NCBI RefSeq assembly: GCF_025717065.2
Contig: NZ_JAOVZO020000003.1
Span: 930,001 to 994,000 of the forward strand
Reading direction: 5' to 3'
Length of the DNA: 64,000 bases
From: Tahibacter soli
Lineage (GTDB): Bacteria; Pseudomonadota; Gammaproteobacteria; Xanthomonadales; Rhodanobacteraceae
Below, one piece after another: positions 1 through 64,000 of the stretch. The notes under the pieces were generated by a model. It saw only the letters and a program-made list of their open reading frames with translations, was not told the origin of the DNA and searched no databases. A program made the position numbers and the translations under genes. Every line of letters begins with the position of its first letter. The stretch's first letter is position 1.

Positions 1-726
1 GCCGGAATCCTTCACGTTCGCGTGCCGCTTGATCAGGCTTTCGAACAGGTCGCCGACGATCGAGCAGACGACGGTGAGCATAGCGAGGACGAACACGCCG
101 GCGAGCGCGAGCCCGCGCACGCCGAGCAGCCACGCGCCGGCGATGCCGACGAGGGCTGAGCTTGCGATCGCGCCGTAGACGCCGACCCACGTCTTGCCCG
201 GGCTGATGCGCGGCGCGAGCTTGGCGCGGCCCGCGCCCCAGCGGCTGCCGGCGAGGTACGCGCCGCTGTCGGCGACCCAGATCAGCAGCAGTCCGAACAG
301 CGCCCACCACGGTCCGCGTTCGCCACCGCCGTGCACCGCGATCAGCGCGGCCCAGGCCGGTACGACGATGAACGTGCCCGCGACGAGCTTGCGTGCGACG
401 TTCTCGCGCGTCGGCGCGGCGCCGTACGAATAGTGGCGCAGCCACAGCGCCGCGACTGGCCACCAGGCGACGCCGAGCGCGATCGCGATCCACCACGCGG
501 CCGAACCGCGCGCGAACCACAGCAGCACCAGCAGCATCGCGTGCGCCGCGACCACGGCCGCGCGCGAACCTTCGCCGCGCAGGCCGAGCATGCGCGTCCA
601 TTCCCAGGTCGCGAACAGGAACGCCGCGGCGGCGACGACGGCGAGCAGCGCGGTCGGCGCGAACACGATCAGCGCGACGGCCAGCGGCGCGAGCGTCAGG
701 GCGGTCAGGGTTCGCTGTTTGAGCAT
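1..726 (-). CDS. cdsA: Phosphatidate cytidylyltransferase CdsA (3' end outside window)
   Basis: Makes CDP-diacylglycerol from phosphatidate and CTP at the inner membrane, the precursor of the bacterial phospholipids. 242 codons are visible, starting MLKQRTLTALTLAP, with several hydrophobic segments typical of the polytopic enzyme. The family signature near the visible end is clear: S-L-I-K-R-H-A-N-V-K-D-S-G matches the first half of the CDP-alcohol cytidylyltransferase pattern S-x-x-K-R-x(4)-K-D-x-G. The remaining catalytic half lies beyond position 1. It follows uppS by 31 bp on the same strand, the usual frr-uppS-cdsA order. No strong Shine-Dalgarno precedes the ATG at 726, so the start is likely but not certain. 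Confidence 0.93.
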   Translation of the reverse strand, partial: MLKQRTLTALTLAPLAVALIVFAPTALLAVVAAAAFLFATWEWTRMLGLRGEGSRAAVVAAHAMLLVLLWFARGSAAWWIAIALGVAWWPVAALWLRHYSYGAAPTRENVARKLVAGTFIVVPAWAALIAVHGGGERGPWWALFGLLLIWVADSGAYLAGSRWGAGRAKLAPRISPGKTWVGVYGAIASSALVGIAGAWLLGVRGLALAGVFVLAMLTVVCSIVGDLFESLIKRHANVKDSG

Positions 727-757
727 GCGGCGTTCGCGCCCGAAGGAAGGAGAGGGA

Positions 758-1519
758 TCATGCGCCGGCCGCGACCTGCGCGCTCGTCTTGCCGTAGCGG
801 CGTTCGCGCGCGGCGTAGTCGGCGAGCGCCGCGTCGAATGCGGCGACATCGAAATCGGGCCACAGGACCTGCGTGAAATAGAGTTCCGCGTAGGCGATCT
901 GCCACAGCAGGAAATTGCTGACGCGCTGCTCGCCGCCGGTACGAATGAACAAATCCACCGGCGGCTGGTCGGCCAGCATGCAATGCGCCGCAAGCGCGCG
1001 CTCGTCGATCGCGGCCGGGTCGATCTCGCCGCGTGCCGCGGCCTGCGCGAGTCGTCGCGCGGCCTGCGCGATGTCCCAGCGGCCGCCGTAGTTGACGGCG
1101 ATGTTCAGCGCGAGCTTGGCGTTCGCCTGCGTGCGTTCCATCGCGCCGAGCATGCGCGCGCGCAGCGCCGGCGCGAACGCGTCGAGTTCGCCGATGAAGC
1201 GGATGCGCACGCCGTAGCCGTCGAGCTCGGCCACTTCGCGGTCGAGCGCCTTCAAGAACAGTTCCATCAGCGCGCCGACCTCGTCGCTCGGGCGCTGCCA
1301 GTTCTCGCTCGAAAACGCGAACAGGGTCAGCGCGCCGATGCCGCGGCGCAGGCAGAACTCGATGGTCGCGCGCACGGCTTTCTGTCCGGCGTGATGGCCG
1401 AACGTGCGCGGGCGCAGGCGCTTCTTCGCCCAGCGGCCGTTGCCGTCCATGACGATGGCGACATGGTGCGGCAATCGCGCGGGCGGGGCGCCCGGTGCGG
1501 GGCCGGGCGCGGAGGTCAC
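758..1519 (-). CDS. uppS: Isoprenyl (undecaprenyl diphosphate) transferase UppS
   Basis: Cis-prenyltransferase that elongates farnesyl diphosphate with isopentenyl diphosphate to undecaprenyl diphosphate, the lipid carrier of peptidoglycan and O-antigen synthesis. 253 residues, the usual length. The substrate-binding motif H-V-A-I-V-M-D-G-N-G-R-W-A lies at about residues 19-31 with the catalytic Asp, and the C-terminal signature RTGGEQRVSNFLLWQ with the YAELYF segment is intact. The start is a GTG; no better ATG precedes the conserved MDGNGRW block. It lies 27 bp after frr and 31 bp before cdsA, so the three are probably cotranscribed. Confidence 0.96.
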   Translation of the reverse strand: MTSAPGPAPGAPPARLPHHVAIVMDGNGRWAKKRLRPRTFGHHAGQKAVRATIEFCLRRGIGALTLFAFSSENWQRPSDEVGALMELFLKALDREVAELDGYGVRIRFIGELDAFAPALRARMLGAMERTQANAKLALNIAVNYGGRWDIAQAARRLAQAAARGEIDPAAIDERALAAHCMLADQPPVDLFIRTGGEQRVSNFLLWQIAYAELYFTQVLWPDFDVAAFDAALADYAARERRYGKTSAQVAAGA

Positions 1520-1546
1520 GGTTTCCAGGATCGACTCCGTTGGCGC

Positions 1547-2104
1547 TTACAGCGCCATCAGTTCGTCTTCCTTGGCCTTGACGACGACGTCGACGTCCTT
1601 GATCGCCTTGTCGGTCAGCTTCTGGATGTCTTCCTCGGCCTTGCGCTCTTCGTCTTCGGTGATCTTGCGCTCTTTGAGCAGTTCCTTGACGTGCTGCATG
1701 GCGTCGCGGCGCACGTTGCGCACGGCGACCTTCGCGTTTTCGCCCTCGTGGTGCACGTGCTTGGAGAGTTCCTTGCGGCGCTCTTCGGTCAGCGCGGGCA
1801 GGTTGATGCGGATGACCGTGCCGGCCGTGTTCGGCGTCAGGCCGAGGTTCGATGCGAGGATCGCCTTTTCGATCGGCGCGACCATGGTCTTTTCCCACGG
1901 CGTGATCGTCAGCGAACGCGAATCCTGCACGGCGACCGTGGCGACCTGCGACAGCGGCGTATCCGAACCGTAGTAGTTCACGCGCAGATGGTCGACGAGC
2001 GCGGTGGAGGCGCGGCCGGTGCGCAGCATCTGCAGTTCGTGCTTGAGCGCTTCCACGCTCTTGGCCATGCGGGTCTGGGCGTCTTGTTTGATGTTGTTGA
2101 TCAT
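1547..2104 (-). CDS. frr: Ribosome recycling factor
   Basis: Splits post-termination ribosomes together with EF-G. The 185-residue length is exactly that of the family, starting MINNIKQDAQTRM. The conserved LRTGRAS segment near residue 27, the Y-Y-G-x-x-T-P-L-x-Q stretch and the long basic C-terminal helix (RRDAMQHVKELLKE) are present. It is downstream of pyrH across a 120 bp gap that contains a perfect GC hairpin, and upstream of uppS. Confidence 0.97.
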   Translation of the reverse strand: MINNIKQDAQTRMAKSVEALKHELQMLRTGRASTALVDHLRVNYYGSDTPLSQVATVAVQDSRSLTITPWEKTMVAPIEKAILASNLGLTPNTAGTVIRINLPALTEERRKELSKHVHHEGENAKVAVRNVRRDAMQHVKELLKERKITEDEERKAEEDIQKLTDKAIKDVDVVVKAKEDELMAL

Positions 2105-2152
2105 GGCGGCGAAATCCTGAGCCGGAAGAGAGCGGCGGAAGTATAACAGCGT

Positions 2153-2181
2153 GGCCGGCGGCCCATTCGGGGCCGCCGGCC
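2153..2181. terminator. GC-rich hairpin between pyrH and frr
   Basis: A perfect 12-bp inverted repeat (2153-2164 with 2170-2181) around a 5-nt loop (ATTCG). No T-run follows on the minus strand, so it may be an attenuator, RNA-processing or stabilising hairpin rather than a full intrinsic terminator. Confidence 0.45.
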
Positions 2182-2224
2182 GGCGAAAGCGGTGCGGCCG
2201 ACCGGCCGGCTTCGGGCGGATCGT

Positions 2225-2941
2225 CTACGCGACGAGCGTGCCGACCGGTTCGCCCTTGATGATGCGCAGCAGGCCGCCCGCGGCGCCCATGTCGTAGACG
2301 CGCAGCGGAATCTTGTTGTCGCGGCACAGCGCGATGGCGGTCGTGTCCATCACCTGCAGGTTGCGCTGGATCACTTCGGCGTAGCTGAGCTTGTCGTAGC
2401 GCTGCGCGGTCGGATCCTTCTTCGGGTCGGCGCTGTACACGCCGTCGACCTTGGTGGCCTTGAGCAGGAGATCGGCGCCGACTTCGATCGCGCGCAGCGC
2501 GGCGGCGGAGTCGGTGGTGAAGAACGGGTTGCCGGTGCCGGCCGCGAACAGCACGATGCGGCCTTTTTCGAGATGGCGGATCGCGCGGCGGCGGATGAAG
2601 TCCTCGCACACGTCGTGGATCTGGATCGCGCTCATGACGCGCGCGTAGGCGCCGGCCTTTTCGATGGCGTCCTGCATCGCCAGCGCGTTCATGACGGTCG
2701 CGAGCATGCCCATGTGGTCGCCGGTGACGCGGTCCATGCCGCTCGCGGCGAGGCCTTCGCCGCGGAAGATGTTGCCGCCGCCGATGACCACGCCGACCTG
2801 CACGCCGGCCTTCTGCACTTCGATGACTTCGCGGGCGAGGCGCGAGATCACCTTCGGATCGATGCCGTAGTCGGCCGCGCCCATCAGGGCTTCGCCGGAA
2901 AGCTTGAGGAGGATGCGTTTGTATTTGATATCGGATGGCAT
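2225..2941 (-). CDS. pyrH: UMP kinase
   Basis: Phosphorylates UMP to UDP with ATP in pyrimidine nucleotide synthesis; hexameric cytosolic enzyme of the amino-acid kinase fold. 238 residues. Near the N-terminus [14 protein letters not shown] carries the nucleotide-binding Lys and Gly residues; [11 protein letters not shown] and the late TDSAAALRA segment around the UMP/ATP sites are conserved. A good GAGGAG ribosome site precedes the ATG. It is separated from tsf upstream by a strong intrinsic terminator, so it probably has its own promoter in the short gap or depends on read-through. Confidence 0.97.
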
Positions 2942-2975
2942 GACGGGCTCCTCGTGCGGTGTGTTTCCAGCGCTT

Positions 2976-3011
2976 AAAAAAAAGCCGCAGATTTCTGCGG
3001 CTCTTTTCTTT
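2976..3011 (-). terminator. Intrinsic terminator after tsf
   Basis: Stem 2983-2990 / 2995-3002 (agccgcag with ctgcggct) and a 4-nt loop. On the minus strand it is followed by eight T residues (A-run at 2976-2983), a textbook rho-independent terminator for rpsB-tsf. The plus strand also has a T-rich flank, so it could work in both directions. Confidence 0.9.
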
Positions 3012-3027
3012 ATCTACTTCATGCGAA

Positions 3028-3906
<879 letters not shown>

Positions 3907-3990
3907 CGTAAACCTCGGTAGTTGCGGCGGACGGCTGAACCGTCCGGGAGGAATGAGTCTGTTGCCGCGCCGCGACAGAGCCGTGACGCT

Positions 3991-4015
3991 GCGCGGCGAC
4001 GTGGCGTCGCCGCGC
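3991..4015. terminator. Hairpin between rpsB and tsf
   Basis: An 11-bp perfect stem (3991-4001 / 4005-4015) with a 3-nt loop lies in the 127-bp rpsB-tsf spacer, without a U-tract. A partial attenuator or processing site that sets the S2:EF-Ts ratio is plausible; this is inference from position and structure. Confidence 0.4.
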
Positions 4016-4033
4016 GGTTGTTGCAAGTCGTAC

Positions 4034-4924
4034 TTACTGCGCCGGACGACCGCCGCCCGGACCGCCACGGCGCTGGCCGTCGCGACCGCCCGGGCCGCCC
4101 GGACCGCGCTTGGCGCCCGGCTTGCCGCGCGGCGGACCCGGCTTGCGGCCGCGCGGGGCGTCCGGATCGGTCGAGGCCTTGACGTTGCCTTCGGCGTCGA
4201 GTTCGACGAACTCGTCCTTTTCGCTGACCGCGACCTGCGGAGCGGCGGCGCGGCCTTCGAGCACGGCGTCGGCGGCGGCGCGCACGTACAGCTGCACGGC
4301 GCGGATCGCGTCGTCGTTGCCCGGGATCGCGTAGTCGACGAGGCTCGGGTCGTAGTTGGTATCGACCACCGCGATGACCGGAATGCCGAGCTTCTTGGCT
4401 TCCTTGATCGCGATGTCTTCATGGCCGATGTCGATGACGAACAGCGCGTCCGGCAGGCGGTTCATGTTCTTGATGCCGCCGAGCGAGATGTTGAGCTTTT
4501 CCGATTCGCGCTGCAGGCCGAGCACTTCGCGCTTGACCAGGCGCTCGAAACGGCCGTCGGTGGCCATCGCTTCGAGTTCCTTCAGGCGCGCGACCGACTG
4601 CTTGACGGTGCGGAAGTTCGTCAGCGTGCCGCCGAGCCAGCGGGCCGACACGTGCGGCATGCCGCAGCGTTCGGCTTCGTCCTTGACCGCTTCGCGCGCC
4701 GAGCGCTTGGTGCCGACGAACAGGATGGTGCCGCGCTTCTGCGCGAGGCCCGAGAGGAAGTTCATCGCGTCGGTGAACAGCGGAACCGTCTTCTCGAGGT
4801 TGATGATGTGGATCTTGCCGCGCGCGCCGAAAATGTACGGCGACATCTTCGGGTTCCAGTAGCGGGTCTGGTGGCCGAAGTGGACGCCCGCTTCGAGCAT
4901 CTGGCGCATGGTGACTTGAGGCAT
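4034..4924 (-). CDS. rpsB: 30S ribosomal protein S2 with a long Gly/Arg/Pro-rich C-terminal tail
   Basis: Small-subunit ribosomal protein. Start at ATG 4924 ([19 protein letters not shown]) with the conserved [15 protein letters not shown] block; the in-frame extension upstream to 5101 is not conserved sequence. The length, 296 residues, exceeds the roughly 240-270 usual for S2. The excess is a tail from about residue 255 composed almost only of Gly, Pro, Arg and Lys with RG/GG repeats. The body ([32 protein letters not shown]) is normal. It is first gene of the rpsB-tsf operon and divergent from map. Confidence 0.96.
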
Positions 4925-5150
4925 GGTGTTGCTCCATAGCGAGGGCGAACGCCGTCCCTTGAGGATCGGTCGATGCCCGGGGTTGGACCTCCACGTACCC
5001 CCGCGTTCGACCCTTTGACGGGCACCCCGAGGCGGTGACGGTACGTGTGCGGATTCGGCACGATTGCCGTTGGGGCCGGTAATTTTCGGCCCGATCTGCA
5101 AGCCCCGAAGGCGATGCCGGGGCGAACAAATCCGCGAGATTCTAGCCCGT
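4925..5150 (-). promoter_or_regulatory. rpsB 5' leader / divergent rpsB-map control region
   Basis: About 225 bp upstream of rpsB without a gene. A long-range stem (4992-4999 cacgtacc with 5040-5047 ggtacgtg) encloses 40 nt and would form in an rpsB leader transcript. S2 autoregulates rpsB-tsf through a structured leader in other gammaproteobacteria; that this is the same element is inference. Confidence 0.35.
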
Positions 5151-5399
5151 GCGGCGAGGGCGGGGCAAGCGCGCCGTACACGGGAGCTTGCCGGACGCGG
5201 GCGTGCGGACGCGGCTTCGACCGGTCGCGCTGCGCCGGCAGCTTTGAGGCCGGACGTCGCGATGTCTGCCGGACATGCGCATTTTCCTTCGTGAAATCAG
5301 CAGCGTACTTGGCTTTTTAACGAGCAGGCTACACTTACGGGCCGGCGACGCGTGTCGCCGTCCCGTCGCAATACGAAGGGTTCCGCACCCGAGGAAGTC
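5151..5399 (+). promoter_or_regulatory. Upstream region of map
   Basis: A T-rich patch at about 5306-5335 (acttggctttttaac then gctacactta) is the only AT-rich part of this GC-rich spacer and could hold a sigma-70 promoter (TACACT as -10, a TTGG-like -35 at short spacing). A GAGGAA ribosome site precedes the map ATG. No gene is seen here. Confidence 0.35.
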
Positions 5400-6167
5400 A
5401 TGCCCGTTACGATCAAGACCCCTGCCGAAGTCGAGAAAATGCGCGTCGCGGGCAAACTCGCCGCCGAAGTGCTCGAAATGATCGGTGAATACGTCAAGCC
5501 CGGCGTCAGCACCGACGAGCTCGACCGCATCTGCCACGATCACATCGTCAAGGTGCAGCAGGCGATCCCGGCGAACCTCGGCTACCGCGGCTTCCCCAAG
5601 ACGATCTGCACGTCGGTCAACCACGTGATCTGCCACGGCATTCCCGACGCCCGCAAGATTCTGAAAGACGGCGACATCATCAACATCGACGTCACCGTGA
5701 TCCGCGACGGCTGGCACGGTGACACCAGCCGCATGTACTACGTCGGCAAACCCGAAGTGCGCGCGCAGCGCCTGTGCACCGTCGCGTACGAATCGATGAT
5801 GCTCGGCATCGCGCAAGTGCGCCCGGGCGCCACGCTCGGCGACATCGGCTACGCGATCCAGAAGCACGCCGAAGCCGCCGGCTTCTCGGTCGTGCGCGAA
5901 TACTGCGGCCACGGCATCGGACGCATCTATCACGAAGACCCGCAGATCCTGCATCACGGCAAGCCCGGTCTGGGCATGCCGCTCAAGACCGGCATGTGCT
6001 TCACGGTCGAACCGATGATCAATGCCGGCAAGCCCGGCACGCGCCTGATGCCGGACGGCTGGACCGTCGTCACGCGCGATCATTCGCTGTCGGCGCAGTG
6101 GGAACACACCGTCACGGTCACCGACGACGGCGTCGAAATCCTGACGCCCTGGCCGAAGGCCGCCTGA
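5400..6167 (+). CDS. map: Methionine aminopeptidase, type I
   Basis: Removes the initiator Met from nascent proteins; cytosolic di-metal hydrolase. 255 residues from ATG 5400 (MPVTIKTPAEVEKMR), chosen over an upstream in-frame start because of the GAGGAAG ribosome site and family length. The five metal ligands are in conserved contexts: Asp in NIDVT, Asp in HGDTS, His in GHGIGR, Glu in TVEPMI and Glu in WEHTV. It is divergent from rpsB and 4 bp before glnD, which probably shares its transcript. Confidence 0.97.
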   Translation: MPVTIKTPAEVEKMRVAGKLAAEVLEMIGEYVKPGVSTDELDRICHDHIVKVQQAIPANLGYRGFPKTICTSVNHVICHGIPDARKILKDGDIINIDVTVIRDGWHGDTSRMYYVGKPEVRAQRLCTVAYESMMLGIAQVRPGATLGDIGYAIQKHAEAAGFSVVREYCGHGIGRIYHEDPQILHHGKPGLGMPLKTGMCFTVEPMINAGKPGTRLMPDGWTVVTRDHSLSAQWEHTVTVTDDGVEILTPWPKAA

Positions 6168-6171
6168 CGCC

Positions 6172-8862
6172 ATGCACGACGCGGGCGCGCCGACGGTCGC
6201 GCTGCCGCGGCTGCCCGCGGCGATTCCGCGTTCCGGCATTTCCGACACCGCGCGGCTCGCGCTGCGCCAGTGGCTGGGCGACGTCGATCGCCGCATCGCG
6301 GACGCCTTTCGCGAAGGCGTCGACGCCGACACGCTCGTACGCGCGCGCAGCGCGGCGGTGCAAAAGCTATTGGTGCACGTGTGGACGGCGATCGTCGGCG
6401 AGCCGCCGACACTCGCGCTGTACGCGGTCGGCGGCTTCGGCCGCGGAGAGCTGTTTCCGCATTCCGACGTCGACGTGCTCGTGCTGACCGCGGCGCCGCC
6501 GCAAGGCTCGCTCGCGCGCTCGCTCGAAACGCTGTTCACGCATCTGTGGGATCTCGGCCTCAAGCCCGGCCACGCGGTGCGCACGCTCGGGCAATGCCGC
6601 GAACTCGCGGCCGGCGACCTGTCGGTGTACACGAGCCTGCTCGATGCGCGCCGCATCGCCGGCGCCGACGCGTTCGACGCGGCGCTCGGCGACCTGCTGA
6701 CCGACGACGCGCTGTGGCCGCGCGCGCGCTATTTCGCGGCGAAGCGCGACGAACAGGTTCAGCGCCACGCGCGCTACAACGACACCGCGTACAACCTCGA
6801 GCCGAACCTCAAGGACGGCCCCGGCGGTCTGCGCAGCCTGCACCTGATCGGCTGGCTCGGCCTGCGGCTGTTCGGCGCGCGCGACCTGCGCGCGCTCGCC
6901 CGGCAGGACCTCATGAGCCGCGCCGAAATGCTCGCGCTCGACGCCGCGCGCGCGACGCTCTGGCGCACGCGCTTCGCGCTGCACCTGCTCGCGCGGCGGC
7001 CCGAGGAGCGCCTGCTGTTCGACTACCAGCGCGAACTGGCGCGCCGGCTCGGCTACGAGGACGAACACGCGCAGAACCTCGGCGTCGAACAGTTCATGCA
7101 GAACTACTATCGCGCCGCGATCGCGATCGAACGTACGAGTTCGGCGTTCCTGCAGCGTTGCGACGAGGCGTTGTCCGAGCCGGTGCTGCTCGGCGCCGAA
7201 CCGATCGGCGACGACTTCCTCGCGATCGGCAATCGCATCGATACGCGCGACCCCGATCTGTTCGAGCGGCGGCCGGCCGCATTGATCGAGGTGTTCGTCG
7301 CGCTCGCGCAGAACCCCGAACTGACCGGCCTGCGCGCGCAGGCGCTGTGTCAGCTGCAGGCGGCCGTCGAGGCGCACGGCGAGCGTCTGCGAGAAGATCC
7401 CGACGTGCACGCGGCGTTCCTGCGCCTGCTCAAGCTCGGCGCGCCGGCCGTCGAAGCGCTCGCGCGCATGAGCCGGCACGGCCTGCTCGCGCAGTACCTG
7501 CCGGCGTTCGGCAAAGTGGTCGGGCGCATGCAGTACGATCTTTTCCACGTGTATACGGTCGACGAGCACACGCTGCGCGTGCTGCGCATCGTCGCGCGCT
7601 ACGCGCACGCCGAGACGAGCCGCGAATTCGCGCTCGGCCACGCGCTGTTCGCGCGGCTCGCGCAGCCCGAGCTGCTGCTGCTGGCCGCGCTGTTCCACGA
7701 CATCGCCAAGGGCCGCGGCGGAGATCACTCCGAGCTCGGCGAGCACGACGCGCGCGCGTTCTGCGGCAAGCTCGGACTGCCCGCCAGCGACATCGACATG
7801 GTCGCGTGGCTCGTGCGCTGGCACCTCGTCATGAGCGTGACCGCGCAGCGCCAGGACATCACCGATCCCGACGTCGTGCACCGCTTCGCGGCGCAAGTGG
7901 GCGAGTGGGAGCGGCTCGATCTGCTATACCTGCTCACTTGCGCCGACATCGCCGGCACCAGTCCGAAATTGTGGAATTCGTGGAAAGATCGCCTGCTGGC
8001 CGACCTGTACGTCGCCGCGCGCTACGTACTGCGCTCGGGCCTGGAGCGGCCGGCGCACGCGCAGGACCGCGCGCGCGACACGCAGGCGCAGGCGCGGCGG
8101 CTGCTCGTCGACGCGGGCATCGCGCCGAGCGCGATCGACCGCATCTGGGCCGACTTTCCCGAGCACGTGTTCGTGCGCTACCGGCCCGAGCAGATCGCGT
8201 GGCAGACGCGCGGCATCGCGCAGACCGCGCGCGCGGCGCTGCCGCTCGTCATGGTGCAGTCGGACGGCGTGCGCGGCGGCACGGAGATCTTCGTCTACGC
8301 GGCCGATCGCGACGGCCTGTTCGCGACCGTCACCGCGACGCTCGACCGCCTGCACCTGTCGGTGCAGGAGGCGCGCATTCTCACGTCGCATTCGGGCATG
8401 AGCATCGACACGTTTCTCGTGCTCGACGCGCACGGCCAGGCGCTGGCCGACGCCGAGCGCATCGACGCCGTGCAGGAAGAACTGCGCCGCGCGCTGCTGC
8501 AGAACCCGTACCGGCCGCAGCTCGCGAAGCGGTCGATCGCGCGGTCGCTGCGTCATTTCCATATACCCGCACGCATCGTGTTTCGTAGCGATGCGGCGCG
8601 CACGCAGCTGTCGCTGGTCTGTTCCGACCGGCCGGGGCTGATCGCGCTCGTCGCGCAAGTCTTTCGCGAGCGCCGGGTGCGCGTGCATGATGCGCGCATC
8701 GCGACGTTCGGCGAACGCGCGGAAGATTTTTTCCAGATCACCGACCAACACGACCGGCCGCTGACGCCCGACGCCGAAGCCGCGCTGCAGCAGGCGCTCT
8801 CGGCCCGGCTCAATATGGCGCAGCCGGCGCCGGCCCCCAAGGAGAACCATGCAAGAGCTTGA
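6172..8862 (+). CDS. glnD: Bifunctional PII uridylyltransferase / uridylyl-removing enzyme
   Basis: Nitrogen sensor: uridylylates PII proteins when glutamine is low and removes UMP when it is high. 896 residues, the expected length. Order: nucleotidyltransferase domain with [15 protein letters not shown] at about residues 85-105 (catalytic Asp pair); HD domain with [17 protein letters not shown] near residue 507, which removes UMP; two C-terminal ACT domains (about residues 700-780 and 810-885) that bind glutamine. Its 3' end overlaps dapD by 14 bp, implying translational coupling. Confidence 0.96.
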
Positions 8863-9673
8863 ATCCCTGATCGACGCGGCGTGGGAACGCCGCGCCGAGC
8901 TGAGTCCCGCCGCCGTCGATCCGGCCGTGCACGCGGCCGTCGAAAACGCGCTCGCGCTGCTCGAAGCGGGCGAGCGCCGCGTCGCCGAACCCGACGGCGC
9001 CGGCGGCTGGCGCGTCAACCAATGGCTGAAAAAAGCGGTACTTCTGTACTTTCGCCTGAACGGCAACCAGGTGATGCCGGCCGATCCCGCGCCGTACTAC
9101 GACAAGGTGCCGCTGCGCTTCGAAGGCTTCGACGAGGCGCGCTTTCGCGCGCTCGGCGCGCGCGCGGTGCCCGGCGCGATCGTGCGCCGCGGCGCGCATA
9201 TCGGCCGCGACGTCGTGCTGATGCCGAGCTTCGTCAACATCGGCGCGTCGGTCGGCGACGGCACGATGGTCGACACCTGGGCGACGGTCGGTTCGTGCGC
9301 GCAGATCGGCAAGGGCGTGCATCTGTCCGGCGGCGCGGGCGTCGGCGGCGTGCTCGAACCGCTGCAGGCCGGCCCCACGATCATCGAGGACGGCTGCTTC
9401 ATCGGCGCGCGTTCGGAAGTCGTCGAGGGCGTCGTCGTCGAACGCGGCAGCGTCATCGGCATGGGCGTGTTTATCGGCCAGTCGACGCGCATCTACCATC
9501 GCGAAACCGGAGAAATCCTGTACGGCCGCGTGCCGGCCGGCAGCGTCGTCGTCTCCGGCTCGCTGCCGGCGAAGGACGGCAGCCACAGCCTGTACGCGGC
9601 GGTGATCGTCAAGCAGGTCGACGAAAAAACGCGCGGCAAGACATCGGTCAACGAACTGCTGCGCGGCGATTGA
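8849..9673 (+). CDS. dapD: Tetrahydrodipicolinate N-succinyltransferase
   Basis: Uses succinyl-CoA to succinylate tetrahydrodipicolinate in the succinylase branch of diaminopimelate/lysine synthesis. 274 residues with an N-terminal helical part and a left-handed beta-helix of hexapeptide repeats ([37 protein letters not shown]). A ribosome site AAGGAG lies inside the end of glnD. dapE, two genes downstream, is a later step of the same pathway. Confidence 0.97.
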
Positions 9674-9686
9674 GAAGGGATCCGCA

Positions 9687-10043
9687 ATGACGGTAAAAGT
9701 GTACGGTTTGAATGCCTGCGACACGTGCAAGAAGGCGCGCAACTGGCTCGACCGCAAAAAAGTCGCCTACGAATTCGTCGACTATCGCGACCATCGCGTG
9801 CCGGCCGAAACGCTCAAGGCGTGGGCCGCCGCGGTCGGCGGCTGGGACAAGCTCGTCAATCGCGCGTCGACGACGTGGCGCGGTCTGCCCGAGGCGCGCA
9901 AGTCGCCCGAGTCGGCGCCGGAGTGGACGCTCCTGATCAAGGAATATCCGCCGCTGGTGAAGCGTCCGGTCGTCGTGCGCGACGACGGTTCGGTCAGCGT
10001 CGGCTTCAACGACAAGCTGTTCGCGTCGCTGTTCGCGGGCTGA
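9687..10043 (+). CDS. ArsC/Spx-fold thioredoxin-like reductase (YffB type)
   Basis: 118 residues of the ArsC/Spx family. The N-terminal redox motif is C-D-T-C ([15 protein letters not shown]), followed by the [11 protein letters not shown] strand/helix and the [10 protein letters not shown] stretch typical of the family. E. coli has a similar protein, YffB, next to dapE, and the same adjacency here supports that assignment over true arsenate reductase or RNA-polymerase-binding Spx. The substrate is unknown. It is 13 bp after dapD and 5 bp before dapE, inside the map-dapE operon. Confidence 0.88.
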
Positions 10044-10048
10044 TCGAC

Positions 10049-11185
10049 GTGGCGGGCGTCGTCGAACTCACCTGCGAACTGATCCGCCGCGTTTCGGTGA
10101 CGCCGGTCGACGAGGGCTGTCAGGCGCTGCTCGCCCAGCGCCTCGCGCACGCCGGCTTCACGATCGAACACCTGCGCTACGGCGACGTCGACAACCTGTG
10201 GGCGACGCACGGCAGCGGCGGACCGGTGCTCGTGTTTCTCGGTCACACGGACGTCGTGCCGAGCGGGCCGTTCGAGGACTGGACGTCGAACCCGTTCGTA
10301 CCGGTCGTGCGCGACGGGCACCTTTACGGCCGCGGCGCGGCCGACATGAAAGGTTCGGTCGCGGCGATGACGCTCGCGCTCGAAGCGTTCGTGCGCGAGT
10401 GGCCGGCGCATGCCGGCACGGTCGCGCTGCTGCTCACGAGCGACGAGGAAGGCGTCGCGCACGACGGCGTCAAGCGCGTGGTCGAAACTTTCCGCACGCG
10501 CGGGCAGCGCATCGACTGGTGCGTCGTCGGCGAGCCGTCGTCGCTCGCGACGCTCGGCGACCAGATCCGCATCGGCCGCCGCGGTTCGCTGTCGGGCCAT
10601 CTCACGGTCAACGGCGTGCAGGGGCACGTGGCGTATCCGCACAAAGTGAAGAATCCGATACACCTGGCAGCGCCCGCGCTCGCCGAACTCGCCGCGACGC
10701 GGTGGGACGACGGCAACGACGCGTTTCCGCCGACGTCGTTCCAGATCTCGAACATCCGCGCCGGCACCGGTGCCAACAACGTCGTGCCGGGCGCCTTGCA
10801 CGCGAGTTTCAATTTCCGTTTTTCCACCGAATGCACGGCGCAAGGCCTGCGCGAACGCACCGAGGCGATCTTCGCCCGGCACGGACTCGACTACGACGTG
10901 GTCTGGGAACTCTCCGGCGAGCCGTTCCTGACGCGCGACGGCGCGCTGCGCCGCGCGACGCTCACGGCGATCGAGTCGGTCTGCGGCGTCGCGGTCGACG
11001 CGAACACCGGCGGCGGCACGTCGGACGGACGCTTCGTCGCGCCGCTCGGCGCCGAAGTGGTCGAGCTCGGACCGGTCAACGCGACGATCCACAAGGTCGA
11101 CGAGTGTGTAAACGTCGACGATCTCGAACGGCTGCCGCTCTTGTATCGCGAGATCGCGGAGCGGCTGCTCGGGGCGAACGGGTGA
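10049..11185 (+). CDS. dapE: Succinyl-diaminopimelate desuccinylase
   Basis: Zinc M20-family hydrolase that releases LL-diaminopimelate. 378 residues from a GTG at 10049; the open frame continues upstream through the previous gene, but homology begins at [20 protein letters not shown]. The metal-ligand blocks [26 protein letters not shown] and the C-terminal [10 protein letters not shown] with the closing His segment (NATIHKVDE) are all present. The stop codon overlaps a GTG (GTGA at 11182) that could start the next open frame. Confidence 0.95.
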
Positions 11186-11199
11186 GCGTCTTGGCGCGC

Positions 11200-13263
11200 A
11201 TGCTCAAAGCCCTCTCCCCCAAGCTCGCTTGGGGGAGAGGGTGGGGTGAGGGGGCGACTCTCGGGTCTTCCTCGATCTCGACGAAGTGTGACGCGCCGCC
11301 CCCTCACCCCATCCCTCTCCCCCAACGTGGTTGGGGGAGAGGGAGTCTTGCGGCTTTTGCAATTTTGCTGCTTGTTCCGCTAACGGGCGTCGCCGCCGAC
11401 GACGCCCGCCTCTGGCACAACGCCGGCGGCACCACGACGCTCTGGTTCAACCGCGGCGCGATCGGTCCGCTCGGCATCGCGATCGCGCGCACCGGCGGCG
11501 ACCTCGGCCGCGGCGACGTCGGCGGCGACTATCTCGAACTGCGCTACGCGATCGCCGACGGTTCGGGTCTGTCGTTCCGCCAGGCGCGCGGCGTGTTCTC
11601 GCGCCTGGAAGCCGGCGCCGCCACGCACCGCGGCGGACCGGTGCTGCGCGTGCGCGACGTCGAGATCGATCTCGCCGGCTTTCGCGTCGAACGGCGCGGC
11701 GCGGGTCGCGTCGGACTCGTGCTCGCTGACCGGCACGGCACCGCCTGGTTCCGCCTCGATCACGCGCAGCATCATGTGGAAAAAGATGCGTTGTCGATCC
11801 GCCATCTCGACCTGCGCATCGCCCCGGCGCTCGCCGCGAAACTCGGGCGGCCGGAATGGGCCGGCATCGTCGTCGGCGGCGCCGCGATCGACGCCGCGCA
11901 CGCCTCGCCCGCGCTGTCCGCGTCGCCCGAGAAGGCGCAGGCCGCCGTATGCAGCGCGATCTGGCCGTCGCCGGTCGCGCGGCCCGACGTGCGCATGATC
12001 CGGCTCGCCGAAAACTGGGAAGAGCGCCAGCCCGACGGCGTCAACGCGTATCGCTGCGGTCGCGCGGACGGTGCCGGCGGCCACACGCTGCCGTGCACGC
12101 AGGGCAGTCTCGACGGCCTCGTCGTGCTGTCGCCCGACGCGAGCCTGCGCAACGAAGGCAATGCGTCGGTCGCATGGCACCCGAAATTCAGCCCGCCGTC
12201 GCCGCCGTACGACAACGACCAGCATCCGTATCTGGTGTGGAACCTGTATCGGCGCGACGCCGACGGCAGCATGCGCCAGATCGCGGCCTCGGGCGTCAAG
12301 CACGCGTTTCACACGATCAACGCGGCGTGCGGCTGCGAAGGCGGGCAGATCCTCTATCCCGGCTGCGAAGACACCTACGGCGGTTTCAGCAACGACTTCC
12401 CGCTCGCGCTCGGGCCGCGTGCCGAAGTGATTCCGTATACCGGCGAGTGGGCGCGCTGCGGCTCGGTGTTCGACGCCGACTGCGACGGCCGGGCCGACGA
12501 CGGCGGCTCTTCGGCCGATCCGTACGATCCGACCCGGCGCATGGTCGTGCGCGAGGCGCAGATCGCCGCGTCGCAGCATCCCGGCGCGCGCTGGTTTCTC
12601 GAATACGGCTACGTCGTGCGCGACGACGCCGACCCTTACAACACGACGGCCGTGTTCGAAATCGTGCCGCGCAAGGAACCGGGGCAGGGCGCCGACCCGA
12701 ATGCGTGGATCTGGCGCTTCGATGCGACGAGCTTCGCCAACGGCACGCTCGTAGAAGCCTGGGCGAGCGGCCGCGGCGACGACGTCGGCACGGCGCTCGA
12801 TCGCTTCGAAACCGCGCACGGCCGCGGCGCGCTGGGCACGCGCGTCGTCGACCTGGGCAACGGCCGCTGGCGCTACGACTACCTGCTGTTCAATCTCGAT
12901 TTCACGGTCGCGCAGACGCAAGGCAGCGGCGCGACGCTACGCATGCTCGCGAGCCGCGGTTTCGGCGCGGTGTCGCTGCCGGTCGCCGCGAACGTTCCGG
13001 TCGATGCGATCGCGTCGAGCCTGTACGACCCGGCCGGCGAACGCGGCTGGACCGGCGCGCGCGTCGCGGGCCGTCTGGATTTCACCGCCGGCACCGCGCC
13101 GACGCTCGACTGGGGGCGTTCGCTGCGCCTGTCGTTCGAGAGCCCGCGTCCGCCGCTGCGAACCCGCGTCGTCGTCTACGATGCGACCGGCAACGCGGTC
13201 GCGACGCCGTTCGCGCTGGTACCGACCGACCCGCCTGGCGTACGGCGGCGGATACCGAGGTAG
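11200..13263 (+). CDS. Secreted protein of an unrecognised paralogous family, member 1; N-terminus built from a REP repeat
   Basis: I do not recognise a named domain. About 687 residues if begun at ATG 11200 (GTG 11182, overlapping the dapE stop, is the other option). Residues about 4-50 are translated REP repeat; only then comes a signal-peptide-like core (LAAFAILLLVPLTGVAA). Two further members follow at 13357 and 17522. Shared blocks are a W/GG-rich N-terminus, YDNDQHPYLVWNLYR, SGVKHAF, a Cys-bearing C-x-DTY region, LGPR-x-E, RCGSVFDADCDG (paired Cys and an Asp-rich loop suggestive of Ca2+ binding) and YVVRDDADPYNT. Unlike its paralogues it lacks the terminal IF-x-DDFE tail and ends in RRRIPR. 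The gene is convincing; the true start is not. Confidence 0.7.
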   Translation: MLKALSPKLAWGRGWGEGATLGSSSISTKCDAPPPHPIPLPQRGWGRGSLAAFAILLLVPLTGVAADDARLWHNAGGTTTLWFNRGAIGPLGIAIARTGGDLGRGDVGGDYLELRYAIADGSGLSFRQARGVFSRLEAGAATHRGGPVLRVRDVEIDLAGFRVERRGAGRVGLVLADRHGTAWFRLDHAQHHVEKDALSIRHLDLRIAPALAAKLGRPEWAGIVVGGAAIDAAHASPALSASPEKAQAAVCSAIWPSPVARPDVRMIRLAENWEERQPDGVNAYRCGRADGAGGHTLPCTQGSLDGLVVLSPDASLRNEGNASVAWHPKFSPPSPPYDNDQHPYLVWNLYRRDADGSMRQIAASGVKHAFHTINAACGCEGGQILYPGCEDTYGGFSNDFPLALGPRAEVIPYTGEWARCGSVFDADCDGRADDGGSSADPYDPTRRMVVREAQIAASQHPGARWFLEYGYVVRDDADPYNTTAVFEIVPRKEPGQGADPNAWIWRFDATSFANGTLVEAWASGRGDDVGTALDRFETAHGRGALGTRVVDLGNGRWRYDYLLFNLDFTVAQTQGSGATLRMLASRGFGAVSLPVAANVPVDAIASSLYDPAGERGWTGARVAGRLDFTAGTAPTLDWGRSLRLSFESPRPPLRTRVVVYDATGNAVATPFALVPTDPPGVRRRIPR
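11210..11343. repeat. REP/BIME-like inverted pair (copy 1)
   Basis: Two perfect hairpins, 11210-11224/11227-11241 and 11313-11326/11330-11343, share the arm CCCTCTCCCCCAA. They are head-to-head around a 70-bp spacer whose ends are also complementary (tggggtgagggggcg at 11242-11256 with its complement at 11297-11311). The same design recurs at 43042-43176 and 63500-63636, with a single unit at 57234-57281. Here it falls inside an open reading frame. Confidence 0.9.
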
Positions 13264-13356
13264 CGGACTGTACGAATCCTTAGGCGGAACACAGTACCGG
13301 CCTCCGGCGGCGTGGTAACTTTGCAAGAGCAACATCCGCAACGTTCAGGGGACGAC

Positions 13357-15315
13357 ATGCGCAAGGCGATGAAGTGGGTATTCGTGCTCGCGGCGACGGC
13401 CGCTTCCGGAATGGCGCCGGCGAGCCAGCCGCTCGTGCCGCCAAACAATCCGGCGCAGTTCGGCACCTGGCTCGTCTGGGGCGGCGACATCGAAGTGCAG
13501 TTCAATCCCGACGCGCTGCAGGGGCTCGAGCTTGCGGTCGATCGCGTCGACGGCGCGAAGTCGCGCGTCGTGGGCAAGCCGGGCGTGCGCTACGAATCGA
13601 TGACGTTCCGCGCGCGCGACGACGCGACGCTCGAAGTGCGCCGCAACGGCAACAAGGTCCACGCGATCGGCGGCGGCGCGCTGCGCACCGACGCCGGCTT
13701 CGTACTGACGCACGGCGGCGAGCGCTACGACCTCGTCGGCTTCGGGGTGCGAGCCGCTGCGGGCACCTTGTTCGAATTGGAAATCGTGGACAAATCGGGC
13801 CTGGCGCTGTTCACCGCCGATCACGCGCACTACGGTTTCGTCGACGCCGCGCGCACGCGCTTCGGCATGCGCAACATGAACCTGCGCATCTCGGCGAACC
13901 TTGCGGCGAAACTCGGCAAGCCGGAACTCGCGGGCCGTCCGATCGGCGGCATGTCGCTGGTCGCGCAGGGCACCGAAGACTCGCCCGGGCCGCAGCCCGA
14001 GGGCGGCGTCTGCAACGCGCCGTTCCCGACCGCGGGCATGACGACCGACATCCAGACCGTCTTCCGGCTCGGCCCGCAGAACTGGACGGGTGCCGACGAC
14101 GGCGTCGACTTCAAGCGCTGCAAGCTGCCGAGCGGTTCGGCGTGCAGCGCCGGCAGCACGACCGGCAGCGTCGTGTTCGCGCCCGATTCGAGCCTCGTCA
14201 ACATCGGCGAGACCGCGGTCGCGTGGCACCAGATGTTCACCGGCAACTCGGCGCCGTACAACAACGACCAGCACCCGTTCCTGATCTGGAACCTGTACCG
14301 CATCGACGGTGACGGACGCCTGCGCCAGATCGGCGCGTCGGGCGTCAAGCACGCCTTCATCACGATCAACTTCGCGTGCGCCTGCGGCGAGGGCCACATC
14401 ATCTACCCGACCTGCGAAGACACCTACGCCTCGTACAACAACGATACGAGCGAAGTGCTCGGGCCGCGCCGCGAAATCGTGCCGGTCAGCGCCACGTGGG
14501 CACGCTGCGGCTCGATCTACGACGCCAACTGCGACGGCAATCGCGACAACGGCAACCCGAACGACCTTTACGCGCAGCGCATGACCGTGACCGAGAGCGA
14601 AATGCTCCCGCCGGTCTCCGACGGCGCAAAGTACTATTTTGAATACTGGTACATCGTGCGCGACGATCAGAACATCTACAACACGATGGGCTACCGGCAG
14701 ATCGCGCCCACGAAGAACGGCGCGAACTGGTCGGCCAATCTCGTCAACAACGTCGCGCCGAACTACGATTTCTACCAGGGTCCGGTGATCAACTACTGGG
14801 TCGATCCGGCCGCGCCCGGCGCGAACGCCGCGAACGAGGAACTGGTCACCCCGCTCGGCCGCGCGCGCGTCGCGGTGCGCGCGACCGACCTCGGCGGCGG
14901 GCAGTGGCGCTATCGCTATGCCGTGATGAATTTCGAGTATGCGCACGTCGACATCGACCCGGCGCATCCGAACGAGCCGAATCTCAAAGTGGCCGCGACC
15001 GTCGGGTTCGACCGGTTCGCGGTGCCGCTCTCGGTCGCCGCGACCGACGTGCGGTTCTTCGACGCCGACGGCAACGCGGCGAACGACTGGACCGCGTCGA
15101 CGACCGGCGGGCAGATCGTGTGGACCGCGCCGGCCGGGACGAGCCTCGGATGGGGAACGCTCGCGCAGTTCGAGTTCACGACGACCGTCGCGCCGGCGGC
15201 GTCGACCGTCACGCTGCGCGGCGCCGCGACACCGACCAAGACGGCGATCGATTACAGCCGCACCTTGCTCGGCCCGACGGCGTCGGACGTTATCTTTGCG
15301 GACGACTTCGAGTAA
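13357..15315 (+). CDS. Secreted protein of the same family, member 2, with C-terminal IFADDFE tail
   Basis: 652 residues from ATG 13357 (AGGGGAC ribosome site; the upstream in-frame GTG/ATG region is not conserved). Signal peptide MRKAMKWVFVLAATAAS...APAS. Family blocks are clear: WLVWGGDIEVQFN at the mature N-terminus, AWHQMF, YNNDQHPFLIWNLYR, SGVKHAF, CACGEGH...C-x-DTY, LGPRREIVP, RCGSIYDANCDG, YWYIVRDDQNIYNT, GGGQWRYRYAVMN. Ends exactly in DVIFADDFE, a tail shared with four other secreted proteins in this window. Function unknown; the even number of conserved Cys and Asp-rich loops suggest a disulfide-bonded, Ca2+-binding envelope or extracellular protein. Confidence 0.88.
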   Translation: MRKAMKWVFVLAATAASGMAPASQPLVPPNNPAQFGTWLVWGGDIEVQFNPDALQGLELAVDRVDGAKSRVVGKPGVRYESMTFRARDDATLEVRRNGNKVHAIGGGALRTDAGFVLTHGGERYDLVGFGVRAAAGTLFELEIVDKSGLALFTADHAHYGFVDAARTRFGMRNMNLRISANLAAKLGKPELAGRPIGGMSLVAQGTEDSPGPQPEGGVCNAPFPTAGMTTDIQTVFRLGPQNWTGADDGVDFKRCKLPSGSACSAGSTTGSVVFAPDSSLVNIGETAVAWHQMFTGNSAPYNNDQHPFLIWNLYRIDGDGRLRQIGASGVKHAFITINFACACGEGHIIYPTCEDTYASYNNDTSEVLGPRREIVPVSATWARCGSIYDANCDGNRDNGNPNDLYAQRMTVTESEMLPPVSDGAKYYFEYWYIVRDDQNIYNTMGYRQIAPTKNGANWSANLVNNVAPNYDFYQGPVINYWVDPAAPGANAANEELVTPLGRARVAVRATDLGGGQWRYRYAVMNFEYAHVDIDPAHPNEPNLKVAATVGFDRFAVPLSVAATDVRFFDADGNAANDWTASTTGGQIVWTAPAGTSLGWGTLAQFEFTTTVAPAASTVTLRGAATPTKTAIDYSRTLLGPTASDVIFADDFE

Positions 15316-15379
15316 GGTTGCGTACTTCGAAGAATGTTTCGCGGCGCGATCGATGGCGCGCGCCGCCGGCATCACGGAT

Positions 15380-15407
15380 CGAGGAACGGGCGGAAGCCCG
15401 TTCCTCG
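15380..15407. terminator. Perfect 12-bp hairpin with GGAA loop after member 2
   Basis: Stem 15380-15391 / 15396-15407 with a GNRA-type GGAA loop, 65 bp after the member-2 stop and before the cytochrome gene. No T-run follows, so termination is only partial if it occurs; an RNA-stabilising role is equally possible. Confidence 0.45.
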
Positions 15408-15508
15408 ACGTAGACAAGGGGCGGCGGCTGCGAAGGGATGCTCGCGGGGAGCGAGCGGTGCGCAGCCGGAGTTGGCATGCCAGGGAGCGGCCTGATCCGG
15501 GATTCGAC

Positions 15509-17392
15509 GTGGTTCGTGCAGCACGTTTCATCGTTCTCTGTTGGCTGGTTTCCAGCTTCTTCGTCGCGACGCCGGCGCGTGCCGACCTGCCCGTCTGGGC
15601 CGCGGTCGCCGGCACGCTCGACGTCACGCCGCACGGTACGCAGCCGGGCCTCGCGCACGATCTGATCGGCGCGCAGAACTGCGGCTTCTGCCACCGCGGC
15701 GCCGACCCGGGCGACGAAAACATCATGCCGGCGAACACCTGGCGCGGCTCGATGATGGCCAACGCGACGCGCGATCCGGTGTTCTGGGCCGCGCTCGACG
15801 TCGCCAACAACGACGGCGCGTCGATCGGCGTGCCGAACATCGGCGACTACTGCCTGCGCTGCCATACGCCGAAAGGCTGGTACGGCCAGCGCGTCAAACC
15901 GGGCGGCAGCAATACGCTCAACGGCGCGAACGGCTGCCTGCTGCAGGGCGACTACGACGACGACGACACCGGCACGAACGACTACGGCGGCGAAAGCTGC
16001 CACTTCTGCCACCGCCTGATGAACCAGGGGCCGCAAGGCCAGCCGGCGTATCTGGAAAATGCCAACGCATGGCTCGACGACGGCGACTGCAACGGCGCCG
16101 GCGGACCGTGCCGGCGCGGTCCGTACACGTACGAGGACGGCAGCGGGCCGCCGCACGAATGGGCGTATTCGCAGTACCACGAATCCAGCGAAATCTGCGG
16201 CCTTTGCCACAATGTAACGACGCCCGACACGAGCGAGGGACCGCTGCGCACGCTGCGCGACGCGGCCGGCGTCGATACCGGCGTGCCGTTTCCGATCGAG
16301 CGCACCTTCAGCGAATGGAAGATGAGCGACTTCGGCGACCGCGACCGCATCTTCCGGAACGGTTTCGGCACGCGTCTTGAGCCCTCTTCGCAGATCGCCA
16401 GTGCGCAGGAATGCCAGCACTGCCACATGCCCAACAGCGACGACCCGGCCGCGCGCGCATGCGTGTTCGACGAGCCGGGCGCGCGCACCGGCAACCTCGC
16501 GACGCATCAGTTCGCGGGCGGCAACGCCTGGGTGCCGAACATCCTGAAGGGCCAGTACGGCCAGCAGCTCGAACGCGAATTCGAGTTCAACCAGACGATC
16601 GCCTGGGCGCGCGCCATGCTCGCGGCGAGCGCCGAAGTGCAGGCGACGCGCACCTCGTACGTCGCGCCGACGCCGACGGTCGCGGGCAGCCTCGGCCTTG
16701 CCGTCAAGGTCATCAACCTGTCGGGCCACAAGCTGCCGACCGGCTACGGCGAGGGCCGGCGGATGTGGCTCAACGTCAAGGTAACGGGCGGCAACGGCGC
16801 GACCGTGTTCGAAAGCGGCGCCTACAACCCGACCACGGCGGTGCTGACGGCCGATCCGCAGGCCAAGGTCTACGAGATCCTTCAGGGCATCTGGGACGCC
16901 GGCACGTCGACCTGCAAACACACCGACGCGGGCGGCGCCGAGCAGTTCCATTTCGTGCTGAACAACTGCGTCGCGAAAGACAACCGCATTCCGCCGCTCG
17001 GCTTCACCGGCGGCACCAACCTCGAAGTGAAACCGGTCGGCTACACGTATCCGACGGTCCCCGGCTCGACGCGTCTCGTCAACTACGACACGACGAACTA
17101 CACGGCGACGCTCCCGGCCGGCGCGCAGCCGCCGTTCACGGTCATCGCGACGCTGCACTACCAGACCGCGAGCCGCGAATACATCGAGTTCCTGCGCGAC
17201 GAAGCCCTCGACCACGGCTTCCCCGGCGAGAACGCGATGTGCAGTACGGCGCCTTATACACGCACGCCGTTCACGGTCGGGCCGCAGGCGAAGACGCGCG
17301 GGCAGTATCTGTACGACCTGTGGAACGACCCGGCCTACGGCAAGTCGCCTCCCGAAGTGATCGACAATGCGTCAATCATTGTGACGAACTGA
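15509..17392 (+). CDS. Exported multiheme (pentaheme) c-type cytochrome
   Basis: 627 residues from the GTG at 15509, which directly precedes a signal peptide (RFIVLCWLVSSFFVATPARA). The frame is open further upstream, but that part reads through a hairpin. Five C-x-x-C-H haem-attachment motifs are visible: CGFCH, CLRCH, CHFCH, CGLCH and CQHCH, all in the first half; the second half (from about residue 370) is haem-free and beta-rich. It would be a periplasmic or outer-surface electron carrier. It stands among three paralogous secreted proteins in the same orientation, so a functional link is possible but unproven. A weak ribosome site makes the start uncertain; ATG 15353 is an alternative but would bury the signal peptide. 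Confidence 0.85.
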   Translation: MVRAARFIVLCWLVSSFFVATPARADLPVWAAVAGTLDVTPHGTQPGLAHDLIGAQNCGFCHRGADPGDENIMPANTWRGSMMANATRDPVFWAALDVANNDGASIGVPNIGDYCLRCHTPKGWYGQRVKPGGSNTLNGANGCLLQGDYDDDDTGTNDYGGESCHFCHRLMNQGPQGQPAYLENANAWLDDGDCNGAGGPCRRGPYTYEDGSGPPHEWAYSQYHESSEICGLCHNVTTPDTSEGPLRTLRDAAGVDTGVPFPIERTFSEWKMSDFGDRDRIFRNGFGTRLEPSSQIASAQECQHCHMPNSDDPAARACVFDEPGARTGNLATHQFAGGNAWVPNILKGQYGQQLEREFEFNQTIAWARAMLAASAEVQATRTSYVAPTPTVAGSLGLAVKVINLSGHKLPTGYGEGRRMWLNVKVTGGNGATVFESGAYNPTTAVLTADPQAKVYEILQGIWDAGTSTCKHTDAGGAEQFHFVLNNCVAKDNRIPPLGFTGGTNLEVKPVGYTYPTVPGSTRLVNYDTTNYTATLPAGAQPPFTVIATLHYQTASREYIEFLRDEALDHGFPGENAMCSTAPYTRTPFTVGPQAKTRGQYLYDLWNDPAYGKSPPEVIDNASIIVTN

Positions 17393-17402
17393 TTTGTCCA
17401 TG

Positions 17403-17431
17403 AAGGACAGCGCCATACTGGCGTTGTCCTT
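17403..17431 (+). terminator. Probable terminator after the multiheme cytochrome
   Basis: A 12-bp stem (17403-17414 / 17420-17431, one G-T pair) with a 5-nt loop, 11 bp after the stop, followed by a modestly T-rich stretch (gttgctttg). Confidence 0.65.
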
Positions 17432-17521
17432 GTTGCTTTGCACAACGATACGGCTTAGTTTGGTGATAGGCTTAATCGTTATATCGCAAAGCCGTAGTCC
17501 ACTGCAGCGCCGGGGGTGTTT
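17432..17521 (+). promoter_or_regulatory. Upstream region of member 3
   Basis: About 90 bp, AT-rich compared with its surroundings (cttagtttggtgataggcttaatcgttatatcg in parts), between a terminator and the next start. A sigma-70 promoter is likely here, but no well-spaced -35/-10 pair can be fixed by eye. A GGGGG stretch serves as ribosome site. Confidence 0.35.
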
Positions 17522-19597
17522 ATGTCAGGGGTGTCTTTGCGCGGTGTACTTTTCGCCGCGTTGTTAACTTTTCCAACTGTAGGCATTTATGCGCAGTCGG
17601 AGTCGGGCGAAACGCCTGCGACCGCGCAGGTCTGGACCGCCTGGGGAGGCGATCTCGGCTTCATCTGGAACGAAGATCTTCTGGCCGATCTCGGCGCGCG
17701 TCTCGACGGCGCCGACGGTACGAGCCCACAGGACGCGCGAGGTTTCATCCCCGTATCGCTGCGTGAAACGGGCGGTCTCACGTTCGCCGTCACGAGTACG
17801 AACTTCGATCACTTCACCGGCGGCAGCCTCGGTCTGCGCGGCGGCTTCAGGCTGCGCGTGCCCGACGGCGAACTCTCGCTCGTCGATGCGAGCCTGCGCC
17901 CGCGCGCCGGCGATCCGCAGACGCTCGATCTCGTCTCCGCCGACGGCAAGACGTGGTTCTATCTCGACAAGCTGATGTATTCGATCGGCCAGAAGGGCCG
18001 GGTGCTCGACGTGCAGACGATGGATCTGCGCATCCATCCGGCGCTCGCGGAACGGCTCGGCAAGCCGCAGGTGGCGAACTGGGCGATCGCGCAGCTGCGC
18101 ATGACGCTCGACGTGCTCGCGCGCAACGGCGAATACATCGAGATCGTCGAAGGCGGCCCGGTCTGGCCGAACACGGAAGTGCCCGGCGTGCCCGGCGCGT
18201 TCTACCAGGGCGACGTCTTCATGACGAACTTCAACGCCCAGTACTCGCGCTGCACGAACAACCTCTCGTGTACGAGCGGCTGCGCGTGCGACGGCCCCGG
18301 CGGCGCGACGAACGGTTTCGCCGTGTTCACGCCGTCGTCGACGCTGCGCAACAACGTCAACAACGGGACGGCGACGGCGACCGTGGCGGGCGATCCGCTC
18401 GGCACCAGCACCGCTTTGTATACCGCCGATATCGCGTGGTACCGCAAGTTCACCGGCTCGTTCCCGCCGTACGACAACGACCAGCATCCGAACCTGATCT
18501 GGAACCTGTACCGCATCGACGGCAACGGCCGCATCGAACAGATCGGCCGCTCGGGCGTCAAGCACGCGTTCGTCACGACGAACGGCGGCTGCTCGTCGGG
18601 CCCGGGCAGCGGCGGTTCCACCGGCACGATTCTCGGCCGCTCGTGTTCCGACACGTACGGCACGAGCAACAACGACAGCAATCCCGATCTCGGTCCGCGC
18701 AGCGAAATCGTGCCGAACGGCGATCTGTGGGGGCGCTGCGGTTCGATCTTCGATACGAACTGCGACCGCACCGCCGAGGCCAGCAACGGCAACACGAACT
18801 ACAGCCAGCGCATGATCGTGCGCGAGTCGCAGCTCGAAGCGACCACGCCGGCCAGCACGTATCTGTTCGAGTCGTGGTACATCGTGCGCGACGACATCAA
18901 CGTCTACAACACGATGGCGACGCGGCCGGTGTCGTTCAGCTACGCGGGCGGCGGCCCGTGGGTCATCACCAACAGCAATCCGTATCTGCTCGGCCCCGCG
19001 ATCGACCGCTGGGTCAGCCCGACGTCGTCGAACCCGAACCAGAAAAACGTCGAGATCGCGAACGAGGAAGGCCACACGAAGGTCGCGGTCAAGGCGACCG
19101 ACCTTGGCGACGGCACGTGGCGCTACGATTATGTCGTGATGAACGTCGACTTCGCGCGCGCGTTCACGCAGGGCACGAACAAGTACGGCGACGACGCCGA
19201 CCCGGCGCAGCGCTTCCGTGTAGTCCACAACTTCGGCTTCGACCGCTTCAGCGTTCCGGTGCCGACCGACGCCGCGCCGACCGCGATCGAGTTCAACGAC
19301 GGCGATCTCGACACGGCGAACAACTGGACCGGCGCGGTCGCCGACGGCGTGCTGACGTGGACGGCCCCGGCGAATCCGTCGCCGCCGGCCAACGTGCCGG
19401 CCGTGCTGAACGCGCTGAACTGGGGCACGATGTTCCGCTTCTCGTTCGTGTCGACGCGTCCGCCGGTCGCGGCCGATATCGCGCTGCACGTCGCACAGGC
19501 GGGCAAGCCGGAATCGTATTCGGCGACGATCGTCGGACCGCAGGTGCAGCCGGACGGCATCTTCGAGGACGACTTCGAAGTGCCCGCGGGCAACTAA
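17522..19597 (+). CDS. Secreted protein of the same family, member 3, with C-terminal IFEDDFE tail
   Basis: 691 residues from ATG 17522 (a GTG two codons upstream is possible). Signal peptide about residues 1-24 ending in IYAQ. It has the family blocks AWGGDLGFIWN, AWYRKF, YDNDQHPNLIWNLYR, SGVKHAF, C-SDTY, LGPRSEIVP, RCGSIFDTNCDR, SWYIVRDDINVYNT and WRYDYVVMN. The N-terminal third is most divergent. It ends DGIFEDDFEVPAGN, so the shared tail sits five residues before the end. It is separately transcribed from the cytochrome gene by a terminator and convergent with the acylase gene. Confidence 0.88.
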   Translation: MSGVSLRGVLFAALLTFPTVGIYAQSESGETPATAQVWTAWGGDLGFIWNEDLLADLGARLDGADGTSPQDARGFIPVSLRETGGLTFAVTSTNFDHFTGGSLGLRGGFRLRVPDGELSLVDASLRPRAGDPQTLDLVSADGKTWFYLDKLMYSIGQKGRVLDVQTMDLRIHPALAERLGKPQVANWAIAQLRMTLDVLARNGEYIEIVEGGPVWPNTEVPGVPGAFYQGDVFMTNFNAQYSRCTNNLSCTSGCACDGPGGATNGFAVFTPSSTLRNNVNNGTATATVAGDPLGTSTALYTADIAWYRKFTGSFPPYDNDQHPNLIWNLYRIDGNGRIEQIGRSGVKHAFVTTNGGCSSGPGSGGSTGTILGRSCSDTYGTSNNDSNPDLGPRSEIVPNGDLWGRCGSIFDTNCDRTAEASNGNTNYSQRMIVRESQLEATTPASTYLFESWYIVRDDINVYNTMATRPVSFSYAGGGPWVITNSNPYLLGPAIDRWVSPTSSNPNQKNVEIANEEGHTKVAVKATDLGDGTWRYDYVVMNVDFARAFTQGTNKYGDDADPAQRFRVVHNFGFDRFSVPVPTDAAPTAIEFNDGDLDTANNWTGAVADGVLTWTAPANPSPPANVPAVLNALNWGTMFRFSFVSTRPPVAADIALHVAQAGKPESYSATIVGPQVQPDGIFEDDFEVPAGN

Positions 19598-19633
19598 GCG
19601 GAACGCGACACGCGCAACAGCAGTACCGATCCG

Positions 19634-19655
19634 CTCCCCGGCCTTGGCCGGGGAG
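19634..19655. terminator. Bidirectional hairpin between convergent genes
   Basis: Ten-base arms 19634-19643 and 19646-19655 (ctccccggcc / ggccggggag) almost without a loop, centred between two convergent stop codons. It has no T-run, but its position fits a shared transcription end. Confidence 0.5.
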
Positions 19656-19670
19656 TGCGCCAGCCGCGGC

Positions 19671-22046
19671 CTACGGCGACGCCGGCTTCAGTTCCAATCG
19701 ATACACGGTCTTGCCCGGCAGCAGCGGCGTCGGCCGGCCGCGCACCCAGTCCTCGTGCCCCGCACCGTGGAACGGCGACAGCGGATGGCCGCTCTGGCCG
19801 CCCGGCATCATCAGATAGCTTTCGTTTTCGTGCCCCGGCGAGATCGCGAAGCGCTCCGACGCGCCGAACGCCGGACCCTGCACGCGCGGCATGTTCTTGT
19901 CGCCCGGCAGCGGCTGGGCCGGCATGTCGAGGTGCCGCGCGAGAAAACCCGGCAGCGCGCGCGACAGCGGATGGCGGATGCTCGCGACATTGCGCGCGCC
20001 CCACGTTTCGCCGGCGACGCGCGTGGCCGCGTCGCGTGCCGCGGCCAGCAGCAGATCGTTCCAGTCGGCATAGCGCGGATCGAGCAGATGCGCCGGCCGT
20101 TCGGTCACGAGTGCCCATACCGGCGCCTCGTACGTCTGCGCCGACGGCAGTTCGAATTTCGCGTCGCTCTTCCTGCCGAGCGCCTCGAACGGCGCGAGCG
20201 CGGCCGCAATGGTGCGCACCCGGAATTCGCGGACCAGCGCGTACTGCGCGTCGTCGACCGCGGCGTAGCCGTCCCAGGCCGCGTCGGCGTGCCGCAGCGT
20301 TTCGAATGCCGCATCGGTCGTGCCGGCGACGGTTTTTCTCAGCAGTTCGCGCCACGGGGCCAGAAACAGGGCGCGGTCGTCGAGCTGTACCGAGAGCATC
20401 TCGGCCGCAGTGAAACGTTCGTGCGAGCGCAGGCCGTCGCGGATCTGCCGCGCGCGCGCGCCGAGGTCGTAGCCGCCGTCGCCGACGAGCGCGAGCGCGT
20501 CGCCGTCGATGACGCGCGCGTTCGCGCTCCACAACCGCGCGTCGGGCGGATTGAACACGCGCGGAAACTCGGCGGCGTCGACCCAGCCGGTCCAGCCGAC
20601 GCCGGCCCGGCTCCAGTCCGCCGGCAGCGTCGGATCGTAGCCGGCGCGGCGCGGCAGCGCGTTGCCGGTCAGCGTCCAGCCGATCATGCCGTCGCCGTCG
20701 CCGACGACGAAGTTCTGCACCGGCATGCCCATGCTCGGCGCGAGCGCCAGCGCGCCGCGCGCGGTGTTCACCTGTTCCAGTTGCATCAGGTCGAGGTTGA
20801 AGACGCGCGGGTCGTGCGCGGTCCACGCGAGCGCGAGCGGCGTGCCGTCGACGTCGGCGGCCATGATCGGACCCCAGCGCGTCTCCTCGACGGTGAGCGC
20901 GACGTCGGCCGCGCCTTTGACGCGGATCGTCTCGGCGTGCTTTTCGATCGCCGCATCGCCGTCGCTCGTGCGATAGCGCGCAGGGTCGGCGGGGTCGCGC
21001 ACGACGCGCACCCAGTCGGTCCAGTCGCCGTAGCTGTTGGTGTAGCCCCAGGCGATGCGGCCGTTCGAGCCGGCGAGCAGCGCCGGCGCGCCGGGCAGCG
21101 TGACGCCGTTGAGGTCGACGGTGCGCGCGGGATCGTTCGGATCGGGATAGCGCAGCCGCGCGCGGTACCAGATGTTCGGCACTCGCAGGCCCAGGTGCAT
21201 GTCGTCGGCGACGAGCGCCGCGCCGTTCACGGTCAGCGCGCCGCCGACCGCGAAGTTGTTGCTGCCGGGCTTTTCGCCGAGGTCCTCGCGCGACAGCGTC
21301 GCGAAGCGGGGCAGGTCGGGCGGCAGCTCGAGCATCGCGGTGCGCAGGTCGAACACCTCTTGCCCCGGAATCGCGACCGGCGGCAGCGGTTCGCCGCGGA
21401 TCGGCGCGTCCCACGGCGAACCCGGCTGCACGAGAAAGCGGTACAGCGGTTCGGGCACCTGCGCCTTCAGGCGCGCGAGGTTGAGCTCGCGCGCGTTCTC
21501 GCCGTCGCCGTTCAGGTCGAGGAACATCGCGTAGATCGCGAGCGCGGAGTCTTCGCTGCGCCACGGCGCCGGCGGCGAGCGCAGCAGCAGGTATTCCCAC
21601 GGCCGCACGGCGAGATCGGCGAGGCCCGCGTTGACGCCGTCGCGATAGCGCTCGACGATTTCGCGCTGTCCGGCCGGCAGCGCGGCGATTGCGGTCGCCG
21701 CACGCGCCCGGAAGCGGTGCAGGCGATGGCGCTTGTCGACGTCGAGCGCGACCGTGCCGAACAGCTCGGCGAGTTCGCCGGCCGCGACGCGGCGCAAGAG
21801 GTCCATCTGGAAATAGCGCTCCTGGCCGTGGAGGTAGCCGAGCGCGTAGACGAGGTCGGCGCGGTTCTCGCCCGAAATCGTCGCGGTGCCGAGCGCGTCG
21901 CGTTCGACGGTCACCTTCGCCTGGACGCCGCCTTCGACGACGCCGTCGAGGCGCGCGACGCTGCCGCGCAGCGCGAACCATGCCGCGAGCGCGGCGAGCG
22001 CCGCGAGCACGAGCAGCCAGACGAGAAGCTTGCGGATCAGTCGCAT
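19671..22046 (-). CDS. Penicillin acylase family (Ntn-hydrolase) protein
   Basis: 791 residues from ATG 22046 (MRLIRKLLVWLLV), chosen because it gives an N-terminal membrane anchor or uncleaved signal of about 20 hydrophobic residues. The propeptide region is followed by GSNNFAVGG; Ser262 in this motif would be the new N-terminal nucleophile after autocleavage, as in penicillin G acylase and AHL acylases. Family blocks YLHGQERYFQMDLLRR (A-chain), GRIAWGYTNSYGDW and the late RPAHLLDPRYADW are present. The substrate (acyl-homoserine lactone, beta-lactam or other amide) cannot be told from sequence. It lies 16 bp behind the LysR gene on the same strand. Confidence 0.92.
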   Translation of the reverse strand: MRLIRKLLVWLLVLAALAALAAWFALRGSVARLDGVVEGGVQAKVTVERDALGTATISGENRADLVYALGYLHGQERYFQMDLLRRVAAGELAELFGTVALDVDKRHRLHRFRARAATAIAALPAGQREIVERYRDGVNAGLADLAVRPWEYLLLRSPPAPWRSEDSALAIYAMFLDLNGDGENARELNLARLKAQVPEPLYRFLVQPGSPWDAPIRGEPLPPVAIPGQEVFDLRTAMLELPPDLPRFATLSREDLGEKPGSNNFAVGGALTVNGAALVADDMHLGLRVPNIWYRARLRYPDPNDPARTVDLNGVTLPGAPALLAGSNGRIAWGYTNSYGDWTDWVRVVRDPADPARYRTSDGDAAIEKHAETIRVKGAADVALTVEETRWGPIMAADVDGTPLALAWTAHDPRVFNLDLMQLEQVNTARGALALAPSMGMPVQNFVVGDGDGMIGWTLTGNALPRRAGYDPTLPADWSRAGVGWTGWVDAAEFPRVFNPPDARLWSANARVIDGDALALVGDGGYDLGARARQIRDGLRSHERFTAAEMLSVQLDDRALFLAPWRELLRKTVAGTTDAAFETLRHADAAWDGYAAVDDAQYALVREFRVRTIAAALAPFEALGRKSDAKFELPSAQTYEAPVWALVTERPAHLLDPRYADWNDLLLAAARDAATRVAGETWGARNVASIRHPLSRALPGFLARHLDMPAQPLPGDKNMPRVQGPAFGASERFAISPGHENESYLMMPGGQSGHPLSPFHGAGHEDWVRGRPTPLLPGKTVYRLELKPASP

Positions 22047-22062
22047 CGTTGTTCCCCGGGAT

Positions 22063-23025
22063 TCAAACCTGCGGCGCGCGCTGCCGGCGACGGCGCTTGG
22101 CGCCGACGAGCGCATCGTCGGCGACCGCCGTTGCAAGGTCGAGACCGACGCGATTGACGGTCATCAGCGATTCGCTGTGCGTCGTCAGCGTGTCGATGAC
22201 GGCCTGGTGCAGGCGCGTGTAGTAAGGCTGTCGATGGTAGTGCAGAAACACCGGCACCTCGTAGGGGCGAAACCCCGGCACGACGCGCACCGGCATCGAC
22301 GGATCGAGCAGGTGCACCGGTACGACCGCGCGGCCGAGGCCTTCGCCGACCGCGTCGATCAGCCCGTAGATGTCGTCGAAGTACGAGCGCTCCATGCGCG
22401 GCACGGTGCTGCCGGTCTGCGACAGGAAGAACTTCTCGGTGAAGTTGTCGCGCGGGTCGTGGTCGATGTAGCACGTTTCGCGGTTCGTGTGGCGCGACGA
22501 TTCGATCAGCACGTCGCGCTCGACGCCGAGCGGCACGTTCTCGATGCCGGCGCGCTCGCATTCCGACAGCGAAATGCAGAAATCCACCTTGCCGTCGATC
22601 AGCATGTCGTGCAGCACCTCGACCTCGGCCTTGAACAGCTGGCACATCACCTTCGGATGGTCGCGCATCAGGTGCGCGAGCGCCGGCAGCACGACCGAGC
22701 GCAGCGCCGACGAATACGTGACGAAGCGGAAGAATCCGGCGAGCGGCCCCGAGCGCGATCCGCCGACGAGGCTTTGCAGCAGTTCGTGCTCCTGGTGCTC
22801 GAGCGCGGCGCCGTAGCGCTGCAGGATGCGGCCCGGCTCGGTCAGCTCCAGCGCGCCGTACTGGCGGATCAGCAGGGGCTGGCCGAGCAGCGCCTCGAGA
22901 TTCTGGATGCGCTTGGTCAGCGCCGGCTGCGTGATGTGCAGAAGGTCGGCGGCGCGAGAGAAATTGAGCTCTCGTGCCAGAACAAGAAAGGATTCCAGGA
23001 GCGGCGAGGAGAGTGGGGAGCGCAC
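22063..23025 (-). CDS. LysR-family transcriptional regulator
   Basis: 320 residues from GTG 23025, which has an AGGA ribosome site 10 nt upstream; GTG 23058 would add 11 residues. The N-terminal winged helix is typical: SFLVLARELNFSRAADLLHITQPALTKRIQNLE. The C-terminal two-lobed effector domain follows from about residue 90, with an unusual Arg/Lys-rich end (KRRRRQRAP). The penicillin-acylase gene follows 16 bp downstream, so the regulator and hydrolase probably share a transcript. A LysR-type palindrome overlaps its promoter region. Confidence 0.93.
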   Translation of the reverse strand: MRSPLSSPLLESFLVLARELNFSRAADLLHITQPALTKRIQNLEALLGQPLLIRQYGALELTEPGRILQRYGAALEHQEHELLQSLVGGSRSGPLAGFFRFVTYSSALRSVVLPALAHLMRDHPKVMCQLFKAEVEVLHDMLIDGKVDFCISLSECERAGIENVPLGVERDVLIESSRHTNRETCYIDHDPRDNFTEKFFLSQTGSTVPRMERSYFDDIYGLIDAVGEGLGRAVVPVHLLDPSMPVRVVPGFRPYEVPVFLHYHRQPYYTRLHQAVIDTLTTHSESLMTVNRVGLDLATAVADDALVGAKRRRRQRAPQV

Positions 23026-23059
23026 GGGTTCGCGGTTCCTGCATGAACTCGCGCACACT

Positions 23060-23074
23060 ATAACCTGGAGTTAT
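23060..23074. promoter_or_regulatory. Candidate LysR-type operator (T-N11-A palindrome)
   Basis: ATAAC-CTGGA-GTTAT is a perfect 5-bp inverted repeat of 15 bp that contains the T-N11-A pattern of LysR boxes. On the minus strand it overlaps a possible -10 (TATAGT), 35-50 bp upstream of the chosen lysR start, a good position for autoregulation. The ECF sigma gene starts about 70 bp away on the other strand and might also be affected. Confidence 0.55.
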
Positions 23075-23142
23075 CGTCGGATGTACAAGTTTCATTGGCC
23101 AGCGGCAGGTTGGCGCCGTAACGTGCACACAGGGATGAAGGG

Positions 23143-23793
23143 ATGGGGTCGCATATGGGCGTCGCAGGTGTCGTGAGGGTTCTTCCGTTCGGCCGTCGCG
23201 AGAGCGCTCGACCGATCGTGGTTTCGCCGGCCGCCGAGCCGACCGAAGTGCTGATCCGCCGTGTCCGCGCAGGCGAGAATCCTGCCCGCGACGCCCTGGT
23301 CCGCCGCTTCCTGCCGCTCTTGCGCCAGTGGGCGCACGGTCGCCTGCCGCGTGCGGCGCGCGATCTGCACGAAACCGAAGACCTCGTGCAATTGGCGCTG
23401 ATGCGCGCTTTGAAACAAATCAACAGTTTCGAAAGCGAAGGTCCGGGCAGCTTCCTCGCCTACCTGCGCCAGATTCTCCTGAACCAGGTGCGCGACGAAG
23501 TGCGCCGTCTGATGCGCCGGCCCGAGTCGTCCGAGATCGATCCGGAACTGGCCGACACCGAACTGCCGTCGCCGGTCGAACAACTCGTCGGCCACGAGCG
23601 CCTGCGCGCCTACGAGGCCGCGCTCGCGAGCCTGCCCAAGCGCCAGCAGGGCCTCATCGTCATGCGCCTGGAATTCGGCATGAGCTACCCGGAGATCGCC
23701 GCGGAAGTGGCGAGCAGCCCGGACGCCGTGCGCGTGATGGTCGCCCGCGCGCTCGTGCAGCTCGCGTCCGCCTTGAAGCCGCTGCAAGCGTAA
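23143..23793 (+). CDS. ECF-type RNA polymerase sigma factor
   Basis: 216 residues (ATG 23143; ATG 23155 is equally possible). Region 2 is seen in FLPLLRQWAHGRLPRAARDLHETEDLVQLALMRALK and region 4 in LASLPKRQQGLIVMRLEFGMSYPEIAAEV with its helix-turn-helix. The acidic/basic pattern resembles sigma factors that are paired with Ser/Thr kinases rather than with ZAS anti-sigma factors, and such a kinase gene follows 101 bp downstream. It is divergent from lysR. Confidence 0.92.
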   Translation: MGSHMGVAGVVRVLPFGRRESARPIVVSPAAEPTEVLIRRVRAGENPARDALVRRFLPLLRQWAHGRLPRAARDLHETEDLVQLALMRALKQINSFESEGPGSFLAYLRQILLNQVRDEVRRLMRRPESSEIDPELADTELPSPVEQLVGHERLRAYEAALASLPKRQQGLIVMRLEFGMSYPEIAAEVASSPDAVRVMVARALVQLASALKPLQA

Positions 23794-23894
23794 GCTTCGC
23801 AGCGCGCGCCGCCGTCCGGATCCCGCATGTTCTGATGGCCAGGTCGCCGTCGTTACATGATCAAACGCCCGCACAGCACGGGCAGGGGAATCCG

Positions 23895-25508
23895 ATGACA
23901 GGCGACGACAAAGACCTGGAGCGCATCGCCGCGGGCATCGCCGACGACGCCGCGCTCGACTGGCGCGCGCTCGCCAAGCTCGACCCGCAATCGACCGACA
24001 CCGGCGACGGGCTGCGCGAACTGTCGCAGCTCGCCAACATTTTCCGCAGCCTGCAGTTGAAGCCCGAGCGCGCCGCGTCGGTCAAGGCGCAGTTCCGCTT
24101 CGCCGGCCTCGACGTGATCGAAAAACTGGGGCAGGGCGCGCACGGCGAAGTCTGGCGCGCGTACGACCCGATGCTCGACCAGGAAGTCGCGCTGAAATTG
24201 AAGCGCGTCGATTGCGACGAGCTGTCGCACCAGTTTCTCGCCGAGGCGCGGCGCCTCGCCAAGGTGCGTCAGCAGAACGTGGTCAGCGTGTACGGCGCCG
24301 CGGCCCAGGACGGCCGCGTGGGCCTGTGGACCGAACTCGTGCGCGGACGGTCGCTCGCCGACGTGCTGGCCGAGCAGGGGCCGCTGCCGGCCGAGGAAGT
24401 CGCGCAGATCGGCATCGAACTGTGCCGCGGCCTCGCCGCCGTGCACCGGCACGGGCTGACGCACGGCGACGTCAAGGCCGAAAACGTGCTGCGCGAAGTC
24501 AGCGGGCGCGTCGTGCTGGCCGATTTCGGCACCGCGCGCGAACTCGGCTGCGGCACCCGCTTCGAACCGATCTCGGGCACGCGCCACTATCTCGCGCCGG
24601 AAATGCTCGACGGCGAACCGTCGTCGGCGGCGACCGACCAGTACGCGCTCGGCGTGCTGCTGTACCGCCTGCTGACCGGCCAGTACCCCTATGCCGCCGA
24701 CGATCTCGACGCGATGCGCAGCGCCGAACTCGCCGAGGCGCGCAAGCCGCTGCGCGAGGCGCGGCCGACGCTGTCGCGCGCGTTCGCGCGCGCGATCGAA
24801 CGCGCGCTGGCGCCCGATCCCGCGCGGCGTCATGCCGGCGTGCTCGCGATGCTCGTGGCGATCGAAAACTCGCAGCGTCCGCATCGCCTGAACGGCCTGC
24901 ACTGGGCGCTCGCCGCCGCGATCGTCGCCGCGATCGCGGCCGGCGGGTACGCGCTGCGGCCGGTGGCGCCGCAGTTGAACGTCGACGCGGCGTTCTATCG
25001 CGACGGCGCGCGCGGTCGCGAACGCCTCGTCGACGGCGCGACGATCGAACTCGGCGACCGCCTGCGCCTCGAGCTGTCGAGCAACCGTCGGACCTGGCTG
25101 TACGTGCTCAACGACGACGGATCGATCGCCCCGACCGTGCTGTTTCCGCTGCCGGGCATCCAGCCGGTCAACCCGCTGGGCCACGGCGTGCGCTGGCAGC
25201 TGCCCGGCAAGGACGGCCTGACCGAGCTGTCGTGGCAGGTCGACGCCGAAGCCGAGCGCGAAACGTTCGTCGTCGTCGCGTCGGCGACGCCGCTCGCCGC
25301 GCTCGAAGACGGCATCGCGCAATGGCGCCACGCCGCGACGCCGGACAACGCGCTCGTCATGCGCGGCGTCGGACGGCTGGTGCCGGCGACGCCCGAACCG
25401 GTGCGGCAGCGCGGCAGCCTCGACGCGCTGCTCGGCCGCATCGGCTGCGACTCGGCACCGACCGAGCTGCGCTGCCTGCATTTCGTGTTTCCGCATAAGA
25501 ATCCGTAG
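23895..25508 (+). CDS. Transmembrane Ser/Thr protein kinase with periplasmic DUF4384-like domain
   Basis: 537 residues from ATG 23895 (AGGGGAA ribosome site). Cytoplasmic kinase domain about residues 75-325: glycine loop LGQGAHGEVWRAYD, Lys in VALKLKRV, catalytic HGDVKAENVL (HGD instead of HRD, so a non-RD kinase), DFGTAR and APE. A single transmembrane helix lies at about 335-355 (WALAAAIVAAIAAGGYAL). The exterior part (RTWLYVLNDDGSIAPTVLFPLPG) resembles DUF4384. By its position between an ECF sigma factor and a CHAT protein it could control that sigma factor by phosphorylation, as shown for other sigma/kinase pairs; for this pair that is inference. Confidence 0.93.
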   Translation: MTGDDKDLERIAAGIADDAALDWRALAKLDPQSTDTGDGLRELSQLANIFRSLQLKPERAASVKAQFRFAGLDVIEKLGQGAHGEVWRAYDPMLDQEVALKLKRVDCDELSHQFLAEARRLAKVRQQNVVSVYGAAAQDGRVGLWTELVRGRSLADVLAEQGPLPAEEVAQIGIELCRGLAAVHRHGLTHGDVKAENVLREVSGRVVLADFGTARELGCGTRFEPISGTRHYLAPEMLDGEPSSAATDQYALGVLLYRLLTGQYPYAADDLDAMRSAELAEARKPLREARPTLSRAFARAIERALAPDPARRHAGVLAMLVAIENSQRPHRLNGLHWALAAAIVAAIAAGGYALRPVAPQLNVDAAFYRDGARGRERLVDGATIELGDRLRLELSSNRRTWLYVLNDDGSIAPTVLFPLPGIQPVNPLGHGVRWQLPGKDGLTELSWQVDAEAERETFVVVASATPLAALEDGIAQWRHAATPDNALVMRGVGRLVPATPEPVRQRGSLDALLGRIGCDSAPTELRCLHFVFPHKNP

Positions 25509-25512
25509 GCGG

Positions 25513-25535
25513 CCGGCTGTCCCCCGGACAGCCGG
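25513..25535 (+). terminator. Hairpin after the kinase gene
   Basis: Perfect 10-bp stem (25513-25522 / 25526-25535) with a CCC loop, 5 bp after the kinase stop; no T-run. It may limit read-through into the CHAT gene 57 bp downstream rather than stop it. Confidence 0.5.
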
Positions 25536-25592
25536 GCTCCGCGACGACGTTCCCGAGTACACTCGCGACGCAACAAATCCGGGGGAGACGGA

Positions 25593-28556
25593 ATGCGTCG
25601 CGTCGTGTGGTTCTTCGTGGGACTTTCGTTCGCAGCGGCGGCGTCGGCGGCCGATATCGCCGGGCGCGTCGGCGTGCTGCTCGCGCCGGAAAAATACGCC
25701 GACGCCAAGGCGATCGTCGTGGCCGCGCTCGCCGATCCGCGCACGCACGACGCGGCGTTGCCGGTCGCGTTCAACCTCGTCGTCGAAAGCGCGCGCGACT
25801 TTGGCGAAGACGAATGGACGCCGTGGGTCGCCGAGCTCGAACGCGTGCGCGTCGCGAAGGGCGGCGACGACGCGCGTTCGCTCGCGCCGATCGCCGCGTG
25901 GCGCGCCGAGGTCGCCTGGCGCAAGCAGGACGCCGACGGCGCCAACGCGCAACTGGCGCGCGTGCGCACGCTGCTCGACGCGGGCCGCGGCGCGATCGAC
26001 CCGGCCGAGCGCGCGTACGCGCTGTCGGTGCTGGCGCAGATCGGCGGCATGCAGGGCGGCTACGCGCAGGCGCAGGCCGCGGCGAAAACCGCAGTCGACA
26101 CGCTCGCCGCGCCGCGCACGCCGCTGGAACGCGCGCGGCGCCTGCGCGCGCTGTATTTCTACGCGTTGTTCCAGGATCGACAAGGCGAATATGCCGGCGC
26201 ACTCGCCACCGCGCGCACCGGCATCGCCGAAGCCGAGGCGTTCGGCGGGTCGACGAACGGCTACCGCCGGCGTCTCGTCGGCGCGCTGACCGAATCGTTG
26301 ATCTCGATCGGCGAATTCGCGCAGGTGCGCGACCTCATGCGGCCCGAACTCGAACGGCTGCGTGCGCAGCCGCAACCGTCGCCGCGCGAAATGGCGATGA
26401 CGCTCGGTCATCTCGCCGAAGCGCAGCGCCAGCTCGGCGACCGCGAAGGCGCGCTCGCGCTGTACCGCGAATCGGCGCAGAACGCGGCGAAGGACCCCGG
26501 GCTCGTCGCCTCCGGCAGCTACGCCGCGATCGTCGGCAATCTCGGCGCGCTCGCCTACGACCTGCGCCGCTACGACGAAGCCGACGCGGCGATGGCGCAG
26601 AACCTCGCCCTGCTCGAAGAAAAATTCGGGCCCGACAGCGCGCGCGTGGTGCCGCCGCTGACGAACGCCGGCGAAGTCGCGCTCGAGCGCGGCCTCGTCG
26701 ACGACGCCGACGCGCGGTTCCGCCGCGCGCTGGCGATCGTCGCGACGCAGCTCGGCCCCGAACATCCCGACGGCGCGCCGGCGCTGCGCGGACTCGCGCG
26801 TGTCGCGCTCGCGCGCGGCGACGCCGCCGGCGCGCGCAAGCTGCTCGACGGCGCGCTCGCGCAGCGCAGCGCGAGCATCGGCGAAAACCATCCCGAACTG
26901 CTGACGTGGCGCTGCGAACGCGCGCGCGCCGCGCTCGCGGCCGGCGACCCCGACGCGGCGTTCGCCGACGCGCTCGTCGTCGAGGCGACGCGCACGCGGC
27001 TCGTCGCCACGGTCGCGCCGGTGCTCGGCGAAACGCAGGCGCTCGAATTCAAGCGAGGCCTCGCGACGTGCGCCGCGCCGCTGCTCGCGATCGCGGCGCA
27101 GCGCAACGACGCGGCGACCACGGCCGCGGCGTGGCGCGAAATCGCCGCCGCGCGCGGTCTTGCCACGCACATCGGCGCGGCGCGCCTCGCCGCCGCGCGC
27201 CAGGCCGCGACGGCCGAGCAGAAAGCGAGCTGGGACGCCTGGAGCCGCGCCGCGCAGGACTACGCGAAAGCGCTGCGCGAAGGCGCGCCGGCGCAGGTGC
27301 TCGACGCGCTGCGCGCGAGCGTCGACGCGGCGGTCGAAAAGCTCGGCACGAGCGCCGGCACGACGCGGCCGCCGCTCGCGGCGCTGCTCGCCGCGATGCC
27401 GGACGGCGGGCGGCTCGTCGCGTACGTCGCGACGCCTCCGGCGCCGAACGAAAAAAGCAAACTGTATGCTTTTGTCGCCGCGGCCGGCGCCGCGCCCCGT
27501 CTCGTCGATCTTGGCGACGAGGCCGCGCTCGACGCGCTCGCGCAGCGCTGGCAGGGCCTCGTCGTCGACGCGCACAGCGACGCCGCGGCGCTGCGCGAGG
27601 CCGGCGCGGCACTGCGCCGGCGCGTGTTCGACCCGCTCTCGCTCGCGCCGTCGGGCCGCACGTTCGTCGTCGCCGACGGCGGTCTGCACCGGCTGAACTT
27701 CGCCGCGCTGCCGGACGGCGACGGCTATCTGATCGAACGCGGCCTGCGCATGCACACGCTCGAAACCGAACACGATCTCGCGCCGGCCCGCTCGCCCGAC
27801 GCCGGCAGCGTGCTGCTCGTCGGCGCGCCGCGCTTCGCGCGCGAGACGCCGGCGCTCGCGCGTCTGCGCGGCGCATGTCCCGAACTCGATGCGCTCGCGC
27901 CGCTGCCCGGCGCCGCGCGCGAAATCGCCGCACTGTCGCGGCTTGCCCGCGACGCCGGCCGCGGCGGCGTGAAAACGCTGACCGGCGACGCCGCGACGAG
28001 CGCCGCGCTGCGCGATTCGATCGCCGGTGCCGACACGATCCACTTCGCCACGCACGCGCTCGAACTCGGCGCCGGCTGCGTGCCGGCGCTCGCGCAGGGT
28101 CGCCGCGGCGTCGGCGTGCGCCGTGCCGATACCGACCGCGCCGCGGATGCGAAAACCGCGCTCGCTTCCGAAGCGGGCCTGGTGCTCGCCGGCGACGGCC
28201 TGCTGACGTCGGCGCAGGTCGCGACGATGCCGCTCGATCGCGCGCGCTGGGTCGTGCTGTCGGCGTGCGACACGGGCCTGGGCCGGCGCCTCGGCGACGA
28301 GGGCGTGTTCGGACTGCGCCGCGCGTTTCGCCTCGCCGGCGCGCGCACGGTCGTCATGAGTCTGTGGCCGGTCGACGACGCGGCGACGGCGGGTTGGATG
28401 GAAGCGTTGTACACATCGCGCTTCATGGACAAAGCCGATACCGTCGACGCGATGGCCGCGGCGAGTCTCGCGACGCTCGCCGCGCGGCGCGAGCGCGGCG
28501 AGACCGCGCATCCGTTCTACTGGGCCGGCTTCGTCGCGTCGGGCGACTGGCGCTGA
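25593..28556 (+). CDS. Exported TPR-CHAT (caspase-like) protein
   Basis: 987 residues. Signal peptide MRRVVWFFVGLSFAAAASAA. The middle (about residues 90-450) is a run of tetratricopeptide-like helical pairs (e.g. GDREGALALYRESAQNA, YDEADAAMAQNLALLEEKFG). The C-terminal CHAT domain (about 670-987) keeps the caspase-clan dyad: His821 in HFATHA and Cys892 in LSACDTG, then the usual SLWPVDDAAT and HPFYWAGFVASG ending. A protease acting outside the cytoplasm is predicted. It follows a sigma factor and a kinase in the same orientation, with a GGGGGAGA ribosome site. Target unknown. Confidence 0.92.
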   Translation: MRRVVWFFVGLSFAAAASAADIAGRVGVLLAPEKYADAKAIVVAALADPRTHDAALPVAFNLVVESARDFGEDEWTPWVAELERVRVAKGGDDARSLAPIAAWRAEVAWRKQDADGANAQLARVRTLLDAGRGAIDPAERAYALSVLAQIGGMQGGYAQAQAAAKTAVDTLAAPRTPLERARRLRALYFYALFQDRQGEYAGALATARTGIAEAEAFGGSTNGYRRRLVGALTESLISIGEFAQVRDLMRPELERLRAQPQPSPREMAMTLGHLAEAQRQLGDREGALALYRESAQNAAKDPGLVASGSYAAIVGNLGALAYDLRRYDEADAAMAQNLALLEEKFGPDSARVVPPLTNAGEVALERGLVDDADARFRRALAIVATQLGPEHPDGAPALRGLARVALARGDAAGARKLLDGALAQRSASIGENHPELLTWRCERARAALAAGDPDAAFADALVVEATRTRLVATVAPVLGETQALEFKRGLATCAAPLLAIAAQRNDAATTAAAWREIAAARGLATHIGAARLAAARQAATAEQKASWDAWSRAAQDYAKALREGAPAQVLDALRASVDAAVEKLGTSAGTTRPPLAALLAAMPDGGRLVAYVATPPAPNEKSKLYAFVAAAGAAPRLVDLGDEAALDALAQRWQGLVVDAHSDAAALREAGAALRRRVFDPLSLAPSGRTFVVADGGLHRLNFAALPDGDGYLIERGLRMHTLETEHDLAPARSPDAGSVLLVGAPRFARETPALARLRGACPELDALAPLPGAAREIAALSRLARDAGRGGVKTLTGDAATSAALRDSIAGADTIHFATHALELGAGCVPALAQGRRGVGVRRADTDRAADAKTALASEAGLVLAGDGLLTSAQVATMPLDRARWVVLSACDTGLGRRLGDEGVFGLRRAFRLAGARTVVMSLWPVDDAATAGWMEALYTSRFMDKADTVDAMAAASLATLAARRERGETAHPFYWAGFVASGDWR

Positions 28557-28561
28557 CGTAT

Positions 28562-28589
28562 CCGCGGCCCCGTCCGAACGGGGCCGCGG
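28562..28589. terminator. Bidirectional hairpin between CHAT gene and BNR gene
   Basis: 12-bp perfect GC stem (28562-28573 / 28578-28589), loop CCGA, exactly in the 45-bp gap of two convergent genes. Confidence 0.65.
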
Positions 28590-28601
28590 GCGGTTCGAGG
28601 G

Positions 28602-31478
28602 TTACGGCTGCTCGAAGCCGTTCCTGAAGATCAGGTCGGTGTTGGTGTAGCTGCCGGTGATCGCCTGGTTCGTCAGCGGCGAATACGCGAGCACGATCGC
28701 CAGATACGTGCCGGGCTGCGGCGCCGCGATAGTGCACGTTTCGTTCGCCGTCGCGCCGGCCGATTCGCAGACGATGTCTTCGCCGAGCTTCACCGTGAGA
28801 TCGGCGTCCTCGTTGGCGGGGCCGGTCGTTACGAACGACAGGTTCGTCGCGCCCGGCGGCACGACGAGGGTGTAGCGCAACTCGTCGTTCTGCGCGGCGC
28901 TCTGGCCCGACACGGTCACGCCGTTGGTCAGCGGCACCGGCGGCGCGCGCAGGCGCGCGACGCGCGAGTAGCTCGCGCCGGTGCCGTCGTCGTCGGTGAC
29001 CGTCAGGCGCACCGTGTAACTGCCGTAGGCCGCGTAGGTATGCGACGCGCTCGCCGTGGTCGCGGCCGGACTGCCGTCGCCGAAGTCCCAGCTGTACGAC
29101 GCGACCGTGCCGTCGAAGTCGAGCGACGTGCTCGCAACGTCGATGTCGCGATCGTCGATCGCGAGATCGAAATCCGGCGTCGGCGGCGCGTTCGTCGCGC
29201 TCGCGCCGAGCACGATGCGCCACGCGCCGCGGCTGTACGAGCCGGCGGTCAGCACGTGCGGATCGTCGTCTATTTCCAGGTCGACCACGACGAGGCCGAG
29301 CGGCATGCCGGCCGAATACGCCGTGAAGTTGTCGCCGCCGTCGACGCTTTCGTACACGCCGACGTCGGTCGCGACGAACAGCCGGTTCGTGTTCGCCGGG
29401 TCGATGACGACGCTGTTCGCCGGCACGTTCGGCAGGCCGGCGCCGACCGCCGCCCACGTCGTACCGCCGGTCGTCGAGCGATACAGCCGCGACGCGCCGA
29501 AGCCCGCACGCGTGACGAACACGCGCTGCGCGTTGGTCGGATCCATCGCGATGTCGGAGACGCGACCGCCGGGATAGTCGCCGGTGACGTTCGCGAACAC
29601 CGGCGTCGGCGCGTTGGCGTCGGCGCTCGACCAGATGCGTCCGCCGGCCGTGCCGACGTAGGTCGGCATCATGACGCCGATCAGCTGCGGCGTGATCACG
29701 CTTGCCGCGCCGCCCAGGTTCGGCGACAGCGCGGTCCACGCGTTGCCGTCGGTCGTCGTGCGATACAGGATGTTCGACGCCGTGAACAGGCGATTGCCGG
29801 CCACGGCGAGCGGCGTGACCCACGGAAAGCTGGCGCTCGCGGTCAGGCCGGTGGTCGGCATGCGTTCGAAACTGTCGAGGCTGCCGTCCTGTTCGGAGCG
29901 GACGATATAAGGCAGGTTGCTGCTCGGATAGCTCGTCTGGAACACGCGCGACGGCAGCGTCGGGTCGACCGCGTTCATGAAGCCGTCGCCGCTCGCGAAC
30001 GTGAGATTCCACTGCAGGCTGGTGCGGCGCGACGACGAGCCGTTGTCCTGCGCGCCGCCGAACACGATGTTGACGTCGGCGGGATGCACCGCGATGTCGT
30101 AGAACTGCGTGATGTTGAGATTGGCGTTCATGTTGACGTACGACACGCCGCCGTCGTCGGTACGCCAGAGGCCGCCGTCGGTGCCGACCCAGAAGCGGTT
30201 CGGGTTCGTCGCCGAGTAGCGCACGACGTGCGTGTCCTGATGGACTTTCTGCGACTTGCCCCAAGTGCTCGTCATTGGCGTGAGCGTCGCGCCGGCGTCG
30301 GTCGCGCGGTGATGGCGGATCGTGCCGACGAGCACCGTCGACGGATCCGTCGGATGCACCGCGAGCGTCAGGTTGTACGAGCACTGGCCTTCGCACGCCG
30401 CCGCGTTTTTCTGCGTCCAGCTCGTACCGCCGTTCACGGTCTGGTGCAGGCGCGACACGTTGGTGTTCGAACCGGTCAGCGCATACAGCGTGTTCGGGTC
30501 GCTCGGAGACAGCGCGAGGCGCAGGCGGCTGCCCGAGGCGTTGAGGCCGGTGCTGACGCTCGTCCACGTCGCGCCGCCGTCGGTCGACTTCGATACGCCC
30601 GAGCCGATGAGTCCCGCGTAGACCGTGTTCGTGCCGGGCACGAACAGGATGTCTTCGACGTTCGTGCTGAGCACGCGCGTCCAAGTCAGGCCGCGGTCGG
30701 TCGAGCGGAACACGCCGGCGCCCGACAGCGTGCCGGTCGCGCCGCAGGTGCCCGCGCCGCCGGCGAGAATCACGTTGCTGTCGGTCGGCTGCACGGCCAC
30801 CGCGTTGACGATCGACAACGGCATTGCCGTCGCGCCCGCGCCGTTGCGCGCGTTCCATGTCGCGCCGGCGTCTTCGGACAGAAACACGCCGAGCCCGAAA
30901 TACTCGGCGCAGCCGCCGGCGTTCTTGTCGCCGGTACCGACCCACACCGCGTTCGCGTCGTTCGGATCGAGCGTCACCGCGCCGATCGGCAGTGTGCCGA
31001 CGTTGTCGAAGACCGGCGTCCAGCTCGCGCCCGCGTCGGTCGTCTTCCACACGCCGCCCGCGGCCGCGCCGACGTAGACGGTGTCCTCGTTGCCGGGTAC
31101 CGGTGCGATGGCGTTGAGGCGGCCGGATACTTTTCCCATCGTCCACGAATTCATCGTCATCGACGACGGGCCGACCGGCTGCCACACCTCGCCCGCGCGC
31201 GCGAGCTGCGGGTCCTTGGCCCGGCGCTCAGCCTTGAGCGATTCGGCGGCCTGCGCGCGCAGGCGTGCCGCGTCCGGCACCGTGCGCAGCGCGTGCGTCT
31301 GTTCGAACCACAACTGGCGCTGCTCGATCTGCCAGCTTTCCTCGCGGCCTTCGCCTTCGCCCTCGTCTTTCGCTTCGAGGTGATCGGCTTCTTCGTGCCA
31401 CGCCGGCGCCGGAGCGGCCGGCAACAACACCATCGCCAGCGCGCCGAACGCGCGCCAACCGCAAATTTGAATCGACAT
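28602..31478 (-). CDS. Large secreted BNR-repeat beta-propeller protein with PKD and pre-peptidase-like domains and IFRNGFE tail
   Basis: 958 residues with a GGGAGG ribosome site. The signal peptide ends near PAPAW; an acidic stretch (EAKDEGEGEGREE) follows. From about residue 100 to 700 it has repeated Asp-box/BNR units of the S-x-D-x-G-x-x-W type (WKTTDAGASWTPV, FRSTDRGLTWTRV, SKSTDGGATWTSV), as in sialidase-like and VPS10-like propellers. A PKD domain follows (WDFGDGSPA...HTYAAYGSYTVRLTVTD), then a pre-peptidase-like beta-sandwich. No sialidase active-site set (Arg triad) could be recognised, so enzymatic activity is not claimed. The last residues DLIFRNGFEQP carry the shared tail. Confidence 0.9.
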   Translation of the reverse strand: MSIQICGWRAFGALAMVLLPAAPAPAWHEEADHLEAKDEGEGEGREESWQIEQRQLWFEQTHALRTVPDAARLRAQAAESLKAERRAKDPQLARAGEVWQPVGPSSMTMNSWTMGKVSGRLNAIAPVPGNEDTVYVGAAAGGVWKTTDAGASWTPVFDNVGTLPIGAVTLDPNDANAVWVGTGDKNAGGCAEYFGLGVFLSEDAGATWNARNGAGATAMPLSIVNAVAVQPTDSNVILAGGAGTCGATGTLSGAGVFRSTDRGLTWTRVLSTNVEDILFVPGTNTVYAGLIGSGVSKSTDGGATWTSVSTGLNASGSRLRLALSPSDPNTLYALTGSNTNVSRLHQTVNGGTSWTQKNAAACEGQCSYNLTLAVHPTDPSTVLVGTIRHHRATDAGATLTPMTSTWGKSQKVHQDTHVVRYSATNPNRFWVGTDGGLWRTDDGGVSYVNMNANLNITQFYDIAVHPADVNIVFGGAQDNGSSSRRTSLQWNLTFASGDGFMNAVDPTLPSRVFQTSYPSSNLPYIVRSEQDGSLDSFERMPTTGLTASASFPWVTPLAVAGNRLFTASNILYRTTTDGNAWTALSPNLGGAASVITPQLIGVMMPTYVGTAGGRIWSSADANAPTPVFANVTGDYPGGRVSDIAMDPTNAQRVFVTRAGFGASRLYRSTTGGTTWAAVGAGLPNVPANSVVIDPANTNRLFVATDVGVYESVDGGDNFTAYSAGMPLGLVVVDLEIDDDPHVLTAGSYSRGAWRIVLGASATNAPPTPDFDLAIDDRDIDVASTSLDFDGTVASYSWDFGDGSPAATTASASHTYAAYGSYTVRLTVTDDDGTGASYSRVARLRAPPVPLTNGVTVSGQSAAQNDELRYTLVVPPGATNLSFVTTGPANEDADLTVKLGEDIVCESAGATANETCTIAAPQPGTYLAIVLAYSPLTNQAITGSYTNTDLIFRNGFEQP

Positions 31479-31615
31479 CGTGCCTCCCGTGAGCCCCTGA
31501 TCCCGTCTGTAAGCGGGTGGTAATCAATCTTAAGGCTGATCATGCATGCGCCTATAGATCGAAATCGGCGCTTTGTTCAGCGGAGGCGCCAACTCTCACG
31601 TAGGGAAACGGCGGA

Positions 31616-32272
31616 TCAGCCGTCGCGCTCGAAGCCTTCGATCGTCGCGAGCCGTGTGCGCGCCGCGGCGAGATTCGCGCCGACCACGTCGTTGCGCAGC
31701 CGCCGCCAGAACGCGCGGGACGAGAAATGCCGGCCCAGGGCGACGAGCGCGAGCAGTGCCACGACGCCGAACGCGAACTGTGCCGCGACGAACGGAACGC
31801 CGAAGGCCACGTACGCGTCGATGCCGAGCAGCCCCTTTGTGCCGACGATGAGCAACAGCGGCCAGACGAGCGGCACGGCGAGCAGGATCGCGCGGGTTTT
31901 TGCCAGGCGCAGCGCGGCGAGGCGTTCGACGTCGCGCTGGATCGCGACGACCGGCGCGTCGTAGTCGATGCCGGCGGCGAGCGCGAGCTGGCGCAGTCCG
32001 ACCGCGACGAGCGCGATCCCCCCGACGAGAAGCGCGAGGCCCGGCGCGAGCATCGCCGCCTCGCGCCAGTGGTCGCCGACGAAACTGCCGAACAGCAGCA
32101 CGAGAATCGCGTCGCAGACGAGTTCGAACAGCGGCAGCGCGGCCGAGCGGCGCACCGCCTTGCGCGTGCGGTCGAGTTCGAGCGCCCGCGCGACGTGCAG
32201 GTTCAGCGCGACGCTCGCGTCGAGCTTGCGTTCGTGTTCCCGCCAGGCGGCCTTGAGTGCGTCGAGTTCCAT
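31616..32272 (-). CDS. Four-helix membrane protein coupled to an ECF sigma factor
   Basis: 218 residues, unrecognised. A charged N-terminal segment of about 45 residues (MELDALKAAWREHERKLDAS) precedes four hydrophobic helices (about 48-68, 74-95, 125-145, 152-178), then a basic C-terminal segment. Its ATG comes 1 nt after the sigma-factor stop codon, so the two are translationally coupled. That arrangement is typical of an anti-sigma factor or sigma regulator, but the zinc anti-sigma motif H-x3-C-x2-C is absent, so the role is inferred from context only. Confidence 0.8.
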   Translation of the reverse strand: MELDALKAAWREHERKLDASVALNLHVARALELDRTRKAVRRSAALPLFELVCDAILVLLFGSFVGDHWREAAMLAPGLALLVGGIALVAVGLRQLALAAGIDYDAPVVAIQRDVERLAALRLAKTRAILLAVPLVWPLLLIVGTKGLLGIDAYVAFGVPFVAAQFAFGVVALLALVALGRHFSSRAFWRRLRNDVVGANLAAARTRLATIEGFERDG

Positions 32273-32273
32273 G

Positions 32274-32771
32274 TCAGTGCTCCAGTTGCGCGCGCAGCTT
32301 GTGCTTGGCGCGGTTGATTTTCGTGGCGACGTTCGTTTCGCTGATGCCGAGAATCTCGGCGATCTCGCGATAGCTGCGGTCTTCGAGATACAAGAGCATC
32401 AGCGCGCGATTGAGCGGGTCGAGGCCGGCGATGAAGCCGCGCAGCCGCGCCAGCGCCTCGTCGCGTTCCGGTTCGCCGCCGTCGTCGCCGATTACATCGC
32501 CGGCGGCGTCGAGGGCGTCGAGGCCGTCGCGCCAGCCTTCGCTGCGCACCGCCGAAATCGCGACGTTCAAGGCAATGCGATACGCCCATGTCGCGAACGC
32601 GCGAGCCGCGTCGTAGGCGGGAAATGCTTTCCACAACTGCGCGACGATGTCCTGCTCCAGGTCGCGCCGGTCTTCGGCGCGGCGGCCGTACATCGCGGCG
32701 ACCTTGCGCACGACGCCCGCGTGCGCCGTGATGAGCGCGACGAAGTCGTCGTGTCGTGCCGATCCGCTCAT
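32274..32771 (-). CDS. ECF-type RNA polymerase sigma factor
   Basis: 165 residues from ATG 32771 (GGGGGGCGGG before it); upstream in-frame sequence to 33200 lacks similarity. Region 2: AEDRRDLEQDIVAQLWKAFPAYD...FATWAYRIALNVA; region 4: LDPLNRALMLLYLEDRSYREIAEILGISETNVATKINRAK with a clear helix-turn-helix. It is coupled to the membrane protein downstream and divergent from the histidine kinase gene at 32872. Confidence 0.93.
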   Translation of the reverse strand: MSGSARHDDFVALITAHAGVVRKVAAMYGRRAEDRRDLEQDIVAQLWKAFPAYDAARAFATWAYRIALNVAISAVRSEGWRDGLDALDAAGDVIGDDGGEPERDEALARLRGFIAGLDPLNRALMLLYLEDRSYREIAEILGISETNVATKINRAKHKLRAQLEH

Positions 32772-32871
32772 GCCCGCCCCCCGTTGCCCGTTCGATGTGG
32801 AGTGATTCGCACGGGCGCGCCGAAAATCACAGCGCCCGTCCGACTGTACGAACGCGTACGACTTTAGCCCG

Positions 32872-34344
32872 ATGCGCGCCGCCGACGTTCGGGGCAAGAC
32901 TGCGCCGTCGTCCGTTCGTTGCCGCCGTCTCTTGATCCGCACCAATCCGCTTCGCCCGCGCGGCTTGTTCGTCAAGCTGTTCCTGACGTTTCTCGTCGTA
33001 TCGTTCGCGACGCTGTTCGGCGTCGCCTTCGTCGATTCGCTGCTGTCGAGCTGGCGCTTCGAGCGCGACGTGCGCGGCCTGCTAGGCGGCATCGAGCAGC
33101 GCTCGGCCGACGTCGTCGCCGCCCGCGGCGATCTCGCCGATCCGCTCGTCTGCCGGAGGCTGGCGCAAGCGCTGTTCTGGCGAACCGTCGAAATCGGCAC
33201 CGCGGAAATCTCCGACTTCGACGAAGTGCTGTCGTACTTCTACACCGGCCGCCTGCACGTGCGCATCGTCCGCGACGGCAAGGCCCTGTGCGCGAGCTCG
33301 CCCGATGCCGCGCCGCTCGTCGCCGGCGCGCTCGACGCCGCCGCCGCGTCGCGCGAGCGCGACGGCTTCGCGCGGCACGGCGACGACTGGACCGCCACCA
33401 CGCGCTTCGCGATCGATCCGGCGCACGACGCGCTCGTCGGCGTGCAGTTCTGGCGCGGCTGGTCGATCAACACCGCGACGACGTACGACGTGATCCGCTC
33501 GATCAGCTTCGTCGGCGGCATCGGCGTTTCTTTCGCGGCCGTGCTGACGTGGCTGCTCGTGCGGCGCGTGCGCCGCGCGACCGACGCGGCCGACCGCTGG
33601 GCCGCCGGCGACTTCGGCGCGCGCATCGACGATCGCTCCCACGACGAATTCGGACGCCTCGCCGAGCGCTTCAACCGCATGGCCGACGCGCTGGCAAAAA
33701 TGCTCGAAGTGGAAAAAGCACTGGTCGTCTCGAACGAGCGCCACCGCATCGCGCGCGACCTGCACGACACCGCCAAGCAGCGCTGCTTCGTGCTGGGCCT
33801 GAAACTGACCGAGCTGCAGTACGAGGCGCGGGACAGCGCCCCGCTGCTCGCGGCGGTCGCCGACGCGCGGCGCATCGCCGACCAGTTGCAGCAGGATCTC
33901 GTCAACGTCGTTTCGGGCTACAGCCTGCCGGCCGTGACCGAACTCGGACTGCGCGAAGCGCTCGCGCGCGCCGTCGCCGATCTGTTGTGCGGCTCGGGCA
34001 TCGCGTTCACGCTCGACCTGCCGCCGGGCGAGGAGAACCGCCTGCGCGACGCGCCGATCGTCGCGCAGGAACTGCTGATGATCACGCACGAGGCGGTCGC
34101 GAACGCGCGCCGCCACAGCGGCTGCCGGCGCATCCACATCGGCTGCCATCGTCACGGCCGCACCTATTGGACGATCGAGGACGACGGCACCGGCTTCGAT
34201 CCCGACCGCGCGCCGCTCGGCATGGGGCTTGCCAACCTGCGCTGGCGCGCGACCGCGCTGCCCGAGGGCGACCTCTTCATCGACTCGGGCGCCTCCGGCA
34301 CGTGCGTGGTCGTTTCGTTTTCACTGCCCGATCGCGGCGCCTGA
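32872..34344 (+). CDS. Orphan NarL-type (HisKA_3) sensor histidine kinase
   Basis: 490 residues. First transmembrane helix about 33-55 (LFVKLFLTFLVVSFATLFGVAF), an extracytoplasmic sensor region of about 150 residues, second helix about 208-232, a HAMP linker (RRVRRATDAADRWAAGDFG), then the dimerisation/phospho-acceptor helix ERHRIARDLHDTAKQ with His near residue 305 and the ATPase domain (HEAVANARRHSG, DDGTGFDP, GMGLANLRWRA). No response regulator gene is adjacent on either side. Its stop overlaps the tail of the S41 remnant on the other strand by 24 bp. The nearest start with this length is used; it lacks a strong ribosome site. Confidence 0.9.
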   Translation: MRAADVRGKTAPSSVRCRRLLIRTNPLRPRGLFVKLFLTFLVVSFATLFGVAFVDSLLSSWRFERDVRGLLGGIEQRSADVVAARGDLADPLVCRRLAQALFWRTVEIGTAEISDFDEVLSYFYTGRLHVRIVRDGKALCASSPDAAPLVAGALDAAAASRERDGFARHGDDWTATTRFAIDPAHDALVGVQFWRGWSINTATTYDVIRSISFVGGIGVSFAAVLTWLLVRRVRRATDAADRWAAGDFGARIDDRSHDEFGRLAERFNRMADALAKMLEVEKALVVSNERHRIARDLHDTAKQRCFVLGLKLTELQYEARDSAPLLAAVADARRIADQLQQDLVNVVSGYSLPAVTELGLREALARAVADLLCGSGIAFTLDLPPGEENRLRDAPIVAQELLMITHEAVANARRHSGCRRIHIGCHRHGRTYWTIEDDGTGFDPDRAPLGMGLANLRWRATALPEGDLFIDSGASGTCVVVSFSLPDRGA

Positions 34345-35160
34345 CGCCGGCTGCGCCGCGGCGATGCCGGCCGCGCGCCGGATCGCGTCGACGCGGCCGT
34401 CGTCGAAGCCGTCGCGCGAAAACACGTCGAACGTCGTTCGCGGCGGGATGCCGGTCGCCTCGTACACGCGGCCCTGCGCGTCGCGCGTGACTTCGGTCGG
34501 AAAGCCGGCCTCCCGGCCGTTCGGCAAACCGTGCGGAAACGCGCCCGACACCGCGCCCCGCGTGCGCGTGCCGACGTGCACGACGTGCGGCAGCGCGCGC
34601 ATGAACAAAGTGAACAATTCGCCCGCGCTGACCGTGAGATCGGACGTCGGCAGCACGACCGGTTTCGCGTAGCGCACCGCGCCCGACGGAATCGCGTGGA
34701 ACGCACGCGGCGCCGCGCGGCGAACGCCGCGCGCCTGCTTGGTACAGGCGAGGCGTCGGCGATCGGCGAAGCGGCCGGCGATGTCGCTCGACACCCTGCC
34801 GATGCCGCCGCCGTTCGCGCCGACGTCGACGACGATCGCACCAGGCCACGCTGTCGCCGAATACGCGGCGGCGCGTCGCCGGGTCGAGCAGCGCGTCGAT
34901 CTTCGCGTTCTGATCGGCCGCCCGCTGCGCGAGCCATGCGTTGAAATCGTCCGCGCCGGATGCGGCGAAACGCTCGCGCAGCAGCGCGATCGTCGGTTCG
35001 CCGCGCCGTTGTCCGAGTTCGATCCTCCGACCGTCGACCCACACATTGGCGCCGGTATGCGGATCGTCGAAGCCGGCGACGAATTCGGCGAACACCGCCG
35101 CGAGTTCGGCGTCGTCGCGCGCCGCGGCGGCGAGCGGCCGCAATTGCGCTTGCGCTGCAC
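34321..35160 (-). pseudogene. S41-family (tail-specific) peptidase remnant, frameshifted and lacking its N-terminus
   Basis: The coding sense switches frame near 34840. Upstream on the minus strand one frame reads AAVFAEFVAGFDDPHTG and LLRERFAASGADDFNAWL down to GDSVAW. The other frame continues GAIVVDVGANGGG, then VVLPTSDLTVSAGELF, GTRTRGAVSG and FPHGLPNGREAGFP, the S41 catalytic core with its Ser-containing SAGE motif. Before about 35146 both frames lose similarity and a stop (TAG at 35176) cuts off any signal peptide. One short indel explains the mid-gene break; the missing N-terminus suggests real decay rather than only a sequence error. Confidence 0.75.
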
Positions 35161-35237
35161 GACGTCGACGCCGCGCTAGGCCGCGTACGGGCAGCAGTCG
35201 ATGAACAGATTCGCCATCGCCGCGGAGTGGCTTTGCG

Positions 35238-36464
35238 CTACAGCACCTGCGCCGCGTCCGCGCGCGCGACGGCTTCCCGCACGTAGTCGGTCAGCGTCGG
35301 ATACGCGCGCTGTGCGTGCAGGTCGAGTATTCGTGCAGCCGCCTCCGCCTCCGGGCACCACAGCAAGGCCGGCGAATCGGCCTCGCGACCCGGCGCGCCG
35401 CCGACGACGTGACAGCCGGCAAGCGCGTTCGCGTCGGCCGGGAACCGCGGCGAGCGGCGCGAGTATGGCGTCAGGGGCGCGCCTTCGAGAATCGCGGAAA
35501 TCGCCTCGCCGTGCCGCGAAAGATCGAGCGGTCGCACCGACTCGACGGGGAATATGCGCAACGCCATCTCGCCGTTCTGCAGCGCGTAGATCGCGCGAAG
35601 ATCGTCGGGCAACGGTCTGCCGATGCGACGCTCCGCTTCCGCGATCGCCGCCGCCGCCGCCGGTATCGCGGGCGTCGGTATACGTTTAAACAAGGGATGC
35701 GACGGTTCCGTTCGCGCGCGCTCGGCAAGCAGCGCCGGCATCGCGAGCGCCGCGAGCCGGGTCCTTGCCGCGTCCACCGCCGCATCGAAGCGCGCCATGC
35801 GCGCGGCCTGCCGCGTCAGCCGGACGTGCACGCCCTCGAGCCAGTCGCGCAGGTCGCGATACGCCGTGACGCCGTCGCCGCCGTCGGTTTCGTACAGGCG
35901 ATAGCCCGCCGCCGCCGGTGTTGCGCCGGCGTCGTACAGCAGCAGCGACGCCACTCGCGGCGGCGTCAATACGAGCCAGCGGCCGGCCGCGTCGACCGGC
36001 ACGGTCAGCGGTTGCGCGGCTTCGCCTGCCTGCGGCCAGGCGACAATTTCGCCGTCCTGCGCGATCTCGTCGAGGTGGATATCCGATCGCGCCCGGGCAC
36101 GAACCAGGGCCGACAGCGGCACGATATGGACGGCCGGCACGCCGTCGGCGGCGCGATACAGCCCGACGATTTCTTCCGGCAGCGCCGTGCCGTTGCGCGC
36201 CTGCGCGGCCGAAATGTCGTCGTCCGTTGCCGGTCCCGGCGCGGGCGGCGCGGTTGCGGCGACGTCGCGTACAAGTTTCGCAAAATCCAGCTTTTGCACT
36301 TCGGCTTCGCGCATGCTCAGATCCTCGTCGTGGGGGTGCGGCGCCGTCATTCGCGGACTGTCGATGCGTATCGATCCGGCCGCCTGGCACGTCGCCGCGC
36401 GGTGCGCGCGCATCGCGCTCTCGCCCGGCATGGCGAGGCTCGCCAGCATCAACAGAAGGATCAT
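35238..36464 (-). CDS. Protein with two SUKH (SMI1/KNR4-like) domains
   Basis: 408 residues from ATG 36464, which gives a short hydrophobic N-terminus (MILLLMLASLAM); ATG 36314 (MREAEVQKLDF, with GAGGAT before it) gives a 358-residue cytosolic form that fits SUKH proteins better. Two SUKH-type signatures are visible: ISAAQARNGTALPEEIVGLYRAADG (first half) and IAEAERRIGRPLPDDLRAIYAL-QNGE (second half). SUKH proteins often are immunity proteins against contact-dependent or polymorphic toxins; no toxin gene is adjacent, so the role is open. Confidence 0.75.
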   Translation of the reverse strand: MILLLMLASLAMPGESAMRAHRAATCQAAGSIRIDSPRMTAPHPHDEDLSMREAEVQKLDFAKLVRDVAATAPPAPGPATDDDISAAQARNGTALPEEIVGLYRAADGVPAVHIVPLSALVRARARSDIHLDEIAQDGEIVAWPQAGEAAQPLTVPVDAAGRWLVLTPPRVASLLLYDAGATPAAAGYRLYETDGGDGVTAYRDLRDWLEGVHVRLTRQAARMARFDAAVDAARTRLAALAMPALLAERARTEPSHPLFKRIPTPAIPAAAAAIAEAERRIGRPLPDDLRAIYALQNGEMALRIFPVESVRPLDLSRHGEAISAILEGAPLTPYSRRSPRFPADANALAGCHVVGGAPGREADSPALLWCPEAEAAARILDLHAQRAYPTLTDYVREAVARADAAQVL

Positions 36465-36581
36465 GCGAACGGCGCTCCGGCAGGCATCGGTCCGGGCTCT
36501 TGCCCGCCGGCATCAAACGACGTCGCGTGTGCCGGCCGAACACCGCGTGCCGCGCTCGGGGCTGCGCATTTGGTCTTGCTC

Positions 36582-36615
36582 AAAAAGCACGGGGCGCGAC
36601 ATGCGCGCCCCGTGC
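36582..36615 (-). terminator. Intrinsic terminator after parC
   Basis: 12-bp perfect stem (36587-36598 / 36604-36615) with a 5-nt loop; on the minus strand it is followed by a T-run (A-run 36582-36586). It sits 25 bp after the parC stop. Confidence 0.88.
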
Positions 36616-36639
36616 GTTCGATCGACCGCGATGGAAGGC

Positions 36640-38877
36640 TTATGCCGTCGTTTCCAATCGTTCCACGCGCTGCAGCCCGCGCGGCAGCAGGCCGCCGCGG
36701 CCGGCGCGGTTGCCGCCGTATTCGACGAGGTCGGCCCAGCGCAGCGTGAGCTTGCGCGCGCCCGCGTACAGCGTGATTTCGCCCGAACCTTCCGTGACGA
36801 CCGTGATGCCCGCGACGCGCTCGCCGCCGCCGAGCTTCGCCTTCGGGATTTCGATCAGCTTGTTGCCCTTGCCGCCGTTTTCGAGTTCCGGCAGTTCGGC
36901 CACCGAGAACATCAGCAGATGACCGGCGTTCGTCGCGACGACGATGCGGTCGCGCGCCGGATCGTTGACGTAGCCCGGCGCGAGCACGTGCGCCTTGTCG
37001 TCGAGGTTGAGAATCTGCTTGCCGGCCTTCTTGTTGCCGACGAGGCTGCCGAACTTCGTGACGAAGCCGTAGCCGAAGTCCGATGCCAGCACGATGCGCG
37101 TGTCGGCGTCGGCCATCGCGACCGCCTCGAACACGGCGCCCGCCGGCGGCGCGAAGCGGCCGGTCAGCGGTTCGCCGTTGCCGCGCGCGCTCGGCAGCGT
37201 GTGCGCCGGCGTCGAATACGCGCGGCCGGTCGAGTCGACGAACGCGACCTGTTGCGTGGTTTTTCCGAAGGCCGCGGCCTGGCAGCCGTCGCCTTCGCGG
37301 TAGTTGAGACCGTTCGGATCGATGTGGCCTTTCGCCGCGCGCACCCAGCCTTTCTGCGACAGCACGACCGTCGTCGGTTCGCTCGCCACGAGCGCCGATT
37401 CGTCGAGCGCCTGCGCGGCCTGTCGTTCGACGATCGGCGAGCGGCGCTCGTCGCCGTATTTCTTCGCGTCGTCCTTGAGCTCGTCCTTGATCAGCGTCTT
37501 CAGGCGCTGCTTGGAGTTCAACGTGACGCTGATGCGCGCGCGCTCTTCCTCGAGCTTGTCGCGCTCCTCGTTGATCTTCATTTCTTCCAGGCGCGCCAAT
37601 TGCCGCAGGCGCGTCTCGAGGATGTAGTCGGCTTGTTCCTCGCTCAGCCGGAAGCGCTTCATCAGCACCGGCCTGGGCTCGTCCTCGGTGCGGACGATGC
37701 GGATCACCTCGTCGAGGTTGAGGTACGCGATGTGCAGGCCTTCGAGCAGGTGCAGGCGGCGCTCGACCTTGTCCAGGCGATGCTGCAGGCGGCGCGTCAC
37801 GGTGTCGTGGCGGAAGCGCAGCCACTCGTTGAGGATCTGCTTGAGGTTCTTGACCTGCGGCCGGCCGTCGAGGCCGATGATGTTCATGTTGATACGGAAG
37901 CTCTTTTCGAGATCCGTCGTCGCGAACAGGTGCTGCATCGTCTCGTCGACGTCGATGCGGTTGGAGCGCGGGATCAGCACCAGGCGGATCGGATTTTCGT
38001 GATCCGATTCGTCGCGGATGTCCTCGATCATCGGCAGCTTTTTCAGGCGCATCTGTTCTGCGACCTGCGCCGAGATCTTCGCCGGGGACACCTGGTACGG
38101 CAGCGCCGTGATGACGATGTTGTTGTCTTCCTTCACGTACACGGCGCGCGCGCGCACGCTGCCGACGCCGGTTTCGTACATCGTCTGCAGGTCGGCGCGC
38201 GAGGAGATGATTTCGGCGCGGGTCGGAAAATCCGGGCCGCGCACGTGTTCGCACAGGTCGCGCACGGTCGCGTCGGGATCGTCGAGCAGGCGGATGCACG
38301 CGCTCGCGATTTCGCGCAGGTTGTGCGGCGGGATGTCGGTGGCCATGCCGACCGCGATGCCGGTCGAACCGTTGAGCAGCACGTGCGGCACGCGCGCGGG
38401 CAGCCATGACGGCTCCTGCAGCGTGCCGTCGAAGTTCGGCGTGAAGTCGACGGTGCCCTGGCCGAGTTCGGCGAGCAGCAGCTCGGCCATCGGCGTGAGC
38501 TTCGATTCGGTGTAGCGCATCGCCGCGAACGATTTCGGATCGTCGGGCGAGCCGAAGTTGCCCTGGCCCTCGATCAGCGGATAGCGGTACGAGAACGGCT
38601 GCGCCATCAGCACCATCGCTTCATACGCGGCGCTGTCGCCGTGCGGATGGAATTTGCCGATGACGTCGCCGATCGTGCGCGCGGACTTCTTCGGCTTGGA
38701 GCCGGCGTCGAGGCCGAGCTCGCTCATCGCATAGACGATGCGACGCTGTACCGGCTTCAATCCGTCTCCGACGAAGGGCAGGGCGCGATCGAGCACGACG
38801 TACATCGAGTAGTCGAGGTACGCGCGCTCGGCGTATTCCTTGAGCGGGATCTGTTCGTAGTTGGCTTGCAGGCTCAT
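36640..38877 (-). CDS. parC: DNA topoisomerase IV subunit A
   Basis: Decatenates daughter chromosomes together with ParE. 745 residues from ATG 38877 ([17 protein letters not shown]); the open frame runs further upstream without similarity. Catalytic Tyr in AAMRYTES. The quinolone-determining region reads [12 protein letters not shown], keeping Ser and Glu at the positions equal to E. coli Ser80 and Glu84, so no classic resistance change is seen. The ParC-type length and the absence of a GyrA box in the C-terminal propeller separate it from gyrA. A strong terminator follows. Confidence 0.96.
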
Positions 38878-39009
38878 CGTGGCTACCGGCAGGGCGCGGA
38901 CGCGTCCGCGCAAAGGGGTTATTGTGCCGTATCCGCCGGTCCGGGACGAATCGCGCCGCCTGCCGCATACTTCGAGGGTCTGGGGAGAGCGGCAGTCGAG
39001 GAATCTTCC

Positions 39010-39258
39010 ATGTTCGAACCGAAAACCATCGATGTGATCACGACGCACGTCGACGAGGACGAGGGCCGGGTCAGCGTCGCGGGCCGCGCGCTCGTCTGCG
39101 CGCATTGCGGCGGCGACCGCTTCGACAGCCGCAGCGCGAAGCTCAACACCACTTTCGCGGAATTGTTCGATCTCGCCTGGGCCAATCGCAGCGCCACGTG
39201 CTTCGTGTGCCGCGGCTGCACGCGCATCGAGTGGTTCCTGGGTCCGCGAACCGAGTAG
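39010..39258 (+). CDS. Small zinc-ribbon-like protein of unknown function
   Basis: 82 residues from ATG 39010 (AGGAA ribosome site, 7 nt). Two Cys clusters, CAHCGGDRF and CFVCRGC, about 30 residues apart, suggest a zinc ribbon. The rest is mixed charged. It is divergent from parC and 38 bp ahead of the winged-helix regulator. Function not recognised. Confidence 0.75.
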
Positions 39259-39296
39259 CGCGGACCGAACGACCTGAGGCGCAAGCGCACGACCGA

Positions 39297-41757
39297 ATGC
39301 TTTCGAAGTCGACGATCCACAGCTTCGGTCGATTCCGGCTGAACCCCGCGTCGCGCGAACTGACGCGCGACGGCGAGCCCGTGTCGTGTCCGCGGCGCGT
39401 GTTCGATCTGCTCGTGTATCTCGTCGAGCAGCGCGAGCGCGCCGTCGGCCGCGACGAGCTCGCGTCGGCCGTGTACGGCCGCGTCGACGTGACCGACGTG
39501 CAGCTCGGCCAGCTCGTGCTGCGCGCGCGCCGCGCGGTCGACGACGACGGCACCGCGCAGCATTCGATAGCGACGGTGCCGGGCTTCGGCTATCGCTGGG
39601 TCGCAGCGACGCAGGCGATCGCCCTGGTCCTCGCCGACCCCATTCCCGATGACGTCAGGAAAGGTCTCGCCGATCCTTCGCTCGCGCCGATGGCGGGGCC
39701 GGACGGCTTCGTCGTCGAACTGCCGCCGCAGTCGCCGCCGCCGTCCGCGGGGCCTGGCCCGCGCGTCGCACTGGTCGTCGCGATCGCCGCCATGCTCGTC
39801 GTCGCGGGGCTGTGGCGATTCTTCGCGTCGCGCGTGCGCGAGGCGCCGGCTGCGCCCGCGGTACGCACCGCGACGCTGCATCCCGCGCGCGCGCAAGCCG
39901 CGCTGGTGCTGCCGCTGACCGGATCGGACCGCTCCGAACAGGCGTGGGTGCGGCTCGGCGGCATGGATCTCGTCGCCGAGCGCCTGCGCGCCGGCGGCAT
40001 CGCGGTGCCCACGAGCGAAAGCGTGCTCGCGGTGCTGCGCCAGGCCGGCGACGACACCGACGCGCAGCGCGACGCGCTGCGCGAGGCGTTCGGCGACGTC
40101 GCGGTGATCATGGGCGACGCCGCGGCCGATCGCGACGGGCAATGGACGTTCAGCCTGCGCACGCGTGCGGACGGCGGCGTGCCGCGCGTCACGACGGCGA
40201 GTCGGGCCGATCCGATCGCCGCGGCGCGCGCGGCGTCGGATGCGATGATCGCGATGCTCGGCGGCGAGCCGCCGTCCGATCCGACCGGCACGCTCGACAT
40301 CGAGGAAGACTGGCGCCGCGCGCGCCGCGCTGCTCGCGAACGAAACCGAAACGGCGCGGCGCATCCTGACGACGTCGAGCCGCCTCGCGCGCGAGCCCGA
40401 CGAACTCGCGGTGCGGCTCGCGCAGGTCGACTATCGCGAAGGCAAGCTCGCCGACGCCGATGCGGCGATGACCGCTTTGCTCGCGCGGCTGACGCCCGGC
40501 ACGAACGATCTGTTGCGCGGGCGCGCGCTGATCGTGCGCGGATCGACGCGTTCGCGCCTCGGCGATTTCGGCGCGGCGTACGTCGACTTCGACGCCGCGC
40601 TCGCCGCGCTGCCGCGCGACGCGCCGCCGGTCGAGCGCGCGCGGGCGCTGTCGGGGCGCGGTTCGTCGGGCGTGCCCTCGCACCGGTTCGATGCGGCGCT
40701 CGCCGACATGGGCGAGGCGCGCAGCCTGTTCGCCGCGGCCGGCGACGCGTTCGGCACGGCGCGCGTCGATGCGAATCTCGGCATGCTCGAGCTGTATCGC
40801 TCGCGGCCCGGCGCCGCGCTGCCGTACCTCGACGCCGCGGCGACGGGGCTCGCCGCGGTCGGCGCGCAGCACGAATGGCAGGTCGTGCTGACCGCGCAGA
40901 TCGAGGCGCAGCTGTCGCTGCTGCAGCCCGAACAGGCCGCCGCGATCGCCGAGCGTGCCTGGCGCGAGCGCGAGCGCAGCAAGGATCCGGAGCAGCGCGT
41001 CGACCTCGCGCTCGACCGCGCGCACGTGCTGGTCGCGACCGGCCGCTATCGCGACGCCGCCGCGCTGCTGGCCGATCCGGCGAACGATGCAGTGCAGGGC
41101 GCCGTGTTGCGCGCGCGCGTCGCGGCGCTGCGCGCCGATCTGGCGCTGCGGCAACGCCGATGGAACGATGCCGCGGCGCTCGCGCATGCGGCGCTCGCGG
41201 ACTGGCCCGCGCAAGGCGGCGCGCGCGACCGCGAGGCCGTCGCGCTGATCGAACTGCGTGCGCGTCTCGCGCTGTCGCAGACGGCGGCGGCACGCGAACT
41301 CGCGCAGCGCCTGCCGGCCGCCGATGTTCCGCCGACCGACGCACTGCCGGCCGACGGCGTGTTCCGCGAACTGCGCCGCGCCGAGTGGCGCGTGGCGCAA
41401 GGCGACGTCGACGGTGCCGCCGCGGCGTTTCGCGACGCGCTCGCGGCGGCCGAACAGGGCGGTGTGCCGGCGTCGATCGCCGGCGTCGCCGCCTCGGCCG
41501 TGCCGTGGCTGATCGAGCACGGGCGGCTCGACGACGCGCGCGCGCTGGCCGGCCGTGTCGCGCCGTGGGCGCCGCGCGACTTCGACTGCGCGCTCGTGCA
41601 GGTGCGCGTGCTGCACGCCGGCGGCGCCGTCGAGGCGTGGCGCGCGGCGCTCGACGCGGCGCACGCGCTGGCCGGCGAACGCGAGATTCCCCCGGCGCTG
41701 ACGCAGGCGCCGGCGGCGCGCCGAGGCGAATCTCACGGCGCTGTTGGCCGTTTCTAA
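39297..41757 (+). pseudogene. Winged-helix / transmembrane / TPR regulator (CadC-like), split by a frameshift
   Basis: Part 1 starts at ATG 39297: an OmpR/CadC-type DNA-binding domain at about residues 5-105 ([50 protein letters not shown]), a proline-rich linker and one membrane helix (VALVVAIAAMLVVAGLW). The frame then fails at about 40313-40335, inside the run ccgcgcgcgcc. The other frame continues ALLANETETARRILTTSS and a series of TPR-like repeats to 41757 (DYREGKLADADAAMTALL, GRYRDAAALLADPA). Adding one CG dinucleotide to that run restores a single protein of about 820 residues. Whether this is decay, slippage or sequence error is undecided. Confidence 0.8.
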
Positions 41758-41832
41758 CGCGTTTGGAATGCCTGCGCCGGCGGGCGCCGGGACACTGGTC
41801 CGGCCGCACCAACGTCTCTGCCGGAGAACCCG

Positions 41833-42999
41833 ATGAAAGCGATTTACCGCGGCGCGATGCTCGCGCCGATCCTGAGCCTTGCCTCTTTCGCGGCGTGTGC
41901 CGCCGACGTCGTCAGCCTGGTCGAACTGCCCGCGCCCGACTTCGCCGGCACGGCCGGCGTGTCGAACATCGCCGCCGACGGCACCGTGGTCGGCACCGGC
42001 TGGCCCGACGGCGTGGTCGTGCGCTGGAAGCCGGGGCAGGCGGCCGAGAACCTCGGCGGCGACACGTTCACGCTCGAAAACATCATGCCGCTGATTTCGG
42101 CCGACGGTTCGACGATCGTCGCCGGTTCGTACTTCTCGCCGGCCGACCCGAACGATCCCGACGCGCTGCCGGTCAGCCAGCCCGGCATCTGGCGCGGCGG
42201 CACGACGTGGGAGGCGATCGGCGGTACCGTGCTCGAGCAGGCGACGCCGTTCGCGATCTCGGACAACGGGCAGTTTCTCGGCGGCAGCGGCGTGACGACC
42301 GCCAATCCGCCGCCGGGCACCAAGGTCTACAGCCAGGCGTGGACATGGTCGGCCGCGGGCGGCCAGCACGTGCTCGGCGCCGTGGCGGGCTACAGCGGCA
42401 CGCACGCGTGGGCGATTTCCGACGACGGCCGCCTCGCGGCCGGCTACGGCGACAACGTGCCGGACGACTTCACGCGCCGCGGCGTGCTGTGGGACGACGG
42501 TGTACCGGTCGTGCTGACCGACGGCGAAGGCCGCCCGGTCGGGCAGGCGATCTCGTGCAACAGCGACTGCTCGATCGTCGTCGGCGCCGGCTTCACGGCC
42601 GAGGGCGGTTCGAACCAGGCGTGGCGCTGGACCGCGAAAACCGGCGTGCAGTACCTCGGCGAAGTGCCGGGCGCGCCCGAAGGCGTCACGTACTACGCGT
42701 TCGACACCACCGAGGACGGTTCGAAGATCGTCGGTTCGTATCCGGTGTTCGATCCGGCGCAGGGCCCGATGAACCACGGTTTCGTCTGGACCGCCGACGG
42801 CGGCATGGTCGATCTCGTCGCGTATCTCGCCGAGCACGGCATCGACTACGGCGCGAATTTCAACGAACTCGTGATCGCGGCGATGACGCGCGACGGCCGG
42901 CGCCTGCTGATCAACGGCGGCGACGAGAACTACCAGCGGCAGCGCGCGATCGTGCGGATCGATCCGGATGCGATTTTCGCGAACGGGTTCGAGCAGTGA
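41833..42999 (+). CDS. Secreted HAF-repeat-like protein with IFANGFE tail
   Basis: 388 residues. Signal peptide MKAIYRGAMLAPILSLASFAACA. The rest is repeated beta-strands of the type A-x-x-I-S-x-x-G-x-x-V-x-G (AISDNGQFLGGSG, AISDDGRLAAGYG, DTTEDGSKIVGSY) alternating with AWRWT/FVWT strands, as in extracellular HAF-repeat proteins. It ends DAIFANGFEQ, one of five tails of this type in the window. No catalytic residues can be proposed. It stands alone between the frameshifted regulator and a REP-like pair. Confidence 0.85.
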   Translation: MKAIYRGAMLAPILSLASFAACAADVVSLVELPAPDFAGTAGVSNIAADGTVVGTGWPDGVVVRWKPGQAAENLGGDTFTLENIMPLISADGSTIVAGSYFSPADPNDPDALPVSQPGIWRGGTTWEAIGGTVLEQATPFAISDNGQFLGGSGVTTANPPPGTKVYSQAWTWSAAGGQHVLGAVAGYSGTHAWAISDDGRLAAGYGDNVPDDFTRRGVLWDDGVPVVLTDGEGRPVGQAISCNSDCSIVVGAGFTAEGGSNQAWRWTAKTGVQYLGEVPGAPEGVTYYAFDTTEDGSKIVGSYPVFDPAQGPMNHGFVWTADGGMVDLVAYLAEHGIDYGANFNELVIAAMTRDGRRLLINGGDENYQRQRAIVRIDPDAIFANGFEQ

Positions 43000-43041
43000 T
43001 CGCCTGACGCATCGCTCCCTAGCGCAGACGGGAGTGCGACT

Positions 43042-43176
43042 CCCTCTCCCCCGACAGCTGTCGGGGGAGAGGGATGGGGTGAGGAACGGCGTCCGGCCCT
43101 TCGTCGAGACCGAGGAAGAACTTGGCGCCGCCCCCTCACCCCGGCCCTCTCCCCCAAGCGCGCTTGGGGGAGAGGG
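43042..43176. repeat. REP/BIME-like inverted pair (copy 2)
   Basis: Two hairpins with CCCTCTCCCCC arms (43042-43073 and 43145-43176), head-to-head around about 70 bp that begins ATGGGGTGAGG and ends in its near complement. It is placed between two convergent genes, 5 bp from the crcB stop, where it may double as a transcription end. Confidence 0.9.
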
Positions 43177-43180
43177 AGTT

Positions 43181-43564
43181 CTATCGGACGATCGTTTTCA
43201 CCAGCCACATCCCGAACAGCGTCGCGGCGATCGAGCCGACCACGTGCGCGCCGATCAATGCTGCGCTCCAGCCGTAGTCCTCGCGGTAGATGAGGCTCGC
43301 CGCTTCGCCCGAAAATGTCGAGAACGTCGTCAAACCGCCGAGAAAACCGGTGGTCGCGAACAGGCGCATTTCCTGGGACCAGTTCGCGTAGCCGGCCATG
43401 AGCCCCATCGCGAGTCCCATCAGCAGGCCGCCGACGAGGTTCGCCGCGAGCGTGCCGAGCGGCAGCGGCGCGAAGAGCGGATTGAGCCAGGCGCCGAGCA
43501 GCCAGCGCAGCCACGCGCCGAGCGCCGCGCCGACGCCGATCAACGCGAACGACAACGCCGTCAT
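43181..43564 (-). CDS. crcB: Fluoride ion exporter CrcB/Fluc
   Basis: 127 residues from ATG 43564; in-frame sequence upstream to 43693 is not conserved. Four membrane helices, with the family marks GAALGAWLRW at the N-terminus, LGTLAANLVGG and the pore segment TTGFLGGLTTFSTFS. It forms a dimeric fluoride channel that keeps cytoplasmic fluoride low. No fluoride riboswitch was seen upstream. Confidence 0.93.
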   Translation of the reverse strand: MTALSFALIGVGAALGAWLRWLLGAWLNPLFAPLPLGTLAANLVGGLLMGLAMGLMAGYANWSQEMRLFATTGFLGGLTTFSTFSGEAASLIYREDYGWSAALIGAHVVGSIAATLFGMWLVKTIVR

Positions 43565-43746
43565 TGGCGCACCTTCAGCATCTGTGTTCTTCTGCGCATC
43601 GAGCGAAGCATCGCACAACGCGAGTCGCACGCGTTGCGACGCACGCGTGCGAATCTGCGCGGCCCGGTTGCGCGATACGGTGATAGTCGTCACTGGTTCG
43701 CATTCGCACGAGCGGGCACCATAGCCGATTGTCCAGGAGGATTCCC

Positions 43747-44448
43747 ATGTCGAAGCCGAATACGACGCCGCTGACCGATACGCAGATCGACGAGCTGTCG
43801 AAGTTTCTCGACGAGTACGCCGTCGAGAAGGACGGCATGAGCTTCGAGATGCTCGACGGATTCCTCACCGCGGTGATTTCCAGCCCGCAGCCGATCGACG
43901 TCGAGGAGTGGCTGCCGCGCGTGTGGCGCGGCGAGGACGAACCGGCCGAGCCGATCGCCGACGACGTGCAGGCGGCGATCGCGACCGACGCGATCCTCAA
44001 GCATCACGCGCACCTCGAATCGGTGCTGCAGCAGGGCGGCGCCGAGTTCACGCCGTGGATACTCGAGTTCGAGGACGAGGACGGCAGCGTCGTCTCGTTC
44101 GGCCAGGAATGGGCGCTGGGCTACCTGCGCGGCGTGGGCCTGCGCGAGGACGCGTGGGACGAACTGCTTTCCGACGCGGAATGGCAGGAGGATCTCGACG
44201 TCGTGGAACTTCTCGCGCGAGGCCCCGACGACGAGGAATCCGGCGGCGAACTGCGCGAGCAGGCCGCGCGCGACGAATACATCGAGACGATGCTCGGCTT
44301 CGCGCTCGACGCGTACGACTTCTGGGCCGAACAGCGCCTGACGCCGACGACGCAGCGCCGAGAGGCGCCGAAGGTCGGTCGCAACGATCCGTGCCCGTGC
44401 GGCAGCGGCCGCAAGTACAAGCAGTGCCACGGCGCGGGCCTGCAATAG
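43747..44448 (+). CDS. UPF0149 (YecA/YgfB-like) protein with C-terminal SEC-C motif
   Basis: 233 residues with a strong ribosome site (AGGAGG, 6 nt before ATG 43747). The N-terminal UPF0149 domain begins [35 protein letters not shown]; the C-terminus carries the SEC-C zinc motif [19 protein letters not shown]. Proteins of this kind are widespread; their biochemical role is not settled. It is 17 bp ahead of the MFS gene, so cotranscription is likely. Confidence 0.9.
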
Positions 44449-44465
44449 AGGTTCACGAGTTCACA

Positions 44466-45695
44466 ATGACACAAGACCAAAGGCGCGGCCTCGCGCCTCT
44501 GCTCGCCGGGCTGGCGATGTTCGGCCCGTTCGCGATCGACACGATGTTTCCGGCGTTCCCCGAAATCGCACGCGAGTTCGGCGCGAACGAATGGTTGATG
44601 CAGCAGACGCTGTCGGCGTACCTCATCGCGTACGCGCTGATGTCGCTGTTCCACGGACCCGTTTCCGATACCTACGGCCGCCGCGGCGTCATCGTCGGCA
44701 GCGTGGTCGTGTTTCTCGCGGCGTCGGTCGGCTGCGCGCTCGCGTGGTCGATCGAAAGCCTGCTGTTCTTCCGCGTGGTGCAGGGCATATCGGCCGGTGC
44801 GGGCCAGATCGTCGGCCGCGCGATCATCCGCGATCTGTACGAGGGCCCCGCGGCGCAGCGGCTGATGTCGAACATCTCGATGATGTTCACGATCGCGCCG
44901 GCGGTCGCGCCGATCGTCGGCGGCTGGATGCTCGGCCTCGGGCATTGGCGCTGGATCTTCTGGTTTCTGGTCGCGTGGTCGGTCGTGCTGCTCGTCGCCT
45001 GCCTGTGGCGCCTGCCCGAAACGCATCCGCGCGAGCGGCGCGTGCCGCTGTCGGTGCGCGAGCTGGTGAAGAGCTACGGCGGCATGGTGCGCGATACGCA
45101 CTTCTGGCCGCTCGCGATCGCGGGCACGGTGAATTTCAGCGCGATGTTTCTGTACATCTCGTGCGCGCCGGCGTTCGTCATGGAGCAGTTGAAGCTCAGC
45201 GAACAGCAGTTCGCGTGGCTGTTCGTGCCGGCGGTCAGCGGCATGTTCCTGGGCGCGCTCGCGTCGAGCCGGCTCGCCGGCAAGTACGACGCGCGCAAGA
45301 CGGTGGGCTTGGGCTACATCGTGATGCTGTGCGCGTCGGCGCTCAACGTCGTGCTGTCGGCGTGGGTGCTGCCGCACCCGATGGTGCCGTGGTCGGTGCT
45401 GCCGATCGGGCTGCATGCGATCGGCATTTCGATGTCGTTCCCGACGATCGCGCTCCTGGTCATCGACCGGTTTCCGACCCATCGCGGCGGCGCGTCGTCG
45501 ATGCAGTCGTTCGTCGCGCTCGTGTTCAATGCGGTCCTGGCGGGGGCGATCGTGATCTATCTCTCCGATAGCGCCACCAAGCTCGCGCTCGGGTCGGCGA
45601 CGCTGACGGTCATCGGGTTCGTGGCTTGGCGCGTTTATCGCCGGGTGGCCAAGCGCGATGCGCTTTTGGCCCGGGCAGGCGGCGCCGTCGTGTAG
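44466..45695 (+). CDS. Bcr/CflA-type MFS drug efflux transporter
   Basis: 409 residues from ATG 44466, with twelve predicted membrane helices. MFS signatures: GPVSDTYGRRGVIVG between helices 2 and 3 and the antiporter segment IAPAVAPIVGGW in helix 5, both typical of the Bcr/CflA subfamily (IDTMFPAFPEIAREF at the start). It exports drugs such as bicyclomycin in relatives; the substrate here is unknown. Confidence 0.9.
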   Translation: MTQDQRRGLAPLLAGLAMFGPFAIDTMFPAFPEIAREFGANEWLMQQTLSAYLIAYALMSLFHGPVSDTYGRRGVIVGSVVVFLAASVGCALAWSIESLLFFRVVQGISAGAGQIVGRAIIRDLYEGPAAQRLMSNISMMFTIAPAVAPIVGGWMLGLGHWRWIFWFLVAWSVVLLVACLWRLPETHPRERRVPLSVRELVKSYGGMVRDTHFWPLAIAGTVNFSAMFLYISCAPAFVMEQLKLSEQQFAWLFVPAVSGMFLGALASSRLAGKYDARKTVGLGYIVMLCASALNVVLSAWVLPHPMVPWSVLPIGLHAIGISMSFPTIALLVIDRFPTHRGGASSMQSFVALVFNAVLAGAIVIYLSDSATKLALGSATLTVIGFVAWRVYRRVAKRDALLARAGGAVV

Positions 45696-45722
45696 TTGTT
45701 CGCTTTTTTGCTTTTGCTCGTC

Positions 45723-45742
45723 ATCCCGGCGTAGGCCGGGAT
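45723..45742. repeat. Small GTCAT-type palindrome, copy 1
   Basis: atcccggc-gtag-gccgggat, preceded by GTC and followed by CCAGC. It is the common proteobacterial GTCAT-CCCGG...CCGGG-ATCCAG type of intergenic palindrome. Copy 2 at 56696-56715 has the same frame with compensating changes; a weaker one is near 57083-57104. Confidence 0.75.
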
Positions 45743-45798
45743 CCAGCATCTACCGCTGGTTTTTCGCCGCTACCCCAACAAGCGTTGCTCTTGTCGTT

Positions 45799-45845
45799 GA
45801 CAGTCGCTTCGCCGCTGTTGCGTCGCGGACAGTCGCTTCGCCGCT
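45799..45845. repeat. 18-bp direct repeat, period 29
   Basis: gacagtcgcttcgccgct occurs at 45799-45816 and again at 45828-45845, in the spacer between the small palindrome and the six-hairpin element. It is absent from the second copy of the locus. Confidence 0.8.
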
Positions 45846-45860
45846 TTTGCCTCGCGTTGA

Positions 45861-46134
45861 ACAAAGCGTTCCGCTCGCTGCCGCGAGCGGGCAGGGAGAG
45901 ATTGCTTGCCCAATCCCTCCCTGCACCCTCCAAGGGCACCCCGACGGCCGCGGTTTGCGGGCATCCCTGCCCGCAAACTCCGCGAGATCACTCCGGGGTT
46001 CGTTGATGGGCCATCCATGGCCCGTCAACGAACTGCGCACATCCTGTGCGCACCCGCTGCGCGGGCTTTTCCTCCGCAATCTCGCCGCGACCGACGGGGC
46101 CCCGGGTAGAGCGGGCGGCTTCCTGCCGCCAGAA

Positions 46135-46138
<4 letters not shown>
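45861..46138. repeat. Six-hairpin intergenic element, copy A
   Basis: 278 bp almost identical to 56764-57039. Successive inverted repeats: 45871-45890, 45891-45924, 45953-45978, 45998-46033, 46034-46052 and 46114-46130. On the minus strand the tips of the last four read CAGGGATG, CATGGATG, CAGGATG and CAGGAAG. It lies between the convergent MFS and FAD-oxidoreductase genes, so a minus-strand transcript could be read through from the oxidoreductase gene. It may be a structured RNA or only a DNA repeat. Confidence 0.85.
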
Positions 46139-46230
<92 letters not shown>

Positions 46231-46273
46231 GCAGCGGTCGTCGGCTTTTGGTCGCGTCGCTCCCGCATTGCCT

Positions 46274-47491
46274 TCAGCGCTCGAGCCGCCCGAATCCGAA
46301 CAGCCCGCCCAGCGGATGCCTGCGCCGCTCGATCGCCGCGCGCAACAGCCCGGCGCCGAGCATCGAGTACGTGATGCCGTTTCCGCCGTACGCCATCGCG
46401 AACAGCACGCGCTGGCCGTGCTCCGCGTGCGCGCCGAAGTACGGCAGTCCGTCGCGTGTTTCCGCGAATGTGCCGGCCCACGAGAACGCCGGTTCCAGCG
46501 GTATCTGCGGGAACATCGCCGCTGCCTTGCGGACGAGCTGCCGCGCCTTGCGCTCGACCAACGCATCGCGTCGCGCCGGGATGTCGATCGCATCGTCTTC
46601 GCCGCCGACAAGCACGCGGCCGTCCGCCGTCGAGCGCAGGTACAGATACGGCCGCGCCGTTTCCCACATGAGCGTGTCGCGAAGCGGCCCGAGCTTTTCG
46701 CGCGATATCGGATCGGTCGCGAACGCATAGCTGCTGCGGTTGCTCGCGACGCGCGCGGCGAGCCATCGCTGGCTCTCGTAGCCTGCGGCGACGACGACAT
46801 GCCGCGCATCGACGCGACCCCTCGGCGTGGTCAGCGCGACACCGCGCGGGCCGACCTGCATGGCCTCGACATGCGTGCGGTCGTAGACGCGATCGGCGAG
46901 CCCGCGCAGCAGCCGATGTGTCGCGCGATACGGATCGATCGTCGCCGCCGGGCGGCTGAGGATCGCACCGTGCGCGCGCAGCCCGTAGCGCTCGGCAACG
47001 GCCGCCGCGGTCATCCAGCGCACGTCGAAACCCAGTCGCCGGCGCGCTTCGTATTCTTCCCGCAGCACGCGCCCGTCGCGCGGCCGGCTCGCGTAGTACA
47101 GGCTTTGCGCGCGGCGGAACTGCGTACCGCCGATCTCGCGCGCCAGCGCCTCGATGCGCTCGATCGCGTCGGCGCAGGCGCGATAGGCGAGAGCGGCGTC
47201 GTCTTCGCCGTAGCGGCGCGCGAGATCGACGAGATGCGTGTCGATTTCGTACTGCAGCAGCGCCGTGCTCGCCGCCGTGCTGCCCCAGGCGACGTCGCGC
47301 CCGTCGAGCACGACGACCTCGTGTCCGTGCGCCGCGAGTTCGTGCGCGACCAGCGCGCCGGTGATGCCGGCGCCGATCACGGCGACGTCGCAGCGAATGT
47401 CTCGCTCGAGCGGCGGGTACGCGCGCATCAGGCCGTTCGTCACGGCCCAGAACGGGTACCCGCTCTTCAGATCCATCCGATCGACCGGCAC
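46274..47491 (-). CDS. FAD-dependent oxidoreductase (DAO / amine-oxidase-like)
   Basis: 405 residues. The N-terminal FAD-binding Rossmann motif VIGAGITGALVAHELA comes after about 37 residues, followed by VVVLDGRDVAWGSTAAST. The C-terminal part has YLRSTADGRVLVGGEDD and the flavin-contacting GLPYFG...AMAYGGNGITYS, as in D-amino-acid-oxidase-fold enzymes such as gamma-glutamylputrescine or glycine oxidases. The substrate cannot be set. ATG 47476 (MDLKSGYPFW) is an alternative start. It is 4 bp behind the small gene upstream, so probably an operon. Confidence 0.9.
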   Translation of the reverse strand: MPVDRMDLKSGYPFWAVTNGLMRAYPPLERDIRCDVAVIGAGITGALVAHELAAHGHEVVVLDGRDVAWGSTAASTALLQYEIDTHLVDLARRYGEDDAALAYRACADAIERIEALAREIGGTQFRRAQSLYYASRPRDGRVLREEYEARRRLGFDVRWMTAAAVAERYGLRAHGAILSRPAATIDPYRATHRLLRGLADRVYDRTHVEAMQVGPRGVALTTPRGRVDARHVVVAAGYESQRWLAARVASNRSSYAFATDPISREKLGPLRDTLMWETARPYLYLRSTADGRVLVGGEDDAIDIPARRDALVERKARQLVRKAAAMFPQIPLEPAFSWAGTFAETRDGLPYFGAHAEHGQRVLFAMAYGGNGITYSMLGAGLLRAAIERRRHPLGGLFGFGRLER

Positions 47492-47495
47492 TGCC

Positions 47496-47735
47496 TCAGG
47501 CTGTCGGCGCTTGTCTGCCGACGACCGCGAACCAGTCGCCGCTGACCGACTCGATCAGGGCTTCGTCGAAGCGGCTGAACGAATACCAGTGACCCTCGTC
47601 GTCGCGCGCCCAGCGGATGCGCGCCTCGTCGCGTGCCGGCAGGCTCGGGCGCGGCTGCTGGTAAACGAACAATTGCCGCAGATCGCCGGCCGGCGATCGG
47701 ACCCAGAGCATGTCGTCGGCGTAGCAGTGTTTCAT
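47496..47735 (-). CDS. Small hypothetical protein (79 aa)
   Basis: 79 residues from ATG 47735 (MKHCYADDMLWVRSPAGD), with AGGACG upstream. Rich in Trp, Arg and Asp, no membrane segment or known motif seen. It is directly ahead of the FAD oxidoreductase (4-bp gap), so the two are likely cotranscribed; no function proposed. Confidence 0.65.
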   Translation of the reverse strand: MKHCYADDMLWVRSPAGDLRQLFVYQQPRPSLPARDEARIRWARDDEGHWYSFSRFDEALIESVSGDWFAVVGRQAPTA

Positions 47736-47940
47736 GAGGACGTCCTTGCGGGGTTCTTTCTTCCTTTCAGGCACGATGCATGCCGCGGGAGGCTCGCGCT
47801 ACATCGTTGATCTGGCGTCGGATTTTCCGCGCGTCCGAATCGGGCGGCTTGCAATTTGCGGGAGCGCACGACCCGCGCGCGCCGCGTTCCGCATTGCGGT
47901 CCCTCGCCGGCGCGGCCGGCGAGGGATCGCGAATCGACGG
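47736..47940. other. Intergenic region with terminator hairpin
   Basis: 205 bp without a convincing gene. It contains the 11-bp stem described at 47900-47926, which ends transcription of the genes to its right, and presumably the promoter of the 79-aa gene/oxidoreductase pair, which I could not pin down. Confidence 0.4.
47900..47926 (-). terminator. Hairpin after the 82-aa gene
   Basis: 11-bp perfect stem (47900-47910 / 47916-47926), loop CGCGG, 14 bp past the stop of the gene at 47941; no T-run. Confidence 0.6.
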
Positions 47941-48189
47941 CTACGCGGCGGATGCCGGCGCGGCGCCGCCGCCCAGGAGCTGCTTGAGCACCGCGAGCAC
48001 CTCGTCCTTGCTGCCCATCACCACCGTCTGCGCGTCGCGCGAAACGTCGGTGCCGATCAGCACGTTGTAGCCCTGGCCGAGGTCGTTGCCGTCCTCGTCG
48101 ATGCGCGGATACGTTTCCACTTTGCCGATGTACATGATGCGGTTGGCGTCGATGAAACGGCCGTCCGGCAGTTTGATCCAGCGTTGCAT
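47941..48189 (-). CDS. Small hypothetical protein (82 aa)
   Basis: 82 residues from ATG 48189, with TAAGGAGA ribosome site. The sequence looks like a small beta-rich domain (KLPDGRFIDANRIMYIGKVE, GYNVLIGTDVS) with an Ala-rich end. It is 11 bp behind the M2 peptidase gene, so it is translated from the same messenger. Not recognised. Confidence 0.75.
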   Translation of the reverse strand: MQRWIKLPDGRFIDANRIMYIGKVETYPRIDEDGNDLGQGYNVLIGTDVSRDAQTVVMGSKDEVLAVLKQLLGGGAAPASAA

Positions 48190-48200
48190 GGTGTTTCTCC

Positions 48201-50060
48201 TTACTGCCAGCCGCAGTCCTTGCCGCGGTTCTGTTCTTTCAGATAGCCGTACAACGGCGCGAAGTAGTCGAGGATCGCGCTCGCGTCCATCTCGCCCTTG
48301 CCGGTGAGCTCGGACAGCGTCGCCTGCCACGTCTGCGACGCCCCCTTCTGCAGCATCGCCCAGTACTTCGCGCCGGCCGTCTTGTTGCCGTAGACCGAGC
48401 ATTCGTGCAGCGGTCCCTTGAAGCCCGCCGCTTCGCACAGCGAACGCTGGAACTGGAACTGCAGGATGTGCGCGAGGAAATAGCGCATGTACGGCGTGTT
48501 GCCCGGCACGTGGTACTTCGCGCCCGGATCGAAGTCGTTCTCGGTGCGCGCGACGACCGGCGCGACGCCCTGGTATTTCTTTTTGAGTTCCCACCACGCC
48601 GCGTTGTAGTTCGCGGGCGTGATCGAACCGTCGAATACGCCCCAGCGCCATTCGTCGATCAGCTTGCCGAACGGCAGGAACGCGATCTTTTCGAGCGCCT
48701 GCTTCATCTGCGCGTTGAGCACGGCCTTCGGGTTCGCTTTGGCGTTGCCGGCGAGACCGATCTGCGCGAGATAGCTCGGCGTGAGGTTCAGCTGGATCGT
48801 GTCGCCGATCGCCTCGTGGAATCCGTCGTGCGCGCCGGTCTGGAACAACGGCGGCAGCGGGTTGTAGGCGAGGTAATAGTAGATGTGCCCGAGCTCGTGA
48901 TAGATCGTGCGGAAATCTTCCTCGTTCGGGTTGATGCACATCTTGATGCGCACGTCGCCGGCAAGGTCGATGTCCCACGCGCTGGCGTGGCACACGACGT
49001 CGCGGTCCTGCGGACGCTTCAACTGCGAGTTGGTGTAGAACGACTTCGGCAGCGACGGAAAACCGAGCGACGTGTAGAAGTCTTCGGCGCGCTGCGCCAT
49101 CTTCTCGGGCGTGTACTTGCCGCGCTTGAGCGCGGCGTCGACGTCGAGGTTCGACACGCCCGGATACGGCTGCAGCAGCGGATACAGCGCCGACCAGTCC
49201 TGCGCCCACATGTTGCCGGTGATGTGCGCCGGAATCGTGCCGTCCTTCGGCATCTTCGCGCCGTACTTCGCGGCGAGCTTGTTGCGCGCGTAGCACTGCA
49301 GTTCGTCGTACAGCGGCTTGACCTGGCTCCACAGCCGGTCGGTTTCCTTGCGCAGGTCGGCGGGGCTCATGTCGTAGCCCGAGCGCCACGCTTCGCCGGC
49401 GTCGCCGTAGCCGATCTCGCGCGCGCCCTCGTTGACGAGTTCGGCGAAGCGCACGTAGTCCTTGCGCATGCCGCGCGCGGTGTCGTGCCACGCGGTCCAC
49501 GCCTCGAGGTCGAGATCCCAGTCGCGCTTTTCGGCCAGCACCTTGGAAAGATCGTCGAGATTGCGGCACGTCTTCGGATCGGACGCGTCCTTGCACGACT
49601 TGCCCGAACCGTACGCGGCGTTGAGGCGCGAGGCGATCTCGGTCAGCTCGGCGAGCTTGGCGGGGTCTTTCGGCGCCGGCATCGCCGTCTGCAGCTTGAT
49701 CAGGTCGATGCCGCGCTGCGTCGCCGGCGAGATGCCGGACACGCCGGCGAACTTGCGCGCGTCTTCCACATTTTTCGAAACGCGCACGAGGTTGCGTTCG
49801 TTCGCCTTCGAGACGAGCACTTCGGTATCGGCGTTGATGTACGTTTCGGATACCCACTGCGCCGCGGTGATCTCGCGGTACGTATCGCGGATTTCCTTGT
49901 TCACGCCGGCGATGAACGCGTCGGCTTCGGCCGCGGTGGCGGCGGGTTTGGCGCCGGCCGGTCTGGCCTCATGGCCGGCCTCGGCGCGCGTCGGCGTTCC
50001 CTGGCAGGCGGCGAGGCCGAGCGTCACGGCGAGCGCGAGCGCGCTACGGAAGAGCTTCAT
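48201..50060 (-). CDS. M2-family (ACE-like) zinc dipeptidyl carboxypeptidase lipoprotein
   Basis: 619 residues. Lipoprotein signal with lipobox LAAC at Cys19. The zinc motif HELGH lies at about residue 385 (TIYHELGHIYYYLAYN), followed by the third-ligand Glu block GFHEAIGDTIQLN about 24 residues on, both as in angiotensin-converting enzyme; bacterial M2 enzymes are known from Xanthomonas. It probably acts on peptides in the periplasm or at the outer membrane. Confidence 0.94.
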   Translation of the reverse strand: MKLFRSALALAVTLGLAACQGTPTRAEAGHEARPAGAKPAATAAEADAFIAGVNKEIRDTYREITAAQWVSETYINADTEVLVSKANERNLVRVSKNVEDARKFAGVSGISPATQRGIDLIKLQTAMPAPKDPAKLAELTEIASRLNAAYGSGKSCKDASDPKTCRNLDDLSKVLAEKRDWDLDLEAWTAWHDTARGMRKDYVRFAELVNEGAREIGYGDAGEAWRSGYDMSPADLRKETDRLWSQVKPLYDELQCYARNKLAAKYGAKMPKDGTIPAHITGNMWAQDWSALYPLLQPYPGVSNLDVDAALKRGKYTPEKMAQRAEDFYTSLGFPSLPKSFYTNSQLKRPQDRDVVCHASAWDIDLAGDVRIKMCINPNEEDFRTIYHELGHIYYYLAYNPLPPLFQTGAHDGFHEAIGDTIQLNLTPSYLAQIGLAGNAKANPKAVLNAQMKQALEKIAFLPFGKLIDEWRWGVFDGSITPANYNAAWWELKKKYQGVAPVVARTENDFDPGAKYHVPGNTPYMRYFLAHILQFQFQRSLCEAAGFKGPLHECSVYGNKTAGAKYWAMLQKGASQTWQATLSELTGKGEMDASAILDYFAPLYGYLKEQNRGKDCGWQ

Positions 50061-50188
50061 GGTTTCCCCTTGAGGTTGTACGGGCAGCCGGCGAAGTTTG
50101 CCGCACGGATAGGTCTTAGGTCACGCTTGAATTTGCGGGCCGGAAACCGGACTTTTTCGCTACGTCTACGAAGGAGGGCGCAGATTCC

Positions 50189-50395
50189 ATGAGCACCGGT
50201 CAAGGTTCCGCGGGCAACGTCATTGCCGCGTTGTGCAGCTTTTTCATCCCCGGCCTCGGTCAGCTGCTGCAGGGGCGCCTGCTGCTGGCGATCGTGCAGT
50301 TCGTGCTGGCCGCGATCCTGTGGTGGGTGCTGCTCGGCTGGATCGTCCACCTGTGGTCGATCATCGACGCGGCGATGTTCAAGCCGCGCAACTGA
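50189..50395 (+). CDS. Small membrane protein (68 aa)
   Basis: 68 residues with an AAGGAGG ribosome site. Two hydrophobic segments: ALCSFFIPGLGQLLQGRLL and VQFVLAAILWWVLLGWIVHLWS. The PGLGQL...G motif recalls TM2-type and other small membrane proteins. It is 72 bp before the rhomboid gene in the same orientation. Role unknown. Confidence 0.8.
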   Translation: MSTGQGSAGNVIAALCSFFIPGLGQLLQGRLLLAIVQFVLAAILWWVLLGWIVHLWSIIDAAMFKPRN

Positions 50396-50467
50396 TCGCT
50401 TGCATGGAAACCGGCTGCCGGCGAGGATCGCCGGCAGCCGTGCCGCCGCACAGGGAGTTCGCGTTCC

Positions 50468-51115
50468 ATGTCCGTAACCTTCATCATCATCGGCATCACA
50501 GTCGTCGTCTCGTTTCTCGCGTTCAACGACAGGCGACTGATGGACCGGCTCGTGCTGTGGCCGCCCGCCGTGCAGCGCGACGGCCAGTACTACCGTCTCC
50601 TGACGCACGGCTTCGTCCACGGTGACGGCATGCATCTTCTGTTCAACATGCTGACGCTGTATTTCTTCGGCCCGTCGATCGAGCGGCTGCTCGGTGCGAT
50701 GGCCGGGCCGTGGGCGTACCCGGCGTTTTACGTAGCGGCGATCATCGTGTCGATCCTGCCTTGGCAGCACGCGCACCGGAACCGCAGCGACGTCGCGTCG
50801 CTCGGCGCGTCGGGCGCGGTCTGCGCGGTGCTGTTCGCGTACATCCTGTTCGATCCGTGGGCCACGCTCCTGTTGTTCTTCGTGGTTCCGGCGCCGGCGA
50901 TCGTGCTGGCGATCGGCTACGTCGCGTACTCGATCTACATGGACCGCCGCACCGATCGCGGCACCGGCGCGAAGATCAATCACAATGCGCACCTGTGGGG
51001 CGCGGCGTTCGGCATCGCCTTCATGCTGGTCGTCGAGCCCAGCGTGCTCGGTCACTTCCTCGACCGCCTCGCGCACCCGCGCTTCAGCCCGATGGGCCAC
51101 TTCGGCGCCTTCTGA
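50468..51115 (+). CDS. Rhomboid-family intramembrane serine protease
   Basis: 215 residues, six hydrophobic helices. The catalytic Ser is in LGASGAVCAV (near residue 115) and the His in NAHLWGAAFG (near 176). The loop/helix HGFVHGDGMHLLFNM with conserved Asn is in place. It cleaves within or near membrane helices; no substrate can be named. The start ATG 50468 has GGGAG upstream. Confidence 0.93.
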   Translation: MSVTFIIIGITVVVSFLAFNDRRLMDRLVLWPPAVQRDGQYYRLLTHGFVHGDGMHLLFNMLTLYFFGPSIERLLGAMAGPWAYPAFYVAAIIVSILPWQHAHRNRSDVASLGASGAVCAVLFAYILFDPWATLLLFFVVPAPAIVLAIGYVAYSIYMDRRTDRGTGAKINHNAHLWGAAFGIAFMLVVEPSVLGHFLDRLAHPRFSPMGHFGAF

Positions 51116-51198
51116 CGATCTTCGAACACCGGGTTTGACCGGACACCCCGCAGCGCCGACACTGCGCGCGGGGGTACGTCCGCGACGGAGGGTGGACA

Positions 51199-51708
51199 AT
51201 GGGGATCTGGGATCGACTGACGGCGTTGTTCGCGCCGAAACCGAAATTCAACGACCGCCGCGACAAGCCGCGGCTCAACGCACGGGAAGGTACGCGCGTA
51301 CTGATCGTCGACGACTCGGCCACGATCGTCGCGCTGCTGCGAAAGCTCTTGCAGCAGAACGGCTACAGCACGCTCGAGGCGCACGACGCCGAACAGGGCC
51401 TCGTGATCGCCACCGACGAGCAGCCCGATCTGATCTTTCTCGACATCGTGCTGCCGGGCATGAACGGCTTCGCGGCGCTGCGCCAGCTGCGGCGCGATCC
51501 GCGCACGAAGGGCATTCCGGTGATCATGATCAGCGGCAACGAGCAGGCGACCGAGCAGTTCTACGCCCAGCGCATCGGCGCCGACGATTTCATGAAAAAG
51601 CCCTTTTCGCGGGCCGAAGTGTTCATGCGCATCGAACGCCTGCTCAACGCCGAGAAAGTGCCGCACCGCGTGTCGCAGGGCACGCCGCCGCCGCGCCGCG
51701 ACGTGTGA
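51199..51708 (+). CDS. Single-domain response regulator (CheY/PilH-like)
   Basis: 169 residues: a basic N-terminal extension of about 30 residues (MGIWDRLTALFAPKPKF), then a receiver domain with acidic pair IVDDS, phospho-acceptor Asp in IFLDIVLPG (about residue 80) and KKP near 133. No output domain. Such proteins often work in twitching or chemotaxis-like pathways, but no such genes are nearby. Confidence 0.9.
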   Translation: MGIWDRLTALFAPKPKFNDRRDKPRLNAREGTRVLIVDDSATIVALLRKLLQQNGYSTLEAHDAEQGLVIATDEQPDLIFLDIVLPGMNGFAALRQLRRDPRTKGIPVIMISGNEQATEQFYAQRIGADDFMKKPFSRAEVFMRIERLLNAEKVPHRVSQGTPPPRRDV

Positions 51709-51716
51709 GCGCCGCA

Positions 51717-51748
51717 ACGTAGCGGCCGCCTCGCGGCGGCCGCTACGT
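51717..51748. terminator. Bidirectional hairpin between convergent genes
   Basis: 13-bp perfect stem (51717-51729 / 51736-51748), loop CTCGCG, 9 bp after the response-regulator stop and 22 bp from the end of the M3 gene on the other strand. Confidence 0.7.
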
Positions 51749-51769
51749 GATGCGTGAAGCGAGACCGGC

Positions 51770-53950
51770 TTACTTCGCCGCCGGCGCCGTCGCGGTCAGG
51801 CCGCGGCGTTCCAGCAGCGGCTTGACGTCCGGATCGCGGCCGCGGAAGTCGCGGAACAGCTGCATCGCGTCGACGCTGCCGCCGCGCGAGAGCAGCGTGT
51901 CGCGGAAGTGATCGCCGTTCTTGCGCGTCAGGCCGCCGTTCTCCTTGAACCATTCCACGCTGTCGGCGTCGAGCACTTCCGACCAGATGTACGCGTAGTA
52001 GCCGGCCGAGTAGCCGCCGAGGATGTGCGAGAAGTACGTCGAGCGGTAGCGCGGCGGCACCGGAGCGTAGTCGACGCCGGCCTTCTTGAGTGCGTTCGCT
52101 TCGAACGCGAGCACGGTGTCGGCGGTCGGCGCCTGGTCTGCCTTGATCTGGTGGTACGCCTGGTCGAGCAGCGCGGCGCCGAGGTATTCGGTCGTCGCGA
52201 AGCCCTGGTTGAATTTCTGCGCAGAAAGAACCTTATCCACAAGTTCCTGCGGAATCGGTTCGCCGGTCTTGTAGTGCTTGGCGTAGTTCTTCATGATTTC
52301 CGGCCAGGTCATCCACATTTCGTTGACCTGCGACGGATATTCCACGAAGTCGCGCGGCACGCTCGTGCCGGAGAAGCGCGGGTACTTCACGTTCGAGAAC
52401 ATGCCGTGCAGCGCATGGCCGAATTCGTGGAACGCGGTGTTCGCCTCGTCGAACGTGAGCAGCGTCGGCTCGCCCTTCGGCGGCTTCGGAATGTTGAGGT
52501 GATTGGCGACGACCGGCGTCGTGCCGAACAGGCCGCTCTGCGAGACGTATTCGTTCATCCACGCGCCGCCGCGCTTGTTGTCGCGCGCGTACCAGTCGAC
52601 GATGAAGATCGCGAGCTGCTTGCCGTCCTTGTCGAACACGTCGAACGTGCGTACGTCCGGCTGGTAGACCGGCAGGTCCTTGCGTTCCTTGAACGAGATG
52701 CCGTACAGCTTGTTCGCGGCGTAGAACACGCCGTTGACGAGCACGTTGTCGAACTCGAAATACGGGCGCAGCTGCGATTCGTCGAAGTTGAACTTCTGCG
52801 TGCGCACCTTCTCGGCGTAGTACGACCAGTCCCACGCGGCGAGCTGGAAGCCGCCCTTTTCCTTGTCGATCAGCGCCTGCATGTCGGCGGCTTCTTTCTT
52901 CGCGTTCGCGACGGCGGCCGGCGCGAGTTGCGACAGACGGTCGTTGACGGCCTTGACCGTGTGCGCCGTTTCGTCTTCGAGCACGTACGTGGCGTGGTCC
53001 GGATAGCCCAGGAGCGCGGCGCGCTCGGCGCGGATCTTGGCGACCTTCGCGATGATCGCGCGGTTGTCGAATTCGCCGCCGTGGCTCGCGCGGCCGACCG
53101 AGGCCTTCTGCAGGCGTTCGCGCACGGCGCGGTTTTCGAGCTGCGCGAGCGCCGGCTGGCCGGACGTGTTCTGTAGCGTGATCACGTACTTGCCTTCGAG
53201 GCCGCGCTTCTTCGCCGCTTCCGCGGCCGTGGCGATCGCGCCGTCGGACAGGCCCTTCAGTTCTTCCTTCGTGTCGACGACGAGCGCCGACGCGTTGTTT
53301 TCCTTGAGCAGGTTCTGGCTGAAGCTCGTCTGCAGGCTGGCCAGTTCGGCGTTGAACGCCTTGAGCTTGGCCTTGTCGGCGTCGTTGAGCTTGGCGCCGG
53401 CGCGCACGAAATCGGTGTGGTAGCGCTCGACCAGGCGCTTGGATTCGGCGTCGAGCCCGAGCTGGTCGCGTTTTTGGAACAAGGCGTCGACGCGCGCGAA
53501 CAGCTTCGGATTGAGCGCGATCGCGTCCTGGTGCGCCGACAGCTTCGGCGCCATCTCGGCCTGGATCTTCTCCATCTCGTCGTTCGTGTTCGTGCCCGAC
53601 AGGTTGAAGAACACCGTGCTCACGCGCGTGAGCAGCTGGCCGGAACGCTCCAGCGCGACGAGCGTGTTGTCGAACGTCGCGGCGTCCTTGTTGTCGGCGA
53701 TCGCGTCGACTTCCTTGACCTGTTCGGCCATGCCGGCTTCGAACGCCGGGGCGTAGTCCGAATTCTTGATCTTGTCGAACGCCGGATACTGGAACGGCAG
53801 AGTGCTGGGCTTGGCGAACGGATTGTCGGCGGCCATCGGGGCGGTCTTGGCTGCGGCGGCGGCCTTGGGGGCCGCGGCCTTGTCGGCGGCGAAAAGGGGC
53901 GAGGCGGTCCCGAGGGCGAGCGCCAGGGCCAGGGCAAGACGGGTTTTCAC
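51770..53950 (-). CDS. M3-family zinc oligopeptidase (Dcp-like), exported
   Basis: 726 residues. Signal peptide (MKTRLALALALALGTASPLFAA) and an Ala/Lys-rich linker. The catalytic motif HEFGHALHGMFS lies at about residue 507, preceded by LLTFDEANTAF and followed by the FVEYPSQVNEMW block with the third-ligand Glu, as in peptidyl-dipeptidase Dcp. Its signal peptide puts it in the periplasm, like the M2 enzyme encoded 1.7 kb away. Confidence 0.94.
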   Translation of the reverse strand: MKTRLALALALALGTASPLFAADKAAAPKAAAAAKTAPMAADNPFAKPSTLPFQYPAFDKIKNSDYAPAFEAGMAEQVKEVDAIADNKDAATFDNTLVALERSGQLLTRVSTVFFNLSGTNTNDEMEKIQAEMAPKLSAHQDAIALNPKLFARVDALFQKRDQLGLDAESKRLVERYHTDFVRAGAKLNDADKAKLKAFNAELASLQTSFSQNLLKENNASALVVDTKEELKGLSDGAIATAAEAAKKRGLEGKYVITLQNTSGQPALAQLENRAVRERLQKASVGRASHGGEFDNRAIIAKVAKIRAERAALLGYPDHATYVLEDETAHTVKAVNDRLSQLAPAAVANAKKEAADMQALIDKEKGGFQLAAWDWSYYAEKVRTQKFNFDESQLRPYFEFDNVLVNGVFYAANKLYGISFKERKDLPVYQPDVRTFDVFDKDGKQLAIFIVDWYARDNKRGGAWMNEYVSQSGLFGTTPVVANHLNIPKPPKGEPTLLTFDEANTAFHEFGHALHGMFSNVKYPRFSGTSVPRDFVEYPSQVNEMWMTWPEIMKNYAKHYKTGEPIPQELVDKVLSAQKFNQGFATTEYLGAALLDQAYHQIKADQAPTADTVLAFEANALKKAGVDYAPVPPRYRSTYFSHILGGYSAGYYAYIWSEVLDADSVEWFKENGGLTRKNGDHFRDTLLSRGGSVDAMQLFRDFRGRDPDVKPLLERRGLTATAPAAK

Positions 53951-54149
53951 GAGATTCTCCCTAGTCGTATTGCAAAGCGGTGGGCGATCCTAAACGGGAA
54001 CCGACCCTCCCGCCCATGGCTAAAGTCCCATCCGTATGCCCGAAATGCGCGGTCCGGCTGCACGATCGGGCGCCCGTGTACCAGGATCGCCTCGTTCAGC
54101 CCGCTACAATCGGGTGATCGCCGGTGGGGCGGCTAACGGGGGAGTCAGG
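53951..54149. promoter_or_regulatory. Divergent promoter region of M3 peptidase and choice-of-anchor B genes
   Basis: 200 bp between two divergent starts. TACAAT at 54105-54110 is a good -10 for the plus-strand gene, though no -35 fits at 16-18 bp. A GGGGGAG ribosome site precedes ATG 54150. No gene is accepted here (see the rejected mini-ORF). Confidence 0.4.
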
Positions 54150-56666
54150 ATGCCTATCGTCCACGCGGGGCGCCTCTTGGCGCTCGGTCTCGTCGTATCG
54201 CTCGCCGCGCCGGCGGTGGCGCAGGAGGCCGGCGACGGCGGCCTGAGCCCGCTGATGCAGCGTTTTGCCGACGCGCGGCCGAAGCAGCCGCGCGCGCTGG
54301 CGCCGCGCCACGCGACGCCGTGCGTCAACGGCATGGCCGGCGAATATCCGTGCTCGAACATCGATCTGCTGGCTTTCGTGCCGGTGGCGGAGTTCGCCGC
54401 GAGCAGCACGAACAGCCTGTGGGGCTGGACCGACGCGCAGTCGGGCATCGAATACGCGCTGGTCGGCGCGAACAACGGCACGGCGTTCTACGACCTGTCG
54501 CAGCCGTCGCATCCGCGCTACCTCGGCAAGCTGCCGACGCATACCGGCAATTCGCTCTGGCGCGACGTGCGCGTGTACGACAACAAGGCCTACGTCGTCA
54601 GCGACAACAACGGTTCGCACGGCCTGCAGGTGTTCGACCTGACGCGCCTGCGCGGCGTGACCACGCCGCAGACCTTCACCGAAGACGCCCACCGCAACGA
54701 CTTCGGCCGCGGCCATACGATCGCGATCAACGAGGACACCGGCTACGCCTACGTCGCCGGCAGCAACACCTGCGCTGCGCCCACCGCGACGGGCGGCCTG
54801 CGCATGTACAAGCTCACGGGCGCGGGCGCGCCGTCGTTCGCCGGCTGCGTCACGACCGGCGGCTATACGCACGAGACGCAATGCTTCACGTATCACGGCC
54901 CCGACACCGCGCACGCCGGCAAGGAGGTGTGCCTCAACGCGAACGGTCCGACCGACCGTTTCGCGATCGTCGACGTGACGAACAAGTCGGCGCCGGTCAC
55001 GCTGTCGTCGACCGCCTACGCCGGCGCGGGCTATCCGCACCAGGCGTGGTTCACCGACGATTTCAAATACGCGCTGCTCAACGACGAACTCGACGAAACC
55101 TCGTTCGGCCACAACGCGCAGACGCTCGTGTTCGACGTGAGCGACCTCGACGCGCCGACGCTCGTCGGCCGCTTCGATCACGGCAAGCCGGTGATCGACC
55201 ACAATCTCTACGTGCACGGTCAATATGTGTACGAATCGAACTACGAATCAGGCCTGCGGATCCTGCGCCTGGGCAATCTCTCGCAGGCCGAGCTGACCGA
55301 AGTGGCGTACTTCGACGTCTATCCGCAGAGCGATCAGGCGGAGTTCAACGGCAACTGGAACAATTACCGTTTTCCCGGCAGCGGCAACGTCATCGCGACC
55401 GGCATCGACGAAGGCTTCTTCGTGCTCGAGCCGCGGCTGTGCACGCCGCCGGTCGCGCCCGCGGGCGTCACGGCGACCGCGAACGGCGACCAGCGCATCG
55501 ACCTCGCGTGGACCGGTTCGCCCGGCGCGCTGTGGCGCGTCGAACGCGCGCAGGGCGGTTGCGGCGGCACGTTCCGCACGCTGGCCGACTCGGTCGCCGC
55601 GACGTCGTATTCCGACACGAGCGCGTCGGGCAGCGTGACGTACGGCTATCGCGTGGTCGAACGCGACGCGAGCGGGCGCTGCGCGTCGGTCGCGTCGACG
55701 TGCGTCGAGGCGCAGACGACCGGCCAGTGCACCGCGCCGCCGGTGTTCGGCGGCCTCGCGCAGGCGACCACGCCGTTCACGAGCGCGTGCCGCATCGATC
55801 TTTCGTGGAACGACGCCGCGCCCGCGTGCGGCGGGCCGGCGACCTATGCGGTGCATCGTTCGTCGACACCGGGTTTCGCGCCGTCGGCGGCGAATCTCGT
55901 CGCGACCGGTTTCAACGACGCGGGCTATGCCGACAGCGCGGTGCCGAGCGGCCAGACGCAGTACTACGTCGTGCGCGCGATCGACGAGACGAACGACGCG
56001 CACGACGCGAACACGGTCGAGCTGTCGGCGAAGGCGCTCGGACCGAACGTCGACGGCGCGATGACGTCGGGTGCCGAGCCGGGCGATCCGCCGTTCGACA
56101 GTGCGACATCGTCGCTCGTCGGCAATGTCGAAACGCCGGCGGCCGTCCGGCATGCCGGCTGGCATACGTCGATGTCGCGCGTGCATGCCGGCGCGCAGAG
56201 CTTCTGGTCGACCTCGGCGAACAACCTGTGCGTGTCGCTCGTGACGCAGCCGATCGAACTGACGGCGGGGCAGAGTTCGGAGCTGTCGTTCTGGAGCGTG
56301 TGGGACATTCCGCCGGGCGCCGACGGTGGCGTGGTCGAAGCATCGACCGACAACGGCACGACGTGGACGCGGCTGACGCCGGTCGGCGGTTATCCGGGCA
56401 GCATCACGAGCGGCGGCGCGCTGTGCGGCATCGCGCAGGGGTCGGCCGCGTACGCGGGGCTCGGACAGTTTTCGTGGACGCAGCACCGCGTCGATCTGGC
56501 GGCTTATGCCGGGCAGACGGTGCAGTTGCGCTGGTTGTATCGGACGGATGCCGCTACCGCGGGGAACGGGTGGTACGTCGACGACGTTGCGGTGACGCAT
56601 GCGCAGGTGGCGGGGGCTTGTGCCAGTGGGGTGGATCTCATTTTTGAGGATGATTTCGATCTCTGA
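54150..56666 (+). CDS. Choice-of-anchor B / LVIVD-repeat protein with fibronectin-III-like domains and IFEDDFD tail
   Basis: 838 residues from ATG 54150; the open frame begins further upstream without signal. Signal peptide ending PAVAQ. About residues 60-430 match the choice-of-anchor B type of LVIVD propeller (LWGWTDAQSGIEYALVG, NNGTAFYDLSQPSHPRYLG, GYPHQAWFTDDFKYALLNDE, IDHNLYVHG). Two fibronectin-type beta domains and a jelly-roll-like C-terminal part (WSVWDIPPGADGGVVEAST) follow. Members of this class differ in how they are held at the surface; here the end is DLIFEDDFDL. Confidence 0.9.
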   Translation: MPIVHAGRLLALGLVVSLAAPAVAQEAGDGGLSPLMQRFADARPKQPRALAPRHATPCVNGMAGEYPCSNIDLLAFVPVAEFAASSTNSLWGWTDAQSGIEYALVGANNGTAFYDLSQPSHPRYLGKLPTHTGNSLWRDVRVYDNKAYVVSDNNGSHGLQVFDLTRLRGVTTPQTFTEDAHRNDFGRGHTIAINEDTGYAYVAGSNTCAAPTATGGLRMYKLTGAGAPSFAGCVTTGGYTHETQCFTYHGPDTAHAGKEVCLNANGPTDRFAIVDVTNKSAPVTLSSTAYAGAGYPHQAWFTDDFKYALLNDELDETSFGHNAQTLVFDVSDLDAPTLVGRFDHGKPVIDHNLYVHGQYVYESNYESGLRILRLGNLSQAELTEVAYFDVYPQSDQAEFNGNWNNYRFPGSGNVIATGIDEGFFVLEPRLCTPPVAPAGVTATANGDQRIDLAWTGSPGALWRVERAQGGCGGTFRTLADSVAATSYSDTSASGSVTYGYRVVERDASGRCASVASTCVEAQTTGQCTAPPVFGGLAQATTPFTSACRIDLSWNDAAPACGGPATYAVHRSSTPGFAPSAANLVATGFNDAGYADSAVPSGQTQYYVVRAIDETNDAHDANTVELSAKALGPNVDGAMTSGAEPGDPPFDSATSSLVGNVETPAAVRHAGWHTSMSRVHAGAQSFWSTSANNLCVSLVTQPIELTAGQSSELSFWSVWDIPPGADGGVVEASTDNGTTWTRLTPVGGYPGSITSGGALCGIAQGSAAYAGLGQFSWTQHRVDLAAYAGQTVQLRWLYRTDAATAGNGWYVDDVAVTHAQVAGACASGVDLIFEDDFDL

Positions 56667-56695
56667 GTTTTTCTCGTTGTTGCTTTTTGCTCGTC

Positions 56696-56715
56696 ACCCC
56701 AGCGAACGCTGGGGT
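56696..56715. repeat. Small GTCAT-type palindrome, copy 2
   Basis: accccagc-gaac-gctggggt, preceded by GTC and followed by CCAGC. Compared with copy 1 (45723-45742) the stem bases differ but pairing is kept. Confidence 0.75.
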
Positions 56716-56763
56716 CCAGCTCTTGACGTTGCATTTCGCTTTGTAGTTTTCGTCTCGCTTTAG

Positions 56764-57039
56764 ACAAAGCGTTCCGCTCGCTGCCGCGAGCGGGCAGGGA
56801 GAGATTGCTTGCCCAATCCCTCCCTGCACCCTCCAAGAGCACCCCGACGGCCGCGGTTTGCGGGCATCCCTGCCCGCAAACTTCGCGAGATCGCTCCGGG
56901 GTTCGTTGAAGGGCCATCCATGGCCCTGCAACGAACTCGCGCGCTTCCTGCGCGCGACCCTGCGGGCTGATCCTCCGCAATCTCGCCGCGACCGACGGGG
57001 CCCCGGGTACAGCGGGCGGCTTCCTGCCGCCAGAAGCAA
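56764..57039. repeat. Six-hairpin intergenic element, copy B
   Basis: 276 bp, the second copy of the element at 45861-46138, in the same orientation and again preceded by the small GTCAT palindrome. The hairpins at 56856-56881 and those that follow keep pairing; 56937-56957 differs from copy A in sequence but not in structure. It is followed by about three hexanucleotide units. Confidence 0.85.
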
Positions 57040-57233
57040 AGGCAACGGCAACGGCCAAAAGCGCGGCGCTTCTACAGAGCCGTCATACCGGCGAAGGCCG
57101 GACTGCGTAGGCATGGATGCCGAAGCGAACATTCGCGCAGCGAATGGGCCGAAGGCCGAGCCGTGGATGCGGCGAGTCATCCCGCTTTTTTGCGCAAAGT
57201 AAACACGTAGACACCGGGCTGCGCCGCGCAAAG
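57040..57233. other. Repeat-rich intergenic stretch
   Basis: No convincing gene. It has a residual hexanucleotide tract, a decayed third GTCAT palindrome (57083-57104), two further short inverted repeats (near 57122-57145) and a T-rich end (cccgcttttttgcgc). Confidence 0.4.
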
Positions 57234-57281
57234 CCCTCTCCCCCAAGCTCCGCTTGGGGGAGAGGGTTGGGTGAGGGGGCG
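57234..57281. repeat. REP-like single unit (copy 3)
   Basis: One hairpin (CCCTCTCCCCCAAGC arms, 57234-57266) followed by the TTGGGTGAGGGGGCG flank; the opposing partner found at the other loci is missing. Confidence 0.88.
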
Positions 57282-57373
57282 ACGCTTCGGTCTTCGTTGT
57301 CGTTTCGTCCGGCGAGAAGCCAAAGCTCGCGGCGTCGAACGCAATACAAAGCTCGCTGCGGTCGTCTCAGCCT

Positions 57374-57448
57374 AGCACCGTGCTCAGGCCGTCAAGGACT
57401 GCGCAAGTTCGATAAAACCGAATCCTTGACGGCCTTCCGCGCGGTGCT
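57374..57448 (+). ncRNA. Candidate structured RNA / leader upstream of the SymE-like gene
   Basis: A 75-nt long hairpin: outer stem 57374-57379/57443-57448, inner 12-bp perfect stem 57387-57398/57423-57434, and an apical ttcg/cgaa stem. A further 10-bp hairpin (57493-57502/57515-57524) lies between it and the start codon. It may be the 5' leader of symE or a separate RNA; no promoter was identified. Confidence 0.4.
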
Positions 57449-57553
57449 CTCTGAAAGTCGCCCACAGCGACCAATCGCTTCAAGGGCAGAGCGCGAACGG
57501 CGCGGCGGTAACCACGCCGTTCGCTACCACAAACCACCTCGATGGAGTGGCTC

Positions 57554-57766
57554 ATGGACAAGCGCAAGCATACGTCATCCAACTCTTCCACAAAGCAAAT
57601 CCGCATCGGTACGGCCCACTACCCGGCCGTCGACGCCGTGCATCTCCCCCGCGAAGTCCCCCAGATTCGCCTCTGCGGCATCTGGCTCATCAACGCCGGC
57701 TTCCTGCCCGGCGACCTCGTCACCATTCGCGTCACCTCCGGCCGTCTCGTGATCACCCGCGCCTGA
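57554..57766 (+). CDS. SymE-like toxin
   Basis: 70 residues from ATG 57554, which has GGAG 8 nt upstream (ATG 57542 would add four). The C-terminal half is the SymE-type AbrB/SpoVT-like fold: VPQIRLCGIWLINAGFLPGD followed by a short VTIRVTSGRLVIT end. In E. coli SymE is an SOS-linked nucleic-acid toxin/nucleoid protein restrained by the antisense RNA SymR. No LexA box was recognised here, and the candidate RNA structure lies upstream rather than antisense to the start. Confidence 0.82.
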   Translation: MDKRKHTSSNSSTKQIRIGTAHYPAVDAVHLPREVPQIRLCGIWLINAGFLPGDLVTIRVTSGRLVITRA

Positions 57767-57887
57767 CGCCATCAACGCGGAAGCCTCGCTCGTCGAGGCT
57801 TCCGTTCGTTGGAACAACAAAACGTTGCCTCTGAAACCGCCGCACCATCGTTTCTCCCGCCGGCCCGAATGCTTACGCTCCTCGCCG

Positions 57888-60728
57888 ATGAACGCGACGA
57901 CACCGCTACGCGGCCTATGGCGCGCCTGGGTCTTGCTGGCCGCGCTCCTGGCCGGCTGCGCCGACGACGCCGGCAGGAAGATCGTGCTCATCGGCGGTCC
58001 GCACAGCGAAGCCGCCGGCCGCCACGAGTACGTCGCCGGCATCGGCGCGCTGAAATCTCTGCTCGAAACCGTGCCGGAAGGCCAGCATGCGCGGATCGTC
58101 GCGTTCGCGGACGGCTGGCCTGCATCGCCGGAAGCGCTCGACGATGCCGCCACGATCGTTTTCTATTTCGACGGCCTCGACAAGCATCCCCTGACCGACC
58201 CGTCTCATCACCGACAGTTCGAATCGCTAATGCGCCGCGGTGTCGGACTGGTCGCTCTGCATCAGGCATCGACCGTGCCGCAGGATGCGTCCATCGACCT
58301 CCTGCCGTCGCTCGGCGCCGAGCGCCGCGGCCTGTTCGACCGCACGACCGAAACGGCCGCGCTGACCGTCGACGCATCGCATCCGGTCGGTCGCGGCGTC
58401 GCCGAGTTCACGTATCGCGACGAGTTCTATCCCACGCTGCGATTCGCCGAGCACGGCGTGGCGCCCGTCCTGCGCGCCACGCTGCATCCGCAGTACCGCG
58501 ACGGCGCCGGCGTCGTCGACGACCGGGCCGAAACGCGCACCGTCGCCTGGGCCTACGAGCGACCGCAAGGCGGCCGTTCGTTCGGCTACAGCGGCGGGCA
58601 CTACCTCGCCGCGTTCGACGAGCCGATGCTGCGCAAGACGCTGATCAATGCGATCTTCTGGACCGCCGGCATTGACATTCCGCGCGACGGCGTTGTTTTG
58701 AAAAAAATCGACGTTCCACAATCGACGACCGCCGCGAGCGACATGCGGCCGCGAACGGCAACCGCCGACGTGACGACGTTCCATGCCGACCGCCGGCGCA
58801 GCGGCTGGCATTCGCAGACGACGGCGCTGACGCCCGCGCGCGTCGCCGGCGATGCGTTCGGCCTGCTGTGGGAGTCGCCGCAACTCGACAGCGTCGACGG
58901 CCAGGCGCCGCGCCTGTACGCATCGCCGCTCTATCTCGATCGCGTACGCATCGCCGACGGCCAGCATCGCGGAGAAACGTTCTCGGCCGTGTTCGCCGCG
59001 AGCAACAACGGCTACGTCTATGCGATCAACGCGACCAAGGCCGGCGACGTCGTTCCCGGCCGCATCTTGTGGCGCACGCGGCTGGCAGCGCCGTGCCGGT
59101 TGCAGCCGGCGCCGCTCGATGCCGTTCCCACCGGCGTGCTCGCCACGCCGATCATCGATATCGCGCGGCAGCGGATCTACGTCACTCACTGCGACCCGCA
59201 GAACGGCTGGCAGGCGTACGCGCTCGACCTCGGCAGCGGCAAGGTCGTCGACGGCTGGCCCATGCGCCTGGACGAGGCGCGCCTCAACGCGGTCAACCGC
59301 AATGCCGGGCCGTCGCCGGTCGCGCCGACGCGGCGCTACGATTTTCGCGTGCAGCGCGGCGCGCTGAACCTGAGCCCCGACGGCACGCGTCTGTACGCCA
59401 CGTTCGGCGAAACCGAGACCGGCTGGCTCGTCTCGATCGACACCGTGGCCGCGAAGGTCGCCAGCGCGTTTACCGCCGTGGCGATGCCGCATCGCGGCAG
59501 CGGCGGCATCTGGGGCGCGGGCGGTCCGGCCGTCGACGCGCAGGGCCACGTCTACGTCGTCACCGGCAGCGGCTACGAAGGCTATGTCGACCAGCCCGCG
59601 GACTGGACGCAGTCCGTGCTGAAGCTGTCCGACGTGCCGACCGACGGATTGACGCTGAAAGGCACCTATACACCTTTCAACTATTGCATCGCGGCAAAGA
59701 TGGATATAGATCTGGGGTCGGGCGGCGCCTCGCTGCTCGCCGATCTCGATCCGGCGCTGACCGGCACGCCGCGGCTGATGGTCGTGGGCGGCAAGCAGGG
59801 CAACGCGTATCTGCTCGATCGCGAGCGGCTGCCCGGCGCGCTCGACCGCAGGCCCGCGTGCGGCACCGACGCCGCGAGCGACGCCTCGCTGCTCGCACCG
59901 ACGCGTCAGCCGCAGTTTCCGGGGCGCGGTCCGTTGAACGTGTTCGGGCCGTATTCGGAGCGCGACGCCGCGATGGACATCGCGCGCGCAAGGTCGGTGC
60001 CGGCGTCGTATCGCGACGCCGCCGGCGGCGTCTACGTGTACCTGACCGGCAACACTCGGCGCGCGGAGGGCAGCGCCGACGCCGTTCCGCCGTCGCTCGT
60101 GAAACTCGACGTCGTCGCCAAGAAAGACGAGCCGGCGTATCTGCGCATCGATCGCCGGCAGATGGACGTCGTGTTCGGCAACCCGGGCTCGCCAGTGATC
60201 TCGAGCCGCGGCGGCGACGATGCGATCGTGTGGGTGCTCGACGAGAACGCGCGCCGGTCCGCGCTGCTTTCGGGACCCGACGCGCCGTCGCCGGTGCTCT
60301 ACGCGTTCGACGCCGTAACCTTGAAGCCGCTGTGGCACAGCGCGCCCGGCCAGTTGCACACGAGCGGCAAGTACAACGAACCGGCGTTCGCCGGCGATGC
60401 CGTCGTCGTCGGCACCGATCGCATCCAGGCCTTCGGTTCGGGAGGCCGGATGCCCGCATCGATCGCGCGAACCGATACCGCTACCGCCCAAGCCGCACCG
60501 GCGGTCGCGGACTCCGGGCTCGACGGTGCGACTATGTACAAACAACGCTGCGCCGCATGCCACGATCACCCGCAAGGCAATATTCCGCCGCGGGCGCTGA
60601 TCGCGAGCCGGTCGCGCGAAAGCGTCGTCGATACGTTGACCCGCGGCGCGATGCGCGCGCAAGCGGCGGGACTGAGCGCGAACGACATCGGCGCGATCGC
60701 CGATCACGTAAAGCGGGGCGATCGCTAG
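57888..60728 (+). CDS. Lipoprotein fusing ThuA, quinoprotein-like propeller and cytochrome c domains
   Basis: 946 residues from ATG 57888. Lipobox LLAGC (Cys near residue 24). A ThuA-like amidotransferase-fold domain about residues 30-265 (KIVLIGGPHSE, GVGLVALHQAS, YRDEFYPTLRF, GGHYLAAF...LINAIFWTAG). A PQQ-type beta-propeller about 290-850 (SNNGYVYAINAT, YVTHCDPQNGWQAYALD, YVVTGSGYEGYV). A terminal monohaem cytochrome c domain with CAACH (MYKQRCAACHDHPQG). It would be a membrane-anchored periplasmic oxidoreductase; substrate unknown. Its stop overlaps the next gene on the other strand by 4 bp. Confidence 0.88.
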   Translation: MNATTPLRGLWRAWVLLAALLAGCADDAGRKIVLIGGPHSEAAGRHEYVAGIGALKSLLETVPEGQHARIVAFADGWPASPEALDDAATIVFYFDGLDKHPLTDPSHHRQFESLMRRGVGLVALHQASTVPQDASIDLLPSLGAERRGLFDRTTETAALTVDASHPVGRGVAEFTYRDEFYPTLRFAEHGVAPVLRATLHPQYRDGAGVVDDRAETRTVAWAYERPQGGRSFGYSGGHYLAAFDEPMLRKTLINAIFWTAGIDIPRDGVVLKKIDVPQSTTAASDMRPRTATADVTTFHADRRRSGWHSQTTALTPARVAGDAFGLLWESPQLDSVDGQAPRLYASPLYLDRVRIADGQHRGETFSAVFAASNNGYVYAINATKAGDVVPGRILWRTRLAAPCRLQPAPLDAVPTGVLATPIIDIARQRIYVTHCDPQNGWQAYALDLGSGKVVDGWPMRLDEARLNAVNRNAGPSPVAPTRRYDFRVQRGALNLSPDGTRLYATFGETETGWLVSIDTVAAKVASAFTAVAMPHRGSGGIWGAGGPAVDAQGHVYVVTGSGYEGYVDQPADWTQSVLKLSDVPTDGLTLKGTYTPFNYCIAAKMDIDLGSGGASLLADLDPALTGTPRLMVVGGKQGNAYLLDRERLPGALDRRPACGTDAASDASLLAPTRQPQFPGRGPLNVFGPYSERDAAMDIARARSVPASYRDAAGGVYVYLTGNTRRAEGSADAVPPSLVKLDVVAKKDEPAYLRIDRRQMDVVFGNPGSPVISSRGGDDAIVWVLDENARRSALLSGPDAPSPVLYAFDAVTLKPLWHSAPGQLHTSGKYNEPAFAGDAVVVGTDRIQAFGSGGRMPASIARTDTATAQAAPAVADSGLDGATMYKQRCAACHDHPQGNIPPRALIASRSRESVVDTLTRGAMRAQAAGLSANDIGAIADHVKRGDR

Positions 60729-61813
60729 ATCTTCCAGTACCACCGGCGACGATCCGCCCACGCGGCGAGACTCCACCACAACGCCGTAAACGCCACCGCC
60801 CACGCGGCCGACGGCACGTACGGCCCGAACAGCGGCGTCATCGGTTCGGCGAACAGCGTGCGATACAGCCATCGGTCAAGGCCGAGCCACGCGAGCACGC
60901 AGACCATCAGCCACGCACCGGCATACGCGCCGATCGCGTTCACGCCGAACGCGCGGCCGATCGGCGGCCAGCCGCGGCGGTCGATCAGGAGATGCGCGAG
61001 CGCCAGCGCGAACAGCGAGAAGCCGCCGGTCCATGCGACGTACGAGGGCGTCCACAGCGCCTTGTTCAGCGGCAGCACGAACGACCAAGCAAGCCCGAGC
61101 GCCATTGCCGCGAGGCCGCCGCGAATCAGGAGGTCGACGCGTCCGGCGCGCAGCCATGCACCGGCGCGAACGCCGACGAGCGTCGTCGCGAGCGCGCCGA
61201 GCGTGCTCAGGATGCCTTCGGGATCGAATGCGTAGCCGGTCGCCGGATCGAACTGGTAGGCCAGCCGGCCGAGCAGGGCGGTATCGATGCGCGCCGCGAG
61301 ATTCGTGCGTTCGTCGAAGCCGCCGCCGAACCCGAGCAGCGCCGCGTAGCCGGCGAGCAGCGCGCCGATGACGAGCCATTGCGTGCGCGGTCGCAGATAC
61401 AGCGCGACGACACCGGCCGCCGCGAAGCACAGGCCGATGCGCTGCAGGACGCCGAACAGGCGGAACGCGCGACCGTCGATCAGGAGCGTGGCCGCCAGAT
61501 GCAGCGCGAGCCCGAGCGCGACGATGCGCGTGGCGCGAACCAGCGCGACGCGCGCGAGTTCGCCCGCGTCGATACCGGCGTCGCGGCGCGGCACGAGCGC
61601 GAGCTGGATCGACACGCCGACGATGAAGAGGAACAGCGGAAAGATGAAGTCGGCCGGGCGGCAGCCGTGCCACGGCGCGTGTTCAAGCGCGGCGTAGACG
61701 TGACCCCAGTCGCCGGCGTCGTTGACGAGCAGCATCGCCGCGACGGTGAGGCCGCGCAGCGCATCGACCGATGCGTAGCGCGCAACCGCGCCAGGCAAAT
61801 TAGAATTGTTCAT
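60725..61813 (-). CDS. HGSNAT/NagX-like acyltransferase-family membrane protein
   Basis: 362 residues, ten or so hydrophobic helices. The start RYASVDALRGLTVAAMLLVN with NDAG, the WHGCRPADFIFPLFLFIVGVSI block (His and Asp of the family's active region) and the QRIGLCF stretch are typical of the DUF1624/DUF5009 relatives of heparan-alpha-glucosaminide N-acetyltransferase. It probably moves an acetyl group onto a sugar across the membrane. Convergent with the ThuA-fusion gene (4-bp overlap). Confidence 0.88.
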   Translation of the reverse strand: MNNSNLPGAVARYASVDALRGLTVAAMLLVNDAGDWGHVYAALEHAPWHGCRPADFIFPLFLFIVGVSIQLALVPRRDAGIDAGELARVALVRATRIVALGLALHLAATLLIDGRAFRLFGVLQRIGLCFAAAGVVALYLRPRTQWLVIGALLAGYAALLGFGGGFDERTNLAARIDTALLGRLAYQFDPATGYAFDPEGILSTLGALATTLVGVRAGAWLRAGRVDLLIRGGLAAMALGLAWSFVLPLNKALWTPSYVAWTGGFSLFALALAHLLIDRRGWPPIGRAFGVNAIGAYAGAWLMVCVLAWLGLDRWLYRTLFAEPMTPLFGPYVPSAAWAVAFTALWWSLAAWADRRRWYWKI

Positions 61814-61866
61814 TAGTGGCTACGATCGCGAGCGACCCTCGCGATCGTAGCCGAAAGCGTGCCGCT

Positions 61867-63249
61867 TTACGGACGCTTGGGCGACGCGTTCGCCTTGACG
61901 TGACCGACGAAGCTCTTGCTGCCGCCGGTACCGGTTCCGCTACGGCCGCCACCGCCGGTGCCGCGCTTGTGCTTGCCCGGATGATGCTTGCCGGCGCCCG
62001 GCGCCGCAGCGTTGCCCGCATGGCCGCGACGCGCATGGTTCGGCTTGGCGCCGGACGGCTTGCCCTGGCGCGGACCGCTCGGCGCGCCGAGTTCGGTGCG
62101 CACCGGCTGCGACGGCTCGAAGCCCGGCACCATCACCGTTTCGATCTCGCGCTTGAGCAGGCGCAGGATGTCCTGCAGCTGACCCTGTTCGGCGCGACAC
62201 ACGAGCGACAGCGCGAGACCGTCGGCACCCGCGCGGCCGGTGCGGCCGATGCGATGCACGTAGTCGGCCGCGACCATCGGCAGGTCGTAGTTGACGACGA
62301 CCGGCAACTGGTCGATGTCGAGACCGCGCGCGGCGATGTCGGTCGCGACCAGCACGTTGATGCGGCCTTCCTTGAAGTCCTTCAGCGCACGCTGGCGCGC
62401 GCCCTGGCTCTTGTTGCCGTGGATCGCGTCGGCGCGGAAACCGGCCTGCACGAGCTGGCGCGCGAGACGGTCGGAACCGTGCTTGGTGCGGCCGAACACG
62501 AGGGTCTGGCGGCGGCTGTCCTGCGCGAGGATGTCGATCAGGAGATCCTTCTTGCGCTCGGCGTCGACCGGATGCACGCGGTGCGTCACGGTGGTGGCGA
62601 TGCTGTTCTGCGTCGAGATCTGCACTTCGGCCGGATCTTTGAGCATGTCGTTGGCGAGCTTCTTGATGTCGTCGGCGTACGTCGCCGAGAACATGAGGTT
62701 CTGGCGCGCCTTCGGCAGCATGCCGAGGATCTTCTTCAGCGCCGGCAGGAAGCCCATGTCGAGCATGCGGTCGGCTTCGTCGAGCACGAGGATTTCGACG
62801 CCCGACAGGCTCACGTGACGCGAGTCGAGATGGTCGATCAGGCGGCCCGGCGTCGCGACGAGCACGTCCATGCCGCGGCGCAGCGCCTGGATCTGGCCGC
62901 CCATGCCGACGCCGCCGAAGATCGCGGCGCTGGCGAAGCGGATGTGCTTGCCGTAGGCGCGCACGCTGTCGTGCACCTGCACGGCGAGTTCGCGCGTAGG
63001 CGTCAGCACGAGCGCGCGCACTTTGCGCGGCGCGTCGTTGGCGCGCTGGCCGTTCGGGTAGAGGCGTTCGAGCAGCGGCAGTGCGAAGGCCGCGGTCTTG
63101 CCGGTGCCGGTCTGGGCGCCCGCGCGCAGGTCGCGGCCGGCGAGGACGAGCGGAATCGCTTCGGCCTGGATCGGCGTCGGCGAGGTATAGCCTTGTTCGT
63201 TGAGCGCGCGCAGCAGCGGCTGCGACAGCCCGAGGGTGTCGAAAGACAT
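61867..63249 (-). CDS. rhlE: DEAD-box RNA helicase, RhlE type
   Basis: 460 residues from ATG 63249 (MSFDTLGLSQPLLRALNEQGY, GGAG 8 nt upstream); ATG 63285 would add 12. Motifs: Q motif, Walker A AQTGTGKT, PTRELA, VLDEADRM (DEAD), FSATY (SAT) and HRIGRTGRAG. The C-terminal 80 residues are a basic Gly/Lys/His-rich tail, which in relatives binds RNA. It unwinds RNA in ribosome assembly or mRNA decay. The 5' region before it is long (about 250 bp up to a REP-like pair). Confidence 0.93.
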   Translation of the reverse strand: MSFDTLGLSQPLLRALNEQGYTSPTPIQAEAIPLVLAGRDLRAGAQTGTGKTAAFALPLLERLYPNGQRANDAPRKVRALVLTPTRELAVQVHDSVRAYGKHIRFASAAIFGGVGMGGQIQALRRGMDVLVATPGRLIDHLDSRHVSLSGVEILVLDEADRMLDMGFLPALKKILGMLPKARQNLMFSATYADDIKKLANDMLKDPAEVQISTQNSIATTVTHRVHPVDAERKKDLLIDILAQDSRRQTLVFGRTKHGSDRLARQLVQAGFRADAIHGNKSQGARQRALKDFKEGRINVLVATDIAARGLDIDQLPVVVNYDLPMVAADYVHRIGRTGRAGADGLALSLVCRAEQGQLQDILRLLKREIETVMVPGFEPSQPVRTELGAPSGPRQGKPSGAKPNHARRGHAGNAAAPGAGKHHPGKHKRGTGGGGRSGTGTGGSKSFVGHVKANASPKRP

Positions 63250-63499
63250 GGTTGGCTCCATAGCGATGTTCCCGAGCGTTCCCATGGCCTTCCGAGGCCG
63301 TACATCCGCGCTTCAGGTATAGGTGACGGATAACCGTCGTTCGGCGATGCCGTGTCGTCGCGCGGAGCCGGTGGAGATCGAGTACCGACAGGCGCCGCTC
63401 GAGGGCGGCGAGGCAGGAATCCAGGAAGGGAAGGCCGGAGGACTGCGCGAAAACGGGCGGATTGTACGCGATGGCGTACGGAAACGCGAATGGGGAGCT
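63250..63499 (-). promoter_or_regulatory. Upstream region of rhlE
   Basis: 250 bp without an accepted gene, bounded by rhlE and the REP-like pair. It must hold the rhlE promoter and leader; I see no clear -35/-10. The GTAC-containing inverted repeat gtacgcgatggcgtac at 63463-63478 is the only structure noticed. Confidence 0.35.
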
Positions 63500-63636
63500 C
63501 CCTCTCCCCCAGCGCCGCTGGGGGAGAGGACTGGGGTGAGGAGGCGACGTTTCGCATTTCGTCGAGCGCAACGAAGGTCTCGGCGCCGCCCCCCTCACCC
63601 CGGCCCTCCTGCCACATCAAGCTTGGGGGAGAGGGA
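63500..63636. repeat. REP/BIME-like inverted pair (copy 4), one arm decayed
   Basis: First hairpin 63501-63529 intact. The second (63604-63636) has an intact right arm, gcttgggggagaggg, but a mutated left arm (ccctcctgccacatcaagc). Central GGTGAGGAGGCG and complementary flank are as in copies 1 and 2. Confidence 0.88.
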
Positions 63637-63744
63637 GAAAAACCGGCGTAACAACGCGCTAGTTCATGGCGCAGAGCCCGCCGAGGCTTCTGCTACGCTA
63701 CGCGCCCTTCGCACGCCCGGCGTGCCGACGATCCGAGGATTGCA

Positions 63745-64000
63745 ATGGCGTTGACCCCCGCCCGCACGCCCCCCGGCGTGCTCGAACTCCTGCCGCTCGA
63801 CCAGATCGCGTTTCAGGACATGCTCGACACGATCCGGCGCAATTTCGAGCGCTTCGGGTTTCTGCCGGTCGAAACGCCGGTGTTCGAACTGACCGACATC
63901 CTGCTGACCAAGGAAGGCGGCGAAACCGAGCGCCAGGTGTATTTCGTGCAGTCGACCGGCGGCCTGGAAAAAGGCGGCACGCCGGAACTGGCGCTGCGCT
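63745..64000 (+). CDS. hisS: Histidyl-tRNA synthetase (5' part; continues beyond window)
   Basis: First 85 residues of a class II aminoacyl-tRNA synthetase: [30 protein letters not shown], then [16 protein letters not shown] (motif 1 region) and [13 protein letters not shown]. The pattern is that of HisS in Xanthomonas relatives, which have this PPGVLELLP start, rather than the regulatory HisZ. AGGA lies 8 nt before the ATG. The catalytic motifs 2 and 3 are outside the window. Confidence 0.9.

What the first reader, a model, noticed from the sequence alone, without database searches (positions are those of the whole stretch)
15286..56663. Five unrelated secreted proteins share a short C-terminal tail, D-x-I-F-x-[DN]-[DG]-F-[DE]
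Seen directly: DVIFADDFE (end at 15312), DGIFEDDFE (19553-19579), DLIFRNGFE (minus strand, 28605-28637), DAIFANGFE (42967-42996) and DLIFEDDFD (56634-56663). All five proteins have signal peptides but different folds (unknown family twice, BNR propeller, HAF-like, LVIVD propeller). The tail lies within 0-5 residues of the stop and is preceded by spacer sequence. A shared terminal motif on otherwise unrelated exported proteins is the usual mark of a sorting or secretion signal (as with PEP-CTERM, GlyGly-CTERM or the type IX signal). It lacks the transmembrane helix and basic end of the sortase-like classes. I know no named family with this motif.
Basis: partly seen in the sequence, partly recalled or inferred. 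Interest (0 to 1): 0.82.

Follow-up and report, generated by a model that had tools for sequence, protein, structure and literature searches.

The report
Address tag on exported bacterial proteins
Dozens of otherwise unrelated exported proteins in one order of bacteria carry the same nine-residue tag, usually at the very end, which probably acts as an address label for one of two protein-export machines in the outer membrane.

Summary
All five tails are in the window. The motif occurs 81 times in the genome (reverse control 0); 69 lie 0-13 residues from a stop. In a separate 400 kb sample all 6 strict tails are on signal-peptide proteins. Position -2, not part of the search, is D or E in 66 of 69. 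No Pfam or NCBIfam model was found that describes the tail. The bodies are diverse and include 'choice-of-anchor' families.

The motif is not strictly C-terminal: some proteins carry it directly after the signal peptide, in linkers, or doubled, which speaks against sortase-like cleavage.

Above chance it was seen only in the window's order, patchily. Of 57 order genomes with at least 10 motifs, 54 carry GspC of a second, standard type II secretion system, with a clean split inside two families. Exosortase and rhombosortase do not track it.

Best reading: an export address read by that second system.

The parts
13357..15315 (+). exported protein of unknown family (652 aa) with tail
   Evidence: open frame, N-terminus MRKAMKWVFVLAATAASGMAPASQ by eye a signal peptide (my heuristic classed it 'cyt'), no Pfam or NCBIfam match at E 0.01
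15286..15312 (+). tail DVIFADDFE, directly before the stop
17516..19597 (+). exported protein of unknown family with tail
   Evidence: signal-peptide class, no family match at E 0.01; exact start uncertain
19553..19579 (+). tail DGIFEDDFE, 5 residues before the stop
28602..31478 (-). exported BNR/sortilin-type propeller with PKD domain and a sub-threshold PPC match (958 aa)
   Evidence: Sortilin-Vps10 8.5e-21, PKD_4 9.1e-18, PPC 24.3 bits (cut-off 25.9); signal peptide
28611..28637 (-). tail DLIFRNGFE, 2 residues before the stop
41833..42999 (+). exported HAF-like protein (388 aa)
   Evidence: HAF repeat TIGR02913 E 0.0018, below cut-off; signal peptide
42967..42993 (+). tail DAIFANGFE, 1 residue before the stop
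54150..56666 (+). exported choice-of-anchor B protein with InhA-like MAM domain (838 aa)
   Evidence: TIGR04312 446.3 bits (cut-off 100); PF20773 9.6e-17; signal peptide
56634..56660 (+). tail DLIFEDDFD, 1 residue before the stop

Best explanation
The tail is a portable linear address signal for exported proteins. The protein crosses the inner membrane by its signal peptide and folds in the periplasm. The exposed acidic-aromatic peptide ([DE]-x-I-F-x-[DN]-[GD]-F-[ED], mostly at the C-terminus, sometimes at the mature N-terminus or in a linker) is then bound by a periplasmic receptor that passes the folded protein to the outer-membrane machine. The most likely receptor is the second, standard type II secretion system (here T2SS-A: gspCDEF plus gspGHIJKLMN), and within it the PDZ domain of GspC and/or the periplasmic domains of GspD. 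The Xps-type T2SS-B of the own genome has a GspC-like XpsN/XpsC without a detectable PDZ, so the tag would sort cargo between two coexisting machines. Shown here: motif, position, signal-peptide linkage, protein-level selection, order-restricted patchy distribution in the genomes sampled, co-distribution with T2SS-A, PDZ matches in the GspC-A proteins scanned and none in the own XpsN. Inferred: that T2SS-A reads the tag, and that GspC PDZ is the contact.
For: Strict tails sit on signal-peptide proteins. Bodies are diverse: 62 NCBIfam families (E<=0.01) and 80 Pfam families (E<=0.001) over 69 proteins, including choice-of-anchor J/Q, ExeM/NucH nuclease, subtilases, and partial matches to M36 models named for rhombosortase, myxosortase and T9SS (in the one protein where I saw the scores these M36 matches are far below the cut-off). 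Codons vary synonymously and position -2 is D/E in 66 of 69, so selection is on the peptide. GspD: 16 of 16 tail-positive panel genomes have two full copies; among 20 counted tail-negative 14 have one, 3 two, 1 three, 2 none. GspC-A profile: 101 of 200 order genomes at E<1e-30. Of 57 genomes with at least 10 motifs, 54 have it. In family f1, 5 of 5 tail-rich have it and 0 of 29 others; in f2, 1 of 1 and 0 of 34. Four GspC-A scanned: all have T2SSC, and PDZ over cut-off in 3, below it in one (L157, 20.5 of 27 bits); the own XpsN has no PDZ match. Endonuclease-I relatives: both copies from tail-negative genomes lack the tail; 17 of 23 from T2SS-A genomes have it or a variant, 5 lack it, 1 is cut off. 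In G057 tail genes lie at both ends of the 20 kb T2SS-A stretch. Published: PDZ of EpsC is needed for substrate VesB (PMC12369372, passages); a 9-residue exposed loop of PelI is a T2SS signal contacting GspC and GspD (PMC7949064, passages).
Against: T2SS-A is not sufficient: 28 of 101 GspC-A genomes have fewer than 4 motifs, 19 of them in genus g24 of family f10, and a 400 kb sample of one (G058) had 0 strict and 0 relaxed tails on 59 signal-peptide proteins. Three genomes with at least 10 motifs lack a GspC-A hit (G048, G118, G182; drafts 90, 94 and 81% complete); at a threshold of 4 motifs it is 73 with and 8 without. GspC-A of G091, the only positive of f2, has an in-frame stop in the match, as has G113. 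GspN does not track: 10 of 10 tail-negative f1 panel genomes keep it. The 200 genomes are related and I built no tree, so the co-distribution may rest on a handful of independent losses or gains, and other genes may share it. The PDZ carboxylate pocket would not explain copies that are N-terminal, internal or followed by up to 13 residues. I know of no binding or secretion experiment on this motif.
Confidence: 0.5

Rival explanations
1. The tag is a retention signal: after export by any route it docks the protein on a surface receptor (outer-membrane protein, polysaccharide or S-layer), and the receptor is an unidentified gene that co-varies with T2SS-A.
For: Cargo includes choice-of-anchor B, J and Q families, which by their names (and by recall) carry various surface-sorting tails elsewhere. 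The motif occurs at either terminus and in linkers, as a docking peptide could. T2SS-A without tails in genus g24 leaves room for a second factor.
Against: No such receptor was looked for genome-wide or found; no tag-specific extra gene was noticed at the T2SS-A loci by a simple ORF clustering. Extracellular nucleases and proteases among the cargo need not be retained.
Confidence: 0.27
2. The tag is a folding, stability or quality-control element, for example bound by a periplasmic chaperone or protecting the C-terminus from proteases.
For: Short terminal peptide; much of the cargo has beta-rich domains.
Against: Patchy presence within families, with the same enzyme tail-less elsewhere and in paralogues of the same genome; the motif also sits directly behind signal peptides.
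Confidence: 0.12
3. The tag is a sortase-, exosortase- or rhombosortase-like processing signal cut from the C-terminus.
For: Predominantly C-terminal; partial matches to model families named for such systems.
Against: By eye no hydrophobic-plus-basic segment in the 69 tails. N-terminal and internal copies. Rhombosortase over cut-off in only 2 of 36 panel genomes, both tail-negative; one tail-positive genome, G150, is just below (80.1 of 84 bits). Exosortase in 10 of 16 tail-positive and 5 of 20 tail-negative genomes.
Confidence: 0.05
4. The tag is a relic or first strand of a shared beta-sandwich domain, or a mobile DNA repeat, without a function of its own.
For: One protein (L259) has the motif running into a GDTSAW stretch that by eye starts a sandwich domain (no family search made on it).
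Against: Preceding 30 residues share 7.5% mean identity, 7 of 2346 pairs above 40%; codons vary at the degenerate positions. No Pfam or NCBIfam model matches more than 3 of the 69 C-termini, and the recurring ones are body domains.
Confidence: 0.04

Closest known systems
GlyGly-CTERM / rhombosortase with T2SS (Vibrio, Shewanella)
   Same: Tag shared by many unrelated exported proteins, overlapping cargo (ExeM; partial M36 matches), link to type II secretion.
   Different: No transmembrane helix, basic end or Gly-Gly seen; can be N-terminal, internal or doubled; rhombosortase over cut-off in 2 of 36 panel genomes, both tail-negative.
PEP-CTERM / exosortase
   Same: C-terminal tag with sporadic distribution usable for phylogenetic profiling (PMC1569441, start of abstract in the listing).
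   Different: No membrane segment; exosortase does not track the tag.
T9SS C-terminal domain signal
   Same: Sorts folded periplasmic proteins to the outer membrane without a membrane segment (recalled).
   Different: About 9 residues instead of about 80 (recalled); another phylum; not restricted to the C-terminus; T9SS genes were not searched for.
T2SS substrate signals (PelI loop 3; VesB Ig-fold and EpsC PDZ)
   Same: Exposed short flexible element with an important acidic residue in PelI, recognition by GspC and GspD (PMC7949064, PMC12369372, passages).
   Different: Those are loops or domains of single proteins; here one linear motif is shared by dozens of unrelated proteins per genome.

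Membership tests
GlyGly-CTERM / rhombosortase | Gly/Ser motif, hydrophobic helix, basic C-terminus | tested here: not met
   69 tails read by eye, no such segment; in the scan of 69 C-termini at E<=10 no GlyGly-CTERM tail model appears, one member matches rhombotarget A at E 0.12
GlyGly-CTERM / rhombosortase | rhombosortase gene in the same genomes | tested here: not met
   over cut-off in 2 of 36, both tail-negative; tail-positive G150 at 80.1 of 84 bits
PEP-CTERM / exosortase | PEP motif, membrane helix, basic end | tested here: not met
   by eye and by scan of the 69 C-termini
PEP-CTERM / exosortase | exosortase gene tracks the tag | tested here: not met
   10 of 16 tail-positive, 5 of 20 tail-negative
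T9SS CTD | C-terminal sorting domain matching a T9SS model | tested here: not met
   no such NCBIfam match among 69 40-residue C-termini; motif also N-terminal
T9SS CTD | Por/T9SS translocon genes | not tested
   no search made
T2SS substrate | signal peptide-dependent export to periplasm | tested here: met
   C23 sample: strict tails on 6 of 65 signal-peptide genes and 0 of 202 others, by a home-made predictor
T2SS substrate | T2SS in the same genome | tested here: met
   16 of 16 tail-positive panel genomes have two full GspD; C-D-E-F and G-N loci seen in several
T2SS substrate | export abolished by loss of the secretin | not testable with these tools
   needs mutants
T2SS substrate | tag absent where the system is absent | tested here: inconclusive
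   f1 and f2 split cleanly; overall 3 draft exceptions at 10 motifs (8 at 4 motifs), and 28 genomes with GspC-A but fewer than 4 motifs

The most novel reading that the evidence does not exclude
A nine-residue, position-independent linear motif is the address that routes dozens of unrelated folded proteins to one of two coexisting type II secretion systems, read by the PDZ-bearing GspC of that system. It would be the first transplantable linear signal for type II secretion that I know of.
Probability: 0.4. Interest if true: 0.92.

Novelty: new variant of a known kind. Interest (0 to 1): 0.8.

Why it matters
How type II secretion recognises its substrates is an open question; the abstract of PMC7949064 (start seen in the listing) calls the mechanism elusive and says the prevailing view is that determinants are structural. 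A short motif shared by dozens of proteins in one genome gives a testable signal, a list of likely exported proteins for a whole order of bacteria, and possibly a tag for exporting chosen proteins.

Tried and rejected
Shared last strand of one domain: rejected, bodies and preceding residues are unrelated. Mobile DNA repeat: rejected, synonymous codons vary. Rhombosortase and exosortase: do not track. GspN as marker of T2SS-A: not discriminating. GspK by PF03934: the model is a 63-position domain that hit all 36 genomes, often in long frames that do not look like GspK; useful only to locate some second T2SS-A loci. Of the 12 stretches then fetched, L206 and L213 held no such locus, L214 and L216 looked partial. 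Hidden tails in genus g24: a 400 kb sample of G058 gave none. Structure prediction was not run: a single window protein without relatives would give a poor model, and tail and PDZ cannot be folded together there. Literature: (strings anywhere) gave only unrelated titles among the 20 listed of 784; (whole words) 0 papers; searches showed no paper on this motif among those listed, judged by titles and abstract openings.

Full report
THE OBSERVATION. The window lies in contig C3 (930001-994000) of a 6.65 Mb genome. All five tails exist where stated: 15286-15312, 19553-19579, 28611-28637 (minus), 42967-42993, 56634-56660, at 0, 5, 2, 1 and 1 residues from a stop. A DNA pattern for I-F-x-[DN]-[DG]-F-[DE] directly followed by a stop hits the genome 14 times, reversed control 0. 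Without the stop it hits 81 times, control 0. I read all 81 (76 stretches in the window). Distance to the stop is 0-13 residues in 69 (14 at 0, 19 at 1, 15 at 2). Of the other 12, read by eye, two (L066, L083) look like antisense reading. Ten are in secreted-type or RHS proteins: one directly behind a signal peptide (L073), nine in linkers, loops or 36 residues from the end (L047, L058, L063, L069, L079, L084, L097, L101, L119).

A SEPARATE SAMPLE. In 400 kb of contig C23 (picked after I had seen the hit list) plus the window I called 314 genes with a home-made codon-score caller and a simple signal-peptide and membrane heuristic. Strict tails: C23 6 of 65 signal-peptide proteins, 0 of 73 membrane-class, 0 of 129 others; window 4 of 12, 0 of 9, 1 of 26 (the last is the protein ending at 15312, with a plausible signal peptide). 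Relaxed tails in C23: 11 of 65, 2 of 73, 2 of 129; by eye both of the 73 and one of the 129 look like exported proteins, the other is chance. Variants such as IFASGFE, IFANGFQ, LFGDGFE and IFRDAFE show that the strict pattern misses about half, so the genome may hold roughly 150-230 tags (my extrapolation). Shuffled C-termini gave none.

PEPTIDE, NOT DNA OR DOMAIN. Position -2 was not part of the pattern yet is D in 58 and E in 8 of 69; position +2 is A in 35. Codons vary at the degenerate positions. The 30 residues before the motif share 7.5% identity on average. In scans of the 69 C-termini (40 residues each, E<=10) no NCBIfam model matches more than 2 and no Pfam model more than 3 of them, and the recurring ones are body domains (choice-of-anchor Q, Endonuclease_1). 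The 69 full proteins (long ones cut to their last 1000 residues) match 62 NCBIfam and 80 Pfam families (the 25 commonest of each are listed): subtilases, reprolysin-like, endonuclease I, ExeM/NucH, DUF4394, LTD, fn3, propellers, choice-of-anchor J and Q, and partial matches to M36 models. The fifth window protein is choice-of-anchor B at 446 bits. By their names, the choice-of-anchor groups are ones whose relatives elsewhere carry various sorting tails.

NOT ONLY C-TERMINAL. Twenty stretches from 12 genomes of four other families (f4, f6, f9, f11) held 23 motif places; 18 lie within 25 residues of the stop. Of the other five, L254 (a protein that looks like DUF1800, by eye), L257 and L259 (two copies) have the motif directly after the signal peptide, and L245 looks like noise. 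Tandem copies end L261, L262, L264 and L235. A signal that occurs at either end, in a linker, or doubled behaves like a docking peptide, not like a cleavage site.

DISTRIBUTION. Order, 200 genomes: 114 have a match, counts 0 to 89, reversed control 0-2. Class: 321 genomes, of which 317 outside the order have at most 4, the chance level (controls up to 3). Phylum: 299 genomes, 292 outside the order, at most 4 (some genomes are in both samples). A named scan with one narrow exact variant gave 27 stretches: Marinicella (several, incl. M. marina, M. gelatinilytica), Rudaea, Pseudofulvimonas gallinarii DSM 21944, Lysobacterales MAGs, and MAGs labelled Alcanivoracaceae, Pseudomonadales, Proteobacteria or Gammaproteobacteria. 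From these names I infer the order Lysobacterales/Xanthomonadales; no call named the window's species.

A MACHINE WITH A SIMILAR DISTRIBUTION. Type II secretion was the first family tested, because the cargo resembles its substrates. On a panel of 16 tail-positive and 20 tail-negative genomes, all 16 positives have two full GspD; of the negatives 14 have one, G044, G058 and G064 two, G074 three, G001 and G019 none. I fetched 18 loci of the extra copy (16 positives, G044, G064). It belongs to a gspC-D-E-F operon, in many of them beside helicase, trxA, rho, ftsE and ftsX genes (neighbours named by eye, FtsX by Pfam). gspG-N lie elsewhere, beside genes that look like cysQ, nudE and mazG (GspN confirmed). 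So it is a standard system, here T2SS-A. The other is Xps-like (L142, L148). Of four GspC-A scanned, all have T2SSC; three have PDZ over cut-off, the fourth (L157) a sub-threshold PDZ. The XpsN of the own genome has a sub-threshold T2SSC match and no PDZ, in line with Xanthomonas XpsC, whose second periplasmic domain is a single predicted helix (PMC11981180, passages).

A profile of GspC-A (14 of the 18 loci; four left out because the gene start was unclear or not called) hit 101 of 200 order genomes at E below 1e-30, with a gap to the next hits at 1e-23; all 200 have some match, mostly PDZ domains alone among the rest. With at least 10 motifs: 54 with GspC-A, 3 without (G048, G118, G182, drafts); with fewer: 47 with, 96 without. 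At 4 motifs: 73 with, 8 without; below: 28 with, 91 without. In f1, 5 tail-rich genomes all have it and 29 others all lack it; in f2, 1 and 34. Fisher 6e-17 at 10 motifs, but the genomes are related, so this number is not a probability. I built no tree; my estimate is a handful of independent events (f1, f2, f8, G019).

RESULTS AGAINST. 28 GspC-A genomes have fewer than 4 motifs, 19 of them in f10 genus g24; a 400 kb sample of G058 has none on 59 signal-peptide proteins. GspN stays in all 10 tail-negative f1 panel genomes, so T2SS-A was not lost whole there. The GspC-A matches of G091 and G113 contain a stop. One genome counted negative, G064, does carry a variant (NDLIFAHGFE on endonuclease I), so the strict count misses some.

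RELATIVES OF ONE ENZYME. Endonuclease I gave 25 matches in the panel. Both copies from tail-negative genomes (G101, G067) stop 18 and 11 residues after the conserved NRNPFxDHPEW without a tail. Of 23 from genomes with T2SS-A, 17 carry the tail or a variant (by eye), 5 do not (L186, L196, L197, L198, L204) and 1 is cut off (L199). Tail-less paralogues occur beside tailed ones in G000, G066 and G091, as expected if the tag chooses between two routes.

OTHER SORTING ENZYMES. Rhombosortase: 2 of 36 over cut-off, both tail-negative; tail-positive G150 is just below. Exosortase: 10 of 16 positives, 5 of 20 negatives. Neither fits.

CONCLUSION. A real, order-specific, protein-level targeting motif on exported proteins: high confidence (about 0.9). 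T2SS-A as its reader: about 0.5. Contact through the classical peptide pocket of the GspC PDZ: about 0.25, because PDZ domains usually bind a free C-terminus (recalled) and this motif can lie elsewhere; the novel reading (0.4) allows contact through GspC with or without that pocket.

Noticed in passing
L254, L257, L259, L073: The same motif directly behind the signal peptide, i.e. at the mature N-terminus; L259 has two copies.
   Followed up: partly
L261, L262, L264, L235: Tandem tails about 10-12 residues apart at the C-terminus.
   Followed up: no
L101, L063: RHS-type proteins (by eye) with the motif inside the repeat region, possibly an exposed loop.
   Followed up: no
L204, L197, L186: Tail-less endonuclease I paralogues in genomes that also hold tailed ones; candidates for the Xps-type route.
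   Followed up: partly
f1 tail-negative panel genomes: GspN is kept in 10 of 10 genomes in which no GspC-A was found; it may serve another role.
   Followed up: no
window 50552-51025 (+): Rhomboid-like match (45.3 bits to rhombosortase TIGR03902, below the 84-bit cut-off); weak matches to this model occur in all 36 genomes and all 14 controls.
   Followed up: no
L158:14900-19960 (-), genome G152: A 1686-residue frame ending in a hydrophobic segment and basic residues, reminiscent of an IPTL- or GlyGly-type tail (recalled), i.e. another tag type in the order.
   Followed up: no
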